A stretch of DNA of 64,000 nucleotides from Climacium dendroides (Eukaryota; Streptophyta; Bryopsida; Hypnales; Climaciaceae), in the NCBI GenBank assembly GCA_950106755.1, contig OX467083.1, positions 49,552,555-49,616,554 of the forward strand, given 5' to 3'. Below are positions 1-64,000 of the stretch, piece by piece (the first letter of the stretch is position 1; every line of letters starts with the position of its first letter). The notes beneath the pieces are model-generated. The model was not told the DNA's origin, searched no databases, and saw only the letters and a list, made by a program, of their open reading frames with translations. The position numbers and the translations under genes are program-made.

Positions 1-522
1 CGGAGACGTAGTGGGACAATGGTTGCTCCCACAGCCCCAACTGTGAAATGCTTTTACTCTTTTAGTTTCAAAAAGACCAGAAGTGGACGATGAAGAAGGT
101 GAACTTGGGACTTTTTTTTCATTGTAATTGGGATGAAGATAATTTTATTTGCGGAGAAACTTTATCGCATTTAATCTTTATGCGATGTGTAAATTTACTC
201 CTATTAGAATACATATTTCCCTAGAATTTAATATGGACAAGTTGAAATTATGCTTCTTGCAAACTTGTTCATGAGCATGACAAATTATAAATTACGAAGT
301 TCTAAAATTTAGGGTAGAAACCAAAAACAATTTCCAATTTCATACTTTGATATAAACCAAGAACAATACAATGGACCATTGTTTTCCAAGCCCTACCACT
401 TCAGCGCTAGTTTCCTACTACAATTTTCTATACTACTCACTCATTCTTGAAGAACTAGTATCTTCTTCATTTTCTTCTACTGCTTCTAGTATATTACTCA
501 ATCAACTAGATCTACGGACACA
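1..522. other. Flank with no recognised gene
   Basis: No coding region is recognised here. It lies just past the stop codon of the hAT reading frame and is probably its 3' untranslated or flanking sequence. The first bases (CGGAGACG) resemble one unit of the G-rich motif found elsewhere in the window, but one unit is not evidence of an array. Confidence 0.4.
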
Positions 523-1289
523 TCATGTAAAAGGTCCAGCCACATGAGCTTGTGGAATGTATACATCCTCATCAGCAGGCGCCTCATTGTCGACTTCTTC
601 ATCCTCTTCATCTTCCATGTCTTCACTTCCACCCTCTTCTTCTTCCATTCCGTGGCCCTCAATTCAGAGTTCTCATTTCGAAGTTCAATGACTCTTCTTC
701 CATCTCTTGAATCTTCCTCAATCTTTTATGTTGCCTCGCTGTGGGGTCTTCCGCATCTGAATTGATAGTAGGACCTTTTCGACTTCCATGAACCACACGT
801 GCTTGAGTTCGTAAAAATGGAAGTTCCTCCTCTGCTGGTCTTCTTGCTCCAATTCCTCGCGGAGGAGCACGATTGGGAGGCCTTGAAGATGAAGCTCTAC
901 TAGTGTTCTTCCCTCCTCGACCACCTTGAACGGTTCGTTGCGCATGCCTATACACTACAACAATGGCAGTGTTTTATAACTGCAAAATTATGACTGAGGA
1001 TGACTGGCGACTGCTTGCAGTCATATTCTTGAAGGCCAACACTTTGGGGAGAAATATGACTGCAAAATATGACTACCAGTCATTTTTACGCCTTGTACTT
1101 CACAAGTGTATACTATACGGCCATTAGGAATACCAAAGTACTTCATATGGAACGTAGGGAACATGTTTGGGAACGTTGAGTCATATTATCAATTATATTT
1201 TCATAGTAGTAAATTTTTTTTTGGTTTGGGCAATTCAAGAAAAATACGGGCAATTCTAAAAAAAATATAAATAAGCCATCATTTAAAAT

Positions 1290-1492
1290 TTTGAAATCCT
1301 AGTCACCTACTTTTTTGGATTTTGAATCCTAGTCACCACTTTTTTAGTGTTTTGAGACCCTAGCCATTATTTTTTTAGGGTTTTAGAACCCTAGCTGCTA
1401 CTTTTTAGAGTTTTGAAACCCTAACTGCCACTTTTTAGAGTTTTGAAACCCTAGCCGCCACTTTTTAGGGTTTTGAAACCCTAGCCGTCACT
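1290..1492. repeat. About seven tandem units of roughly 30 bp
   Basis: Each unit carries the core TTTTGAAACCCTAGCC followed by a CACTTTTTAG-like spacer. The unit contains AAACCCTA, the complement of the plant telomere heptamer, but the spacing is not telomeric. The block lies inside the CACTA-like element. Confidence 0.75.
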
Positions 1493-1494
1493 TC

Positions 1495-1985
1495 TTGTGG
1501 TTCTTCTTCCTTACCTTCTATTGTCTCTTAGCTCTCATTTGTTGTTGCTTTTTGTTGCATCTCAACTCTTATTTTTTGTTGCTCTTTACTTCATGTTTCT
1601 TACTTCTTATTGTTGCATCTAAATTCTTTTTTTCTCTTGCATTTGAACTATTTCTTCTTTTTAGTTCTTGTTTTGTAGTTTTTGCTTCTTATTTCTTCTT
1701 GTTGCATCTACACTCTCATTTCTTGTTATTTCTTGTTATGTCTTAGTTGGTGCTTTTTGTTTCTTCTTGTGTCTTAGTTGTTGCTTCTTATTTCCTCTTG
1801 TGTCTTAATTGTTACTTCATATTGTGTCTTAGTTGTTGCTTCTTGTTTCTTGTTGTGTCTTAGTTGTGTCTTAGTTGTTGCTTCTTATTTTTGTTGCATC
1901 TTAATTTTTACTTCTTGTTATTTCTTAATACTTATCTTTTTTTTCTTGTTTCCTTCATCATCAATCTTATTCTTCCTATTCTAAA
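1495..1985. repeat. Pyrimidine-rich imperfect repeats
   Basis: The + strand is almost all T and C, with repeated forms of CTTAGTTGTTGCTTCTT. Open frames here read as Phe/Leu/Ser-rich and are artefacts of composition. No gene is called. Confidence 0.7.
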
Positions 1986-2426
1986 CTTGAGCTACATATT
2001 TTGTGTTGTTATAAGCCTTTGATGGTTGAGTTTTATTGTTCAATCACTAAAAATGAACCTCTCATTTTTTTAATTGTATATGCAGGCACTAAAAGTTGAA
2101 ACAAAGACATTGAAGGCTACTTACAACCCAATGAAGCCATCTTCACATTATTATAAGGATTGTAGGCCTTATAGGATTGTGTGAATGATTCATTGTGATA
2201 TATATATTTTGTATTAGTGACTAATAAATGTCAATGAAGATAGTTGTATTTGTTCTTGCATTCTCCTTCTTTAATATGATTATCTCCCATACATCTCTAA
2301 AATCATATATTATGTATTCATTTTTAATTGCATGAGGCTTTTTATTCAATTGTCAAATCATCTTGATGTATGATAGTTATATATCATGTCCATTTAAAAT
2401 GCATTAAAAATGTGATTGTAGTTAGT

Positions 2427-2806
2427 AATATGACTGACGAGAGTCGTATTCTACATCATTCAAAAATATGACTCATGAGATTCATTTTTCACATTAATAA
2501 GAATATGACTCACTACAGTCATATTCCACATTACTGCAAAATATGACTCACCCTAGTTATATTCCATGTAACCAAAAAATATGACTCATTGCAGTCATAT
2601 TCCATGTCACTACAAAATATGACTGACCGCAGTCATATTCCATATCACTGCAAAAAATGACTCACTACAATCATATTTCACATCACTGCAAAATATGACT
2701 CACTACAGTCATATTCCACATCATCAAAAAATATGACTCATTGCAATTATATTCCACGTCATCAAAAAATATGATTCGACACAGTCGTATTCCACGTAGG
2801 ATTTTT
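2427..2806. repeat. About ten tandem 38 bp units, each an imperfect palindrome
   Basis: The core AATATGACT recurs every 38 bp from about 2427 to 2769. Each unit also holds the inverted AGTCATATT, so a unit can fold on itself. The same words occur at both ends of the element, which fits subterminal transposase-binding repeats. Confidence 0.85.
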
Positions 2807-5800
2807 TTATTTGCCCGGGCAACCCAAGAAAAAGTCAAAAGACCCCTAGGATAGTCAAAGTATACACCTAGTTGACATACTATGGCTAAAAATAGGTATT
2901 TATACCCCTCAACCCATATGACTGCCAATATGACCGATGTCTGAAGCGACTGCTTCTAAACGACTAGAATCAGTCATATTCCGAGTCATCTACAGTGATT
3001 TCTGCGTGAGTCATATTTTTTGATTTTACGACTCACTGCAGTCATATTTTGCAGTCATAAAACACTGCTTTTGTTGTAGTAATAGTCACCCACAACAGGT
3101 TCATTGGGGGGTAGTGAGGTTCTACCATTGACAGGAGCATTGGATGCGTTAACGTCTATGCCCTCAACATTCCCCACTGAGCCTAACCCTTCTTAGCGAG
3201 GTCTACTTGTTGCATTCAAACTCACACCTACGATGCGGTTTAGTGTACGTTCTCTTGGCATGCTTCAGCCCTGTCCTACAATAGGGGCCACTGTTGCAGT
3301 GGGGTGTGCTGCATGAACCCAAGCACCAAGGACATCATCATCTTCAATTTTTTGAGCACGAACATGTCTCTCACCATCTACAATGGCTTCATTTCTTGCT
3401 ATAGTATTCGAAGTTTGAATATTTTCGACATTCGTACCATAGTGCTCTCATCGGAATCTACTGTTTCCCAAGGGCGTAGTTGCCCGGCCAGCCCCATGAC
3501 GAATCCTATTTGCAACACCGTCACGACCAGACCCTTCATTGTTTGAAGTTGCATGGTTCACTACATTTCCCCCGCTTCCAGCATTTTGCACATTGACATT
3601 TCCGCCTCCATTTCTTAATCGCCAACTGTCGTCATTGTTGTCATCATTCGGGGGAATATCATCGTCATCAGGATTTCCAAATACATCTTCGTCATCGTTT
3701 AGAGGAAAAGCAAAAGAATCGGGATGAACTATACCTTCGATTGGACGGTTTGGAGGGGGTAAAAAACTACGACGAACGCGACGATTTGCATCTATGCCAT
3801 TTTCCTGACCATCTTCATCTCCGTAGTAGTTTTGTGCTTCTTGGAGGTGGTCGGCACCCTCCCTTCAAAGATTTCGGAATGCTTCATACACTAGAAGTGC
3901 ACGATTTTCTTCCTCCTCATATTCTGCAGCATCTTCTGCTTGCATTCTGTCAAATTCGCGATTGGCTTCATGGACTGGAATAGGGCCTAGTGCATCTGAG
4001 TTAGAATCCTCCGACAAGTTGTTAAAATCACACCAACAAATCGGATCTGCACCTTGTCTTTGTTGAAGGACGCGGCTGTTGGTGTATATATATACCAGAG
4101 ACTCCGCCTTGTCCACTGCTAAGCGGTTCCTGGTCTTATTGTGGACAAAAGAAAACATGCTCCAATTTCGTTCGCAAGACAATGCCAAACATGTGAGGGA
4201 AAGAATACGCTTCGCAATTTTGGATAGGGCTCGATCTCCTATTCTATTCCACCATTGGTGGAGAAGTAACCCAGTGTCCCAAATGTTTGGGGTTTTAGTT
4301 GGATTGTAAGGTCCTATGCGCTCTTCATACTGCGTTAGTTTGAGCATAACATCATCATATCGTACCTCAACGACGCCTTCTAATTTATGAATAACCCTAT
4401 ATAATACACGAAGGACTATTCTGTCAGCCTTCAACCGTGGATAATCTGCCAAAAATGGATTTAATAATGCATCGGCATAGTGAAGATCAGTGAATACCAT
4501 ATCCCATCTGTCCTCAAAAGAAGACTCGATGCTTGCCGCCATAACATTGGGGAGGAAAAATGGTGCATCCGTCAAACTATGCACATGTCGTCGTAGATTC
4601 GTCATTGTCAGCCACACTTTGCCCATGGCTGGTTCTCGTCCATCAAAAACGCACAACGTTTTCATTGCATCTGTCGCAATGTGTACATAATTTGAACATC
4701 GTTGCCAAAATTCCACGTTTGCAATGGTATCTATGGCCTCTTTAGCAAACTCTGCGTACTGTTTGCATAGCGTTGCAACATAGTTCAGTATACATGGATG
4801 CCTTATCAATTGGACCAATACGTGCTTCAATGATAGCAACCGCTGCATCATGAGGACATGAGTCCCAAATCTTGTATCATTGGGGACTAATAACTGCAAC
4901 TTTGGACTCAACTCGCGGAAAGTAGCCATTGTTGCGTGGTGGTTTTTGATGTATTGGCAAGCCCTCTTTGCCCTCGCCAATAACTCTGCAAATCATGGCA
5001 ATTTAGACCAATCTTCCAGCAATAAATCCAATGCATGCGCCACACAACCCTGTTTAAAGATGTGTGGATATGTCCCAATAACGTCTTCGATTGCTCCAAG
5101 CATGTTCTTTGCATTGTCTGTACAAATCTAGGTTACGTTGTTCGGGCCCACCCTCTCAATGAAGACTTTCAATTGGTCTGCTATATATACCATGGTTTTA
5201 TTTTCACCCATAGTGTCAATGGATCCAAGGAAGACATCTCCTGTTGGACAGGACATCATCACATTCATCAACGGCCGTCGATTGACATTGTCCCAACCAT
5301 TAGTGCATATTGTGACTCTGTAATTCTACACTGCAAAGGTTGTTTTTTCTTTAATCTCATTTTCAATCTGCATCTTCTTAGGTTCAATCATTTGAGTCTT
5401 GAGCTAATGGTAAGAGGGCGGGGAATATTCAAATTGTGCCAACGAGGTTGCCCTCACTACCTCAATGAAGGTCGGATGTCTCACCACATTGAACAACACA
5501 TTTGCCTCATAGAAAAAACTAGCCCATGCATTTTTCATCCAATGCCTTCCTCTTCGCAATGTTTAGTGCATCCACCATCCGTTGCTGACGTAGTGGCCTT
5601 GATCCAGTGGAATTTGATGCTGCAATGCCACTAGACCCTGGTGGAACATTCAGTGTTTCACGTCTATGGCCCACACCTACGAGTCCCTCTCGTGCCACTT
5701 CATTCTGGGCTAACTGGTTGGAACCTCCGTCTCCAACATTTGGGGTTGATATAGATGGCTCACTCGGACCCGATTCTGTATCCGGGGGGGGGTCAATATT

Positions 5801-6266
5801 CATCCGTTGTGGTACGAAGTTTGCACAATTGGCAAATTTGTGTCTTACCGCTCGAGGTAGTTTTGAGCACACTGCTCGCTCCGACTTTGCCCAAAAACCA
5901 TAGCGGGCAAAAGCACGCTCACGTTTGTAGCTAAATGTCCCGCCACAATATATACAAGTTACTTTACTTCCATCATCAGGAAAATTGAACCATGGTTCCC
6001 ATTCTTTTGTTTGTTTTCGCCCTGAAGTCATCTTAATAGGCAACAACTTTCAATAACATTGCCCTCGACAATTTGATGTTCTCCACGACAAAGTCTCAGT
6101 CACCAAAATCAAAATAGCACTCGTCCACTGTTGGAAGTGACTTTAACATCACCTCAAAAGTGAACCAATGCCGTTTTCAGCCAATGAACCCAAGCAAGGA
6201 GCTCAAAAAAAGTCCAAGATCATGAGGCCAGGTTGGAAACGTAGCCTCTTAATGGCAGTCTGCTCT

Positions 6267-6470
6267 TTATATACCCGGACAAGGTAGAGGCGGGGACGTG
6301 TGGAGCAGAGGCGAGGACGCTGTGGATAGGAAGGCAACGGCGGAAGATCAAGCGGGGACGTAGGAGGGCCAGGTGAGGACGCTGATCCCAGACTGGGCGA
6401 GGACATACTGGGTGGGAACGCAAGGGGCGTGGACGTTGTCAATACGTCTTGGTTTTTTATGTGTAGACGG
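6267..6470 (-). promoter_or_regulatory. TATA box of the hAT gene plus G-rich repeat array, left half
   Basis: On the minus strand TATATAAA (6267-6274) lies 221 bp upstream of the hAT start codon. Just beyond it, 6286-6437 holds seven units like AGGCGGGGACGT, AGGCGAGGACGC and GGCGTGGACGTT. LTR-A begins at 6471 and separates this half from the matching half at 10735. The promoter role is inferred from position. Confidence 0.6.
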
Positions 6471-9400
6471 TGTCGTAGCACAAGAAAGCAAAAATCCTTC
6501 TCTAAGGCTCAATATTTCTTAAAAGAGGCCTTAAAGTGACTCAAGTATCATTCCCACGAAGATCGAATTCCTAGGTTCACAATTACTGGAGAATGGTAGA
6601 GTGATGGTCACGAAATACAAAACCCCAAGCAAAACAATAGACCGGAACTCTACTTGGTCTCGTTGTTTTCTTGGACAAACCCGACCGGATCCCTCCGGTC
6701 CAACAATTACTAATACACGTTAGACCGGATTTTCCCGATCTAACCACACTGACCGGATTTAATCCGGTTTAACACCCACTTGTTTATCACACAGACTCTC
6801 TAACTGGTTGGTTTCCTACCCCACATCTTTACACTATCCCGTAACTCTCCCAACACTTCTATTTACATACCTCAAGTAGTATCCCGTATTTACGTTTTAT
6901 AGACCGTAATCGGGATCCGCATTTCCACAGATCTAACCTTAACCTCTAGTATTCACATCCGGTCCAGATCTCTACTCGTAACCATGTCGAGTTTAACCTC
7001 TGAACAAAGAGGGATCTGCTAATTGGGATTCAGGAAGGAAGCTTAACTCCTACCCTCTGATTTTAAAGTGTCAGAAGTTTTACTACGTGATCAAACTTTT
7101 AAAAATAAACTTTCAAATTCTACAAATGAGAAATAGACCGTCCTCACAACTGGAAAGGAAATGCAGTCGTGTCCAGTAGGTCACGCAAGTTGGTCTAATT
7201 CCTCCTAACCAATGCTACAACGACAGCCTACTGAGTTAGTCCTAAATCCGGTCTAAACTAGCGGGGACAATAAGGAGAAACGAGCGCTGCGGAGACATGC
7301 TAACCCTTACTCTTTCCAGAGAGTGGTCCTCAATCCGTACTCCTTCCGAGTCTATTCCTAGTCCACACTAGAGATCCCTTCTGCCTCTACCCACATACAC
7401 TAATTCAATACTGGACCGGATAAACTCAGCATCCAGGTACACCTTGTATCCACTTACACTCACTTTCCAGCCTGGACTTCCAAAACACAGACAAGTGTCA
7501 AGTACACACAACTATGATTTGTTTCAATCACGCCAAGAGCGAACTCCCAGGTACTCATGAATATAAGAAGGTAAGATAAAGATGCACACCGGGACCAAAC
7601 AAGTCCCGGATTTAAATACTAAACTACTCCCTCAAAATCCTAACCTAAAAGCAACCCTTCAGCCAATCAAGGCCAAACACGTTTCATTCCCTTACTATTT
7701 TCTAGCCTTGTTGATTTTTACTTAAACTCCCACTACTTCCGCTAAAAGTGGATCTCAGATCCTATAATTACGAACCCGGTCACTTTCCAACTGCTAGTGG
7801 ACTTGTCACTCAAAAAATAAACTTCCTAATTATGTACAACCATCCCAAAACTTCAGGCTTTCACCACCATATCCTCAGAAATTTACCCTAAGTAACTTTC
7901 TAAGTTCTTAACTTCTTCGCGGCCGGCTTCTTTACGGTTCCGGTCTTCTGTCCCTGGCGTACCTTACCCCGGGCGGCAAGCTTCTTCTTCTTGGATGTTG
8001 TAGCCTTAGTCGCCTGAGTCTCTGCCAGTGCTTGATCCGGGTCAAAATACGGCTCAAAGTCTTCCTCAGTCCCGGATTCTTCATCCTCGTCTTCTTCTTC
8101 TTCTTCTTCCTCCTTGTCATTGTCCTCTAGAATCGACCTCTTCTTCTGTGCTGACATAATTGGAGGCTTCTTCTTCTACGTGGTTGGTGTGGGCAGAACA
8201 TTGGCCCTAGCACTTTGAGGAGTGGTTTCCTCAATTGTTCTACCCTTCCCGGATCCTTACCCCTGAGATCCGGTCTTCCTTTCCTCCCTTGACCCAGTTT
8301 CGCTTCCCAAAGCTAAGTTGAGTGGGGTGGAAGGAAATACCTTTTCTGTCTTTGTGGGAGGAGTTGGAGAAACTAGAGATAACTCACTTAGGTCGATAAA
8401 CTTGGTGCTCAGCCCTGGTTTGGGCACGTTCTTCTTCTCGGATGGGTCCGGTCTAGATCTCACCTTTTTTTCATCTGCGGCCTTCACCTCCTCCGATGTT
8501 TCTTTCGCCTCGCCTGCTGTCTCCACTTCTCTGGTCTTCTCTTCCTCAGCAGCCTTCACTGCTTCTACTGCATTGAGAGCAATGTCTGTTACTTCCCCTA
8601 GTAGGGAAGTCATTTCTCCCTTAGGCTCCGACCGGATGAAAAAGCTTGGTACGTCCTCCACCTTGTCCTTCGCCTGAACTTCTTCTGCGGGTACCGGAAG
8701 GGGTGTTGGTGCGAGTTCCGTCTCCGTTTCCTGTTCCTGTTCCCGCTCTCTTCGTTCTTCTACCTCCTTCATCACCTCGCGTAGTGGCTCTACTATTGCC
8801 TCCATCTTGCGGTGGTAGGACACTAGCGCCATCATTACGTTGGCTGGAATTTGTTTTCCGGTCTCCATCACCTTCTCGTCAAACAGCATTGCTTTGTTGA
8901 TCACTTCGCCCGGATTGCCGATGAACTCCCGGATCGCCTGAAGATTCTTTGAGGCTGTTTTGGTGAATCTCTTCTGCTGGTCCAGTTCTTCTCTCTTTTC
9001 CTCCAGCTCCTTCGTTAGCTGGTCCACCTTACGCGTGGCTTCGCTCAGCTCTTTCTTCACCGCCTCTTTCATCTTCCGGTCTAGTTAGAAAACAAGTTGC
9101 TGCGGCTGACTGATCTTCTACAGTTGGTATAGTTCTTGAATGGTCTCTTGATTCTTCCTGTATTGGACCCAGAACTCACTGAGTTCCTTCATAATCCGAC
9201 CCAGAGGATCCTGGGTCCAGACCGGATTGACACCCTTATTACCCTCTCCTATTTCTGGGTCTTTATCCTTCCGGTCCTGCCTCCTCTACTGTAACTTAGT
9301 TTCCTCGACCGGTATAGTATCCGCCTTTGAATCTTCCTCTTTCTGCCCGGCTTCCTCATCCGGGTCTTTTATTTTGAATTCTGACATGGCTTTGGCCGTA

Positions 9401-10727
9401 TCGTATAAATCTAACTCTCTATTTGTAAGCCAGCCATGTGCTTGGTACAAGTGGTAGAGGAAAGGGGTTATAGGGGAAGGTTTAGACTTCCCTATGCCTC
9501 CTATCAAACTCTTTATCTGATCTCTCATCACTACTCCCCAATCTACTTTCTGGTCACCCGACAGTGCACCAAAAATAGTGTTTGTTAGGGTGACTGTAAT
9601 CCTGTTTGGCCGCTCTGGACTAAGGATGGCTGCTAGATACTTCATTAATTGTTTCTCCCTAACATTTATGCATCCTGCTATAGGGAAACCATCCTTCTTC
9701 GTTGGGGGATTCTGGAACTTATCAACGAAGAAGCGGTCTGTCCGCGAAGCGAGTCCCTTGTCCGTCTTCTTGAAATCGTACGTCTCCCACCATAGTGTTG
9801 GAGTCCAGTCCTCGGGTCGGCTCCTCGACGTCCCCTTCCATTTCCTCAATGGTGCGCCGATTACCTCCCTCACAATCTCCTCGTCCTTCAAATTCCAAGG
9901 TCGGGCTAGAAATCCTTCGCACCCCATCTGCCGAAGGTCTTCTTCTAGCTCCGCTTTCTCTCTTGGATCAACTGGTACTACCGGCTTCACCATGCGTAAG
10001 GACACAGCTGGATTGCTTCCTCTAAACTTCTCAGTGACCGGAATCACTCTTTGGAGTCTCACAATCACTAGCGCTCTAATCTTCTCACTCCGCTCAAGGC
10101 TCCTCCTCAAGAGTCGATTCAACAGTACACTTTTAATTCTACACTCATGCGTGAACTTCTAAGCGAACTCTCCTCTTGAGACCCGTCTTTCCTTAATCTG
10201 GACCGTAAACTAGAATATCTGAGCCCGTAACTCTTCCTTTGGCTGACATATAAGTACACCGCGAATGCTCCTCACCAGTCTCTTCTTAAGGCAGTTTCCC
10301 AGCAAAAGGAGGTCTCAGCCACCTGCCCCTCCTATTTCTAGGGCTTCATTCACCGGGGATCGTTACAGGTGACCGTTTTTCGAAAAATAGACCTGCTCTC
10401 GAGTGTGGTCTATAACTAGGTAGGCACCTGTTATGCCCGGATTGCATGCCATCCGATTCCGGTCTCCGGTCCTTTATTTTCTTCCAGTTTTTGGTGTCTG
10501 ATAAAACTCACTCTGACCTACTCTTGACCTAACTATACCGTTTCCGGGTTTTCGGTTACTTTTGTTAACACTATTATCTATTCTAAAGTAACCCTATTCC
10601 GATATCCGGTTCCTAACTACTTACGGTCTACTTTTCTAAAAAAAACGAAAAAAAAAATAGGGAGTAAGGAGCTCTAATCCCCTTATTTCCCTCCTAAACC
10701 TAAAGACTGGATTCCCGTGCTCCCATA
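6471..10727 (-). mobile_element. LTR-A: solo-LTR-like unit with an internal ORF
   Basis: The left boundary TGTCGTAGCACAAG matches LTR-C's boundary TGTCATAGCACAAG. The right boundary is tentative. I place it at CCCATA, where the next bases GGCGG differ by one from the left flank GACGG, which needs a terminal CA to TA change. No second copy of either end is seen inside, so there is no 5'/3' LTR pair. It lies between the two halves of a G-rich array and carries a minus-strand ORF. Confidence 0.6.
7900..10122 (-). pseudogene. LTR-encoded ORF of LTR-A (gag-like or plant-transposon-like)
   Basis: One frame runs from about 9993 (MVKPVVPV, the likely start; an upstream Met is at 10122) to 7900 and is interrupted by about five stops, mainly TAG and TAA. 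The first about 210 residues hold a domain shared by all the LTR units: EEDLRQMGCEGF, RPWNLK, ASRTDRF, PERPNRITVT and TIFGAL. A charged coiled coil follows (about 8850-9070), then Pro/Glu-rich linkers, then an acidic run and a basic Lys-rich tail. There are no zinc knuckles or catalytic motifs. The layout recalls the plant Pfam family Transposase_32, but that is inference. The function is unknown. Confidence 0.75.
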
Positions 10728-10965
10728 GGCGGTTTTAGTTGTCGTCCGTGTTCAACGTCCGCGCGATGACTGTCTGCGCCCCAACCCCACCGCCTACGTT
10801 CCTGTCGGGGGTATAAGTACCACCCTTGACAGTTCTGCCATGCCACCCCTGCGTTCTTGGACTTCACATTTGAGCTCCAAGTTGGGGTGGGGTACATAGG
10901 CTTTACAACTCAAAGTTCACGACTTCTCTTATTCTCTCATTCATTATTTTGGGTAAGAGGAAAAT
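10728..10965 (+). promoter_or_regulatory. Right half of the G-rich array and TATA box for the gene at 10966
   Basis: Between 10735 and 10800 the minus strand holds GGGGCGCAGACAG and GCGCGGACGTT, units of the same G-rich family. TATAAG at 10812-10817 lies about 150 bp before the ATG at 10966. With LTR-A removed, this and 6267-6470 would form one divergent promoter of a few hundred bases between the hAT gene and the gene at 10966. Confidence 0.5.
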
Positions 10966-11400
10966 ATGATTACTTCTTTACATACTATTCGGGACACTAA
11001 TTTGCAAAAAATATTGCAACCCAATGTTGAAGCCAATGTAGTTGCACGGAAACAAAAGGCTCAAGATAAGGGTAGGCCTCGGAACTATAAAAATTCAAAG
11101 AAGTGCTTGCATATTCTATTTGATCCTCAACAACTTGCCTTCCTTGGTTGGGAAAATGAAGCGCAACCTTGGACAAAACGAACGTGTCAGAAATATATTG
11201 CTTGCTGCCACATTGATAAAGTGTTCTCACAAAACGTGTATGAAAAACACTGTAAGTTTCAAGTAGCCAACCTTTACCACTGCAAGGACCTTATATATGT
11301 AAAAGTCCAATTTGTTGTATTACACTTTGTATATTTGGATTACATCGTTGTAGAAATTCTCATTCATGTCATTGTAAATACACTTTTATGTTCTCTATGA
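10966..11400 (+). CDS. LAFxGW-domain protein, N-terminal part, unknown function
   Basis: I do not recognise the family. The first about 110 residues match the N-terminus of the coiled-coil/RING-like gene at 21393-31185: both have a basic lead, then LAF.GW, PWT..TC..YI..CHI.K.F and ANL..C.D. After about residue 110 the frame becomes hydrophobic and no longer matches, so the coding match probably ends near 11300 at a splice site or truncation. A tandem repeat follows at once, and no coiled coil or RING part is found downstream. It is probably a truncated paralog. Confidence 0.5.
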   Translation: MITSLHTIRDTNLQKILQPNVEANVVARKQKAQDKGRPRNYKNSKKCLHILFDPQQLAFLGWENEAQPWTKRTCQKYIACCHIDKVFSQNVYEKHCKFQVANLYHCKDLIYVKVQFVVLHFVYLDYIVVEILIHVIVNTLLCSL

Positions 11401-11429
11401 AGTGATCATAACATTGTGATGCCCAAATA

Positions 11430-11740
11430 GCTTTTACATGTACTTTTGCCCTTTACTTAAAATGGATTGCATGTTTGTAATTTGGTGGCCCTTTGCTCAT
11501 GTACACTTAAAATGAATTAAAAAATTGTGGAGTGCATGATTTGGTGGCCCTTTGCTCATGCAGCCTTCAAATAAAATAAAAAATAGTGGAATGCATGAAT
11601 GAGTGGTCCTTTGTTCATGTACACTTAAAATGAAATAAAAAAATTGTGGAGTGCATGATTCGGTGGCCCTTTGCTAATGTAGCCTTCAAATAAAATAAAA
11701 AATTGTGGAATGTATGATTCGGTGGCCCTCTGTTCTAACA
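11430..11740. repeat. Five tandem units of 59-60 bp
   Basis: The core GGTGGCCCTTTGCTCATG recurs near 11484, 11543, 11602, 11662 and 11722. Alternate units differ (GTACACTTAAAATGA against GCCTTCAAATAAAAT), so the array also reads as about 119 bp dimers. Confidence 0.85.
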
Positions 11741-11742
11741 CC

Positions 11743-11767
11743 CTCCCTATTTTATAAAAATAGGGAG
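11743..11767. other. Perfect 11 bp hairpin with 3-base loop
   Basis: CTCCCTATTTT is followed by ATA and then AAAATAGGGAG. It sits directly after the 60 bp repeats. It could be a transcript 3' end structure or the remnant of a small palindromic insertion. Confidence 0.5.
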
Positions 11768-12040
11768 GTCATCACAAAGCATACTTTCATCTCATACAAA
11801 TGAATATTCAGAAATCCATACATATAAAGGTTAGGAAGGTCAACAAACAAACTCATTGGGACATTCATGCTTAGAATTACTAGTTTAGGGGCTGTTCTTG
11901 AAGGATTAATGATAGAGGTGGCCCTTCATAACTGCCTTGAACATAGTTTGGCATTCCCTCTTTAGGACGCTTCAAGAACACAAGATTTACAGTTGAAGCT
12001 GCAGGCAAGTCGCTCAACCCTGGAAGTGGTTTAGTGAAAT

Positions 12041-12212
12041 GGGCAGGGCGGACACATTGGGGCGCGAACGCAAAGATCAGGCGCGGACGCTAAGGGGAGG
12101 CGCAAAAGTACTATCTGGGCATGGACATTCAGGCAAAGACGTATTGTCAGGGCGAGGACGCTGGACCACGGGTCGGCCTCTTGGGCAAAGACGCTTGGGC
12201 ACGAACCTCCAA
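12041..12212. repeat. G-rich motif array
   Basis: It contains GGGGCGCGAACGC, AGGCGCGGACGCT, GGGCATGGACATT, AGGGCGAGGACGC and TTGGGCAAAGACGC at irregular spacing. No gene start is recognised beside it, because LTR-B begins 130 bp to the right. Confidence 0.7.
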
Positions 12213-12952
12213 AGAAGTCAACAGTGCATTGGCTGTGATTTTTTTCCAATTTTCGAGGCAATAAAGTTTAGAGCTTCCACCTACTTGCTAACAGGTGGTG
12301 GCTATACAGCTCATAAAACCCTGAGACATGACGAATTTAGAGTGTCGTACGCGCAGTTAGCCGTAAGTATCCTTACAACGACAAATTGTCGTTGTCGCAA
12401 GATGACACAAATTATCGTTCCAGGGAACTTCTAGTATGATATCGATTGAATTAGAAGCATCCGGATTGTGACTACTCACTTAATCCTCCTTCTCTCATTT
12501 TCCCTACCTCACTCCGGAAACTTAGGACATTCCGGATTCCGTTCCAGATCCGGATACCTCCGGAACTTAGTTCCGTCTCTCTTCCGTCACTGGTTTTTGT
12601 TGCCTCTGTTTTACCCTCAGAGGGTCCACCCTTGATCTAGAAAGGGGTGGGGACTCACCACTTGTACAATTATCCTCTCTATACTCTAAATCTACTAAAT
12701 AGCACACCCAAGGCAACACAGCTGTAGGAGGAGGGAGGAGTATTCTCTCACAGTTTCCGGATTGGCCGATCCGGAAGCAGGTCACATAAAGAAATTCTCA
12801 CACCTCTCCTACTACAATGACGGATCCGAACTCATAGACCCAAAGGAATAGAATTTCAAGGAGAAGACAATGTACTTAAAGGGGGAGGCGGGTAGACCTT
12901 CAGGAGTAGCGGGAGTTCCTTTCCTTTGGCGGTTGCTTATCTCCGCACAGAA

Positions 12953-14308
12953 CTATAGTTTGGAATTTATTATAGATTTAACTATTGAGAAATTCCTATA
13001 GTTACGAGTTCGTTCGTAGGGAGGTATGGTTTACAATAGGTAATTCCTAAGGCAATCTATTAATCCAAGTTGTGCACAATTGAAGGATAAGGGGAAATAT
13101 TTCACATTGACCCAAACAATAGATCTAAACCATATTATAATTAAAATCAGGGCTGGAGACTTATCAATTGTATGTCAATCTATCAATTCAGCTTTATCTG
13201 TTCACTCCCATGTCAGCCTCATCAACCGCATTGGTATAGTCTTCTATTGATCTCCTCGTTTAGCAACCAACATCTCCAATTGATTCTTTGTTTATGTGTT
13301 CACATCGACGAATTGCTCGTTGCAGGATATATTTTCTCCGGTTTTTTATGCCTCCCTTATTCTCTCAATTCTATTGATTTATAATTCCAAAATCTCTCTC
13401 TTCATAAACAATTAATTTCACTGCCTCTATAGATTAACAATCAGTTCAAACCATTAAAACATTCAATAGCATCCAAATCACACATAATTGACATTCCCAT
13501 GCATTCAGTCCATCGACTATTGATAATACAATTAAATTCACGCACAACCAAGCATGCAATCACAACAATAACAATAGAATTTCTCACAATCAGTTACACC
13601 TATAGTTTAACACACCACTCAGATGGTCACATACACCATTGATAAAAACAATTAAAATCCATATACACAGACATTCACATCCAATTACACCCATAGAAAT
13701 TCCTCATTGAAATTAAATCTATAGACTCAACATTCAGCACACAAACACACGCAACAATAGCAAGAATTCCAATTGCAGAATCACATCCAAAAATATACAC
13801 ACACAATCTCCACACATTTGAACACCGCACTATATAATAATAAATTCCGCATTATATTCCAGCATAGAATTTTACAATTGATCCTCACTCTTGTCCAACT
13901 CCACTCCGTAATATCTATCGATCCAGCATAACTAAAACCAATCACTAGCACTATAGAGAATGAACTCCACCCACTGAATTCACAAACACTCACAACTATC
14001 CATCACACTCACACTGTTGGTCGCACCGCCGCAGGAGACCTGGCTCTCTCCAGACTAAGAACAATTGACTTTCCCCACGGAACTTCACCTAAACACCATA
14101 GCCAACCACCTCAACCGCCAACACAATAGAATTCATCCATCTAATCCCCTTGAATCTCATCCATCTATTGGCCAAAACTATAGAAAATCTTCCTACCCGG
14201 GTAATAGCCTATTGTTAACATTGTAACACCACTATCACTATAGAAAACGAGGTATTTAACCAAAATTTTAAAACTCTTCACAAATTCCCTATAGATTCTT
14301 AACTACAA
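12953..14308. mobile_element. Unclassified AT-rich insertion in LTR-B, 1.36 kb
   Basis: LTR-E shows the empty site: GCACAGAA continues straight into TCCTCCTGG at 41205-41222. In LTR-B this is split, with GAA duplicated at 12950-12952 and 14309-14311. The ends share only a weak inverted match (TAGTTTGGAATTTAT against TAGTTAAGAATCTAT). Words such as CTATAGATTTAAC, ACAATTAAAT and CACACA recur inside. No coding region is recognised. Confidence 0.7.
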
Positions 14309-14885
14309 GAACCCTCCTGGTTCTGGACTCATAGGAATCTCTACCTTCTTACCCGGATTGCTGTTCCGGCAGTTCAAAGGCACGTAACACTCACACTCCC
14401 TTACTCAGCTCGCATCTCTCCCACCTAGCTCAACACCCAAGAGATCCGTAGCTCAAGATCCGGATTCCTCCTCTCCCTCCCTTCTCTTTCTCCAATACAA
14501 GGATACACACACATGCATACACTGAGGCAAAGATTCCGTCTAAGCAAAGTGCAGCTAGAAGTACCTTGACTGACTTAGATTAAGAAAAGAAAATTGTAAT
14601 ACATACATGAAAGCACTAAGATGGAATGGAGTAGAATGGAATGGCCGACAACTAACTTGCCTGCCTTTAAAATACTAAAACAAAAACCCAAAGTCAACTC
14701 CTAAAAGCCTGAAAAGGAAACCCAGAAATCCAGGCAACCAATCACTGAACACCTCGGGATATCCGAAAAGACTAATAAATACCGTCCGAAATTGCCGGAT
14801 TTCCTTACTATCCGCCTAAGATTCCGGAAACCGGGCCCATGCTCGGAAACTCGATCCGGATCCTATACTTTTGTTCCTACGGATT

Positions 14886-17094
14886 CTAATGCTTTGGCTT
14901 TCGCCCTTTCCTTGAGCGGCTCCCTGCTTGACTGGTAGGTGTCCCTTTAAGGCCATATTCGTTATATTGAGACTTTTGGTAGTCTCATTTTTATCCTCGA
15001 TTCAAAGATAATTCATAATAACTGTTCAATTTTAAGACTATTTGGTAAGTTGAGATTTCAATATATTAATATATATAAAAACCTTTGATTTTCCAAAGGT
15101 TGCAGGCTCATCTTATCCTCGACTCGAGGATAAATCACTATAACTGTTTTAGGGTTGTAGTCTCAAAATGTGTAGATTGTCTCACTTTAACGAATAAGGC
15201 CATCTTTCGTATTTTTAGCTGGCGTGGTCTTCGCTGTAGCTTGAGTCTGGATATGGCGCATTGCGGGAGACGGATCGCTGTCGTCCTCAGTTCCGGAAGT
15301 GGAGTGAGCACTCTCCTCCTCAGAGTCTTCAATGACTTGAACTTCCTTCTCCTTCTCTGGTGGTGTATCCTCCAATGTTGCGGGTTTGCTTCTCTTTTCC
15401 GGCGTGGTCTCTTGCATGTGTGCAAATCCTTTCGGATTAGTCTGAGCCGGATTGGTCATTCCACCGATCCGGTTGATGAGGTCTCCTCTAACTTGCTGTC
15501 CCGGAACCTTGAATGATCCGGTCATCAAATTCGGCATTGTTTGTGACTTGGGAACTTCCGGAGTTGAGAATTTGGGTGGTACTGGAACCGATTTCACGCT
15601 AGACTCAGGTTCTAGTTCCGAAGCTAGCCTCAAATTCAGCTCCGTCATCCACATCTTGCTGGTGGAAGGCTCGACTAGTGTGAATATCCCCCTCAATCCC
15701 TCCATCCGAGTTGCACGATCCGCCACCGGTCTCCCTGCAGTACCCGAAACAAAAGGAAGTTCCGGAAAGGTGGAGAAATCCATCACCTGGTTTGGATCGA
15801 TAGTCGCCAATAGCTGCTGGATCTCCTTCAAAACTCGCTCTATCCTCGCAGTGAAGTCTACGAGGATGGTCACTACCTTGGTTCCGGTAATGTGGCCTTC
15901 TGATATCAGCTTTGAGTCCAACAAGGCAGCTTTCATGACGAGGTCGGCTTTGATGTTGACTGCTTCGGATAGATTCTTGACTAGAGCGAGAGCCTCTTTT
16001 TCTTTCTCCTTTGAAGCTACCATTTTCCCTTCCGCCCAATTCACTCGGGCTTGGAGTTGGTTCCATTCCGCCTCCAACTCCTGGATCCGCTCCTCCCTTC
16101 TCTTTAGATCTTCCGGTTTGGGCAGTCGCTTGACAGCTTCCACAATCTGATCCGGCTCCACCTTCAAAACTTTCACGGTATCTATTACCAAATCCGCCAG
16201 GCTGTCGTGGAGTACCTTGGCCTCACGTATCCACTCGAGCCCCGCATTGAAAAATGCGGATTCCGTTTCCACTTCAGGTCCCTTGCTGGACTCCCCCCTC
16301 TCCATCGCCTGTGGCTTGGATCGCGACCTTGGATCGGTTGACTTCCTCTTCTTGGTCCTCGGATCGGTCAAACATTCCTCGAAAAGTTCCTCTGGATCAG
16401 ACTCGACTAGATCTTCCGCCTCCTCCCCGGAAAGTCCGTATGACAGGATCGTCTTTCCAGTGTCATACTGGATTACTTCCGCTACACTCAAAAGAACCTG
16501 TTGATGGTACAGATGGAACAAATAGGTTCTAACTAGACTCGCTTTTGCTCGGGTCACATGATCCGCTAACTTAGCCACTATCCCGGCTATGACTCTACCC
16601 CAGTGCACCACTTGGTTCTCCATAGCCCCGAAAATAGTATTGGCCACCGTAATGGTAATCCATGTAGGTTTTTCCGGGTACAGGATGGGGATGAGGAACT
16701 CTAGTATCCGCCTATGTCTCTTGTCCTTGCATTCGCTAATAGCGAATCCGTCCTTAGGGTTTGTAGACCCGGTGAACTTCCCAGCTACAAAACGGTCCGT
16801 CCTCGATGCTAACCCGTTCCCGCTCTTCCGGAACTGATAGACGTCCGCCCAGATGTCCTCGGTCCACGCGACTAGCCGCCCTCTCAAAGTGAGCTCATAC
16901 TGATTCGGAACACCATGAAGTAGCTCCTGAATCATATCTTTACTCTTGAGGTTCCATGGTCGATGTAGTAGACCGACACACCCTAACTTAGTCAAGTCCT
17001 CCTCTAATTGTTTGTGTAGTTCCGAGTTATCCGGAATGGCCGGAGAGATAACCCGGGCAGATACCGCTACCTTCCGTACTGGTCCGGATGCCAT
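14886..17094 (-). pseudogene. LTR-encoded ORF of LTR-B, best-preserved copy
   Basis: It starts at 17094 (MASGPVRKVAV) and stays open to the MITE at 15201. It resumes after the MITE with a Thr/Ser/Arg/Lys tail that stops at 14886, matching the end of the LTR-E copy. The shared domain is at residues 30-215 (EEDLTKLGC, HRPWNLKS, SRTDRFVAGKF, NPKDGFAI, ANTIFGAM). A charged linker, a coiled coil (about residues 315-400) and an acidic Ser/Glu-rich tail follow. It has no nonsense codon over about 630 residues, unlike its relatives, so it is the youngest or least decayed copy here. The function is unknown. Confidence 0.8.
14951..15201. mobile_element. MITE with GGCC-start inverted repeats, 251 bp
   Basis: The left end is GGCCATATTCGTTA and the right end, reversed, is GGCCTTATTCGTTA, both followed by a GAGAC word. 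The flanks suggest CTT duplicated. The homologous place in LTR-E (about 41848) has no insertion. A second member lies at 63088-63336. Confidence 0.8.
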
Positions 17095-17229
17095 AAGATC
17101 TAAGTCAGAACGAGGGAGAAGTAACCCTACTTTAGTCGCTAACTCACCATTCTTTCTCTCAACTACTCACACGAACAATCTCAAAAAAGCAAAACAGGAA
17201 AGTGAAGAGGAAAACCCTAGGCAAACAGC

Positions 17230-17236
17230 TTAAATA
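17230..17236 (-). promoter_or_regulatory. Probable TATA box of LTR-B
   Basis: TATTTAA on the minus strand lies 280 bases from the LTR start (17516) and about 140 bases before the ORF start codon. LTR-E and LTR-D have TATA-like words at 289 and 288 bases. Confidence 0.55.
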
Positions 17237-17516
17237 CTAACCCGTCTTCTTACGAAATTCAAGACAACAGCTACAGGTCCGTTGTACTAATGGTATCCTA
17301 CTCCCGTAGCTACGAGCCCTATACGGTAGGTTCCTGTGTTCCGGGTGAATCTGGATTCCGGATCCGGATAAGTTCCGGTTATGGGTTCTGTCAGAACGCT
17401 TATTTCCTAATTCGAGTTTTCTTATCCAAAAATCACTTTCTAACTATGAAATTTTTTATTTTTCCTACTTTTCGCACCTACTTTTTGTATTATTGATCCG
17501 TTTCCGGATTCCCACA

Positions 17517-19590
17517 TGGAATGTCTTTCATAAAGCACTTCATCTCCTTTGATGTTTTGGTGCATTGTAAGGAAAATTCAAAAATATGCTACGTTCAAAG
17601 CCTAAGTTGCAACTTACTATCCCACATTTTCCATGAAAATTGTCAGTTTCCGTCTACTTGCCGAAAGGTAAGAATGGAAAATAATGACTGTCACCCTTTT
17701 TTCCAACGATGTTGTTCAAACACATGGAGCAAAAATTGTTTTGAAGGAATAGACAATGTCAAAGCCTAAGGGACTAAAGAAAAGAAAGACAACAGTAATT
17801 GTCTGACCTATTTCCTTGGTATACATGCCAAAGAAAAGCCAATCCTATAGACAATAGGCCTTATAATTTGTAGTCTTGCAAGCATAGATGGGCCACGAAC
17901 GGAATTCTAACATACACATTGAATTACCTTAAAATACAATTGAAGATAAGAAATTTCTTGAAATTTTTTCAAAACACAAATGCAACTTCAACATCAAATA
18001 TAAAAATATTGCACAATTGAAACCATTTATTCTTTAATTCATTCACTTGCTTCAATACTCGTGGAGTTAACCTCAAAATGACCTTGGGGACAAAATTTGT
18101 CCTTAAACATTTTAAAAAGACGAATAAAACCTACCCAAATCATTTGTATAGTTTTAACATCCCCATGATCCAACATTATGATCTTCCAATCTACAATTGA
18201 TATTTTTGTATTTTCTTTTCCTATGCACTCCCTAATATGTCTAGTTTTAATTTGTACAGTTATAATTTTTTTTTAAATGGTACAACTTATCAAAATGTTG
18301 GCATTTTATTCAATGTAGAGTAAACTTCTTGAAGCTAAAGAAATCTTGAGGTCATTCTATGGTTCAACAAAAAATCGTGCTTGTAGAGATCACTCCTTTT
18401 AATTTAAAGTATACAATTATACACCTAAGTTAAGTCTCACATTTCATGTGGGACTATTTCTTTTCGTTATTGTATTTTAGAGAACTTGTATTTTTACATG
18501 AAAAAGTATTGGAGGCATATTTTTCATACCCTATGATTTTCCATAAAGTCGATCAAGCAATCTTCATAGTTGGGCTATCTTGGATATAATACTTATGCCT
18601 TTGATTTTGCCATGCACCTATACATCCTAAACCATGAAATCAATGGCCTATATTGAAACTAATTTTTTTGATATATATGCTAGTAGTACCATGTTACAAT
18701 TCCAGTTGATAATAAATAAAGATGTGCAATCTTGGCATCTTATAAATTCTATGTCAAGTATTCTACTCAACCAAGAAAGGAAAAAACAACACCATAGAAG
18801 CACAAAACACGGTCATCATGTTGAAATTGTAAATAAAAAACACACTAGTAATATGAAATGAACAAAATAAAAAATGACATTCAAAAAACGCTACAAATCC
18901 ACATGAGAATATGACCTTTAGCATAGCATGGAGTCACAGAGAGCATACATTATATCTATATGTGATCGTGTATGCGTTGGCAATGGTTTACACTCTAGGA
19001 TCAAAAAATAGAACAATGCTTATAGTATACTAGTATAGAAAATTGATTCTTACAATTTACAAATATCGGTACAAACAACATGATAACTTCTTCATAGTAA
19101 TTGATATGCATAATTGTTCAATTGGAAAATAAAGGATTATTGAGGAGATGTTTTGCAACTTACTTCAAGAAATCCTTCTTTGTGAAAGTACCTTCAGTTG
19201 AAGATTTGTTACTCCACAATGCATTGTCCATTTTCTTTTAAAAAATACAACATAGTTACCATGTAAACTAATATTAACTACATTATACACATTACACTAC
19301 CCTCATTCCAAGTGTTATAGGTTATAAAAATTTCTCTTCAAAACTTTCCATTTTTGAAAATGGAATGAGGAAAAAAATAACTATGTGAGGCACTTGATTT
19401 CTGATTTAAGTACCTCCGAAAAAGCAAAATTCTTAAGTACACTTCTTACTTTACAAGGTTCTACAATTTCAAGTTTGGAGTTTAGGGTTTAAGGTTTAGG
19501 GTTTAGGGTTTATACGATTCAAGAATGAAGGTTTCTAATTTAAAGGGTTGTGTCGTTCAAGACTTGCCTCCCTTTCTTATGCAGTCCTGG
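17517..19590. other. AT-rich stretch with no recognised gene
   Basis: I see no convincing coding region. Short open frames have AT-driven composition and no relatives in the window. The one distinct feature is a short telomere-like tract, listed separately. Confidence 0.5.
19481..19512 (+). repeat. Interstitial TTTAGGG tract
   Basis: Three exact plant-type TTTAGGG heptamers and one TTTAAGG variant stand in a row. A tract this short may be a promoter telo-box or repair-derived sequence rather than an old chromosome end. Confidence 0.8.
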
Positions 19591-19596
19591 AGCACA

Positions 19597-20155
19597 TGTT
19601 CAAAAATTGACGCCGGGACGCGGACACTGAAGGGCAGGGACTTGAAGGGAAGGGCGGGGACGTCCGGGCGGAGACGCTATTGGAGGGAGGAAAGGGCTAG
19701 AAGTTTGTAGCTTCTTCCAAGCTCTCAGAATTAGAGAAGTGGTGCAAATAGCAATTGCTTTGAATCCTGCATACATGTGACGAAATTAATTCTAAAATCA
19801 CGTGCATTTATGGTGTCAAGGCATTGAACAGTAGGAGCACGAACATAGAATTTATTGCTAAAGTCAAATGGATTTTGGGAATCACGATGTGGAGCACATT
19901 TCAAAATACAGTACTATGGGGGAATTGGGGACTCCTGTTCGAGAGTGCAGGGCGTGGAGGTTGAGGTGCGGACTGTAGGGCATGCACGTTGGGGTGTGGA
20001 CGTCGGGAGTTAGAAGCCACTGCTTTGCTTTTCGGGACGTCTGGGTGTGGATGCTGGGCATGGATGGTGGAGTTGAGAAGTGAGATTCCCCACTGATTTT
20101 GTTTTCGGGAGTGCAGGGCGCGGACATTGGGGTTCAAGCGCGGGACGCCCATTGC
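19597..20155. repeat. Two G-rich motif clusters
   Basis: The first cluster (19597-19690) has GGGACGCGGACACT, GGGCGGGGACGTC and GGGCGGAGACGCT. The second (19935-20155) has GGGCGTGGAGGTT, GGGGTGTGGACGTC, GGGTGTGGATGCT and GGGCGCGGACATT. Long minus-strand open frames over the second are translations of the repeat and are not called. Confidence 0.7.
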
Positions 20156-20215
20156 TTGTATTTTGTTGAAGACACTGAAAACGAACTGCAAGTTAATCCG
20201 TACGTGTTCGCGCAT

Positions 20216-21392
20216 CTAAAAAGTGGATGCAACCTTGATTGCAACTTTTGGAATATCCACTTTTCGAATTTATTTTAAACTAAGAAAATAAAGCTTCATA
20301 AGTTCTACTTCTGCTCTAATTTGAAATCTTGAAATATGTCAAAAATTGAGAGAATTATTTCAAGGGTAGGCTCCATGTGTTAAAATCCAAATAACACCAT
20401 GTAAAGTGTTTTCTATTCATATTTGATTTTAATTTTAATTTAATTTATAAATAATTTACATGTTTGTGTTTCTCATCCTTGTTTTTATTTATGGTGAAAA
20501 TTATAGGTCATTTTAATATAAATTTTAATTGATATAAACTTTTTACTAATTTTAGCTTTAAAAAATCACTATAATTTGATTTTTCCACAAAAAATATTGA
20601 AAAAAAACAGAAAAATAGAAAATGCATTCATCTACTAGCAAAAACTATCAAAATTCTTTCTAGTTATTAAATAAAAGGACAAATTTGCTTTAACAATTGA
20701 ACTTGACTTCAAGATCTTTGTTGTTATTGTTTTGGGTATAAAAAACAAGACATTCAATTGAAATTTTTTCATACTAAACTCTCTTTCTCCTTGTACCTAT
20801 TGAAAAAATTTCAAGATATTTAGATTGTTTTTTCTATTTTTATTTATGTATGTTAATTTTTTACATAAAACATTATAACAATTTCAATTCTTCATGAAAC
20901 AAATTGGAATTTCTTACAATGATATGGAATTTATAGTTAGAATTATTTAAAATATAATTTTTTTTCTATGGTTCAATTTAAAAAGATGGATTTAGCTTAG
21001 ATTATAAGTTTCACTATTTTAGAATGGATCAAGACATCAAGTCCTTTAAGGGTTCAAATGAACATGGAGCTCGGGATGCTAGGGTGAAGAAAAATTGTGC
21101 TTTGAAGAAGTGACAAATATTGAAATATGTAAGCAAATACGAAATTGACAAATAGAATTTATACAAAATGGAAGTAGTACAACAGTACAATATCTAATAA
21201 TAGTTGTATGTATTTCATGTATGTCATAAAAAACAAAATTGAAAAATTGCACAACATAACATTTTTATAATAGTCTCAATGTGCTATGCTATACACATGG
21301 GCGTACATGATAAATATTAAAAAAGCTATAAGCCTCTACATTTGCAAGTAGTTCTATCTATTTTTTTCCTATTATGCCTCAACTGTTCAAAA
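20216..21392. other. AT-rich spacer, no gene seen
   Basis: It holds homopolymer runs and no conserved coding pattern. It lies past the stop of the RING-like gene and may include that gene's 3' end. Confidence 0.5.
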
Positions 21393-23849
21393 TTAGGCTT
21401 CGCCCACATCTATAGGACTACTAGCAATGCCACTTAGACCTGCTTCATCGTCATGTGTGCCGCATTCGAGAATGTGGTCTTCATCAGAGCCCAAGCGAAG
21501 CCTCCGGACTATAGACCGAGTTCGCCTAGCTGGCCCATCCTCCTCTAATATGGCCCTCAAAACTTGGGATTGTTGGAGCTCTTCAAGCGCTTGACACGTT
21601 TGTAGACTATGTTGGTCCAACAGAAAATCTACCGCATCAAGTTTGAACTGGTTTTTCCACTCGGATTTCGACATCATGACTCTTTCCCGTGGACCAGACA
21701 TGTCATATCCGTCATCGTTGTCGCTTTCAATATTCACCACCTCGTGCTCGTTAATACGCACTCCATCTTTATCCCAGAGTCAGTTTCTGGGGTGGGGCCC
21801 AAATCTGAATTTCTTCTCATTTTCATGCCAATGCCCGTTGAAGCATTGGAAGAAGAAATTCCTCTTTCCTTGGCTTGCTTCCGATGTGCCTTTAATCAAG
21901 TTGTGGCACACTTTGACAACTACATCTGAATCATTTTCCCAACCCCATTGATCACAGAGTCGGGACTTCTCCAACGAGTGGTACTTGTACCGCCAATTCT
22001 AGACAAGGTCTTCTCCCCATTTGTTGTGATGGTTAAGTGCATTGTTGGCATCAAATTCCCAACTTGGTGGTATGAATTCGACCAAGCCAAACAACTCATA
22101 AAAACGCTCGTGGAAAGGAGCCTTGCACACTACACAGTGTCTACGGTTGACCATTAAGCTGATCAAGCAAATTGGGTGATACAAGTACCCACACGTGCCC
22201 AAATGCATTCCGCCTTCCGGGCCAAAGTTATTTAAACAAATTATACACTGAGTTCCATCTTCAACAAAGGCAGACGGTTTTGGCCATAATAATTTACTAG
22301 GGGTGGTTACATCGGCAGACATGGCATTCTGAAAATCCCAACCACTTTGAGCCTAATCAATGACAATCTGATTTCGAGAGATGACTTTGGTCGCCATTTT
22401 CTCGGGTTGGAAGAGGTCGTCCATAGGGGCCCAAGAAGTTAAGCCGAAGACATGCTTTTGATTGTATTCAAGATATGTGTTGAAAATTTTAGTGAACTCG
22501 GTAGCCATTTGTTGGTTCCTATCCACGGTGAACATGCATGCCAACTTCCATTGATAATACTACGAGACCAATGCATTCAAATGCTCTTGGAGCTCCACAT
22601 TCCGTGCAAGAAAGGATGGAAGGTCTTTGTCCTTTGCTGTGACGGCTGCTGCAGGAATATCTTGAGGTTCTACGACTATGGAACGAACCTCATTAGTTAT
22701 CATGGTCGTTTCAAGAGCACGTTGCAAGCAACCAATTTCTTGGGATTGTCGGGTGATGGTATTGTTCTTGTCTTCCAACTCCACCCTCAATCTGTGACAA
22801 TCTTCATATAGTCCTTGAAGTTCGCTGATTTTGTCATTCAACTCCTTCAAACTCTCAACCGTGTCCACCTGCACATCTATTTCCTCTTGCATTGGCATAA
22901 GAGGTTCTTCTTCACTTGCTTCAGGAACTGGTTCATTTGGTGCTTCAATGACCGGTTCATCAGGAACTATTGGTGGAACACCTTCTTCATGCTCATCCAT
23001 TCGTAAGGCCCTCCGTCTTTTGATGCGTTGCTGACTCCAAGTAGTTGGTGGTCGTGGAGGCGTACGTGTGCCATCGGAATCATTATCTGTAGAGGAATCT
23101 TCGGTCACATAATTGTTGTGAGGCACTTCCACTATTGTTCTGAAATGTTCCAATCCACCCTCTGGATACCTTCGTGCATTCATCGGGATTAATCCGTTTG
23201 TGGGATGTGGCACTTTGATTTTGTTGCTTCTTTCTACTACAGTAGACCAATCCACCATCTTTCCAAGTTTGACTTCTGCATGTACGCCCCGCGCAATGAA
23301 AAGATGAACCTCGTTGCGTTCCATGGTGGGTCAATTATACAACACTTGGTACACGACAATGCATCGGTTCTTGAATGCATCATCTGTGCAATACCTCAAA
23401 TTTGCTTTGTTGAATTGGTGGTGATGATTATGCCGATCTTCTGGGAAGGATTTGCCAATGTGGCACCACTCGATGTAGGAGGCACAAGTTTCCATGGTCC
23501 ATGGATCAGGTATGTCTTGCCAACCTCTAAATGCAAGTTTCGTGGGATTTTGTAAAACGTTTGTGGGAATATGATCCCACATGCTGGATCCATAATACTA
23601 GCATATGACGGAAAAATTCAAAAATTGTCTCCTTCAAAAAGAAAGTTTTTGAGTTCTCCTAGGAAGTTAGGGCAATTTCGGAAAACCGGATTTCCAGATC
23701 AGGTAAAATTTCATTAGGGCTAAAAACCTAATTCCGGAATCCTAGAAAGTTCCGGAAATCGGATGACGGCGCCGGCCCTAAAAACCGGAAACCAGATCCA
23801 TACTAGGATAGGGTTTTGCCGCCAAAACCTGTCCCGTACATCGGGCCAG

Positions 23850-23855
23850 TATAAG
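23850..23855 (+). promoter_or_regulatory. TATA box of LTR-D
   Basis: TATAAG in a GC-rich context lies 288 bases from the LTR start. LTR-C inserted 40 bases downstream, close to where transcription would begin. Confidence 0.6.
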
Positions 23856-23889
23856 AGGGGGACTGTAGCCGGTAGTGGGCACGCGTATC

Positions 23890-26800
23890 TGTCATAGCAC
23901 AAGGAAGCACAAATCCTACCCTTAGGTATTAAATTGATGTAAAACACCTTAGATGACTCGTGTATCGTTCCCACAGGATTTCAACGTTAGTTTCCTCAAG
24001 ATATCCGGAACAGGATTCGGAAAACACCAAACCCAAGCAAAACCGGATCTAAATATTTGCAACATAAAACTCTCTCAATACCCTCTCTTCTCCATAATCC
24101 AATTCCCTTACATCCACACCAAGTCTTCCACCAGTAATCGAACAAGGAGGATTGTCATAATCCTGTGCTTCTCTCTATCCGGATCAACTTAGACGGATGC
24201 GGAACCGGAAAGAGGATTTCTATCCGGTTACAGTAACTCACAAAATCTTAGTTTAACCTCTACCAAGAGGGTTCCGCTCTTTGGTTTTAGGAAGGGAACG
24301 TAAACCCTACCCTTCAAACGTGTTTAGAGTGAAATGAAGATCCACTTAAAATAACAACAACAAACACCAGAATAGGAAATAGTTACTTCCTCACAACTAA
24401 CCCGGATGTTGATCCAGACTAGCAGGTCACTCAGGAAACCCCTATTATCCTCTCAGTACTACAACGACAGACCTATCCGGACAGAATTCCAAGAGCGTGA
24501 TCCGGCACCCGATAACTGAGAGATCCTAACTACCTTCCTGTTCCTCTCTTCCGGATTTAGTAGAACCTCATCAGACGTCAGTTGGTGTTCATTCTCCCTC
24601 CTGAAGAATTCACCCAACCTAAGAATGGCTATCCTACTCAGAAGACACCCAAGGAACTTCACCAACCAGAACTCCCTCTCAGTACACAAAGTTTTCCTTA
24701 ACCAAACCTCAATGCTCTCAAAATCAGATCCTAGACAGAATCCGGGGGCTACTTGTCTTCCTCCACACCTGCAAACCAGCTACCCGCACTAAACAATGGT
24801 TCTAGCATTGCACGGCATACCAATATAGAACTTAGCCTTTTCAGGCCAGCACTTATGAAGTGGAAATTTGAAATCAATTCGCAAAGTGTTGAAAAAAACA
24901 CAAATATGAAAACACACCCGCCCGGGGCTTCAAGCTAACTTCAGCCCCCTAAATACACATTCCAGGGAACCCTAAAGGTCCCAAGGAATAAAACTAAAGG
25001 ACAGGAGAATGACAAGTGTCATTCCTTATCCTTCTAAGTTGACTTTCCTACCAACCCCATCCGATCCGTAAAATGTGGATCTCAGATCCTAAAAATCCGG
25101 AAAGTGCAGTCTGAGTGCATGCACCGGAAAAGCACCTCCCAAGCTACTTCCTACCTACCAAAAACTTGGGTTTTTGGCTGACCATGCTAGGGTCGCTTCC
25201 CAGAAACTTCCTAACTACTTTCCTACCTATTTCTTAGCCTTCTTTGGAGAAGGTTCCTCTAACTTTGTTGCCCCCTTCCTAGTTGGTTGTTTCCTACTGG
25301 CTGATGGTTTTCCACTCAAGGGTGGCTTCCCTTTAGATGGTGTTGAAGCTTTCCCCTTGAACTTCGTTGGTGAGATTTGCTCAGGTTCCGACTCCTCTTC
25401 TGATCCGGTGTCTTCCGAATCTTCTTCTCCGGATCTCGACAGACTTTCCTCCTGCTCGGATTGGCTTGGAGATTCGTCCTCCGCGGATTGTTGACTCCTT
25501 AGAGGCACGTCTCTTCCTCTGATGGGAGTAACCTTCTTCACAGTCTTCTTGGCGGTTGAGGGTTGAGAGCTTTTACTCGGTGGTGTGCCTAGGTCGGATT
25601 CCGACTTCCGAATTTGAGTCTTCAATCCGGATCCATGCACTGATCCTTCTTTCCTCCCCTCCATACTCTTAGACATTGGTGTCAACTCCTCCTCCTGCCT
25701 TTCCTGCTTGGCTGGCGTCTTCGTTGGAGTCTTTGTGGGCGCATCCTTCTTGGTTGGCTCCATCTCCTCATCCTCCTTCTTTATTCCGGATTCCGGAAAC
25801 TGTTCTGCTTGGTGAAGAACATCTCTGACTTCAAACATGAACTTCTCCATTTCTTCGGAATACTCTGCCAACACCAGGACAGCCTTACCTGTGGCTTCCA
25901 GTCTTGCCTCATGGATCCTCTCATCATAAAGTTTGGCTTTGTTCACAACATCCGCAGTGTTGGAAACAAAGGCCCCAACTCTCCTAATGACCCCCTTAAA
26001 CTCTGAGGTAAGCCGTTCCACCTCTCTCTTCTTTTCCTCACCCTTCTCAATTTGCCACTGGAGATCCGCATTCCTCTCAGTCAACTCCTTGATGCGGGTC
26101 TCCCCTTCCGGTTTTCACTATCCCGGAGCAACCTTTCTACTCTCTCTGCGAGCTCTGACACTTTGATCCCTCCAAGTAGTCCACATACATTCCTCACTGC
26201 TCCTCTCTCCATGTCAAGCTCCTCCCGGACTCTCCCTAAGTCCGAAATGATCCTCCCCAAAATATCCTCTCCCAGAACTTTCAGTTCCAACGAGGCTTTC
26301 CCTTTTCCTTTGGATCCCCTCTTAGAAGAGACTGACACCCTTTCAGCCTCTATCCTCCTTTCGGAAGGCTCCTTTCTTCTCTCTGAGGATTCCCCCTCAG
26401 ATCCCTCATCTGGTCCTTCCTTTCTCTCTTCTTCCTCTTCCTCTCGGGGTGGGGTAAGATTAAGTTTCACTAGGGTGACTGCGGCCTTGTACATGGTCTT
26501 CTCTGAAGTTTTCAGAGTACCTAGGGAGTCATACAAGTGAAAGAGGAATGGCCCAATGGGGGTGGCCTTTGCGTTTCCTAGGGCGTTTACCATCTTCCCT
26601 ACCAGATCTTTCACTATTCCTCCCCAAAACACTTTCCTTTCCCCACTCAACGCTCCGAAGATCGTATTGGCCCAAGTTACCGTGACCCGGTTTGGCCGTT
26701 CCGGATACAGGATTGGTACTATAAATTCTAACATCCTCCTCTCTCTTGCTACCTTGCAATCTGCTACTGCGTAGCCATCCTTAGGGTGAGGAGGATTAGA

Positions 26801-27753
26801 GAATTACCTTCCGCGAATTTGTGAACCCGCGAAGCCATCCCCTCTCCAGATCGAGGAAAGTCGTAGACCCTCTTCCAGATGTCCCTCGTCCACTTTCCGG
26901 GCAGAGCTTGGACGGTCTTGATCCACTCGTTCGACTGCTCATTCATCAACTCCCGGATCATTTCCTCGCTCTTCAAGCTCCATGGTCGGCAAAGGAATCC
27001 CGCACACCCAAGTTGGCCCAGATCCTCCTCCAGCTGCTTCCTCTCTCTGTCATCCTTCGGAATCACTAGACAGATGCTCTTGATCTTGAAAGGAGATGAC
27101 CCGCTTGCTTCCACCTTCACCATGGTTGTAGAACTCTCCAAAACACTCACTACTCAAACCTCCTATCCTTTTCTTGCCACAGCTCCCGGTCAATCCTCTT
27201 CCTCTCCTCGACAGGATCCGGAAAGTAAGATCACCCAATCCTCTCTCACCTCTAAAGACAGACCTCGCTCTAAGAGTGCTCCCAGACCACAAAGACACAA
27301 TGAGGTTTGAGGAACCAAACCCCTGTGTATCCTTTCCTGGCAGTCACAGCCGTTGGGAAAGTAGCCGTTTCCGCAATCATCGCGGAGGAATCTAGCCGTT
27401 GAACGGTCCTCCGTGATGTATGGGATTACCGTTGGATCCGGGATTTCCTCTTCCTGTCCCGATAATCTTCCGGTAGCGGGCGGATGCGTTTGCTTCCGGC
27501 CCCGGTATATTTTTCCGATCCTTGTTTAGTTCCTTGGGTGCGGATCCGGTTCCGGATCTTTAGGAAAACATGAAACTTACAATATCTTTCTTAACCAAAT
27601 TATCTATCTACTACTAATCCAATAGTGAGGTAGAGTTAATATTGGTAATATGATTAATTTACCATTTTGTAAATCATAAAATTTTACCAATACCAATTCT
27701 TTACTTCTAAATTCTATATAACCAACTTCATCCTCTCATTTTGGTCTACGACA
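23890..27753 (-). mobile_element. LTR-C: solo-LTR-like unit nested in LTR-D
   Basis: The + strand ends are TGTCATAGCACAAGG and GGTCTACGACA, with GTATC duplicated at 23885-23889 and 27754-27758. It is 3,864 bp. It carries the minus-strand ORF at 25227-27150. No repeat of either end is found inside. Confidence 0.9.
25227..27150 (-). pseudogene. LTR-encoded ORF of LTR-C
   Basis: The start is at 27150, or at an internal Met (MVKVEAS) at 27123. The shared domain is clear: EEDLGQLGCAGFLCRPW, KSEEMIRELM, WTRDIWKRVYDF, YPERPNRVTVT and TIFGALSG. A charged helical region and a long Ser/Lys/Pro tail follow (KGKASTPSKGKPP near the end). It is broken by two frameshifts, one near 26764-26790 after FAEG and one near 26084, and lacks the many stops seen in LTR-D. 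Function unknown. Confidence 0.75.
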
Positions 27754-27911
27754 GTATCTCTTTGTTTGTTCTCCCGCTAGTGTATTCCGTCTTCCTAGTT
27801 TTGTTAGAATTCCGGTAGATTGAGGGGCTGTGTGAGTTGCGATCGTGCAGGGGTTTCTGGAGTGAAAGTTTGTGAGTAGAGAGTTAGGGAGAGATTGTGT
27901 GAGGGTTGCTT

Positions 27912-30002
27912 ATGAGCACGATGACTTCTAGGGCAAGCCGACGGAAGTTGAAGGATCTGCCTGAGGACTCGGAGGACAAGATGCCGCCACCGGTGCCCCG
28001 GCCAAGGACCATTCCAGTGATGAAGGTGGTTCCGGAGATTCCGATAGAGGAGGACCAATTGGTGCGCCTGCGGGAGAACCTCACCAACATGGGGTGTGAC
28101 GGACTCCTGGAGGTGCCGTAGGGTATCCGTGAGGAGAGTCTGGTGTCTGACATCCTTCATCCGGAAAGTGGCATCTTGGATACCACCATCCGGGCGAAGC
28201 CGGACTTGTGGACGGTGAACACCTGGAGGGCCGTCTACAAATTCCGGGAGGTGCCGGACAAGGTTATGGAGAAGAACCAGGAGGTAATGGAGGGTGAATT
28301 CCGGGCGCCTGCCAACCCGAAGGAAGGTCACCAGGTTTCCGACCTGGTGAATCCGGAGTACCGGGATGTGATAGCGTTTCTTAACCCTATTGTCCATCCC
28401 ACCAAGCCGCGGCGAGTAGTAGCGAAGGTGGCCTTCGCCATCTTGGGGAGCCTCCAGGGAAAAATGATGATGGGTTGGGCGGCCATCATCCATGAGTTAG
28501 TAGGGGACCTGGTACGTTCTCTCTGGTCTGGAAAGAAGAGTCAGAGTCCTCTTCCGGCGTATTTGTCTCATCTATACGCTCATCACTCTCTGCTCAAGAC
28601 CAATGAGGAGAGTACGTACTAAGACCTAGTCCAGCTCCAGCAGTACGGGGGAGAAGAGCCTTCGCCTTGAGACGGACCGGACGATGAGGAGACGGAGGAC
28701 GAGCAGCCGCCTTCTCCTCTAAAGAAGAGGAAAAGGCGGAATAGGACGCCGCCGGGGAATCCGTCAGAAGAGCCTCCCACACCGGAACCACAGGAAGAAG
28801 TTTAGGAGCAAAAGACGGAGATCGGACCAATTCCGGAAGACGTCCGACCTTCCATGCAACTGGTGGGGCCGGTACGACCGCACACTGTGGCCACTCAGGC
28901 CGAGGCCGGACCCTCCCGAACCAGGAGGATAGAGATAGAGGAGGGAGATCGAACCACCATGCGACTGGAAGGGACGCCTTTAGAAGACATCCAGGAGATG
29001 GCTCAGCACCTGGTGTGGCGGGTGGATGACCTCATCCAGATCTGCGAGAACTACGATGGAGCTCTCAACCGGGTGTGCCGGAAGATGGCACTAACCGACC
29101 GGAATGCCATCTTCTAGAGGACGGATGCATTGATAACGACGGAGCAGCAAAACGGCCTCCTCATCGAAGAACGGAAGAAGTTGGTGATGGAGCTAGGGAC
29201 GTTGCGGGACCAAGTCCGGGACTCAGAATCTAGATGTGTGGATTTGGAGAGCACTCTCCGCACAGCCCAGGAAGCGGCCCGGCTCACAGAAGAGGACCAT
29301 CGCCGGCAGATAGCGGCCCTGTGTCAAGGAATAGTTCGGCTTCGGAGCTCTTTGGACGTACCGGCGGATTATATCAACAAAGCCCGGCTGTTTGAAGCCA
29401 ACCTCGATGCAGCTGCCAGCTCAAGTTGGGTCCCTATCGTCAAGTGCTTGTTAGAGCAGGCGAAACGAATGGATGCATCCCGGACCGAGATGAAGGAAAT
29501 GATGGAGTTTTTAACTCCCACTGAGTCAGATCCGGTACCTCAGTCTCCCCCGTCCACGCAAACTTTGGTGGTTCCGGAAGGCAGCAACTCGGAACCTATG
29601 GTTACGGAAGTATCACCAATGGTGCCGATGAATCCGGAACTTTCACCACCAACCAGAAGACCCGAAGGAGTGAACTGGGGAGCCGTGGTACCCTAGGGAA
29701 GCGAAGACCTACTTCCGGTGACTCCGACCATCAACCTGACAAGTGCTTCTCTGGAAGTTCACGCCAGTCGGACGGTACAGTCTTCTCCGCGTCATAAGAA
29801 GACCCAGAAGGATTCCCGGGGGAGTCCGGACGTTCAGATAGTCGGGACCCGGAGTGTAGACAGGGACACCAGTATCGTGGAAGTCCAAAGTTGGGGCCAA
29901 AGGGGTCCAAATCTGTTTTCTCCGGAGAATAGCCAGAAGGAGGTAAAGTTGGATCTACTGAAGGACTATGTTCCTTCCAAGGATCCGGATTCCAAGGAAT
30001 AG
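27912..30002 (+). pseudogene. LTR-encoded ORF of LTR-D
   Basis: One frame of about 697 codons starts at the ATG at 27912. It holds the divergent shared domain (RENLTNMGCDGLLEVP, WTVNTWRAVYKF, NPKEGHQVSD, PTKPRRVVAKV, AILGSL, SHLYAHHSLLK), a coiled coil near 29130-29420 and a Pro/Ser-rich tail. In-frame stops lie near 28119 (TAG), 28620 (TAA), 28668 (TGA), 28803 (TAG), 29115 (TAG) and 29694 (TAG), with no frameshift seen. The GC-rich composition differs from the AT-rich flanks. This is the most diverged copy of the family here. Confidence 0.72.
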
Positions 30003-31185
30003 TGTGCAGTAGTGTAGTATAGCGGCAATATCGGAGTCCGGCCGTCAAAGCCGGATTTATAGGATCTGGGATTTACCGGAAACCTAGCGGGCCAGTAGGA
30101 ATGTTTTGTAGGATTTTTAGGATGATGTTAGTCTTAGTACAAGTAGGAGTTTTGATGGCCTCTCTGGTCATTCACAGCCATCTCATAGTTTCAGCATTGT
30201 ACCTTTTTCTAAGCTTAATTCCAAGAGTTTGGAAGTATCCATTCTCTTATCTTTCTTGTAAACGGTCTATGTTTGTGGGAGGTGTGGGTCCGTTCTTGCG
30301 TTTTCGGAACTGAGAACTTACCTTGTGTAGCAAGAGTCGATTTCGTGAGAGTATCCAGATGTACTAACTTGAGGGGGAGATCAACCGGATTGTTCTGGCA
30401 GTAGTGTTAGTGTAGTACTGCTCGGATGCCGGTATAGCCTACGTGTAGGATACAGCCTTAGGTGAAAGGGGTATCTGATAGGCTGCTAGCAACTTTCGTG
30501 TACGGAAGTATTGCAAGACGTGCCCGAATTCCGGATTGCCGGAATTCCCCATAGAACAGAGTCAAAGCCCCGGCGCAAGCCCAAGAGAGTACAGGGAAAA
30601 CCGCCCGGTCGACAGGAGGCTCAATGCTCGATTAAAGGTTAGAATGTCGTTGTAGTTCTTGACCGTCCCTGTGTGACCTAATCCAGAAGGCCTTCCGGAT
30701 TTGTGAGGCGATGGAACAGGAGGGCACTTCTGGTCCCTGAAGAGTTAGGTTAGTGTTAGTAGTAGAAAGAGAGAGAGAGTGAAAGAGGGCGTGTTTCTGG
30801 ACACGGTAAACATCCGAACGGTGGATCTGGCCACTCATCATCCAAACCCAAGGATCTCGGAAGGGGCACTAAAACGGTTTCCGGATTCTTCCGGAACCCA
30901 TCCAGCACTAGTGTCCGGACCGGACCTATAGTCCGGAGTAGTTTGACGGAGAGAAAAGTGACTGCTTAGATTGGGATAGCCTATAAATCTGTAATCCGCA
31001 AGTCCTCGTGGGAATGATTCTAGAGTGGTTTACTCTAAAAAGGCCTTTGGTGTGAATTAAGGGCTAACTGGAGGAATACTGGTCCGACTAATCGCTACAA
31101 CGTTTATACGCTTGTGTTGTTTTTGGCCTTGTCGTTTGTGGGTTTTGTCTCGTTCCATCTTCGTCATCCTTGGTGGTGTGTCCAT

Positions 31186-31692
31186 GGTGATGATAACCTG
31201 CAAAAAAATTGAGTGAATTTTGTACTGTAGAAGACCCCACAACTGCCCAGGCAACTAGTTCAACAGAAGTGGAGGAATGAGGGAAGTTGTGAAGTACAAT
31301 GAATGGGGCGGAGACGCCTTATATAGGGGCAGAGACGCAGGCGGTCAGGCGGGGATGTTCTCGATGGACGGACGGGGACGTTCTCGATGGGGGCGAGGAC
31401 ATTCCCGACATAGAGTTGTTGTTCCCGACTCTCGAGCAGGGCGAGGACGCTGGTGCAGATTGGGCGTGGATGTTCTAGATGGGTAGGGACGTTCTCGATG
31501 GGGGCGGGGACGTTCTCGCCCCTCCGGCTATAAAAACCCCTTGGGCGACCTCCCATTTGCCAAGCCTCCTCCACTACCCCACATTGTAGCTCGCTCCACG
31601 GCCTATATAGTGTGTTGGTGGGTGTGCAGACTTAGCCCACAGCACGCACCTGTTTTCACTAATTTAAAAAAAATCCAAAACCTCTCCAAAGC
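31186..31692. promoter_or_regulatory. Divergent promoter with G-rich array between RING-like and kinase-like genes
   Basis: A minus-strand TATATAA (31319-31325) faces the RING-like gene 134 bp away. A plus-strand TATAAAAA (31529-31536) faces the kinase-like gene 157 bp away. Between them, about 31305-31518 holds at least eight G-rich units, several as GGGGACGTTCTCGATGGG. A Ser/Leu-type leader with no gene fills the rest. The bidirectional role is inferred from layout. Confidence 0.65.
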
Positions 31693-32846
31693 ATGGCTTC
31701 ATCGGGAAGTGGTTCGTCTGGAAAGCATCCTCTACATATTGATCTCGATAGACTTGAGGAAGGTGGGCCTTCGGTTTGGGACATGTCTTGGACAATCCCA
31801 TCATCAAATCCTTCGTCATCAAACCCTTCATCATCCAACAAGAAGTCCAAGAAGCCACCAAATCCAAATTGGCCTCCGCTAAAGTACACGAAGGAGGCAA
31901 GGTCCTTTTGCATTGATTTCTACAAGATACGAAGTCTTTCAATGTTGAAAAGAACGTACGTGAACAAAAATGAAGATGGTTACCATCAACTCACTCAAGA
32001 TATGCGGTACGAGCTTGAAGTGAAGTTGGAAGCATCAAAGAAATATAACAATTTCGTTGAGTATTGCTTAGCCTCAGAGTGGCTCAACGGCATGGTGAAG
32101 TCCTTGACCAACAATATTGTAGCGATGTGGTTAAATGTAGCCAAAAAAGAAGAAGATAAGAGTGATTGGGACGATGAGGACAAGGAATTTGCTTCAAAAT
32201 TGTCAATGGTACAAACTTGGTGCTAAAATTTCTCAAGTTCACGTAATAGAAAGAAATCTCCATGGAAAGAAACAACGGAGAATGCGATTTACAGCCACAG
32301 CACCAGTGGGTCATTCAAGTGGTTGGAAAGTTTGGTGAAAGTGGTACTGATGCCAGGCTTCAAAGCAGAAGGAGCATATGGGACCATTCGAAAAGTATGT
32401 CTCACTAAACTTGGGAGCATCCTGATATGGATGGAATTTGTTGGCAAGATCTTGAAAATTGAGAATCAAAAGGAGAAGCGCCGTGAGATCATGATTGAGG
32501 CGGGAGCGTGTCCTGTGAAGCACCCGGGCATCATTAGACTTTCGTACTTGCATCCAAAGACAATGGAAGGATATACCCTTTGGTGGAATGGCGGATCTTT
32601 ATAGTGCTTTCAGATGAACCTTGACAAAAAGGTTTCTGAAACAGTGAACAATGATGACATTTTGAGAGAAACCAACAGTGGATTGAATTCCGAACAATTG
32701 GGGTGGGTTGCAACCTACCGACAAAATCGTCTGAATTTGGCATTATCATTGTTTGTTATAGTGGCAAAATGCCATGATGAGGGTTTTCTCCATAATGACT
32801 TGTCTCCATCCAACGTTCTCCTCCATTTCGACCTTTAGAAACAAAA

Positions 32847-33090
32847 CACTATAAGAAAACCATGTTTTGACTGCGTTACGCTATGACATCACCCGTTATT
32901 TTTGACGTCACTACGTTTTTGGACGAACGTGCAGATCAGGGACAATTTTTTGTGATGTCATCTGAAACGTCATAATAGACGTCAGGAAATATAGGGATGT
33001 CACTTTGAACGGACGTGTTTTTCACTATGTCAAAAAAAACAAAGGACGTTTCAGATGACGTCAAAAAAAACGCGAATCGGCCACATCAGC
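32847..33090. repeat. Left subterminal region of the large CACTA
   Basis: Words of the type GACGTCA and GATGTCA occur about ten times in both directions (for example TTTTTGACGTCACTACG and GATGACGTCAAAA). In CACTA elements such repeats bind the element's DNA-binding protein. That role is known for the superfamily and inferred here. Confidence 0.7.
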
Positions 33091-33568
33091 CACTACTGCG
33101 TCTTTCAATGCGGGCAGGTGCACTGCTGTCATTGAGAGGGCAGGGGGGGTGCTGCCCTATAGGGAAAACACCTAATCAGTATAAGAAAGAGCTTGAGGGT
33201 GTAAAATTCAGGCTTTCTGGGAGGATGTGAAGTCATGGGTACAAGGTAGGATTAAAGTGACATAGACACATGTAATGACTCAACAAATGTGTTTTGGTGT
33301 TACAAGTCTAGAGTATGCCAAAATAAAAAGGATGTATAGAATTAAATATTTTAGGTCCTAAAACATGAAAGATGGAAAATAAAAATGGAGACTCATTGGG
33401 ATAACCTTATCACAGAGGTGAAGTTACGCAATATTATTTGGAGACGGGTTTTGAGAACAGAAAATGGGGATTACTTGGGAGTGTCGAGATCAATGTGACA
33501 TTATTCCATTGGCTTTGGGATTGCAAATTAGGCCCCATAAAATGGAGAGTGACTTGCAGTCCCCATAG

Positions 33569-35630
33569 TGAATTCCTTCCAATGTTTTTTGGATTTACGG
33601 AGTTGGAAAAAAATTAAATGGGGAGAAAATTAAATGGAGAGAATATAGGGGTGTCCAGTTCAAATTCATTCCATTGGGTTGGGGCTTGGGGGTCCCCACC
33701 CAATATGGGGGTGAATGGTAGTACGGGAGGTGCGAAGAAGTGCTTTCCATTGGGGGTTCGTGGATGGCCCAAACAATTTGGGAGTAATTTGAAGTCCCCA
33801 CAGTGAATTCTTCCCAATGCTTTTTGGATTTAGGGAGTTGGGAAAAAATTTAAATGGGGAGAACATGGGGGTGTTATGGCCAAGTTCATTCCATTGGGTT
33901 GGAGCTCGGGGGTTCCCCCAAAAAAATTGGGGTAAATGGTCGTGTGGGAAGTGCCAGGAAGTGCTTTTCCACCTGGGTTTAGGGATGGCCCAAACAATTT
34001 GGGAGTGACTTGTAGTCTCCATAGGGTGAAAGCACATTACAGCCCCCTACAAAGTACGTTAGAAAAGTACTTTTTGAGGATGTATTTATATAACGTACTT
34101 TTTTTTAGATAAAATAAACATTATTTTCACTTTTCAATTGATCCAATTGGTAGGTACTTATGTAGAGAAGGTATTCTACCACATTCTAATCCAATTTAGT
34201 GTTTCATCCATCCTCTACAAAGTACTTTACCAACAACAAAAGCGTGTTAAGTTTGCAAAATAATTACAAATGACTTTGTACAGGCCAAATGAATGATCAA
34301 AAAAGCACAATAGTTTGTACAAAGATAGAATATATATACTATGCAAGGGCTTCTTGGTGATAGTAGAACTATAATTACAATATCTATTAGAATGTGAAAG
34401 TCAGATGGGCATTATCTTTTGCAGAGGAAAAAAGACACAAAAAATAATATTTACATTCATTTTTTGATGAGTAAAGCACTACATTCACATACTGTAGCAT
34501 GGCTACTGCTTAAATCTCCAAAATTTTGAATATTTGTTTGACTTTTTTCCTTGCTTCTATTTGTGAAGAATTACTTATGGTTTAGGATAGTTTTAAACTT
34601 TCAACTTCATCTCCACTCTTCGTTTTCAAATTTTAAAACACAAGTTCTTCAACACTACTAAAGATTTCTGAAGGCAAGGGAGGGGCATTTCAAGGTTGTT
34701 TAATTTCCCTTTGCTGCCTAAGAATTTTGAATTAGCCACTGCTGTCAAATAATTTTAATTACTTTCTTATAATTAAAAATTTTAAAAACTTTTTAAAAAT
34801 TATAATTTTATTTAAAAAAAATTATGAATTAATATTATGTACTGTGGCATGGTTTGCATAAAATGCTAATGTGGCGAATTCCCACAATCTAGGAACTTCA
34901 AGGAACTTGTGGGTTTTTTTTGCCTTCAAATATCTTTTAATGTATTCTAGAGTTAGAATATTTGACTTTGAATATTAATCTTAATCTCAAATTTGGGTAC
35001 TACAGAGTTATGAACTTTAAATCTTTATGTTGGAAAATTGAGTTGAGAATCTAAGGGAAAAAATTCCCAATACTTCATTCTCATTTTCAAAAAAATCTTA
35101 AATAGAAGAAGGATCAAGATACAAGGCAAGTTTACATTATTAATACCTCTAAGATAGCTGTCAATTGCACTAATCCCAATAGTGAGATTATTGTAGGAAG
35201 TAGAATTTGCATATAAGTTTCTTAAGGTTGGAAGTGACATGAATAACTAGAAATTGTGTTAACACACTAAAATGCACTTCCAATAAATTCAAGTTCAAAT
35301 GAAGATGTTCATTAAGAAGTTCTTGTCTATAAGTATGTTACTTTGTAATGGCAAGAATCTGCAAGCATCCATTTAAAGTTTATTTAAGTTCTAATGGTAC
35401 TTCCACCAAGGTACTTTATATACTTCAAGTACTTAATGTCCACTCAAAAGTACTCCTGATTTTTGACGAAAGTGTACCCAGTGCAGTGTGCTTTCACCCC
35501 ATAGTGCATTCCTTCCATTGCTTTTCAAATTTAGGGAGTTGGGAGGAAAATTAAATGGGGAGAACATGGGGGTGTTCCGGCCAAGTTCATTCCATTGGGT
35601 TCTAGGTGGGGAGATTTCTGCCCACAAAAA
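33569..35630. repeat. Three tandem units of about 225 bp, third one interrupted
   Basis: Units begin at about 33569, 33803 and, after the insertion at 34025-35498, 35505. Each holds AGTTGGGAAAAAA, AAATGGGGAGAA, TTCATTCCATTGGGTTGG and usually GGATGGCCCAAACAATTTGGG. They are not coding. 33091-33568 and 35640-36300 show no recognised feature. Confidence 0.75.
34025..35498. mobile_element. Unclassified DNA element, 1.47 kb, with 6 bp duplication
   Basis: The ends are GGTGAAAGCACA and TGTGCTTTCACC, a perfect 12 bp inverted repeat, with weaker inverted similarity further in (AAGTACTTTTTGAG against GAGTACTTTTGAG). CCATAG is duplicated at 34019-34024 and 35499-35504. An alternative placement is GGG...CCC with CATA duplicated. 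It has no coding capacity. Confidence 0.75.
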
Positions 35631-38600
35631 AATAGAAAGCACATGATGTACTCAGCCCATTTTGATTCATTACTATTTTCCACTCTTAGAATATGGTAGA
35701 ACACAATAATTACAAGTACAACTCCTCTCACTACTACGGAACATGGGGTGTGACATTCCATTCTATACAAGACATTGACAATCCTTCTATTCAATGCATA
35801 GACGACTTCTTCCATTGCATCACCATGCTCCACTAAACAATCTTGCTAAGATCTATGAGAAGGTCTTGTCCTAGCACATGCAAGTACCTAGACCTCGCTC
35901 TGGGGTGAAGGCAACAACAAATATGGTGTTTGAGACATTCTCCATGCAACTTTCACCTCAGAACTCCATGGAAAGGAAACAAAAAACTTTTTTACTGTAG
36001 CGAAAAGAACATTCAAAATGGAAGGTGCCCCAATTCGTGCGAGCATGCCTGCGACCTTGGTTTAAATGTGTCCATTGGAATGTTATATCCAACGTCCTCT
36101 TCAACAAGCATGTTAGAGTGGGCGTCCTCTTTGACGTCCATTTGCACATCATGTGCAATGTCAACATTGACACTGACTGTGTAGCAGCCGTTTCATAACA
36201 GATCAGCCTCCATTTCCCTACTGTCGTCCATCTCTCTCCTACTCACTTCAAGACCGCATCCATGGTCAAATGTATGTGCCACCATCTTCGGCCGGTTGCC
36301 TCTAAGGCTCCACGTCCACCAACTGAGGTTGCAAACCGGGGAAGTCCGTGTCACTACCAACATTAATTATGGTAGGCATAGGTTGGTTCACCTGTAGCTG
36401 CCCACGTCTGCCCCAGACATCTGTGCGACACATAATTTTCCAACCTTGCCTGTGCGGATCATCGGAGAAGAATACCTGTTGACAATGCAATGGGAAAGCA
36501 AAAGAGTCAGCGTGGACTCTGCCATCCATGCGAGTGAAGTTTGCTATTGTAAACCCATATTGGTCTTTGCGGATGTTTGCATATCGAGCATCTTCGTTTG
36601 ATCGAACCCAATCGCACACCAGCACTGTTGTGCAATGATTCCGGTAGTCCAACTCCAATATCTCCTAAATATACTCCACGCACTCATTGGTTCTCTCTAT
36701 GGGTCGCCCATTGCGAAGCCCCCAACGCAGTTGCTCAGTGAATGAGGCCACAATTGCGGAGTCGCATGTGACACGGCCCCTCTCTGCACTACGAACATGG
36801 AGGTGCATGCCAAACGCATACATTTGGCGATGTGAGACTGCATACCGCTCTGGAAGTTGCCCGTACTCTACAACATCGGGGTCAACATGTTCACCGGCAT
36901 GTCGCAAACTCTGAACTCTTTCACTCAGCCATAGTGCAAACGGAGGCAAATCGGAGAGCTCGCTGGGATACCGCACTGACACTGACGGATGTTGACGATG
37001 AAATTGTCTTCGAAAGGCCTCCCTTTCTTCTCAGATCTGGCCTCTCGCTAACATATACTCCCTACAAGGCATTCAGATCATGCATTGTTAGACGACGCTT
37101 ACCATGCTAGGGCGCAGTGAAGAAGCATTGTGAAGGTACCATATGTCCTATTCAACGTGGACTGCAAGTTTCATGCATTCAGAGAGATGTTCACAATGAC
37201 GTCGACACGAACACGTGTATAGCTGAAACGTTACAATAAATGTTTATCAAGACATGATCTCCGACATTGTGCACATTACCATCCAGGTCCCTAGACAACA
37301 AAAATACAAATATGATCTCATAGTAAACTCCAGGGAAACAATGTAAAGAAGGCTGAAAAGAGCACTCACTCCCGCCATGGTTCTAAGCACGCTGCGTTGT
37401 CCAGGACGAAGGCATGCGCGTAGTTGCGGAACTCATTGAACATTTTCCGCTTTTGCTTTGAATTACTTGAAATAATTTCATCAGTCATGATGGGTTCCTC
37501 GGTAGCATCCCACACCCATTGCGTTGTTGCTCCATACTGCTGCATGTACTCTGTGCAAAATCCTAACATCTCCTCCATTCGATAGCCTTCAGCAATGCTA
37601 CCCTCAGGGTGTGCATACGTCCGCACATAGTCTTTAAGTGTTTTCATATATCGCTCAATTGGGTACATCCACCGGCAATGCACAGGACCGCAAGTGAAAA
37701 GTTGCTCCACTAGGTGCACAGGCAAATGAGACATGATGTTCAAGAACGTTGTTGGAAACTCCTTCTCAATCTCGCATGTCGCTATGACAACATCGCGCAT
37801 CATATCTTCCTTGTCATCAGCTCGCACCTCTTTTGCTCATAGCCTTTGGAAAACCCTGCTCATTTTAATAATAGCTAGGCGGACCCTCTCATCTAATATG
37901 TTTTGAACCGCAATGGGAAGAATCTGCAAAACATGTGGATGCACACAAACAAAGTTATTGCATTGTTGGATATTGTCGACATTGAGGTGTACACCAAGAA
38001 AGCCCTCCATAAGATTCACAGGAGTTATGGATGTTGCTACATGAGTCCCGTGATGGATTGCAAGAAACGCAAATGTTTTCAGGCTTTGGGTCTAATCGGA
38101 CATCATATTCTGCGCCCTCACCGACATGTACTTGTCGTCAAACCTGACACTGAGAATACTAGTGTCAATTTCGACATAGAAGTGGTCGACATCTCCTATT
38201 AGCATAGCACAACTTCTTCAACGACATGCAAATAGAACAAATAAGGAGTGCAAGTGGTTCCCTCACTTGTTGCATGAGGACATGATAATCATGTGTCTTC
38301 ATATATTGCAGCTTCCATCCACTAAGCGCTTGTAAATGCTACCCACATAGTTTGTAGGGGTCCGAATGTTTGAGACAATGGCTACAAATTCCTTGCGCTC
38401 ATTTGGTGTTAGTATGAAAGGTGCACGTGGCATGTAGTATTGATCATTTTGTTGTCGTGGAGGTTGTAGCCATATCTCTTCTCGAATGCCCAATTCCTCT
38501 GCATCTACTCTACTTCCAGCACTATCCTTCATGCCCAACAAAGTTTTGACTATGTTTTCACACATATTTTTTTCGCAATACATGGCATCCAAGATGTGAG

Positions 38601-40014
38601 GCTCCAACAAATGCTGCCACAAGGGAAAAAAAACTTGGGAATTAAAGAAAAGAAAGCAGAGTTCCAAAACATGTGTACCACTACTGTTAAGCATGTACTC
38701 TTCAAGTGCTAACGTGCTCTTCACTTCTCAAAACAGAGTGTTGTTCATCCAAGGCAGTGACAACTACGTTACTCCCAATGTCTGATATAACGTCAACCAT
38801 AATGTCCCAATAGACGTCAGGAATAACAACTATGACATACAGATGGTTAGAAACCCACTGACCTTCCAATACGGCAACTGAGACAGAGGACACAGGTGCT
38901 TCACCCTAGTGACATGAACTGGGTCATCAGGCCCATTTTCTCTCCCTCCTAGATCCAAGTACGATTGCCGCCACGTTGCGTATGCAATGGTTTCCTCGGT
39001 GGTTTGTTTCTGGGGCCTATCACGATGCTCCGTTCGACCATTAAACCTCAAATTGCGTCGGTAAGGGTGATGCCGAGGTAAATAACGACGAACACCACCA
39101 TACACAATCTTTGAGCCCTTTGTTCTCCTGTTAGGAAGAACGTCTCCCATTTTAGCCATCCTTGCATCGGTGTCTTTTCCACAACAAGGACAACCCTTGT
39201 ATCCCTTACAGCACAAGCCGGATATGAGGCCCAAGGCTGGAAAATCAGAGATCGTCCACATCAATACAGCGCGTAAGGTGAAACTGCGACTCCCTTCTAC
39301 TTGGGAGAAATCAAGGGCTGGAACACCTTGCCATAATTCTTCGAGCTCCTTCAGCAATGGACGGATGAAGACACCAACGCCTTTAGATGTAGGTGAGTGC
39401 TTTCCCAAAATTAGTATGGATAGTGAAATGAAAAATTTCTTGGTCACTAACCAAGGCTCAAAGTTGTATATTAGAATTAGTACTGGCCAAGTCGACCAAT
39501 TACTGTTGTTCAACTTGAATGGATTCACACCATCTAAAGCTAGAGCCAGCCGCATGTTTCGCACCTCAGAGCTGAAGGTGTCAAATGCGACGTCTGTGTC
39601 GATGTGCTTCCAAGCAGGACTATTGACAACTAAACGCATGATCCCGTCATCACTAACATGCTTGAGGTAGCTAGTCAACATCCGAGCTATCTCTGGTGAG
39701 CGCCACATTCGTTTGAGTCGAGGAATGAGTGGAAAGTGCCGAATGACCTTGGAGGGAATGTTATTTGAGCCATCCATCTACCGGGAGCTATTATAATGGG
39801 GACAAATCTCCAATGATGAATATTCATCTTCAAAAAGGATACAACCATTTGGACACCCATGCACGTTGTTGTAATGCAAGCCTAATTTTCTAATGGTCTT
39901 TCGTGCTTCGTAATGGGATCCCGGCAGCTTATTACCTCTTGGTAGTAAGTCCACAAACAAATACCGGAACAACTCATCACTAAACCTATTGCTCACCTGA
40001 AACACCGTACACAT

Positions 40015-40241
40015 CACTATAAGAAAACCTTGTTTTAGGTGACATTCAAAAAAACAATCGACGTCAAAGGGAACGAATTTTAGGTGACGTTGAAAAAAAC
40101 AACTTGTATTTTTCATGTCAATAATGATGTCCAATGGAACATTAATGGAGATAATTGTTGACAGAAAAACATAGGTTGTTTTCTTCAATGTCACCTAAAA
40201 TCCGTTCCCTTAGACATCGAAAATTTTGGTTTCTTCTAGTG
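40015..40241. mobile_element. CACTA-type MITE, 227 bp, copy 1
   Basis: The ends are CACTATAAGAAAACC and TTCTTCTAGTG, with CAT duplicated at 40012-40014 and 40242-40244. Its removal joins the tnp2 frame. The ends match those of the large CACTA, which probably supplies or supplied its transposase. The copy at 54516 has the same length and is nearly identical in reverse orientation. Confidence 0.9.
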
Positions 40242-41789
40242 CATGTTCATCATTATGATGGTGGCTGAGACAACACTTGTCCCTGATCCATTGTACAACG
40301 GGGTAGTAGCTTGTCTGTAAAGGTCCTCCAATCCGTCCACACTATCACCACCAACGTCATCATTTTCGGGAAACTCCCCACTACCTTGAGCTTCTCCGTG
40401 TAGTGCGTCTCCTCTGTGCAATGCCTCAAGGACCTGCCGGTGGACTTCGTGATATGCATCTAAAGGGATGTGGGGCTCCGCATCAGCTTACCCTGCATTT
40501 TCAGGCTGTGCGACGTTGTTGTTGATGTTAGGCTCAATGTCAGAGGGAGCATTGTCAATGACATCATCGTCATAAGCAATGTCCTCAACCCACATTCCCC
40601 GTCGTGGATAGTGTTGTACGTGCAGTTAGCCGTAAGTATCCTTACAAAGACAAATGGTTGCAAGATGACACGAATTATCGTTCCAGGGAACTTCTAGTAA
40701 GATATCGATTGAGTTAGAAGTATCCGGATTGGGATTACTCACTTAATCCCCCTTCTTTCACTTCTCTACTTTATTCCGGAAACTTAGTACATTCCGGATT
40801 CCGTTCCGGATCCGGATACCTCCGAGACTAAGTTCCGTCTCTCTTCCGTCACTGGTTTTTGTTGCCTCTGTTTTACCCTCAGAGGGTCCGCCCTTGATCT
40901 AGAAAAGGAATGGGGACTCACCACTTGTACAATTATCCTCTCTATACTCTAAATCTACTAAACAACACACCCAAGACAACACCGCTGTAGGAGGAGGGAG
41001 GAGTATTCTTTCACAGTTTCCGGATTGGCCGATCCGGAATCAGGTCACACAAAGAAATTCTCACACCTCTCTTTACTACAACGACGGATCCAAACTCATA
41101 GACCCAAAGGAATAGAGTCTCAAGGGGAAGACAATGTACCAAGGGGGAGGTTGGTAGACTTTCCGGAGTAGCGGGAGTTCCTTTCCTTTGGCGGTTGCTT
41201 ATCTCTGCACAGAATCCTCCTGGTTCTGGACTCGTAGGGCCTTCTACCTTCTTACCCGGATTGCCGTTCCGGCAATTTAAAAGCACGTCACACTTACACT
41301 CCCTTACTCAGTCCGCATTCCTCCCACTCAACTCAACACCAAGAGATCAGTAGCCCAAGATCCGGATTCCTCCTCTCCCTCCCTTCTCTTTCTCCAATAC
41401 AAGGTTACACACACATGCATACACTCAGCCAAAAGACCTTGTCTAAGCAAAAGTGCAGCTAGAAGTATCCTAGTTGACTTAGATTAAGAAAAGAGAATTG
41501 TAATACATACGTGAAAGCACTAAAACGGAATGGAGTAGAATGGAATGGCCGACAACTAACTTGCCTGCCCTTAAAATACTAACACAAAAACCCAAAGTCA
41601 ACTCCTAAAAGCCTGAAAAGGAAACCCGGAAATCTAGGCAACCAATCACTAAAAACCCCGGGATATCCGGAAAGATTACTAACTACCGTCCGAGATTGCC
41701 GGATTTCCTGACTATCCACCTCAGATTCCGGAAACCGTGTCCATGCTCGGAAACCCATTCCGGATTCTATACTTCTTCTCCTACGAATT

Positions 41790-44700
41790 CTAATATTTTG
41801 GCTTCCGTCCTTTCTTTGAACGGCTCCCCGCTTGGCTGGTAGGCGTCCCCTTCGTATTCTTTGCTGGCGTGGTTTTTGCTGTGGCCCGAGTTTGGATATG
41901 GCGCGTTGCGGGAGACGGATCGCTGTCGTCTTCGATTCCGGAAGTGGAGTGGGCACTCTCCTCCTCAGAATCTTCGATGACTTGAACTTCCTTCTCCTTC
42001 TCTGGCGTTGTATCCTCCAATGTTGCGGGTTCGCTTCTTTTCTCCGGCGTGGTCTCTTGCATATGCACAAATCCTTTCGGATTAGTCCGAGCCAGATTGG
42101 TCATTCCACCGATCCGGTTGATGAGATCTCCCCTGACTTGCTGTCCCGGAACCTTGAATGATCCGGTCATCAAGTTCGGCATTGTTTGGAACTTGGGGAC
42201 TTCCGGGGTTGAGAATTTAGATGGCACCGGAACTGATTTCGGGCTAGACTCAGGTTCCGGTTCCAAAGCTGGCCTCAAATTCAACTCCGTCATCCGCATT
42301 TTGCTGGCGGAAGGCTCGGCTGGTGTGAGTATCCCCTTCAATCCCTCCATCCGGGTTGCATGATCCGCCACTGGTTTCCCTAGGGTACCTGAGACAAAAG
42401 GAAGTTCCGGAAAGGTGGAGAAATCCATCGTATGGTTCGGGTCGATAGTCGCCAATAACTGCTGGATCTCCTTTAAAACTCGCTCTATCCTCGCAGTGAA
42501 GTCTACGAGGATGGTTACTACCTTAGTCCCGGTAATGTGGCCTTCCGATATCATCTTCGAGTCAAACAAGGCAGCTTTTGTGATGATGTCGACCTTGATG
42601 TTGACTGCTCCGGATAGATTCTTGACCAGAGCGAGAGCCTCTTTCTCTTTCTCTTTTGTAGCTGCCATTTCCCCTTCCGCCCAATTCACTCGGGCCTGGA
42701 GTTGGTTCCGTTCCGCCTCCAACTCCTGGATCCGCTCCTCCCTCTTCTTCAGATCCTCCGGTTTAGGCAATCGCTTGACAGCTTCCACGATCTGATCCGG
42801 CTCCACCTTCAAAACTTCCGCGGTATCTATCACCAAATCCGACAAACCGTCGTGGAGTACCTTGGCTTCACGTATCCACTCGAGCCCCGCATTGAAAAAT
42901 GCGGATTCCGTTTCCATTTCAGATCCCTTACTGGACTCCCCCCTCTCCATCGTCTGTGGCTTGATTCGCGACCCCGGATCGGTTGACTTCCTCTTCTTGG
43001 TCCTCGGATCGGTCAAACGTTCCTCGGGAAGTTCCTTCGGATCAAACTCGACCGGATCTTCCGCCTCCTCCCCGGAAAGTCCGTATGACAGGATCGCCTT
43101 TCCGGTGTCATACTGGATCACTTCAGCTGCACTCAAAAGTTCCTGTTGATGGTACAGATGAATCAAGTAGGTGCTAACTGGACTCGCCTTTGCTCGGGTC
43201 ACGTGATCCGCTGACTTAGCCACTATCCCGGCTATGACTCTACCCCAGTGCACTACCCGGTTCTCCATAGCCCCAAAGATAGTATTGGCCACCGTAATGG
43301 TAACCCGTGTTGGCTTTTCCGGATACAAGATCGGAATCAGAAACTCTAGTATCCGCCTATGTCTCTCGTCCTTGCATTCACTAATAGCGAATCCGTCCTT
43401 AGGGTTTGCAGACCTGGTCACTAGAAGAAAAACGTGTCCGTTGCAACCCACTGAGATGCGACTATGTGTCCTATACAACTGAAATGCGACTGTAGCCCTC
43501 TGTATTTGCACCAAATTTCACGTGTATGTAGTTGTAGTCGCAAAGTAGTCATAAAATGAAGAATAGGGTTACGATATTGTAACAGAAGAACTGACATGAG
43601 GTGTTATACATCCAGTATTCATTGCAGTTGTCCATGTGGACAGCTATCCGCGAAGTAGAGTCCACCGTGGAAAAATGCAATCGCTCTGATTACAGGTTGC
43701 AATTAAAAACTAGAAGATTGCAACTTAGAAATGACTCAAATGCAACTAGGAATCAACTATAATGCAACTAAAGTCCAACTACAGTGCAACTAAAAAACAA
43801 TTCAAATGCAACTAGAGAACAAGTGTAATGCAGCTAGAACATGACTGAAAATTGACTCAATTGTTCCATATCGATTGTCAAGAATACCATCAGCTTGAAC
43901 AGATAAGAATGGTAAGTTACAGTATTCTTGTGTAATGAATTTTGATAGTGAAATTCTAATATTTATATATTTTGTAGATTTTTACACTTTGTAGATTTCT
44001 ACAATTTGTAGATTTCTATAATCTACAAGTCTATAAATTATAACCAAGTCGCAAACTAGTTGCAAACCAGTTGTATGTCAATCGCAAACCAGTTGCACAC
44101 TAATCGCAAACCAGTTGCACATCAATCGCAAACTAGTTGCACACCAATTGCAAACCAATTGTATGTCAATTGCAAACCAGTTGCACTCTAGTCGCAAACG
44201 AGTTGCACATCAATTGCAAACTAGTTGCACATTAATCGCAAACCAGTTGCACATTAGTCGCAAACCAGTTGCACACAAATAAGTGAAATAACTTCCACGT
44301 AAGCAACCACGTCACAGCAGTTCATCGACGAAGTTCTCCATTGCCTATCGAATGACAAACAACCTCGCGACTACAGTGCAACTCATGTGACTTGTCCACT
44401 GCGACTGCGGACTCCAAAATATCACCAAGTTTCAAAAGTCCGATACGACTACAAACCAGTCGCAAACCGTAGTCGCAAAACCCTGCTTTTTCTTCTAGTG
44501 GGTGAACTTCCCAGCTACAAAACGGTCCGTCCTCGATGCTAACTCGTTCCCATTCTTCCGGAACTGATAGACGTCTGGCGCCTAGATGTCCTCGGTCCAC
44601 GCGACTGGCCACCCTCTCAAAGTGAGCTCATACTGATTCGGAACACCGTGAAGTAGCTCTTGAATCATCTCTTCACTCTTGAGGTTCCATGGTCGGTGTA

Positions 44701-44827
44701 GTAGACCGACACATCCTAACTTAGTTAAGTCCTCCTCTAACTGCTTGTGTAGTTCCGAGTTATCCGGAATGGCCGGAGAGATAACCCGGGCAGATACTGC
44801 TACCTTCCGTACTGGTCCGGATGCCAT
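41790..44827 (-). pseudogene. LTR-encoded ORF of LTR-E
   Basis: It starts at 44827 (MASGPVRKVAV), is cut after KFT-like sequence by the CACTA element at 43419-44500, then runs open to 41790, ending KKGRKPKY. Near 44590 a TGG has become TAG and three bases are added relative to LTR-B. Domains are as in LTR-B: conserved N-terminal domain, coiled coil (NQLQARVNWAEGEM), acidic Ser/Glu tail, basic end. Confidence 0.78.
43419..44500. mobile_element. Non-autonomous CACTA element in LTR-E, 1.08 kb
   Basis: The ends are CACTAGAAGAAAAACG and CTTTTTCTTCTAGTG, with GGT duplicated at 43416-43418 and 44501-44503. LTR-B shows the empty site at 16771-16773. About ten 22 bp units with the core CGCAAACCAGTTGCAC lie at 44041-44280. 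The element at 46768 has the same ends and related words (GCGACT, GCAACTA). Confidence 0.92.
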
Positions 44828-44961
44828 AAGATCTAAGTCAGAACGAGAGAAAAGTAGCTCTACTTCAGTCGCTAACTCACCACTCTTTCTCTCAACTACT
44901 CATACAAACAGTTTCAGAAGCACAGAACATGAAAGTGAAGAGGAAAACCCTAGGAAGACAG

Positions 44962-44969
44962 TTTAAATA
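44962..44969 (-). promoter_or_regulatory. Probable TATA box of LTR-E
   Basis: TATTTAAA on the minus strand lies 289 bases from the LTR start and about 135 before the ORF start codon, as in LTR-B. Confidence 0.55.
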
Positions 44970-45541
44970 CTAAACCGTCTTTTTACGGGCTTAAGGACAA
45001 CGGCTACAGGTCCGTTGTATTAACGGTATCCTACTTCCGTAGCTACGAGACCTATACGGTAGGTTCCTGTGTTCCGGGTGAGTCCAGATTCTGGATCCGG
45101 ATAAGTTCCGATTACGGGTTGTGCCGGAACGCTTATTTCCTAATTCAAGCTATTTGGTCCAAAAATCACGCTCTAACTATAAATTTTTGATTTTTTTTTC
45201 TATTTTTCGCACCTACTTCTTGTATTATTGATCCGTTTTCGGATTCCGGATTCCCACAGATAGCCCTCGGGAGGGTCTCCACCTAGTAAGGATTTTGTAA
45301 GAAATGGATCTCGACCAACCTCTCCGTGGTGCCGACGAATAACCTGAATGGTTTTTTGTAAACTGCCCTTGCAATCCCTGCAGGGACACCTGAATGATCG
45401 AATATTTTGCTCTGTGGCCACTCTCAACTCAATGTGCAAAATCAAGTCACCAAGTGGAATGTGGCGTAACGTGCGTCCGTCTTTTGAAATACGGATAGTT
45501 GCACCTTGTCGGCGGGATTGGGAATTGAGACGCCACGCCAT

Positions 45542-46767
45542 CTACAAAGTCAATACAAGGTCGCAACCAAGTGTTAAAGAGTGTTTAGGTTGAGAATGAT
45601 ACAAATCTAAGTGTAACATACAACACACATTGCTTCCAATCCTTCCATGGCTAAGTTCCGTCATTGCAGAACAACCTCGATCTTCAAATCACAACTTCAG
45701 ACGTGCGTTAAGATTCCTTTACAATTAGCGTGCCTTTTTCAATGAAAGCATTACTGGAAATGAGTTCATTGTTTACTTCTAGGCCCATATTGTGTCATCC
45801 AAGGATCGAAATGGAAATTTCAATTGATGGCACTTAAAGCCCTGTATTGACTGTCCAAGAGGATGTCAAAAGTGACGTCAACAATGACGTCAACCTGAGT
45901 TTGTTGAAACACAAACTTTAGATGCCTCATCCGAAGTTGTCGCAGAGCATGTTGTAAGTGATAGCATTGTGCACAAGAGGACATATTCTTCAACACAAAT
46001 ATGACAGGCTGGATGTCCATAGTGACATCATCAAAAACAGGAGTCTGTACAAACAGAGTCCAAGCTTAGGACTTTCCCCACGTGTTTAAGGACTGTCCCA
46101 CAATGACAGAGGTGACCACACTACCCATGACTACTATCTTTTGTGTCTCATCAGTTGAGGGCGCACCACCTTATACCATAGAATATACAAGTTGCTCACC
46201 AAAATGGCCGTATACTATGAATTGCCACTGCATCGTAGGGTGGTACGCTTTGCGGAGCCTTGCCAGGAAGCGTCTATCGTCCCTGCGGAAGACTGTGAGG
46301 CGACTTCGTTACTCACTAGTCTTGTCTGTGGGCATATATGCACCAATCTAGAAGGTCAGTCTATGAAGACTCCACAAAGAAGTACTGCTGGAGGAATCCT
46401 TCGACGCAGCTCTCGCCACACCGTCCAGGATGTTCTCCCACTTCAAACATTGCCTCCAAGGCATGAGGGCAATGCAAAAGAAGGTGCCGTCCAGTAGGTA
46501 ATTTCCAATGTACACAACTTCACGAACGAAACGATGAAATATCGTTTCATGGGGCTAATCGGGACCCTCGCAAGTGCATTAGGGTTTGCAGGCAGGGGCT
46601 ACCGGTGTCGCGTTGCGGGGAATACCAGCAGCTTCCGGAAATAGGGGCTCATAAGGGGCTCATAGGGGGCTCATAGGGGTTCCACCTCACCTGTAGGGGC
46701 GGGGGCGGGCCTTCAATTCGATTGGCGTCGTCCGGAGGCGTGCGTTGGTTTGAACGCGCGGCCCTTG
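45542..46767. other. Spacer between the two divergent CACTA genes
   Basis: No gene is recognised. It holds a GACGTC cluster near 45868-45900, a hairpin with GAAACGAT and ATCGTTTC arms near 46525, and three to four tandem GGGGCTCATA words near 46645-46680. It is the likely promoter region of both genes. Confidence 0.45.
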
Positions 46768-48236
46768 CACTAGAAGAAAAAAGGGGGTTCTGCGACTACG
46801 CTACGCAACTGGTTTTTCAGTTGCATCGGACATTTGCGACTGGATTGCAACTAGTGATAATTTGGAATTTTGTAGTCGCAGTGGACACTCTAGAATCTAG
46901 GAAACGTTTGTAGCAATACACCTTGTCTGTGACTCATTTGCAACTTGTTTGCAACTTGTAAATTTGTAGATTATTAAAACATTAGTCTTGATGATTTGTA
47001 GATTTCAAAATTTCAAATCTACCTTTTTATAGATTTTAGGATTTCAAATCTACTTTTTTTCTAGATTTCTAAATTTCAGATCTACTTTTTCCAAGATTTT
47101 AGAATTTCAAATCTACCTTTTTCTAGATTTCAGAACTTTTGAACTACCTTCTTCCTAGATTTCAAAAATTCAAAAATTGGTATTTAATAGATTTCATTAG
47201 TTTAGGAAACTTTACAATTTTATAGATTTTAAAATTTCTTAATTTTCAATTTTTTTAAAATTTCTATTGGTTGTAGAATTTTGTATTCTATAGAATTCTA
47301 AATATTGTAGAAATCTACAAACTGTAGAAATCTTAGAATTCTACCAACACAATTCATTGCATAAGACAACAATAGCTTACAAGTCTTATATGTCCAACTT
47401 TAAGGTACTCTTGACAATAGATATGGGACAACTGAGATACTAAAAAATGATTAAGAAGCAACTAAGATATTGAAAAACAACTAAGAAACAACTAATGTAT
47501 GACTTAACAATGACTAGGAAGCAACTAAGACAACTAATGTATGACTTAAAAGTGACTAGGAAACAACTAGTTTTACTACTACAAAATTCAATTTTTAGTA
47601 GATAAGTGAAACAAATCTATACAATCAAATCAACAAAATAGCTAAATTTTCTAAGAGTGTAAAATGACTAAAAACCAAATGGGCAATTTCATTAAAATGG
47701 AGACATTTCATTATTTGGCACTTTTAACAGTTTAGACTGTGCAATCTGAAATCTATAAAAGTCCTAGATATCTAAAATCTAGATTTTTACTAATTTTTTA
47801 AAATCCCGTAGTCTAAAATCTATATCAGTCCTAGATTTTTGAAATCTATAAATGTTCTAGATGTACATAATCTATATTAGTCTTAGATGTCATTTTGCAA
47901 TTGAAACCCCGCAGATTGAAAAATTGCACAGAGAAATATAGAATGCTACCATTTTAATGAAATTTGCCATACAACTAAAGTACAACTAGAAAGCAACTAG
48001 GAAACGACTAGAAAATGACTAAGAAATAACTTTGGTCATTTTATAGTTGCAATTTTTCTCTAGTTGTTTCCTAGTCATTTTTACAACTATAGATTGACTG
48101 CTTTGCGACAAAAACAATAATATAAAACAATTAAATTAAATTTGGTGCAAATAGAGAGGATTTCAGTTGTAGGATAGTTGTATAGGACACTAGTCGTAGA
48201 ACGGCCGGTTGTGGCGGACACGTTTTTCTTCTAGTG
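46768..48236. mobile_element. Non-autonomous CACTA element, 1.47 kb
   Basis: The ends are CACTAGAAGAAAAAAG and CGTTTTTCTTCTAGTG, with TTG duplicated at 46765-46767 and 48237-48239. The interior is AT-rich, with about 30 bp repeats holding AGATTTTAGGATTTCAAATCTAC (in shorter variants) near 47000-47160 and many GCAACTA words. No coding region. Confidence 0.9.
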
Positions 48237-50400
48237 TTGCAGGTTGTTGCATTTTCTCTTCTGGCAAACGTTAATCCTTCAATTGCGTTCGTTTTTGGAG
48301 CCACCCTTGCTAATGTGAGAGAGGTGAGGTAGCTGCTCCCCAATCGACATCGGTTTTGTAGTTTGAAAATTTCATTTTTGTGGCAATTTGGCAAGGGCAG
48401 CGTTCTTACATGCAGTCGCAGGGGGCGCAACTCTCCACCGATCAGGAGCAACAAAGGTTCCAATCTTGCTAAGTCGCCTCATCGGAGGCTACAATATAGA
48501 TCTTTGCAGCAAGTCGATTGCGCGCAGGTCTTCAGGTTGCCATGATGCCTTCCCAATGTGTGACCTTTGTTATGGACGCTCATGTGCGCGTTTGTGTGTG
48601 AGGAGGGTGCAGGACGGTGAGTTCTACGTGCAGTGGAGAGGGGTAGGTGAGAAAATGCCTCGCCCTCAGGCCCCTGCGCGGAAGAAGAACGCGAGTCAGC
48701 GACGTGAAGAGGACTCTAGCGAATATGAAGTAACACCGCCGCTAGGGCCAATGCGCATGCTCGGGGAGCATGAGCGCCGCTCCAAGGCCAGAGGAGACCC
48801 TTGGCCTGCGGCGTCGGCGGGGAAGGGACGAGACCGGGACAGTAATCCTCCACCGAAGAGGAAGAGGACCCCTCAAGTGCTGTTGGAGTTGTCGGAGGAG
48901 GCAGGGCACGACGCAGAGGAAGAAGAGGAACTCAAAGAGCAGTCTTGGAGGTAAGTTTGGAAGAAGAAATAATTTGAGTATAGAACCAGTGGTATTCAAG
49001 GTTTTGGGGGAGGCGCGCGTTGGTACGGATGTCAAGTGCAACACACACCCTGTTTCTTATGACGTCGACTCTATCATGTTAAACGTCATAGACGTTTAAT
49101 GTGACGTCCGCATAAATTGTGTGACGTTCATGTCTTCGTCACGGAGGACATGTTCTTTGAGTTGAACTCTATACAAAGAAAAGTGATTGTTTGTTCCTTG
49201 GTCAGAGAGCAATCATATTGAATTCATGAGTGATCAATCAGGACGTACGGGAGTCAGCCCCCTACAAGGGTGACAGACCCTAAACCACGGCGTCTTTCCA
49301 GTTTCTGTCAAGAGAAAGTTCTTGTAATGTTCAAAACAACGTCCAAGCGTGTCTACATCGACGTTAGATTCAACGTAGTGAGCAACAGAGCAACATGTAG
49401 AGAACTTTGAAGCCGCAAATAGCGTATGTGGATCTCTTTTGCGGGGGTCCAGTTGCGGGAGTGATTTGTTTGTACTAATGTAGCTCCATTTTCTTCCGAA
49501 GCTGATAGTGCATTTGACCTTTTACAGTAAGGGCTACAACACAAGGTCTGATGAACCAGCTTCGGATGCTGATACTGAAGAGATGATCAAGCAGTTGATC
49601 CCCGAACAGGCTCGCGAAAAAGGCTTAAGCACTGTAATGAAGAAACCTGTGGAAATAGACCGACAGGAGGAACCATTCGGACCTATGAGGGTTCCTTTCT
49701 CCAACGACATCAAGAAATATGCGAGAGACCTTGACCCTAGGTTTGGATGGGAGGGTCAGCCCAAGAAAGACAGACGGCGCTTATTTAGGCACCTATATAC
49801 AGGTTTATATTTAGTCCTTCTCTGTGAAATGAAGAAGACTATAGACCTTATAGTTCACTGTTGCATGTAGTTCAGAAGACTGTAAATGTTGTGGAAGGTA
49901 GCTCATTGGCCATGAGGCGGGGCAGTGGATGTCACCTGTAATGTCCACAGCGACGTCGAATACAATGTCACGACTGACGTCAGTGTAGGATCCTCTACAG
50001 TGAGGGGTGGTCCCTATGGTCGTCCGCACCACAGGGACGTGCAGTGTGTATCCCCTAGTGTTTTCTGGAGACATAGGGGTATCCATGTAAATTCTCTTGT
50101 TATTCTTTGGCACATCAATGTCGTACACAATGCAGAGGTAGCTATACTAAGTCCTCTAGCTTGTAGATTGGCGTATAGAGGGAGAGTTCGAGTGAATGTC
50201 GGAGAAGTGGATGCAACCGTTCATCACAAAAGCGCTCATTCATGTTCGTTGGAAGTTCAATCGATTGATTGATGGCGGAAAACCCAAGCCGATCGGAATG
50301 GATGACGATGTGTGGGAGGCATTGAAGGAGGCTCGTGCTACCGATTCTTCCCAAGAGAAGTCAGCCCATATGTCTGCCATTTCTAAGGGGAAGGCATCCA

Positions 50401-50582
50401 CACTATAACAAAACATGGTAAAAAAGGCCGCACTCAAACTCAATTTATTGGCTTTTTTACCATGTTTTCGTGGCAGTCAAATCCATTGCTAAATAACTCG
50501 GAAATGAACGACTGTCATTTGATTTATTGGATGTCATACGCGTAGTGAATTCAATTGAAGTGAATGCATATATGTTATAGTG
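50401..50582. mobile_element. Possible small CACTA-type element, 182 bp
   Basis: The ends CACTATAACA and TGTTATAGTG are exact inverted repeats, and TGGTAAAAAAG words repeat inside. The flanks (CCA and ATG) do not match, so a target duplication is not shown. It lies in an exon of the partner gene. Confidence 0.55.
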
Positions 50583-50689
50583 ATGTCTTGTTCTTGGTAG
50601 GGTGGTTGCGTGTGACGAAAACTAATGTACACATCATTGATACACATAACTGTACCTAAGTACAAGTACAAATGAAACTGAAATAATTC

Positions 50690-51440
50690 ATATGTACATG
50701 ACATATTTGTACGTTCATATGCGCACATGCATGTTGCACTCGTAATTAATTTGAGATACACGAACGCGCGCACCAGTTGACATTGAAACAGAATTGATTG
50801 ATTACATGTGCATATTGGTATTTCATATATATTTTGAAATACAATTACATGTGCCATAGGTTCCAGTGTATGATTTTGAAACACAATTATGTGCGCACGC
50901 TACGCACGCACACTAGCTTCATGTATATATATAGACTGCATAGTGCGTGTGCGCAATCATATACATGCATTCTTATTTTTACCAGATGACGATGCATGTT
51001 GTAAACATCTATTTAGATAGTCATTCATCTTCAATAACAACTGTACACACGTAAGCGTGCTAATTCTTAATTTGCGTCAATTCTAAAATGTAAATGTGCG
51101 CGTGCAGATGCCTACACCTTGCCTGCATTCCAAAATACAAGCATGTACATGCGCAAAGACACTTTGCAGCAATTGTAGAATGTATGCATGCATGTGCGCA
51201 AAGCGCACTACCTCTGTACTCTTCAACTGACATTTGCATCCTGCTTACAATCACCCTTACTTTTGAAAGCACACATGAACATGTGCCACAACTTTTTTCT
51301 GTTCAAGTATGCCTGCACAGCTGCAAAAGCAAATGCAGCAACACATTTTCTATGTTCAGGTGTGATTATTTTCATGAGCTACTTCTTCCCTACTAAATTT
51401 TAAACATGCATGTTCAGAACCAAATGCACATGCACTACAA
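50690..51440. other. Alternating purine-pyrimidine stretch rich in CATGCATG and GTGCGC words
   Basis: Words such as ATGCGCACATGCATG, CGAACGCGCGCACC and GTATGCATGCATGTGCGC recur. It is in intron-like sequence. 50583-53114 otherwise shows no recognised gene. Confidence 0.55.
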
Positions 51441-53114
51441 TTAACATGGTCAACAGATGAATACATACTCAGAGGAAAAGCACATTCAATCCAGTACAAG
51501 TTTATTCCAACATACAATATAGTGAGAACTTATATGTTGAAAAACATTATGCAGGTCTTCTGTAAATAAGAATGGCCTATCAATTTTCAGAGTAACTTCC
51601 ACATGCTACTGTACAATAGCTACTACAAATTAAAGACTTCCATCTGCACAAATTTCATTTCCTCGGTCCTGTATTTGTATGGAGTTCTGCAAAAACAATG
51701 ATGCATGAAAAACATCAATAACAACAATGAGCATTGACGAAACACTATCTAAGAATTCAAAGGCACATTCCAAAAACATTTTCAAGAACACTACACTTCA
51801 ACTTCATATGTTTTCCCAGGAGCAGAAATAAAAATTAAATCACATAATGCTTTACATTTCTGTACGTATATCTAACTCTTCTTAGCCAATTCGACTGAAC
51901 TGTTCTGCAAAGTCTTCCGTGCTCCTGTTTCATCCACAAAACTGTACCTCATACTGCACAGAAGAAGAGGCAAAGCAAATGTTCTTTACATTACCAAGTG
52001 ATGATTCTAACACTTTACAATCACTAGCATTATACACTTTTAGTATAATATGAAGTCCAAATCTCCAAAAGTCCTCCCTTCATTCACAGCATCCTGCTTT
52101 ACCATTTCACTTAATTGGGCCTTTTAAGTGGCTATAGAAAGTGCACAAAGTCCATTTTTCACGGGCTACCATCTCTGCACTTTTAATATAGACATCAATC
52201 ACTGCCATGCCTACAGAAAACACTACCATCACGTCCAACATTACCTACTTCTCAGAATTACCGAAGGCAAGCCAGGGCCCACAAATTGCATGGTAAATGC
52301 CGTCATCATACATGAACTATTCATACCAAATAAGCTTACAATTTCTTCAATAAGCACTCCATGAGTCCAATAATAAAGAAGGGAAAACAGTGTATCACAT
52401 GCTCTCTCGTAGCCTTCCATGCCCCCGGTGCAGTCTTGGATTTGCAAACAATCTGCTCCGCACTCCACCAAGTGATTACTGAATCCTCCTTCATAGCGTA
52501 ATGGGGAATTCTTCTCCACATCAGTATGACAGGTGACATCGATTATCGACTTCCTCATAGACTACACTAAAACATTACACTGCAAGTACAAAACGAGCTT
52601 CCCATTTCCACGAAACACATGACTCCCACTATCATTGACAATTCACAATTCGCAATTCGCATGGCAGCCCTGTGTTCAAAAATAATGATGCACTAAGTTG
52701 TACTAGATAGAATTCTATGCTTGTCTGAGGTATCAGAGGAAAACCAGATTGTGTATGTCGATCAGTTCCGCAAACTAACTTGGTGACGTTGTAAATGCAC
52801 AAGCAAAGCGGTGGCACTTGCTGCTATGGATAGGTAAAAGGACGCCACAACCTCACGACAAGCCTCAACGCATCCAATACCGCCATTCCGAAAACACGTC
52901 AGAACATTGTTGGCCAGCACAGCCCAACATAAGGCCGTAGAGAGAGAAGTCATCTCGAGGCTGGTAAGTATGTAGTAACTGACGTCCACCTACTTGCCCA
53001 TGTCGACACCACTTTCATCACACATGTTGCGTTTGTTTTTCCAAAAAATGTCAGAAATGATGGTAGATGTGGAAGACTTGGCCTTCTTCTTTGCACGTGG
53101 AAGGACCTTTGTGG

Positions 53115-53309
53115 GGTGGCATTGAAGCATGTAATCATTGCATCTGAACTCTAAGTGCATATTCTTCTTCCCCTTGTCGGGTGGCATTCAAGCATGTAAT
53201 CGTTGCATGTGGACTCTAAGTGCATATTCTTCTTCCCCTTGTACGGTGCCATTGAAGCATGTAACCTTTGCATGTGAACTCTAAGTGCATATTCTTCTTC
53301 CCCTTGTAG
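53115..53309 (+). repeat. Three tandem 65 bp units ending at a splice acceptor
   Basis: Units begin at 53115, 53180 and 53245, each with GCATGTAA, CTCTAAGTGCATA and TTCTTCTTCCCCTTGT. Only the third ends in TTGTAG, which is the acceptor for the exon at 53310. Confidence 0.8.
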
Positions 53310-54515
53310 ACTTTGTTGCGGAACAAAGCACCGTTTGAAGCAGAGGTGGACGCAGAAGTGGCAAAGGAGTTGCAGCATCTGGAAGAAGAGAAACGCAGAG
53401 GTCGAAGTTCCCATGGCAAAGAGCTGCAAGAGATGCGCAATCGGATGGATGAGCTTGAGAGCAGTGTAAGTCGCCTTACTGAGACCGTGAGCACGTCCCA
53501 CAAAAGCATGGAGGAAATGCTACGGAAGATCCTCGCAAGTCAGTATAAAGCAAGTGTTGGGGGGACCTTGGATGTCACGAAGCCATCCTCGCCTATCGGG
53601 GTAGGGAATCCACCACTTCTCACGTCACCTAGGGTAGAGGCGTCGAAAATGGCACAGAAGGACTATCTTGTGCCCATGTTGCAGCCCACAGCTCCTGTAG
53701 ATGTCGTTGAGCCAGTCCCCATAGCTAGCCAAAGCGATGTCAAAGACGATGTTCTTATTGACATTAACTCCGACAAGCGGGTTGTTGAAGACGATGTTGT
53801 TCACGACGTTGTAGCTAATGCTGAGGAGGAGCACGTAGAAGGCGCCAATGAAGTTGCGATCCCTAAAACTACTGAAGGTCAGCAAGGAGTGGAAGATGTG
53901 TACGCCATAGTCAAAGACTCCGGGACGCAGGCAACATCTGAGAGGAGAGAAAGCACGATGGAGACCTCCACGGAGCAACAGGTGATGCAACGTCTCTCTT
54001 TCCATTTTAAGTGCCAAGTGACTGACGTGAAGCACTCCCTTTGTTAGGCTAGTGACGTTATTTCCATGAATTGCCTTGTATGAGGATGGTGTCGTAGCGT
54101 AGTAGCGTTTGTTTGCAATGCTTCAATTTTTTTTTACAAGTGCGTGTCAAATTGGACATCGAAGTGAACGTCACTAGTGGTAGACGCTGATGCACTCTAG
54201 GGCTTAGCCTGTTCTTTCAAAGCGAGTACATCAGAATAGTATGTAAGCAGAAGTCAAAGTTTCCTTTCAGTCCCCCATTCCATTGAATGTGCAGGTATGT
54301 TTTACAATAACTATGTGCATCTTACAGGAAAGCAAGTGCCTCAATGGTGCTCAGGTAAGGCTAGGAAGTGTAGGTGATTAGAGGATGTCAAAAGTGAATA
54401 ATAATTGTGTGATGGTGTTGCAGGAAGACATTGAAGTCCTTGGTGAGTCCTCAAGCCGGCCTCGGCGTGCTGTGAGGACCACGCAAGCTGCGAAGGGCAC
54501 GAAGGCTACACCGAA

Positions 54516-54742
54516 CACTAGAAGAAACCAAAATTTTCAATGTCTAAGGGAACGGATTTTAGGTGACGTTGAAGAAAACAACCTATGTTTTTCTATCAAC
54601 AATTATCTCCATTAATGTTCCATTGGACATCATTATTGACATGAAAAATATAGGTTGTTTTTTTCAACGTCACCTAAAATCCGTTCCCTTTGACGTCGGC
54701 TGTTTTTTTGAATGTCACCTAAAACAAGGTTTTCTTATAGTG
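54516..54742. mobile_element. CACTA-type MITE, 227 bp, copy 2
   Basis: The ends are CACTAGAAGAAACC and GGTTTTCTTATAGTG, with GAA duplicated at 54513-54515 and 54743-54745. It is the reverse-orientation twin of 40015-40241. Its removal keeps the partner gene in frame (TPKAAIPKVV). Confidence 0.9.
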
Positions 54743-55519
54743 GAAGGCAGCAATTCCCAAAGTGGTGGGTCTTTCTAAACCTACCCAACCCACTAAAAAG
54801 GTTAGGAAGGCTGCATTCCATTCACCCATACTTTCATTTGTTTCAGTATGCAACTTAAAAGAATAATGCAAATGTAGCATTCCTTGACATTTGTTGTGGC
54901 TATATAAGAGTCCCAGAAATAAACATGCACGAGTAGGTACTGCTGGTTTTGACTTGGTGTGGTACGATGCAGGCTGTTGTTGTCAAGAAATCGGATGCAC
55001 CTCGGAAGAAGTGAGTCCTTGTTTGCCACAACGTGTCCAACTAAACGTCACATATGATGGTCAAGCATGTTATTCAGAACATTGAGTAGAACACACCATG
55101 TTTTCATCGAAAATGCTGTAGTTAATGTTGTTGTGGATTTCTTTGTAGTACTAGACTATGGGCATGTGCATAGCTATTTTGTGCAGAAGTTGGCAAGTGG
55201 CCTTATAATCCCAATGCCATTGAAAACACAGGCTTCTATGCTTGGACATCTCTTACAAAGACACATAATTCATCTTCTAATGGCATATCTCAATCTTCCA
55301 TTCACTCATGTATATGGGCTGTAGAGTACATCGTCTTTGATGTTGAGGTTTATGATTCACGTTGTTCATTTCGTTCGAGAAAACATCCTTCCTCTCGCAT
55401 TGTATGTCTTCTATAATGCTCAAGAAAACACTGCAGTTGTCACTGTGCGTGTCGAACGGAGCACTGAGCGCAAAGCAATGCATACCCCAGTACACGAGTT
55501 GCTCTACTTAATGTCACAA

Positions 55520-56072
55520 TAGACGTGTATGTGGACGATGTCTGCGATTTCAGCAAAGAAGAAATTCCACAGTATTGTCCACCCACCTCGTTTCCTAAAG
55601 CACATTCTCGTTGTCTCTGATGTCATTTAAAACATCCTCTTGTCAAATGTGACGTCCCAGAGAACATCACACAGAACATCGGCATGTACCGCAGAAAAGT
55701 GCCACGTCAGCTGCCACGTAGGTTGCGTGCACCGGAAATTATTTTCCACGTCGGATATTTAGGGGTCCACGTCATTGGACACGTCAGAACATCGTTGGAT
55801 GAAAAAGTTGTCCCACGTGTCCTTGCCCATCGTTAAAAATCCTACGTGGATGCCAAAACCCCTCCACATGGCACTCTCAAAAACTCTTGGGTGACCCTGT
55901 TGTTTTCGATGTCACAAAAAATTTAAGCACGTTTTAGCACATAACATGGCACGTTTTGGCCCATTTTTTTAAACGGATTTTTTTAGACGTCACTACAGGC
56001 ACTGTCCTTGTTAAATAAAACATCACAGCACGTTTTTTCCGATGTTAAAAAAAACATTGAATTCTTCTAGTG
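55520..56072. repeat. Right subterminal region of the large CACTA
   Basis: It is rich in CACGTC, GACGTC, AACATC and CACGTTTT words in both directions. 55015-55519 has no recognised gene. Confidence 0.6.
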
Positions 56073-56469
56073 AAATGTGGTAGACATAGGAGTTTGTGAT
56101 TGGGGACTTTCTGGTAGGGTGGTGGAGAAAGAGCCATCCAAATATGGATATGCTCCAATGGACAAACTCTTGAAGGTGAAAGCTGTAAAATGCTTTGTTG
56201 CTCCAGAATTGTTCTATACCTTTGGCCCCCCGGATTCAATCAATTCACTTCAAGTCATGCAGAAGAAGCATTTGTATACAATGGAAGCGGAAGCCTATGC
56301 AGCAGGTTCAATAGCACAACAGATTTGGAACCATGATTGGGATCCTGTGTACTTCACGAAATGAAATCCGTAGCAGTACACAAATTTGTCTTTGAAATTG
56401 AAGAGCCTCCAAGAAGAAGATGTGGATAAGAGGGCAACAGTCTCAGGTGTAGTAGAGACTTTGAAGTAA

Positions 56470-57620
56470 AAACCACATTGTTGGAGTATGCCTGAGTGTT
56501 GTTATCGTAGGTAGGAAGGCCTTGTTTTGTGTTTTGAGGATGGTAGTCAGGCCAGTTGTAATAGCTAAACAATGTAAAAAATACATGCCATTAAATCATT
56601 AATGTGTGATGTTACAAAAAAAAAGTGTAGTAGCCATTGTGCAACCTTCTGGCTTGGCCTTTTTGTTCTATTCTCCTAATAGAATGGGTTCCCATTTCTT
56701 TCAAACACAAGTAAGTGTATTTGACATTTGTGAGAAAAAGGGTTGTATATGAAATTGACGTGTTCAAGACATTGGTGAATGGAATTGTTGCATTGAATTT
56801 TGTGGGCACCCAAAGATTCACTCACGAATCTGAAGTATTTCACACCTAGGGGGGTCCCAAACATTCCCTCACAAAATGTTTGTGGTTTCAAACTTTGAAA
56901 GGGAAGGGGCACCAAAACATTTTATTTCAATTTTGTAACCCCTATGTGTCCAAGGCCTATATTGAGATACTTGGAATTTGCTCTAAATTGAACAAAAAAT
57001 CAACATTTTGATAAATTGTACCAATTTCTTTTGAATTGTAACCATGCAAACTCAAACTACAGATGTTAGGGATCACACAAGAAAAGAAAATATAACAATA
57101 TCTCTTATAGATTGAAAGATTATAATGTTTGATCATGAGGGTGTTAAAACTATGAAAATTTTTCAATTCTCTTTAGCATGTCAACTCTAAAAAGTTGGTC
57201 ACCAAAAAAAATGAGGTCATAGGGCCTAGCATGCATAACCCCAATCAATTTACAGGTTTTCTAAGAAAATTCTACAATTCCTTAAAATGAATTTTGAATG
57301 TGAATTTCTCTCCAAGGTCTAGTGTATTTGAGATTTTGAGGCTCATTTTCAAAAGCCCTCAACACTATGGGAAGTCAAGATTGCAATTGGTATTCTTGCA
57401 CAAAATCTTCAATAAAAAATCATAGTCATTTATTTTTCAGATCGGATTTTTGAACCTAAAACTAAACTTCAAAAAGAATTATCCAAAAATATAATCTACT
57501 AAAAATAGCAATTTGGTTGGATTTTATTTAACTTCAAACTTTTCAAAACACCAGAATCTGGTGCGTTGGGTAGTTAGGGGTTTAAATTGAAGGGCCTAAA
57601 CACCCAATGCCATTTTTTCC
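56470..57620. other. Kinase 3' flank, no gene seen
   Basis: The sequence is AT-rich with no coding pattern that I recognise. Confidence 0.5.
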
Positions 57621-57624
57621 TGTC

Positions 57625-57830
57625 CTTCGTCTACGCTCTGAACTGCACCCTCATGTCCACGCCCACCATTTCTCGTCCGCGTCCTAAACAACGTCCACGC
57701 CCCTTTTCCCGTCTGTGCACCTGAACTACGTCCACGCCCTGATAGGGTCCGCGCCCCATGTCGTCTACGTCCCCGCCCACACCTTGTTTCCGCCCCGACT
57801 CTCTTCTGTCTACGCCCCACCCTCCATACT
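57625..57830 (-). repeat. G-rich motif array on the minus strand
   Basis: Read on the minus strand it has GGGCGGGGACGTAG, GGGGCGCGGACC, GGGCGTGGACGTAG, GGGGCGTGGACGTT and GGGCGTGGACATG. No start codon with support is seen beside it. Confidence 0.75.
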
Positions 57831-57946
57831 GGTATCCAAGTGTCACTGAATTTTCTTGTAATCCGAATTTTTTCAATTTACAAAAAGCCAACTACCCATT
57901 AACCACTTTGAACACTTCGGATGGACATCATTCCTATCGAACGGAC

Positions 57947-57967
57947 GGACGGACCATCTGTCCGTCC
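57947..57967. other. GGAC-repeat hairpin at the LTR-F break
   Basis: GGACGGAC, five loop bases, then GTCCGTCC. It lies next to the point where LTR-F stops matching its family, at TGTCACATTGG on the minus strand, which may be the end of another element. Confidence 0.45.
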
Positions 57968-57974
57968 AATGTGA

Positions 57975-58832
57975 CAACCTAGCCCTCTCCAAATCTCTTT
58001 TGTCCACATGGGTGACATTGGGCGGATGGTGTTGTCGAACTGGTTAGGAGCTCCCTCTATGAACTCCCTAATTATAGCCTTATTTCTGAAGCTCCACAAT
58101 TTTTCGTAGAAATCCGTACATCTCATGACGGAGAGATCTTCCATCAACTCTGATCTCTCATAGTCCCCACTAGGCTCTATCGGCGCCACCTTTCTGATTT
58201 TGATTTCTACCTTAGGTGCGCTAACTTGTCTCAAAGATCTTGGACGTTTTAGCTACAGCATTTGGCTCCTCACCAATTAACTACCTCACTTTTCTCCTAG
58301 CCGCACGTCTCGTTCCTCACAATATCTCCTCGGTCTCAACCGAATTAACACCTACGTCAAATCTCACACAAACTCTCGCGACGCTCGCCCAATCTCAACC
58401 GACTACACTCACTTAGGCGCACACAGCTAACACTTGTACCTTAATCTAATCCCTACTCCGTGGCTGAGCACAAAGGAAGCACATACACAAGAATGCTCAA
58501 ACAGTTGAAAGCGTGAGGGAAGGCTAGAGCTCTTAGATGCAAATGGGAAATCAAAATCCTAAAGGAAGCTTTTTGTATTCTGGAAATATAATCATTATTT
58601 TTTTTCCGCTTTTTCGGGTGCAGATTCCGAGTCCGTTCCTTTGGCTTTGGATCTAGACCGGATTTGTTTCCGATATCTGCTCCATCTTTATTCTGGTTGG
58701 TGACTACTTGTCTTCCTAATCATTCTAACTTTTAATTTTTCTCTTCTTCTTGTACTAGTTTGGGCATACTACTTCTGGATTCCGTGTTTTAAAACACAAT
58801 AGAGAAAAAAATCAAAAAGTTGGATTGTGACA
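57975..58832 (-). mobile_element. LTR-F: start of a 3' LTR, truncated, with the ORF start inside
   Basis: On the minus strand the LTR begins TGTCACAATCC at 58832, directly after a polypurine tract and the end of integrase. 598 bases in, an ORF starts at 58234 and shows the shared domain: MEDLSVMRC, KLWSFRNKAIIREF, GAPNQFDNTI, MWTKEIWRGL. It breaks at about 57975. This places the shared ORF downstream of the LTR start, not in the internal region. Confidence 0.75.
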
Positions 58833-58848
58833 TTACCCCTTCCTCATT
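58833..58848 (-). promoter_or_regulatory. Polypurine tract
   Basis: AATGAGGAAGGGGTAA on the minus strand is followed at once by TGTCAC. It sits about 20 bases past the stop of pol. This is where plus-strand DNA synthesis starts in LTR retroelements. Confidence 0.7.
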
Positions 58849-60441
58849 TGTGAGTGTCCCCGCGAACATCAGGTAGAGACTTTTTCAGAAGAAGTTGCCT
58901 CAACATACTTCTTAATCCTTGTTCCATTCACATGAGTATCGAGCCAGTGCCCTTGAAGATCTATTAGTTGTAGGGATCCGTTCAAAAAGACTTCATTGAC
59001 CCGATAAGGTCCCATCCATCGGGTGTGTAGTTTGCCCGGAAAGTCTTTATGTCAGTTGTCATAAAGCAGCACGAGTTTACCCTTTCTGATTCCGTGTTCA
59101 ATTGGGATCCTTCGATCATATTCTGCTTTCCGTTTTGCTTGTATTTCCCTTGTTCACTCTAGGGCTGCCTTCCGGATCTCTTCTAGTTCTTCAATTGCAA
59201 TCAACCTTGGATAAATATCTGGTCTTGACTCTCCGTTCCGTGCCACCATGACTTGGAATGTCTCCACTTCTAGCTCAATTTCGTGAACTACTTCTTGGCC
59301 AAAAACCAAGAAATACAGCGTCTGTTCAGTTGTTGTTTTCTCCGTGGTATTATATGCATGGACTGCAAATGGTAGTTTTCGATCCCAATTTGTCTTGTGA
59401 GTAGAAACTATCTTGTTAAGAATCTTACCAATAATCTTGTTTGCCCGCTCTGTTAATTTGTTTGCCTTCGGATTATAAGGAGTTGTCTTTCGGTGCTTGA
59501 TAAGATACTTTGTTGTTAGGTCGATGATGACATCATTCAGAAAATGGGTTCCTCGGTCGCTAACCAGTTTGAGTGGGTGGCCGAATTTCATGAGGATTTC
59601 TTCAAAAAGAAAATTAGCGGAAGTCTCAGCATCGTTCTTCTGTGTTGCTCTAGCTTCCACCCATTTGGTCGCATAATCCGTGGCTAATATAATGTATCTC
59701 TTCCATCTTGCACTAACTGGGAAGATGGGTCTAATAAAATCAATTCCCCACTTCTCAAAAGAAACTAACAGGATGATAAGAGTCAGTGGGCAGTTGTTCC
59801 GGAAGGATGGTGCTCCTGTCCGTTGACATTGATCACAGCTTCTAACAAAATTTATGACATCTCTGTGTAAATGTGGCCACCAGTACCTGGCTGTCCGAAT
59901 TCTATTGATAGTACTTACCGAGGCAAAATGTCCTCTTAAATTCCCAACATGTAGCGCCCGGATAACTTTCTTTTAGTTTGGATCTTCTAAACATCTCCTC
60001 AAAACATCATCTACTCCTAGCTTGAAAAATATTCCCCTTATAAATGTATAAGGAGCGACTTTTCTTTGAAAGATCTCTTTCTCCTCTCTACTCATGGGTT
60101 CAAGATATCTAGGTTCTCTCAAGTAGTCTATGATATCTTGATATTCAGAAACAAGTTCGCCATTGAGGTGAAAGACATCTGTCAACAGAGTTTCCAATTC
60201 CATTGCTAAAACCTGTGTATTCGACAAGTCCGGGAATTCAACGGAGAGGTCCACTACAGATTCCTTTCCCCTTTGCCCGGAAAGATAATCAGCATTGGAG
60301 TTTGCTTTACCAGGTTTCGCTATGATCTCATAGTTGAACTCCTGTAATAACAAAATCCATCTAGCTATACATCTTGACAAATCTGGTTTGTTCACAAAGT
60401 ATTTCAAAGAATCATGATCTGTGTGGAAAATTACCTTGTAT

Positions 60442-60605
60442 CACTAGTAGAAAAAGGGGCTATAAATTACTTGTCTTTTATGACTGCATCAACAACAATG
60501 ACTACACAATTATTTCAAAATGACTTCAAAATGACTATTTTGTAGTCATTGTTGTTAATGTAGTCATAAAAGACAAGTAATTTATAGCCCCTTTTTCTAC
60601 TAGTG
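60442..60605. mobile_element. Palindromic CACTA-type MITE in RNase H, 164 bp
   Basis: The ends are CACTAGTAGAAAAAGG and CCTTTTTCTACTAGTG, with about 70 bp arms that are nearly perfect inverted repeats. The flanking triplets TAT and TAA differ by one base. On the gene strand the pair reads TTA and ATA, and removal keeps the RNase H frame. Confidence 0.85.
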
Positions 60606-63087
60606 TAACCAAGTAGGTAATGCTGGAACTTCTTACAGGAATATACAATGGTTAATACTTCTCATTCTGTTGTTGTATAATTTCGTTCTATTGAGCTCAT
60701 TTGTTAGCTAGTATAGTAAATAGTTTTTTCACGCTTGTTTGGATCTGACTGCCATAAGATTGCTCCGAGACACCAACCGGATGCATCAATAGTTACGTGA
60801 AATCCTTTCTCCTAATTTGGAACAAAAAGTGTCGGAGCCTTGGAAAGCTGAGTTTTCAGATCTTCAAAAGCTGACTGTCGCCTTCTGGTCCAATTGAATT
60901 TCGTGTCCGACTTGAGTAACTCTGTAAGGGGGATGGCTCTCTTGGCGTATCCGTCGATAAATCTTCAATAGTAATCCACACAGCCAAGAAATCCGCAAAT
61001 CTTCCTCACATTGGTTGGAGGTAACAAAGACAAGATTACTCTCACCTTGTCTATGTCCACCTGCAACCCGGCTTGGCTCACAATATATCCAAGTAAAATG
61101 CCGGAACTCATCCCAAAGAAACACTTTCCTGGATTGAATTTCAAATTGGTTTTCCGACATTTCTGGAATGTTTTTCATAACACTCTAAGTGACTTGTCCG
61201 GTTACTGAAAACCGCAAAGTCATCAATGAAGACTTCAAGGAAATGTCTCAAAAAATCCTCGAAAAGATCCATCATCAACCTCTGGAATGTTCCTAGTGCA
61301 TTGCATAACCCAAATGGCATCCATGTGAAAGTATATGTGCCCCACTCCGTTGTAAAAGTGGTTTTCAGCTGATCACACCACCGAATAAAAAATAGGTTAT
61401 AGCGAGAGAATCCGTCCAAGGAACTATAACATTCATGACCAGAAACATGGTTTAGAATAACGTCTATGAATGGAAGCGGAAAATAATCCTTCTTAGTAGC
61501 AGCATTTAGTTTCCAGAAGTCTTGGCATACCCGGATCTTTACTTTCCCATCTGTTCCTACTTTCTTCGGTACCACTACAATGGGAGAAACCCATTCGAAA
61601 TTGATAACAGGATAAATAAATCCTGCTTCCAACAATCGATCGATCTCCTCTTTTACCATCAATGAATATTTGGGGTTGAGCCGGTATTGTCGTCAGTGGA
61701 TAGGGCTAAATCCTTCCGTCAAGTCTATACGGTGCTCTCCCAAATGAGAAGGGATTCCGGTCAAGTCGGATGGATTCCATGCAAAGACATCTAGATACTC
61801 CTTCAAGAGTCCAGCGTATGCGGATCTCTCTGATTCTTCTAAAAGCTTATTTAAAAAAAAGCTTTTATCCGGTTTGACTTCTACCTTCTCATAATCTGTA
61901 GGTGAAACCACAGATTTGATTTTCTCTGGATAGACTTCCTCCGGTTCAACGAGCAACTCGCTCCATCCTACTTCACTAGATTCAGCCTGGTTTGGCGGAA
62001 GGTTTCCTCCTCTGATCTGTTGATCAATCCATTCTGCTGTGAGCGGAACGTTTGACTCTCCCAAAGATTTGTCTTCCAGAACCACGGAACGTGCTGTCTG
62101 AGGAACAAGTTCTCGTACTGCATTTGGGAATCCAAAATTCTCTTCAGATTCTTGTTCAAATGCATCTATAAAATAACTTGGGGTAGAATCCAAATTCTCC
62201 GGATTTGTCCAATCCAATGTATACCCATCCGATTCGCTTATTTCTCCCAAGTGCTTTTCTACAGCCCAAGGAATTCGGACTGCAGGTTTCCCTACTATCA
62301 CTTCCTTGGCTCCCCAATCTACAAGTACTCGGGCGGTGTACAGCCAAGGTCTTTCAAGCAGCATCGAAAAAGTTCTTCCTTTCTGTACTCAAATGATGAT
62401 GTAGTTCAGTAGATAATCCTTTCCTCCAATCCGGGTTGGAATTTTAGAAAGTCTCCCAACCGGATGTACTCTGGATTGATCTGCCATCCTTAGAACCTGT
62501 TCCGTGGCCTCAAAGGATGTAAATCCTAAGTTGAATGTTGTCTCCTCCAACATCAGGTTTACTCCTGATCCACCATCAATCGAAACACTGGGGATTAAAC
62601 ACCCATCAATCTCAATGGTGATTTCAGGAGCTCTGGAATCTTCCGGCCATGAAAAGTTTACTACTACTGAGGGTAGCTTAACTTTCCTCCTCCGCTTTCT
62701 AGTCCATGCTTCCCAAATCAACTTCTAATAATTGATATTATCGTATAGAAGTTCTCCAATCGTGACATTGGCCTTCTGGTCCTTGATGTCTTGGACAATG
62801 TTATACTCATGTCTTCGTGTATCCAGATTGATAATCATAGGGGCGTCGTCAAAACTAACTGACTTTCGGACTGGTGGGACATTTGTTTTGGAGATCTCTG
62901 CACGAACCTCAGTACTGATGTCCCTAGGGATCTGGTCGACTGTGACCCCTTCCTCAAAGTGGACCGCTTGTCTTTCCGATTTCCTTAGTACATGAGGTGG
63001 ATTAGAGTTGCCACTAGATTCTAACTTCCTCTTGTACTTCTTCCTTCCTTTTCTGCTCTTGGTCGGCCACTCCAATTGTCCACTAAA

Positions 63088-63336
63088 GGCCATATTTGTT
63101 AAATTGAGATTTTTTGCAAATTTTGAGATAGAATGCTAAATATTATAAATTCATTTACAAAAATAATAATTGAAACCAAAAATAAATAATGCTCAAATAG
63201 TGATTGTAAAATGAAGTTCTAAAAGTTGGTGTTGTTACCTATTTATAACAAATATTAATAAAGAGATAAAGCGATTTATCTTCAAGTCAAAGATAAAAAT
63301 GAGACTACAAAAAGTCTCAATATAATAAATATGGCC
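63088..63336. mobile_element. MITE with GGCC-start inverted repeats, 249 bp
   Basis: The ends are GGCCATATTTGTTA and, reversed, GGCCATATTTATTA, both followed by a TTGAGA word. It is the same family as 14951-15201. The duplication is unclear (AGT is possible). It lies between the knuckle region and the protease region. Confidence 0.78.
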
Positions 63337-64000
63337 TTACTGGTGGAACTTCGGGTAGATACTCGATTTACCTCCTCCTCTTCCGGAAGCTCCACCTCAC
63401 ACCGTCATTTTTCTGGTTTTTCAATTCCTTCTGAGTGACCATAGTTAAGTGTCGTCTACTCTTTGGGTAGGATTTGCACTTGCTTATAAACCGGCCTAGC
63501 CCGTACAAGATGTGGGCATTTTCCTTCCGAGTGTCCATACTCCTGACAATTCTAGCATGGAAGAATTTGGGGCGCTCCTAGTGCTTGTCCCTAATTAGGA
63601 CACGCATTGGCATAGTGACCTGGTTCTCCACAACCATAGCAAATTACAACTTGCCTACCTAGATATCCTGAGGGTTGGATCGGCCGATGCATCATCAGCC
63701 CTTGACTTAGTCTAGGTAAGAAATTCCAGTTCAACGGGTTGGACCGGATCAGAATTGCAATTCATTTTCCTCTCCCGTACGTCGACTGCACTTGGTAAAC
63801 TTCCTCTTCTTCATCACCTCCTATGGTGTAGTAGATCTCCTCCTCTAGATACACATAATGTACTAGCTTGTGAGTTGCTCGCTGGCACTCACTAGGATAG
63901 TGATCCAATTCTCCACATCTTCTGCACCATATATTCGCTCTGGAAGTGGGGACGATTCGTCTTGGTTTCCGGTTCTCTGCAAGATTTACTTTGATTGCTT

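What the first reader, a model, noticed from the sequence alone, without database searches (positions are those of the whole stretch)
6471..58832. A protein-coding ORF carried inside the LTRs of a gypsy-type lineage
Units B, C, D and E have TG...CA ends, C, D and E have perfect 5 bp duplications (GTATC, ACGTT, GATAG), and all are 3.5-3.9 kb once nested elements are removed. None has an internal pair of direct repeats. Each holds the same 635-740 codon ORF (conserved N-terminal domain, coiled coil, acidic/basic tail). LTR-A fits with a less certain right boundary. Ends plus duplication without paired repeats is the solo-LTR signature, so the ORF would be LTR-borne. The real gag, with CCHC knuckles, is separate.
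Basis: partly seen in the sequence, partly recalled or inferred. Interest (0 to 1): 0.87.

Follow-up and report, generated by a model that had tools for sequence, protein, structure and literature searches.

The report
Protein gene inside retrotransposon long repeats
A large family of jumping elements, probably of a plant, carries a protein-coding gene inside the end repeats that are normally non-coding, and selection has kept that gene, so single leftover repeats may still be genes.

Summary
One element has two 3,555-bp LTRs about 9.5 kb apart, a perfect 5-bp duplication and a polypurine tract; both LTRs hold the ORF unbroken, 649 codons. A second has the duplication, a primer-binding site and a polypurine tract. 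A third has gag, protease-like, RT, RNase H and integrase between unit-A-type LTRs, its ORF partly deleted in both. In the window, C, D and E are solo LTRs; A and B fit, with mutated flanks; a sixth copy (58832) is a 3' LTR directly after pol. The ORF is under strong purifying selection: median dN/dS 0.13-0.18 in frame, 1.13 and 1.23 in shifted frames. No Pfam family over its cut-off, PDB or PHROGs relative was found. A TATA-like site after the ORF in three of four LTR types suggests that the ORF lies in U3, like sag of mouse mammary tumour virus. Function is not shown; I infer a trans-acting nuclear accessory protein. New variant of a known kind.

The parts
6471..10727 (-). Unit A: LTR (4,257 bp) of the A family, fits a solo LTR; flanks GACGG/GGCGG (4 of 5)
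   Evidence: boundaries sharp in genomic copies; coordinates and flanks
8257..10005 (-). LTR-borne ORF of unit A, broken into frames of 290 and 275 codons (tail continues below 8257)
12343..17516 (-). Unit B: LTR with two inserts (about 12953-14307 and 14946-15205); flanks TAGAG/TGGAA (3 of 5), duplication not clean
15190..17094 (-). LTR-borne ORF of unit B from its ATG; last codons lie beyond the 260-bp insert, at about 14889-14948
23890..27753 (-). Unit C: solo LTR (3,864 bp), duplication GTATC/GTATC, nested in unit D
25227..27123 (-). LTR-borne ORF of unit C, frameshifted
23562..31099 (+). Unit D: solo LTR (3,669 bp without C), duplication ACGTT/ACGTT
   Evidence: same ends in another D copy
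27912..30002 (+). LTR-borne ORF of unit D, one frame of about 696 codons with six in-frame stops
40612..45258 (-). Unit E: solo LTR (3,565 bp without an insert at about 43419-44500), duplication GATAG/GATAG
41790..44893 (-). LTR-borne ORF of unit E, split by the insert
57983..58832 (-). Unit F: start of a 3' LTR (TG at 58832) with the N-terminal piece of the ORF at 57989-58213
58836..58845 (-). Polypurine tract before the 3' LTR F; the sequence before it resembles the pre-LTR sequence of the C38 and C35 elements (by eye)
58872..63998 (-). Decayed gypsy gag end (CCHC), protease, RT, RNase H and integrase region directly upstream of LTR F
   Evidence: Pfam integrase hits; the other parts by similarity to the C34 element

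Best explanation
This is a Ty3/gypsy LTR retrotransposon lineage whose long LTRs (3.5-4.3 kb) each contain a sense-strand gene of about 650-710 codons. Shown: the ORF lies inside the LTR, in both LTRs of full-length elements; it has been kept by purifying selection while the elements diversified; solo LTRs still contain it. Inferred, about 0.6: the ORF lies in U3, with the genomic RNA starting at a TATA-like site after the ORF, so reverse transcription copies the gene into both LTRs, and a separate promoter upstream of the ORF can express it from any LTR. Inferred, about 0.5: the protein (helical N-terminal domain, coiled-coil-like middle, acidic stretch, basic tail) is a multimeric nuclear accessory factor that acts in trans on element RNA, DNA or chromatin, for example in nuclear import, target choice or relief of silencing.
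For: ORF in both LTRs of one element with target duplication and polypurine tract; second full-length element with duplication, primer-binding site and polypurine tract, both of its N-terminal hits carrying one TGA; third with an internal gag-PR-RT-RH-INT set and remnants of the same ORF in both LTRs; F begins directly after a polypurine tract downstream of pol. Four pairs of N-terminal hits 9.1-9.5 kb apart on one strand among 150 scored rows, counted by eye. Selection: 17 sequences, 136 pairs, median dN/dS 0.148; without L038 and winB, 105 pairs, 0.133, N-terminal domain 0.098; ten equal-length copies, 45 pairs: in-frame 0.181 against 1.134 and 1.233 in the two shifted frames. Family A, 10 copies: codon-position diversity 0.062/0.046/0.152 in the N-terminal domain. 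Post-ORF blocks shared by LTR types A and C and, shorter, C and D; TATA-like sites 279, 209 and 270 nt after the stop in A, B and C.
Against: No transcript or protein data. The C34 element inserted with the ORF's N-terminal half deleted in both LTRs, and the C35 pair and one C40 pair each carry one stop of the same kind in both N-terminal hits, so the ORF is not needed in cis for every insertion. No TATA-like site was recognised at the equivalent place in D, and the B tail shares no block with the others. The second structure model was of low confidence. The 14 copies fetched for dN/dS were chosen for long open frames. dN/dS ranged up to 0.71 in one pair.
Confidence: 0.88

Rival explanations
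1. The ORF lies in R or U5, not U3: genomic RNA starts at the TATA-like site upstream of the ORF, and the protein is the first cistron of the genomic RNA.
For: TATA-like sites lie upstream of the ORF in B (144 bp before the ATG in L032) and D (read from the sequence at about window 23849), and at variable distance in A.
Against: The upstream site is not at a fixed place across LTR types and the leaders share no detectable similarity, whereas a TATA-like site recurs 209-279 nt after the stop in A, B and C.
Confidence: 0.3
2. The ORF is a passive or purely selfish passenger of the LTR with no role in the element's cycle.
For: Elements with the ORF deleted or stopped in both LTRs did insert; five of 20 A copies have different larger deletions in the ORF.
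Against: Median dN/dS 0.13-0.18 with dS up to about 0.55, and 23-48% amino-acid identity in the N-terminal domain across LTR types whose leaders are otherwise unalignable.
Confidence: 0.12
3. The units are not LTRs but another kind of element, or the ORF is internal and the LTRs are short.
For: Units in the window have no paired repeats.
Against: Full-length elements with two such LTRs, PBS, PPT and duplications.
Confidence: 0.02
4. The ORF is a distant member of a known plant TE accessory family (Transposase_28 PF04195 or Transposase_32 PF20167) moved into the LTR.
For: Similar architecture as recalled (helical domain, coiled coil, charged tail); TRP28 ORFs are common in Retand elements (PMC11963269, abstract and passages seen).
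Against: No such Pfam hit for any ORF copy scanned; PF20167 gave 0 matches in the whole genome (it rang in none of 14 control genomes either, so this is weak). A genome search with PF04195 did not complete.
Confidence: 0.12

Closest known systems
MMTV sag (LTR gene of mouse mammary tumour virus)
   Same: A protein gene lies within the LTR, the majority of it in U3 (PMC4667437, passages seen).
   Different: No relation of the proteins is known to me (not tested here); sag belongs to a retrovirus of mammals and is about half as long (recalled). Here: a Ty3/gypsy retrotransposon, probably of a plant, with thousands of first-look candidates in one genome.
Extra ORFs (eORF/aORF) of plant Ty3/gypsy elements, e.g. 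Retand antisense TRP28 ORF (Ogre ORF1 recalled)
   Same: An extra protein in a gypsy element besides gag-pol.
   Different: Those are described as lying in the internal region (PMC11963269, passages seen); this one is sense and inside both LTRs, without a Pfam match.
Retrosat2 (with RIRE3, RIRE8) ORF0
   Same: LTRs of about 3 kb or more and an extra ORF.
   Different: ORF0 is located upstream of the gag-pol ORF (PMC3485330, passages seen), not described there as lying in the LTR.
HML8 LTR ORF (human endogenous betaretrovirus)
   Same: An LTR ORF is mentioned (one figure legend of PMC2664473, seen).
   Different: Only the legend was seen; coding function and relation not known to me.

Membership tests
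Ty3/gypsy LTR retrotransposon | paired direct LTRs starting TG and ending CA | tested here: met
Ty3/gypsy LTR retrotransposon | 5-bp target-site duplication | tested here: met
   GCATT, CGACT, CAAAA on three full-length copies; 7 of 13 A copies perfect
Ty3/gypsy LTR retrotransposon | primer-binding site and polypurine tract | tested here: met
   both seen; one search shows the PPT and a weaker PBS-like stretch. The match to the tRNA-Asp 3' end is recalled, not computed
Ty3/gypsy LTR retrotransposon | gag-PR-RT-RH-INT order | tested here: met
   on the C34 element (protease hit below the Pfam cut-off)
OTA (Ogre/Tat/Athila) superclade | RT-RH-INT phylogeny | not tested
   no reference set was at hand
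Plant eORF/aORF elements | extra ORF in the internal region | tested here: not met
   ORF is in the LTRs
Transposase_32 (PF20167) | match to the profile | tested here: not met
   (control of 129 silent too)
Transposase_28 (PF04195) | match to the profile | tested here: not met
   no hit in Pfam-A scans; genome search not answered
LTR (U3) gene, as MMTV sag | ORF in the LTR | tested here: met
LTR (U3) gene, as MMTV sag | ORF upstream of the genomic transcription start (U3) | tested here: inconclusive
   TATA-like sites only

The most novel reading that the evidence does not exclude
Every LTR is a complete gene (own promoter, ORF, terminator), so solo-LTR formation, normally the death of an element, leaves behind a working gene. 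The many solo LTRs, perhaps thousands, would then form a dispersed gene family that supplies a trans-acting protein to the remaining full-length elements, and to ORF-less deletion derivatives.
Probability: 0.35. Interest if true: 0.9.

Novelty: new variant of a known kind. Interest (0 to 1): 0.78.

Why it matters
LTRs are ordinarily taken as non-coding; one paper says so and names sag of MMTV as its exception (PMC4667437, passages seen). A selected gene carried in both LTRs changes what a solo LTR means, complicates LTR-based dating (one LTR pair shows a conversion-like tract), and could mislead gene annotation, which may list these ORFs as host genes. It also makes a test possible: does a gene placed in the LTR let solo LTRs help mobile copies in trans?

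Tried and rejected
Rejected: chance ORF (frame-specific dN/dS); captured gene inserted once (the ORF is shared by divergent LTR types A, B/E, C, D, F and one in L031); a D-type hit pair 8.0 kb apart that looked like a full-length element proved to be one D LTR nested in the ORF of another; known fold (Foldseek on PDB and BFVD, VIA-align on 222 chains and a PDB profile search all without a match). Post-insertion selection on the C38 LTR pair was considered, because its ORF differences lean to synonymous (12 against 7), and rejected: 42 of 51 differences fall at LTR positions 1919-2974, which looks like gene conversion. A scan of viral contigs with the 649-aa protein matched nothing, and one of prokaryote contigs gave 4 pattern matches, none a relative. 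The organism was not identified; 'plant' is my inference from the kinds of elements. Paper searches answered: 24, 40, 75, 84, 99, 120. The two phrase searches listed 16 and 18 papers; of these I looked at passages of six: two state or mention a gene or ORF in an LTR (PMC4667437, MMTV sag; PMC2664473, an HML8 LTR ORF), four use the words otherwise (PMC4016481, PMC12037069, PMC13195028, PMC11117352). The other 28 I saw in the listing only, many of them on MMTV by title. No plant case was seen, but most subscription papers are not held, so absence from print is not shown.
Full report
What is in the window. A protein search of the window with its own ORFs finds six copies of one ORF: five inside units A to E and an N-terminal piece at 57989-58213. 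Units C, D and E have TG...CA ends and perfect 5-bp duplications (GTATC, ACGTT, GATAG); C sits inside D. B has the right ends, but its flanks match at only 3 of 5. A's right edge was unclear, and genomic copies settle it at 10727; its flanks match at 4 of 5. Without nested inserts the units are about 3,559 to 4,257 bp. A self-comparison of the window shows no repeat pair of 100 bp or more that bounds a unit.

The genome. The window is G000:C2:49552555-49616554 of a 412.6-Mb assembly. Twenty copies of family A were fetched, of 40 rows scored and 445 candidates. Thirteen had both ends found: by eye, 7 have perfect 5-bp duplications, 3 match at 4 of 5, and 3 do not match (L013 at 3 of 5, L026, and L019, which is the 3' LTR of a full-length element). 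So 10 of these 13 behave as solo LTRs; of the other seven of the 20 one or both ends were not found.

Full-length elements. L019 and its neighbours hold a whole element: two A-type LTRs 98.2-98.5% identical, the 5' one with a 2.3-kb insert, duplication GCATT on both sides, a TGGCGCC... primer-binding site 8 nt after the 5' LTR, internal gag, protease-like, RT, RNase H and integrase regions, and a polypurine tract. Both of its LTRs lack the ORF's N-terminal part and keep a later part. A search with the B-type N-terminal domain scored 150 of 4,918 candidates, all at 88% identity or more. By eye it contains four same-strand pairs 9.1-9.5 kb apart; partners outside the 150 rows would be missed. 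The pair at C38 was fetched: 3,555-bp LTRs, duplication CGACT, a polypurine tract, and an unbroken 649-codon ORF in both LTRs. Of the pair at C35 only the edges were fetched: duplication CAAAA, primer-binding site 4 nt after the LTR, polypurine tract; both of its N-terminal hits carry one TGA. A like search with D-type protein (150 of 4,538 candidates scored) gave no full-length element: its one close same-strand pair was a nested insertion. For C-type no search was answered. In the window, F starts directly after a polypurine tract, and the sequence before it resembles the pre-LTR sequence of the C38 and C35 elements.

Selection. Fourteen of the 150 rows were fetched, chosen for long open frames; with the two C38 LTRs and unit B this makes 17 sequences and 136 pairs. 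Median dN is 0.043, dS 0.304, dN/dS 0.148, range 0.075-0.71; differences by codon position sum to 5893, 3902 and 15612. One copy, L038, has a different C-terminus and a higher ratio (0.52 against L032). Without L038 and unit B the median is 0.133 over 105 pairs, and by region 0.098 (N-terminal domain), 0.125 and 0.179. As a control, ten equal-length copies give 0.181 in frame and 1.134 and 1.233 in the shifted frames. In family A, ten copies, of which only L018 has the whole frame open, give diversity 0.062/0.046/0.152 by codon position in the N-terminal domain, and 0.079/0.061/0.126 over the ORF against 0.088 outside it.

The protein. It has a conserved N-terminal domain of about 220 residues, a coiled-coil-like middle (judged by composition and by Pfam coil hits below their cut-offs), an acidic stretch and a basic C-terminus, and no CxxC motif. 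There is no Pfam family over its cut-off, no PHROG, no PDB sequence relative and no structural match. One model of the domain is good (pLDDT 83.9); a second, from another member, is poor but shows a similar order of helices. A Transposase_32 search of the whole genome gave nothing, with a silent control.

Where in the LTR. Beyond the ORF, LTR types A and C share several blocks, the first starting about 130 nt after the stop, and C and D share a short one (22 columns); B shares none. A, B and C have a TATA-like site 279, 209 and 270 nt after the stop, 1,161, 967 and 1,068 nt from the LTR end. Leaders before the ORF share nothing detectable between types. This suggests that the genomic RNA starts after the ORF, so the ORF is in U3. 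TATA-like sites upstream of the ORF in B and D could drive the ORF itself, or the genomic RNA. These points are inference from sequence.

How it would work. If the ORF is in U3, the copy in the 3' LTR is carried at the end of the genomic RNA and placed in both LTRs by reverse transcription; each LTR can then express it. The element whose ORF was deleted in both LTRs (C34), and two pairs with a stop of the same kind in both N-terminal hits (C35, C40), suggest that the protein is not needed in cis for each insertion; trans supply by other copies, solo LTRs included, would explain both this and the strong selection. The function itself (nuclear accessory factor) is a guess from architecture.

Known relatives. 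[quoted passage not shown] A review of them does not hold the phrases 'in the LTR', 'inside the LTR' or 'within the LTR' (PMC7264820). Retrosat2 ORF0 is upstream of gag-pol (PMC3485330, passages seen). A gene in the LTR is described for MMTV (PMC4667437, passages seen) and an HML8 LTR ORF is mentioned (PMC2664473, one legend seen). Phrase searches of the held library showed no plant case (28 of 34 listed papers seen only in the listing), which does not prove that none is in print.

Noticed in passing
6288-6435, 12060-12160, 19652-20126, 31306-31521, 57654-57778: Clusters of the motif GGGCGNGGACG (26 matches in the window with up to one mismatch against 0.95 expected, 25 of them in these five clusters); origin unknown.
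   Followed up: partly
3865-4992 (-) and 38830-39777 (-): hAT transposase (Dimer_Tnp_hAT) and CACTA-type tnp2 transposase (Transposase_21) fragments.
   Followed up: partly
L032/L033 (G000:C38), LTR positions 1919-2974: 42 of 51 differences between the two LTRs of one element fall in this 1-kb stretch, which looks like a gene-conversion tract and would spoil LTR dating.
   Followed up: partly
L010, L011, L016, L019, L020 (family A copies): Different deletions removing much of the ORF's N-terminal half, each with its own breakpoints; that of L019 is in both LTRs of a full-length element.
   Followed up: partly
43419-44500, 14946-15205, 54527-54742, 60446-60604: Inserts or repeats with inverted ends (CACTAG-like or GGCCATA-like), MITE-like by eye, two of them inside LTRs B and E.
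   Followed up: no
L054 (G000:C40:1502550-1502800): A D-type LTR inserted into the ORF of another D-type LTR.
   Followed up: yes
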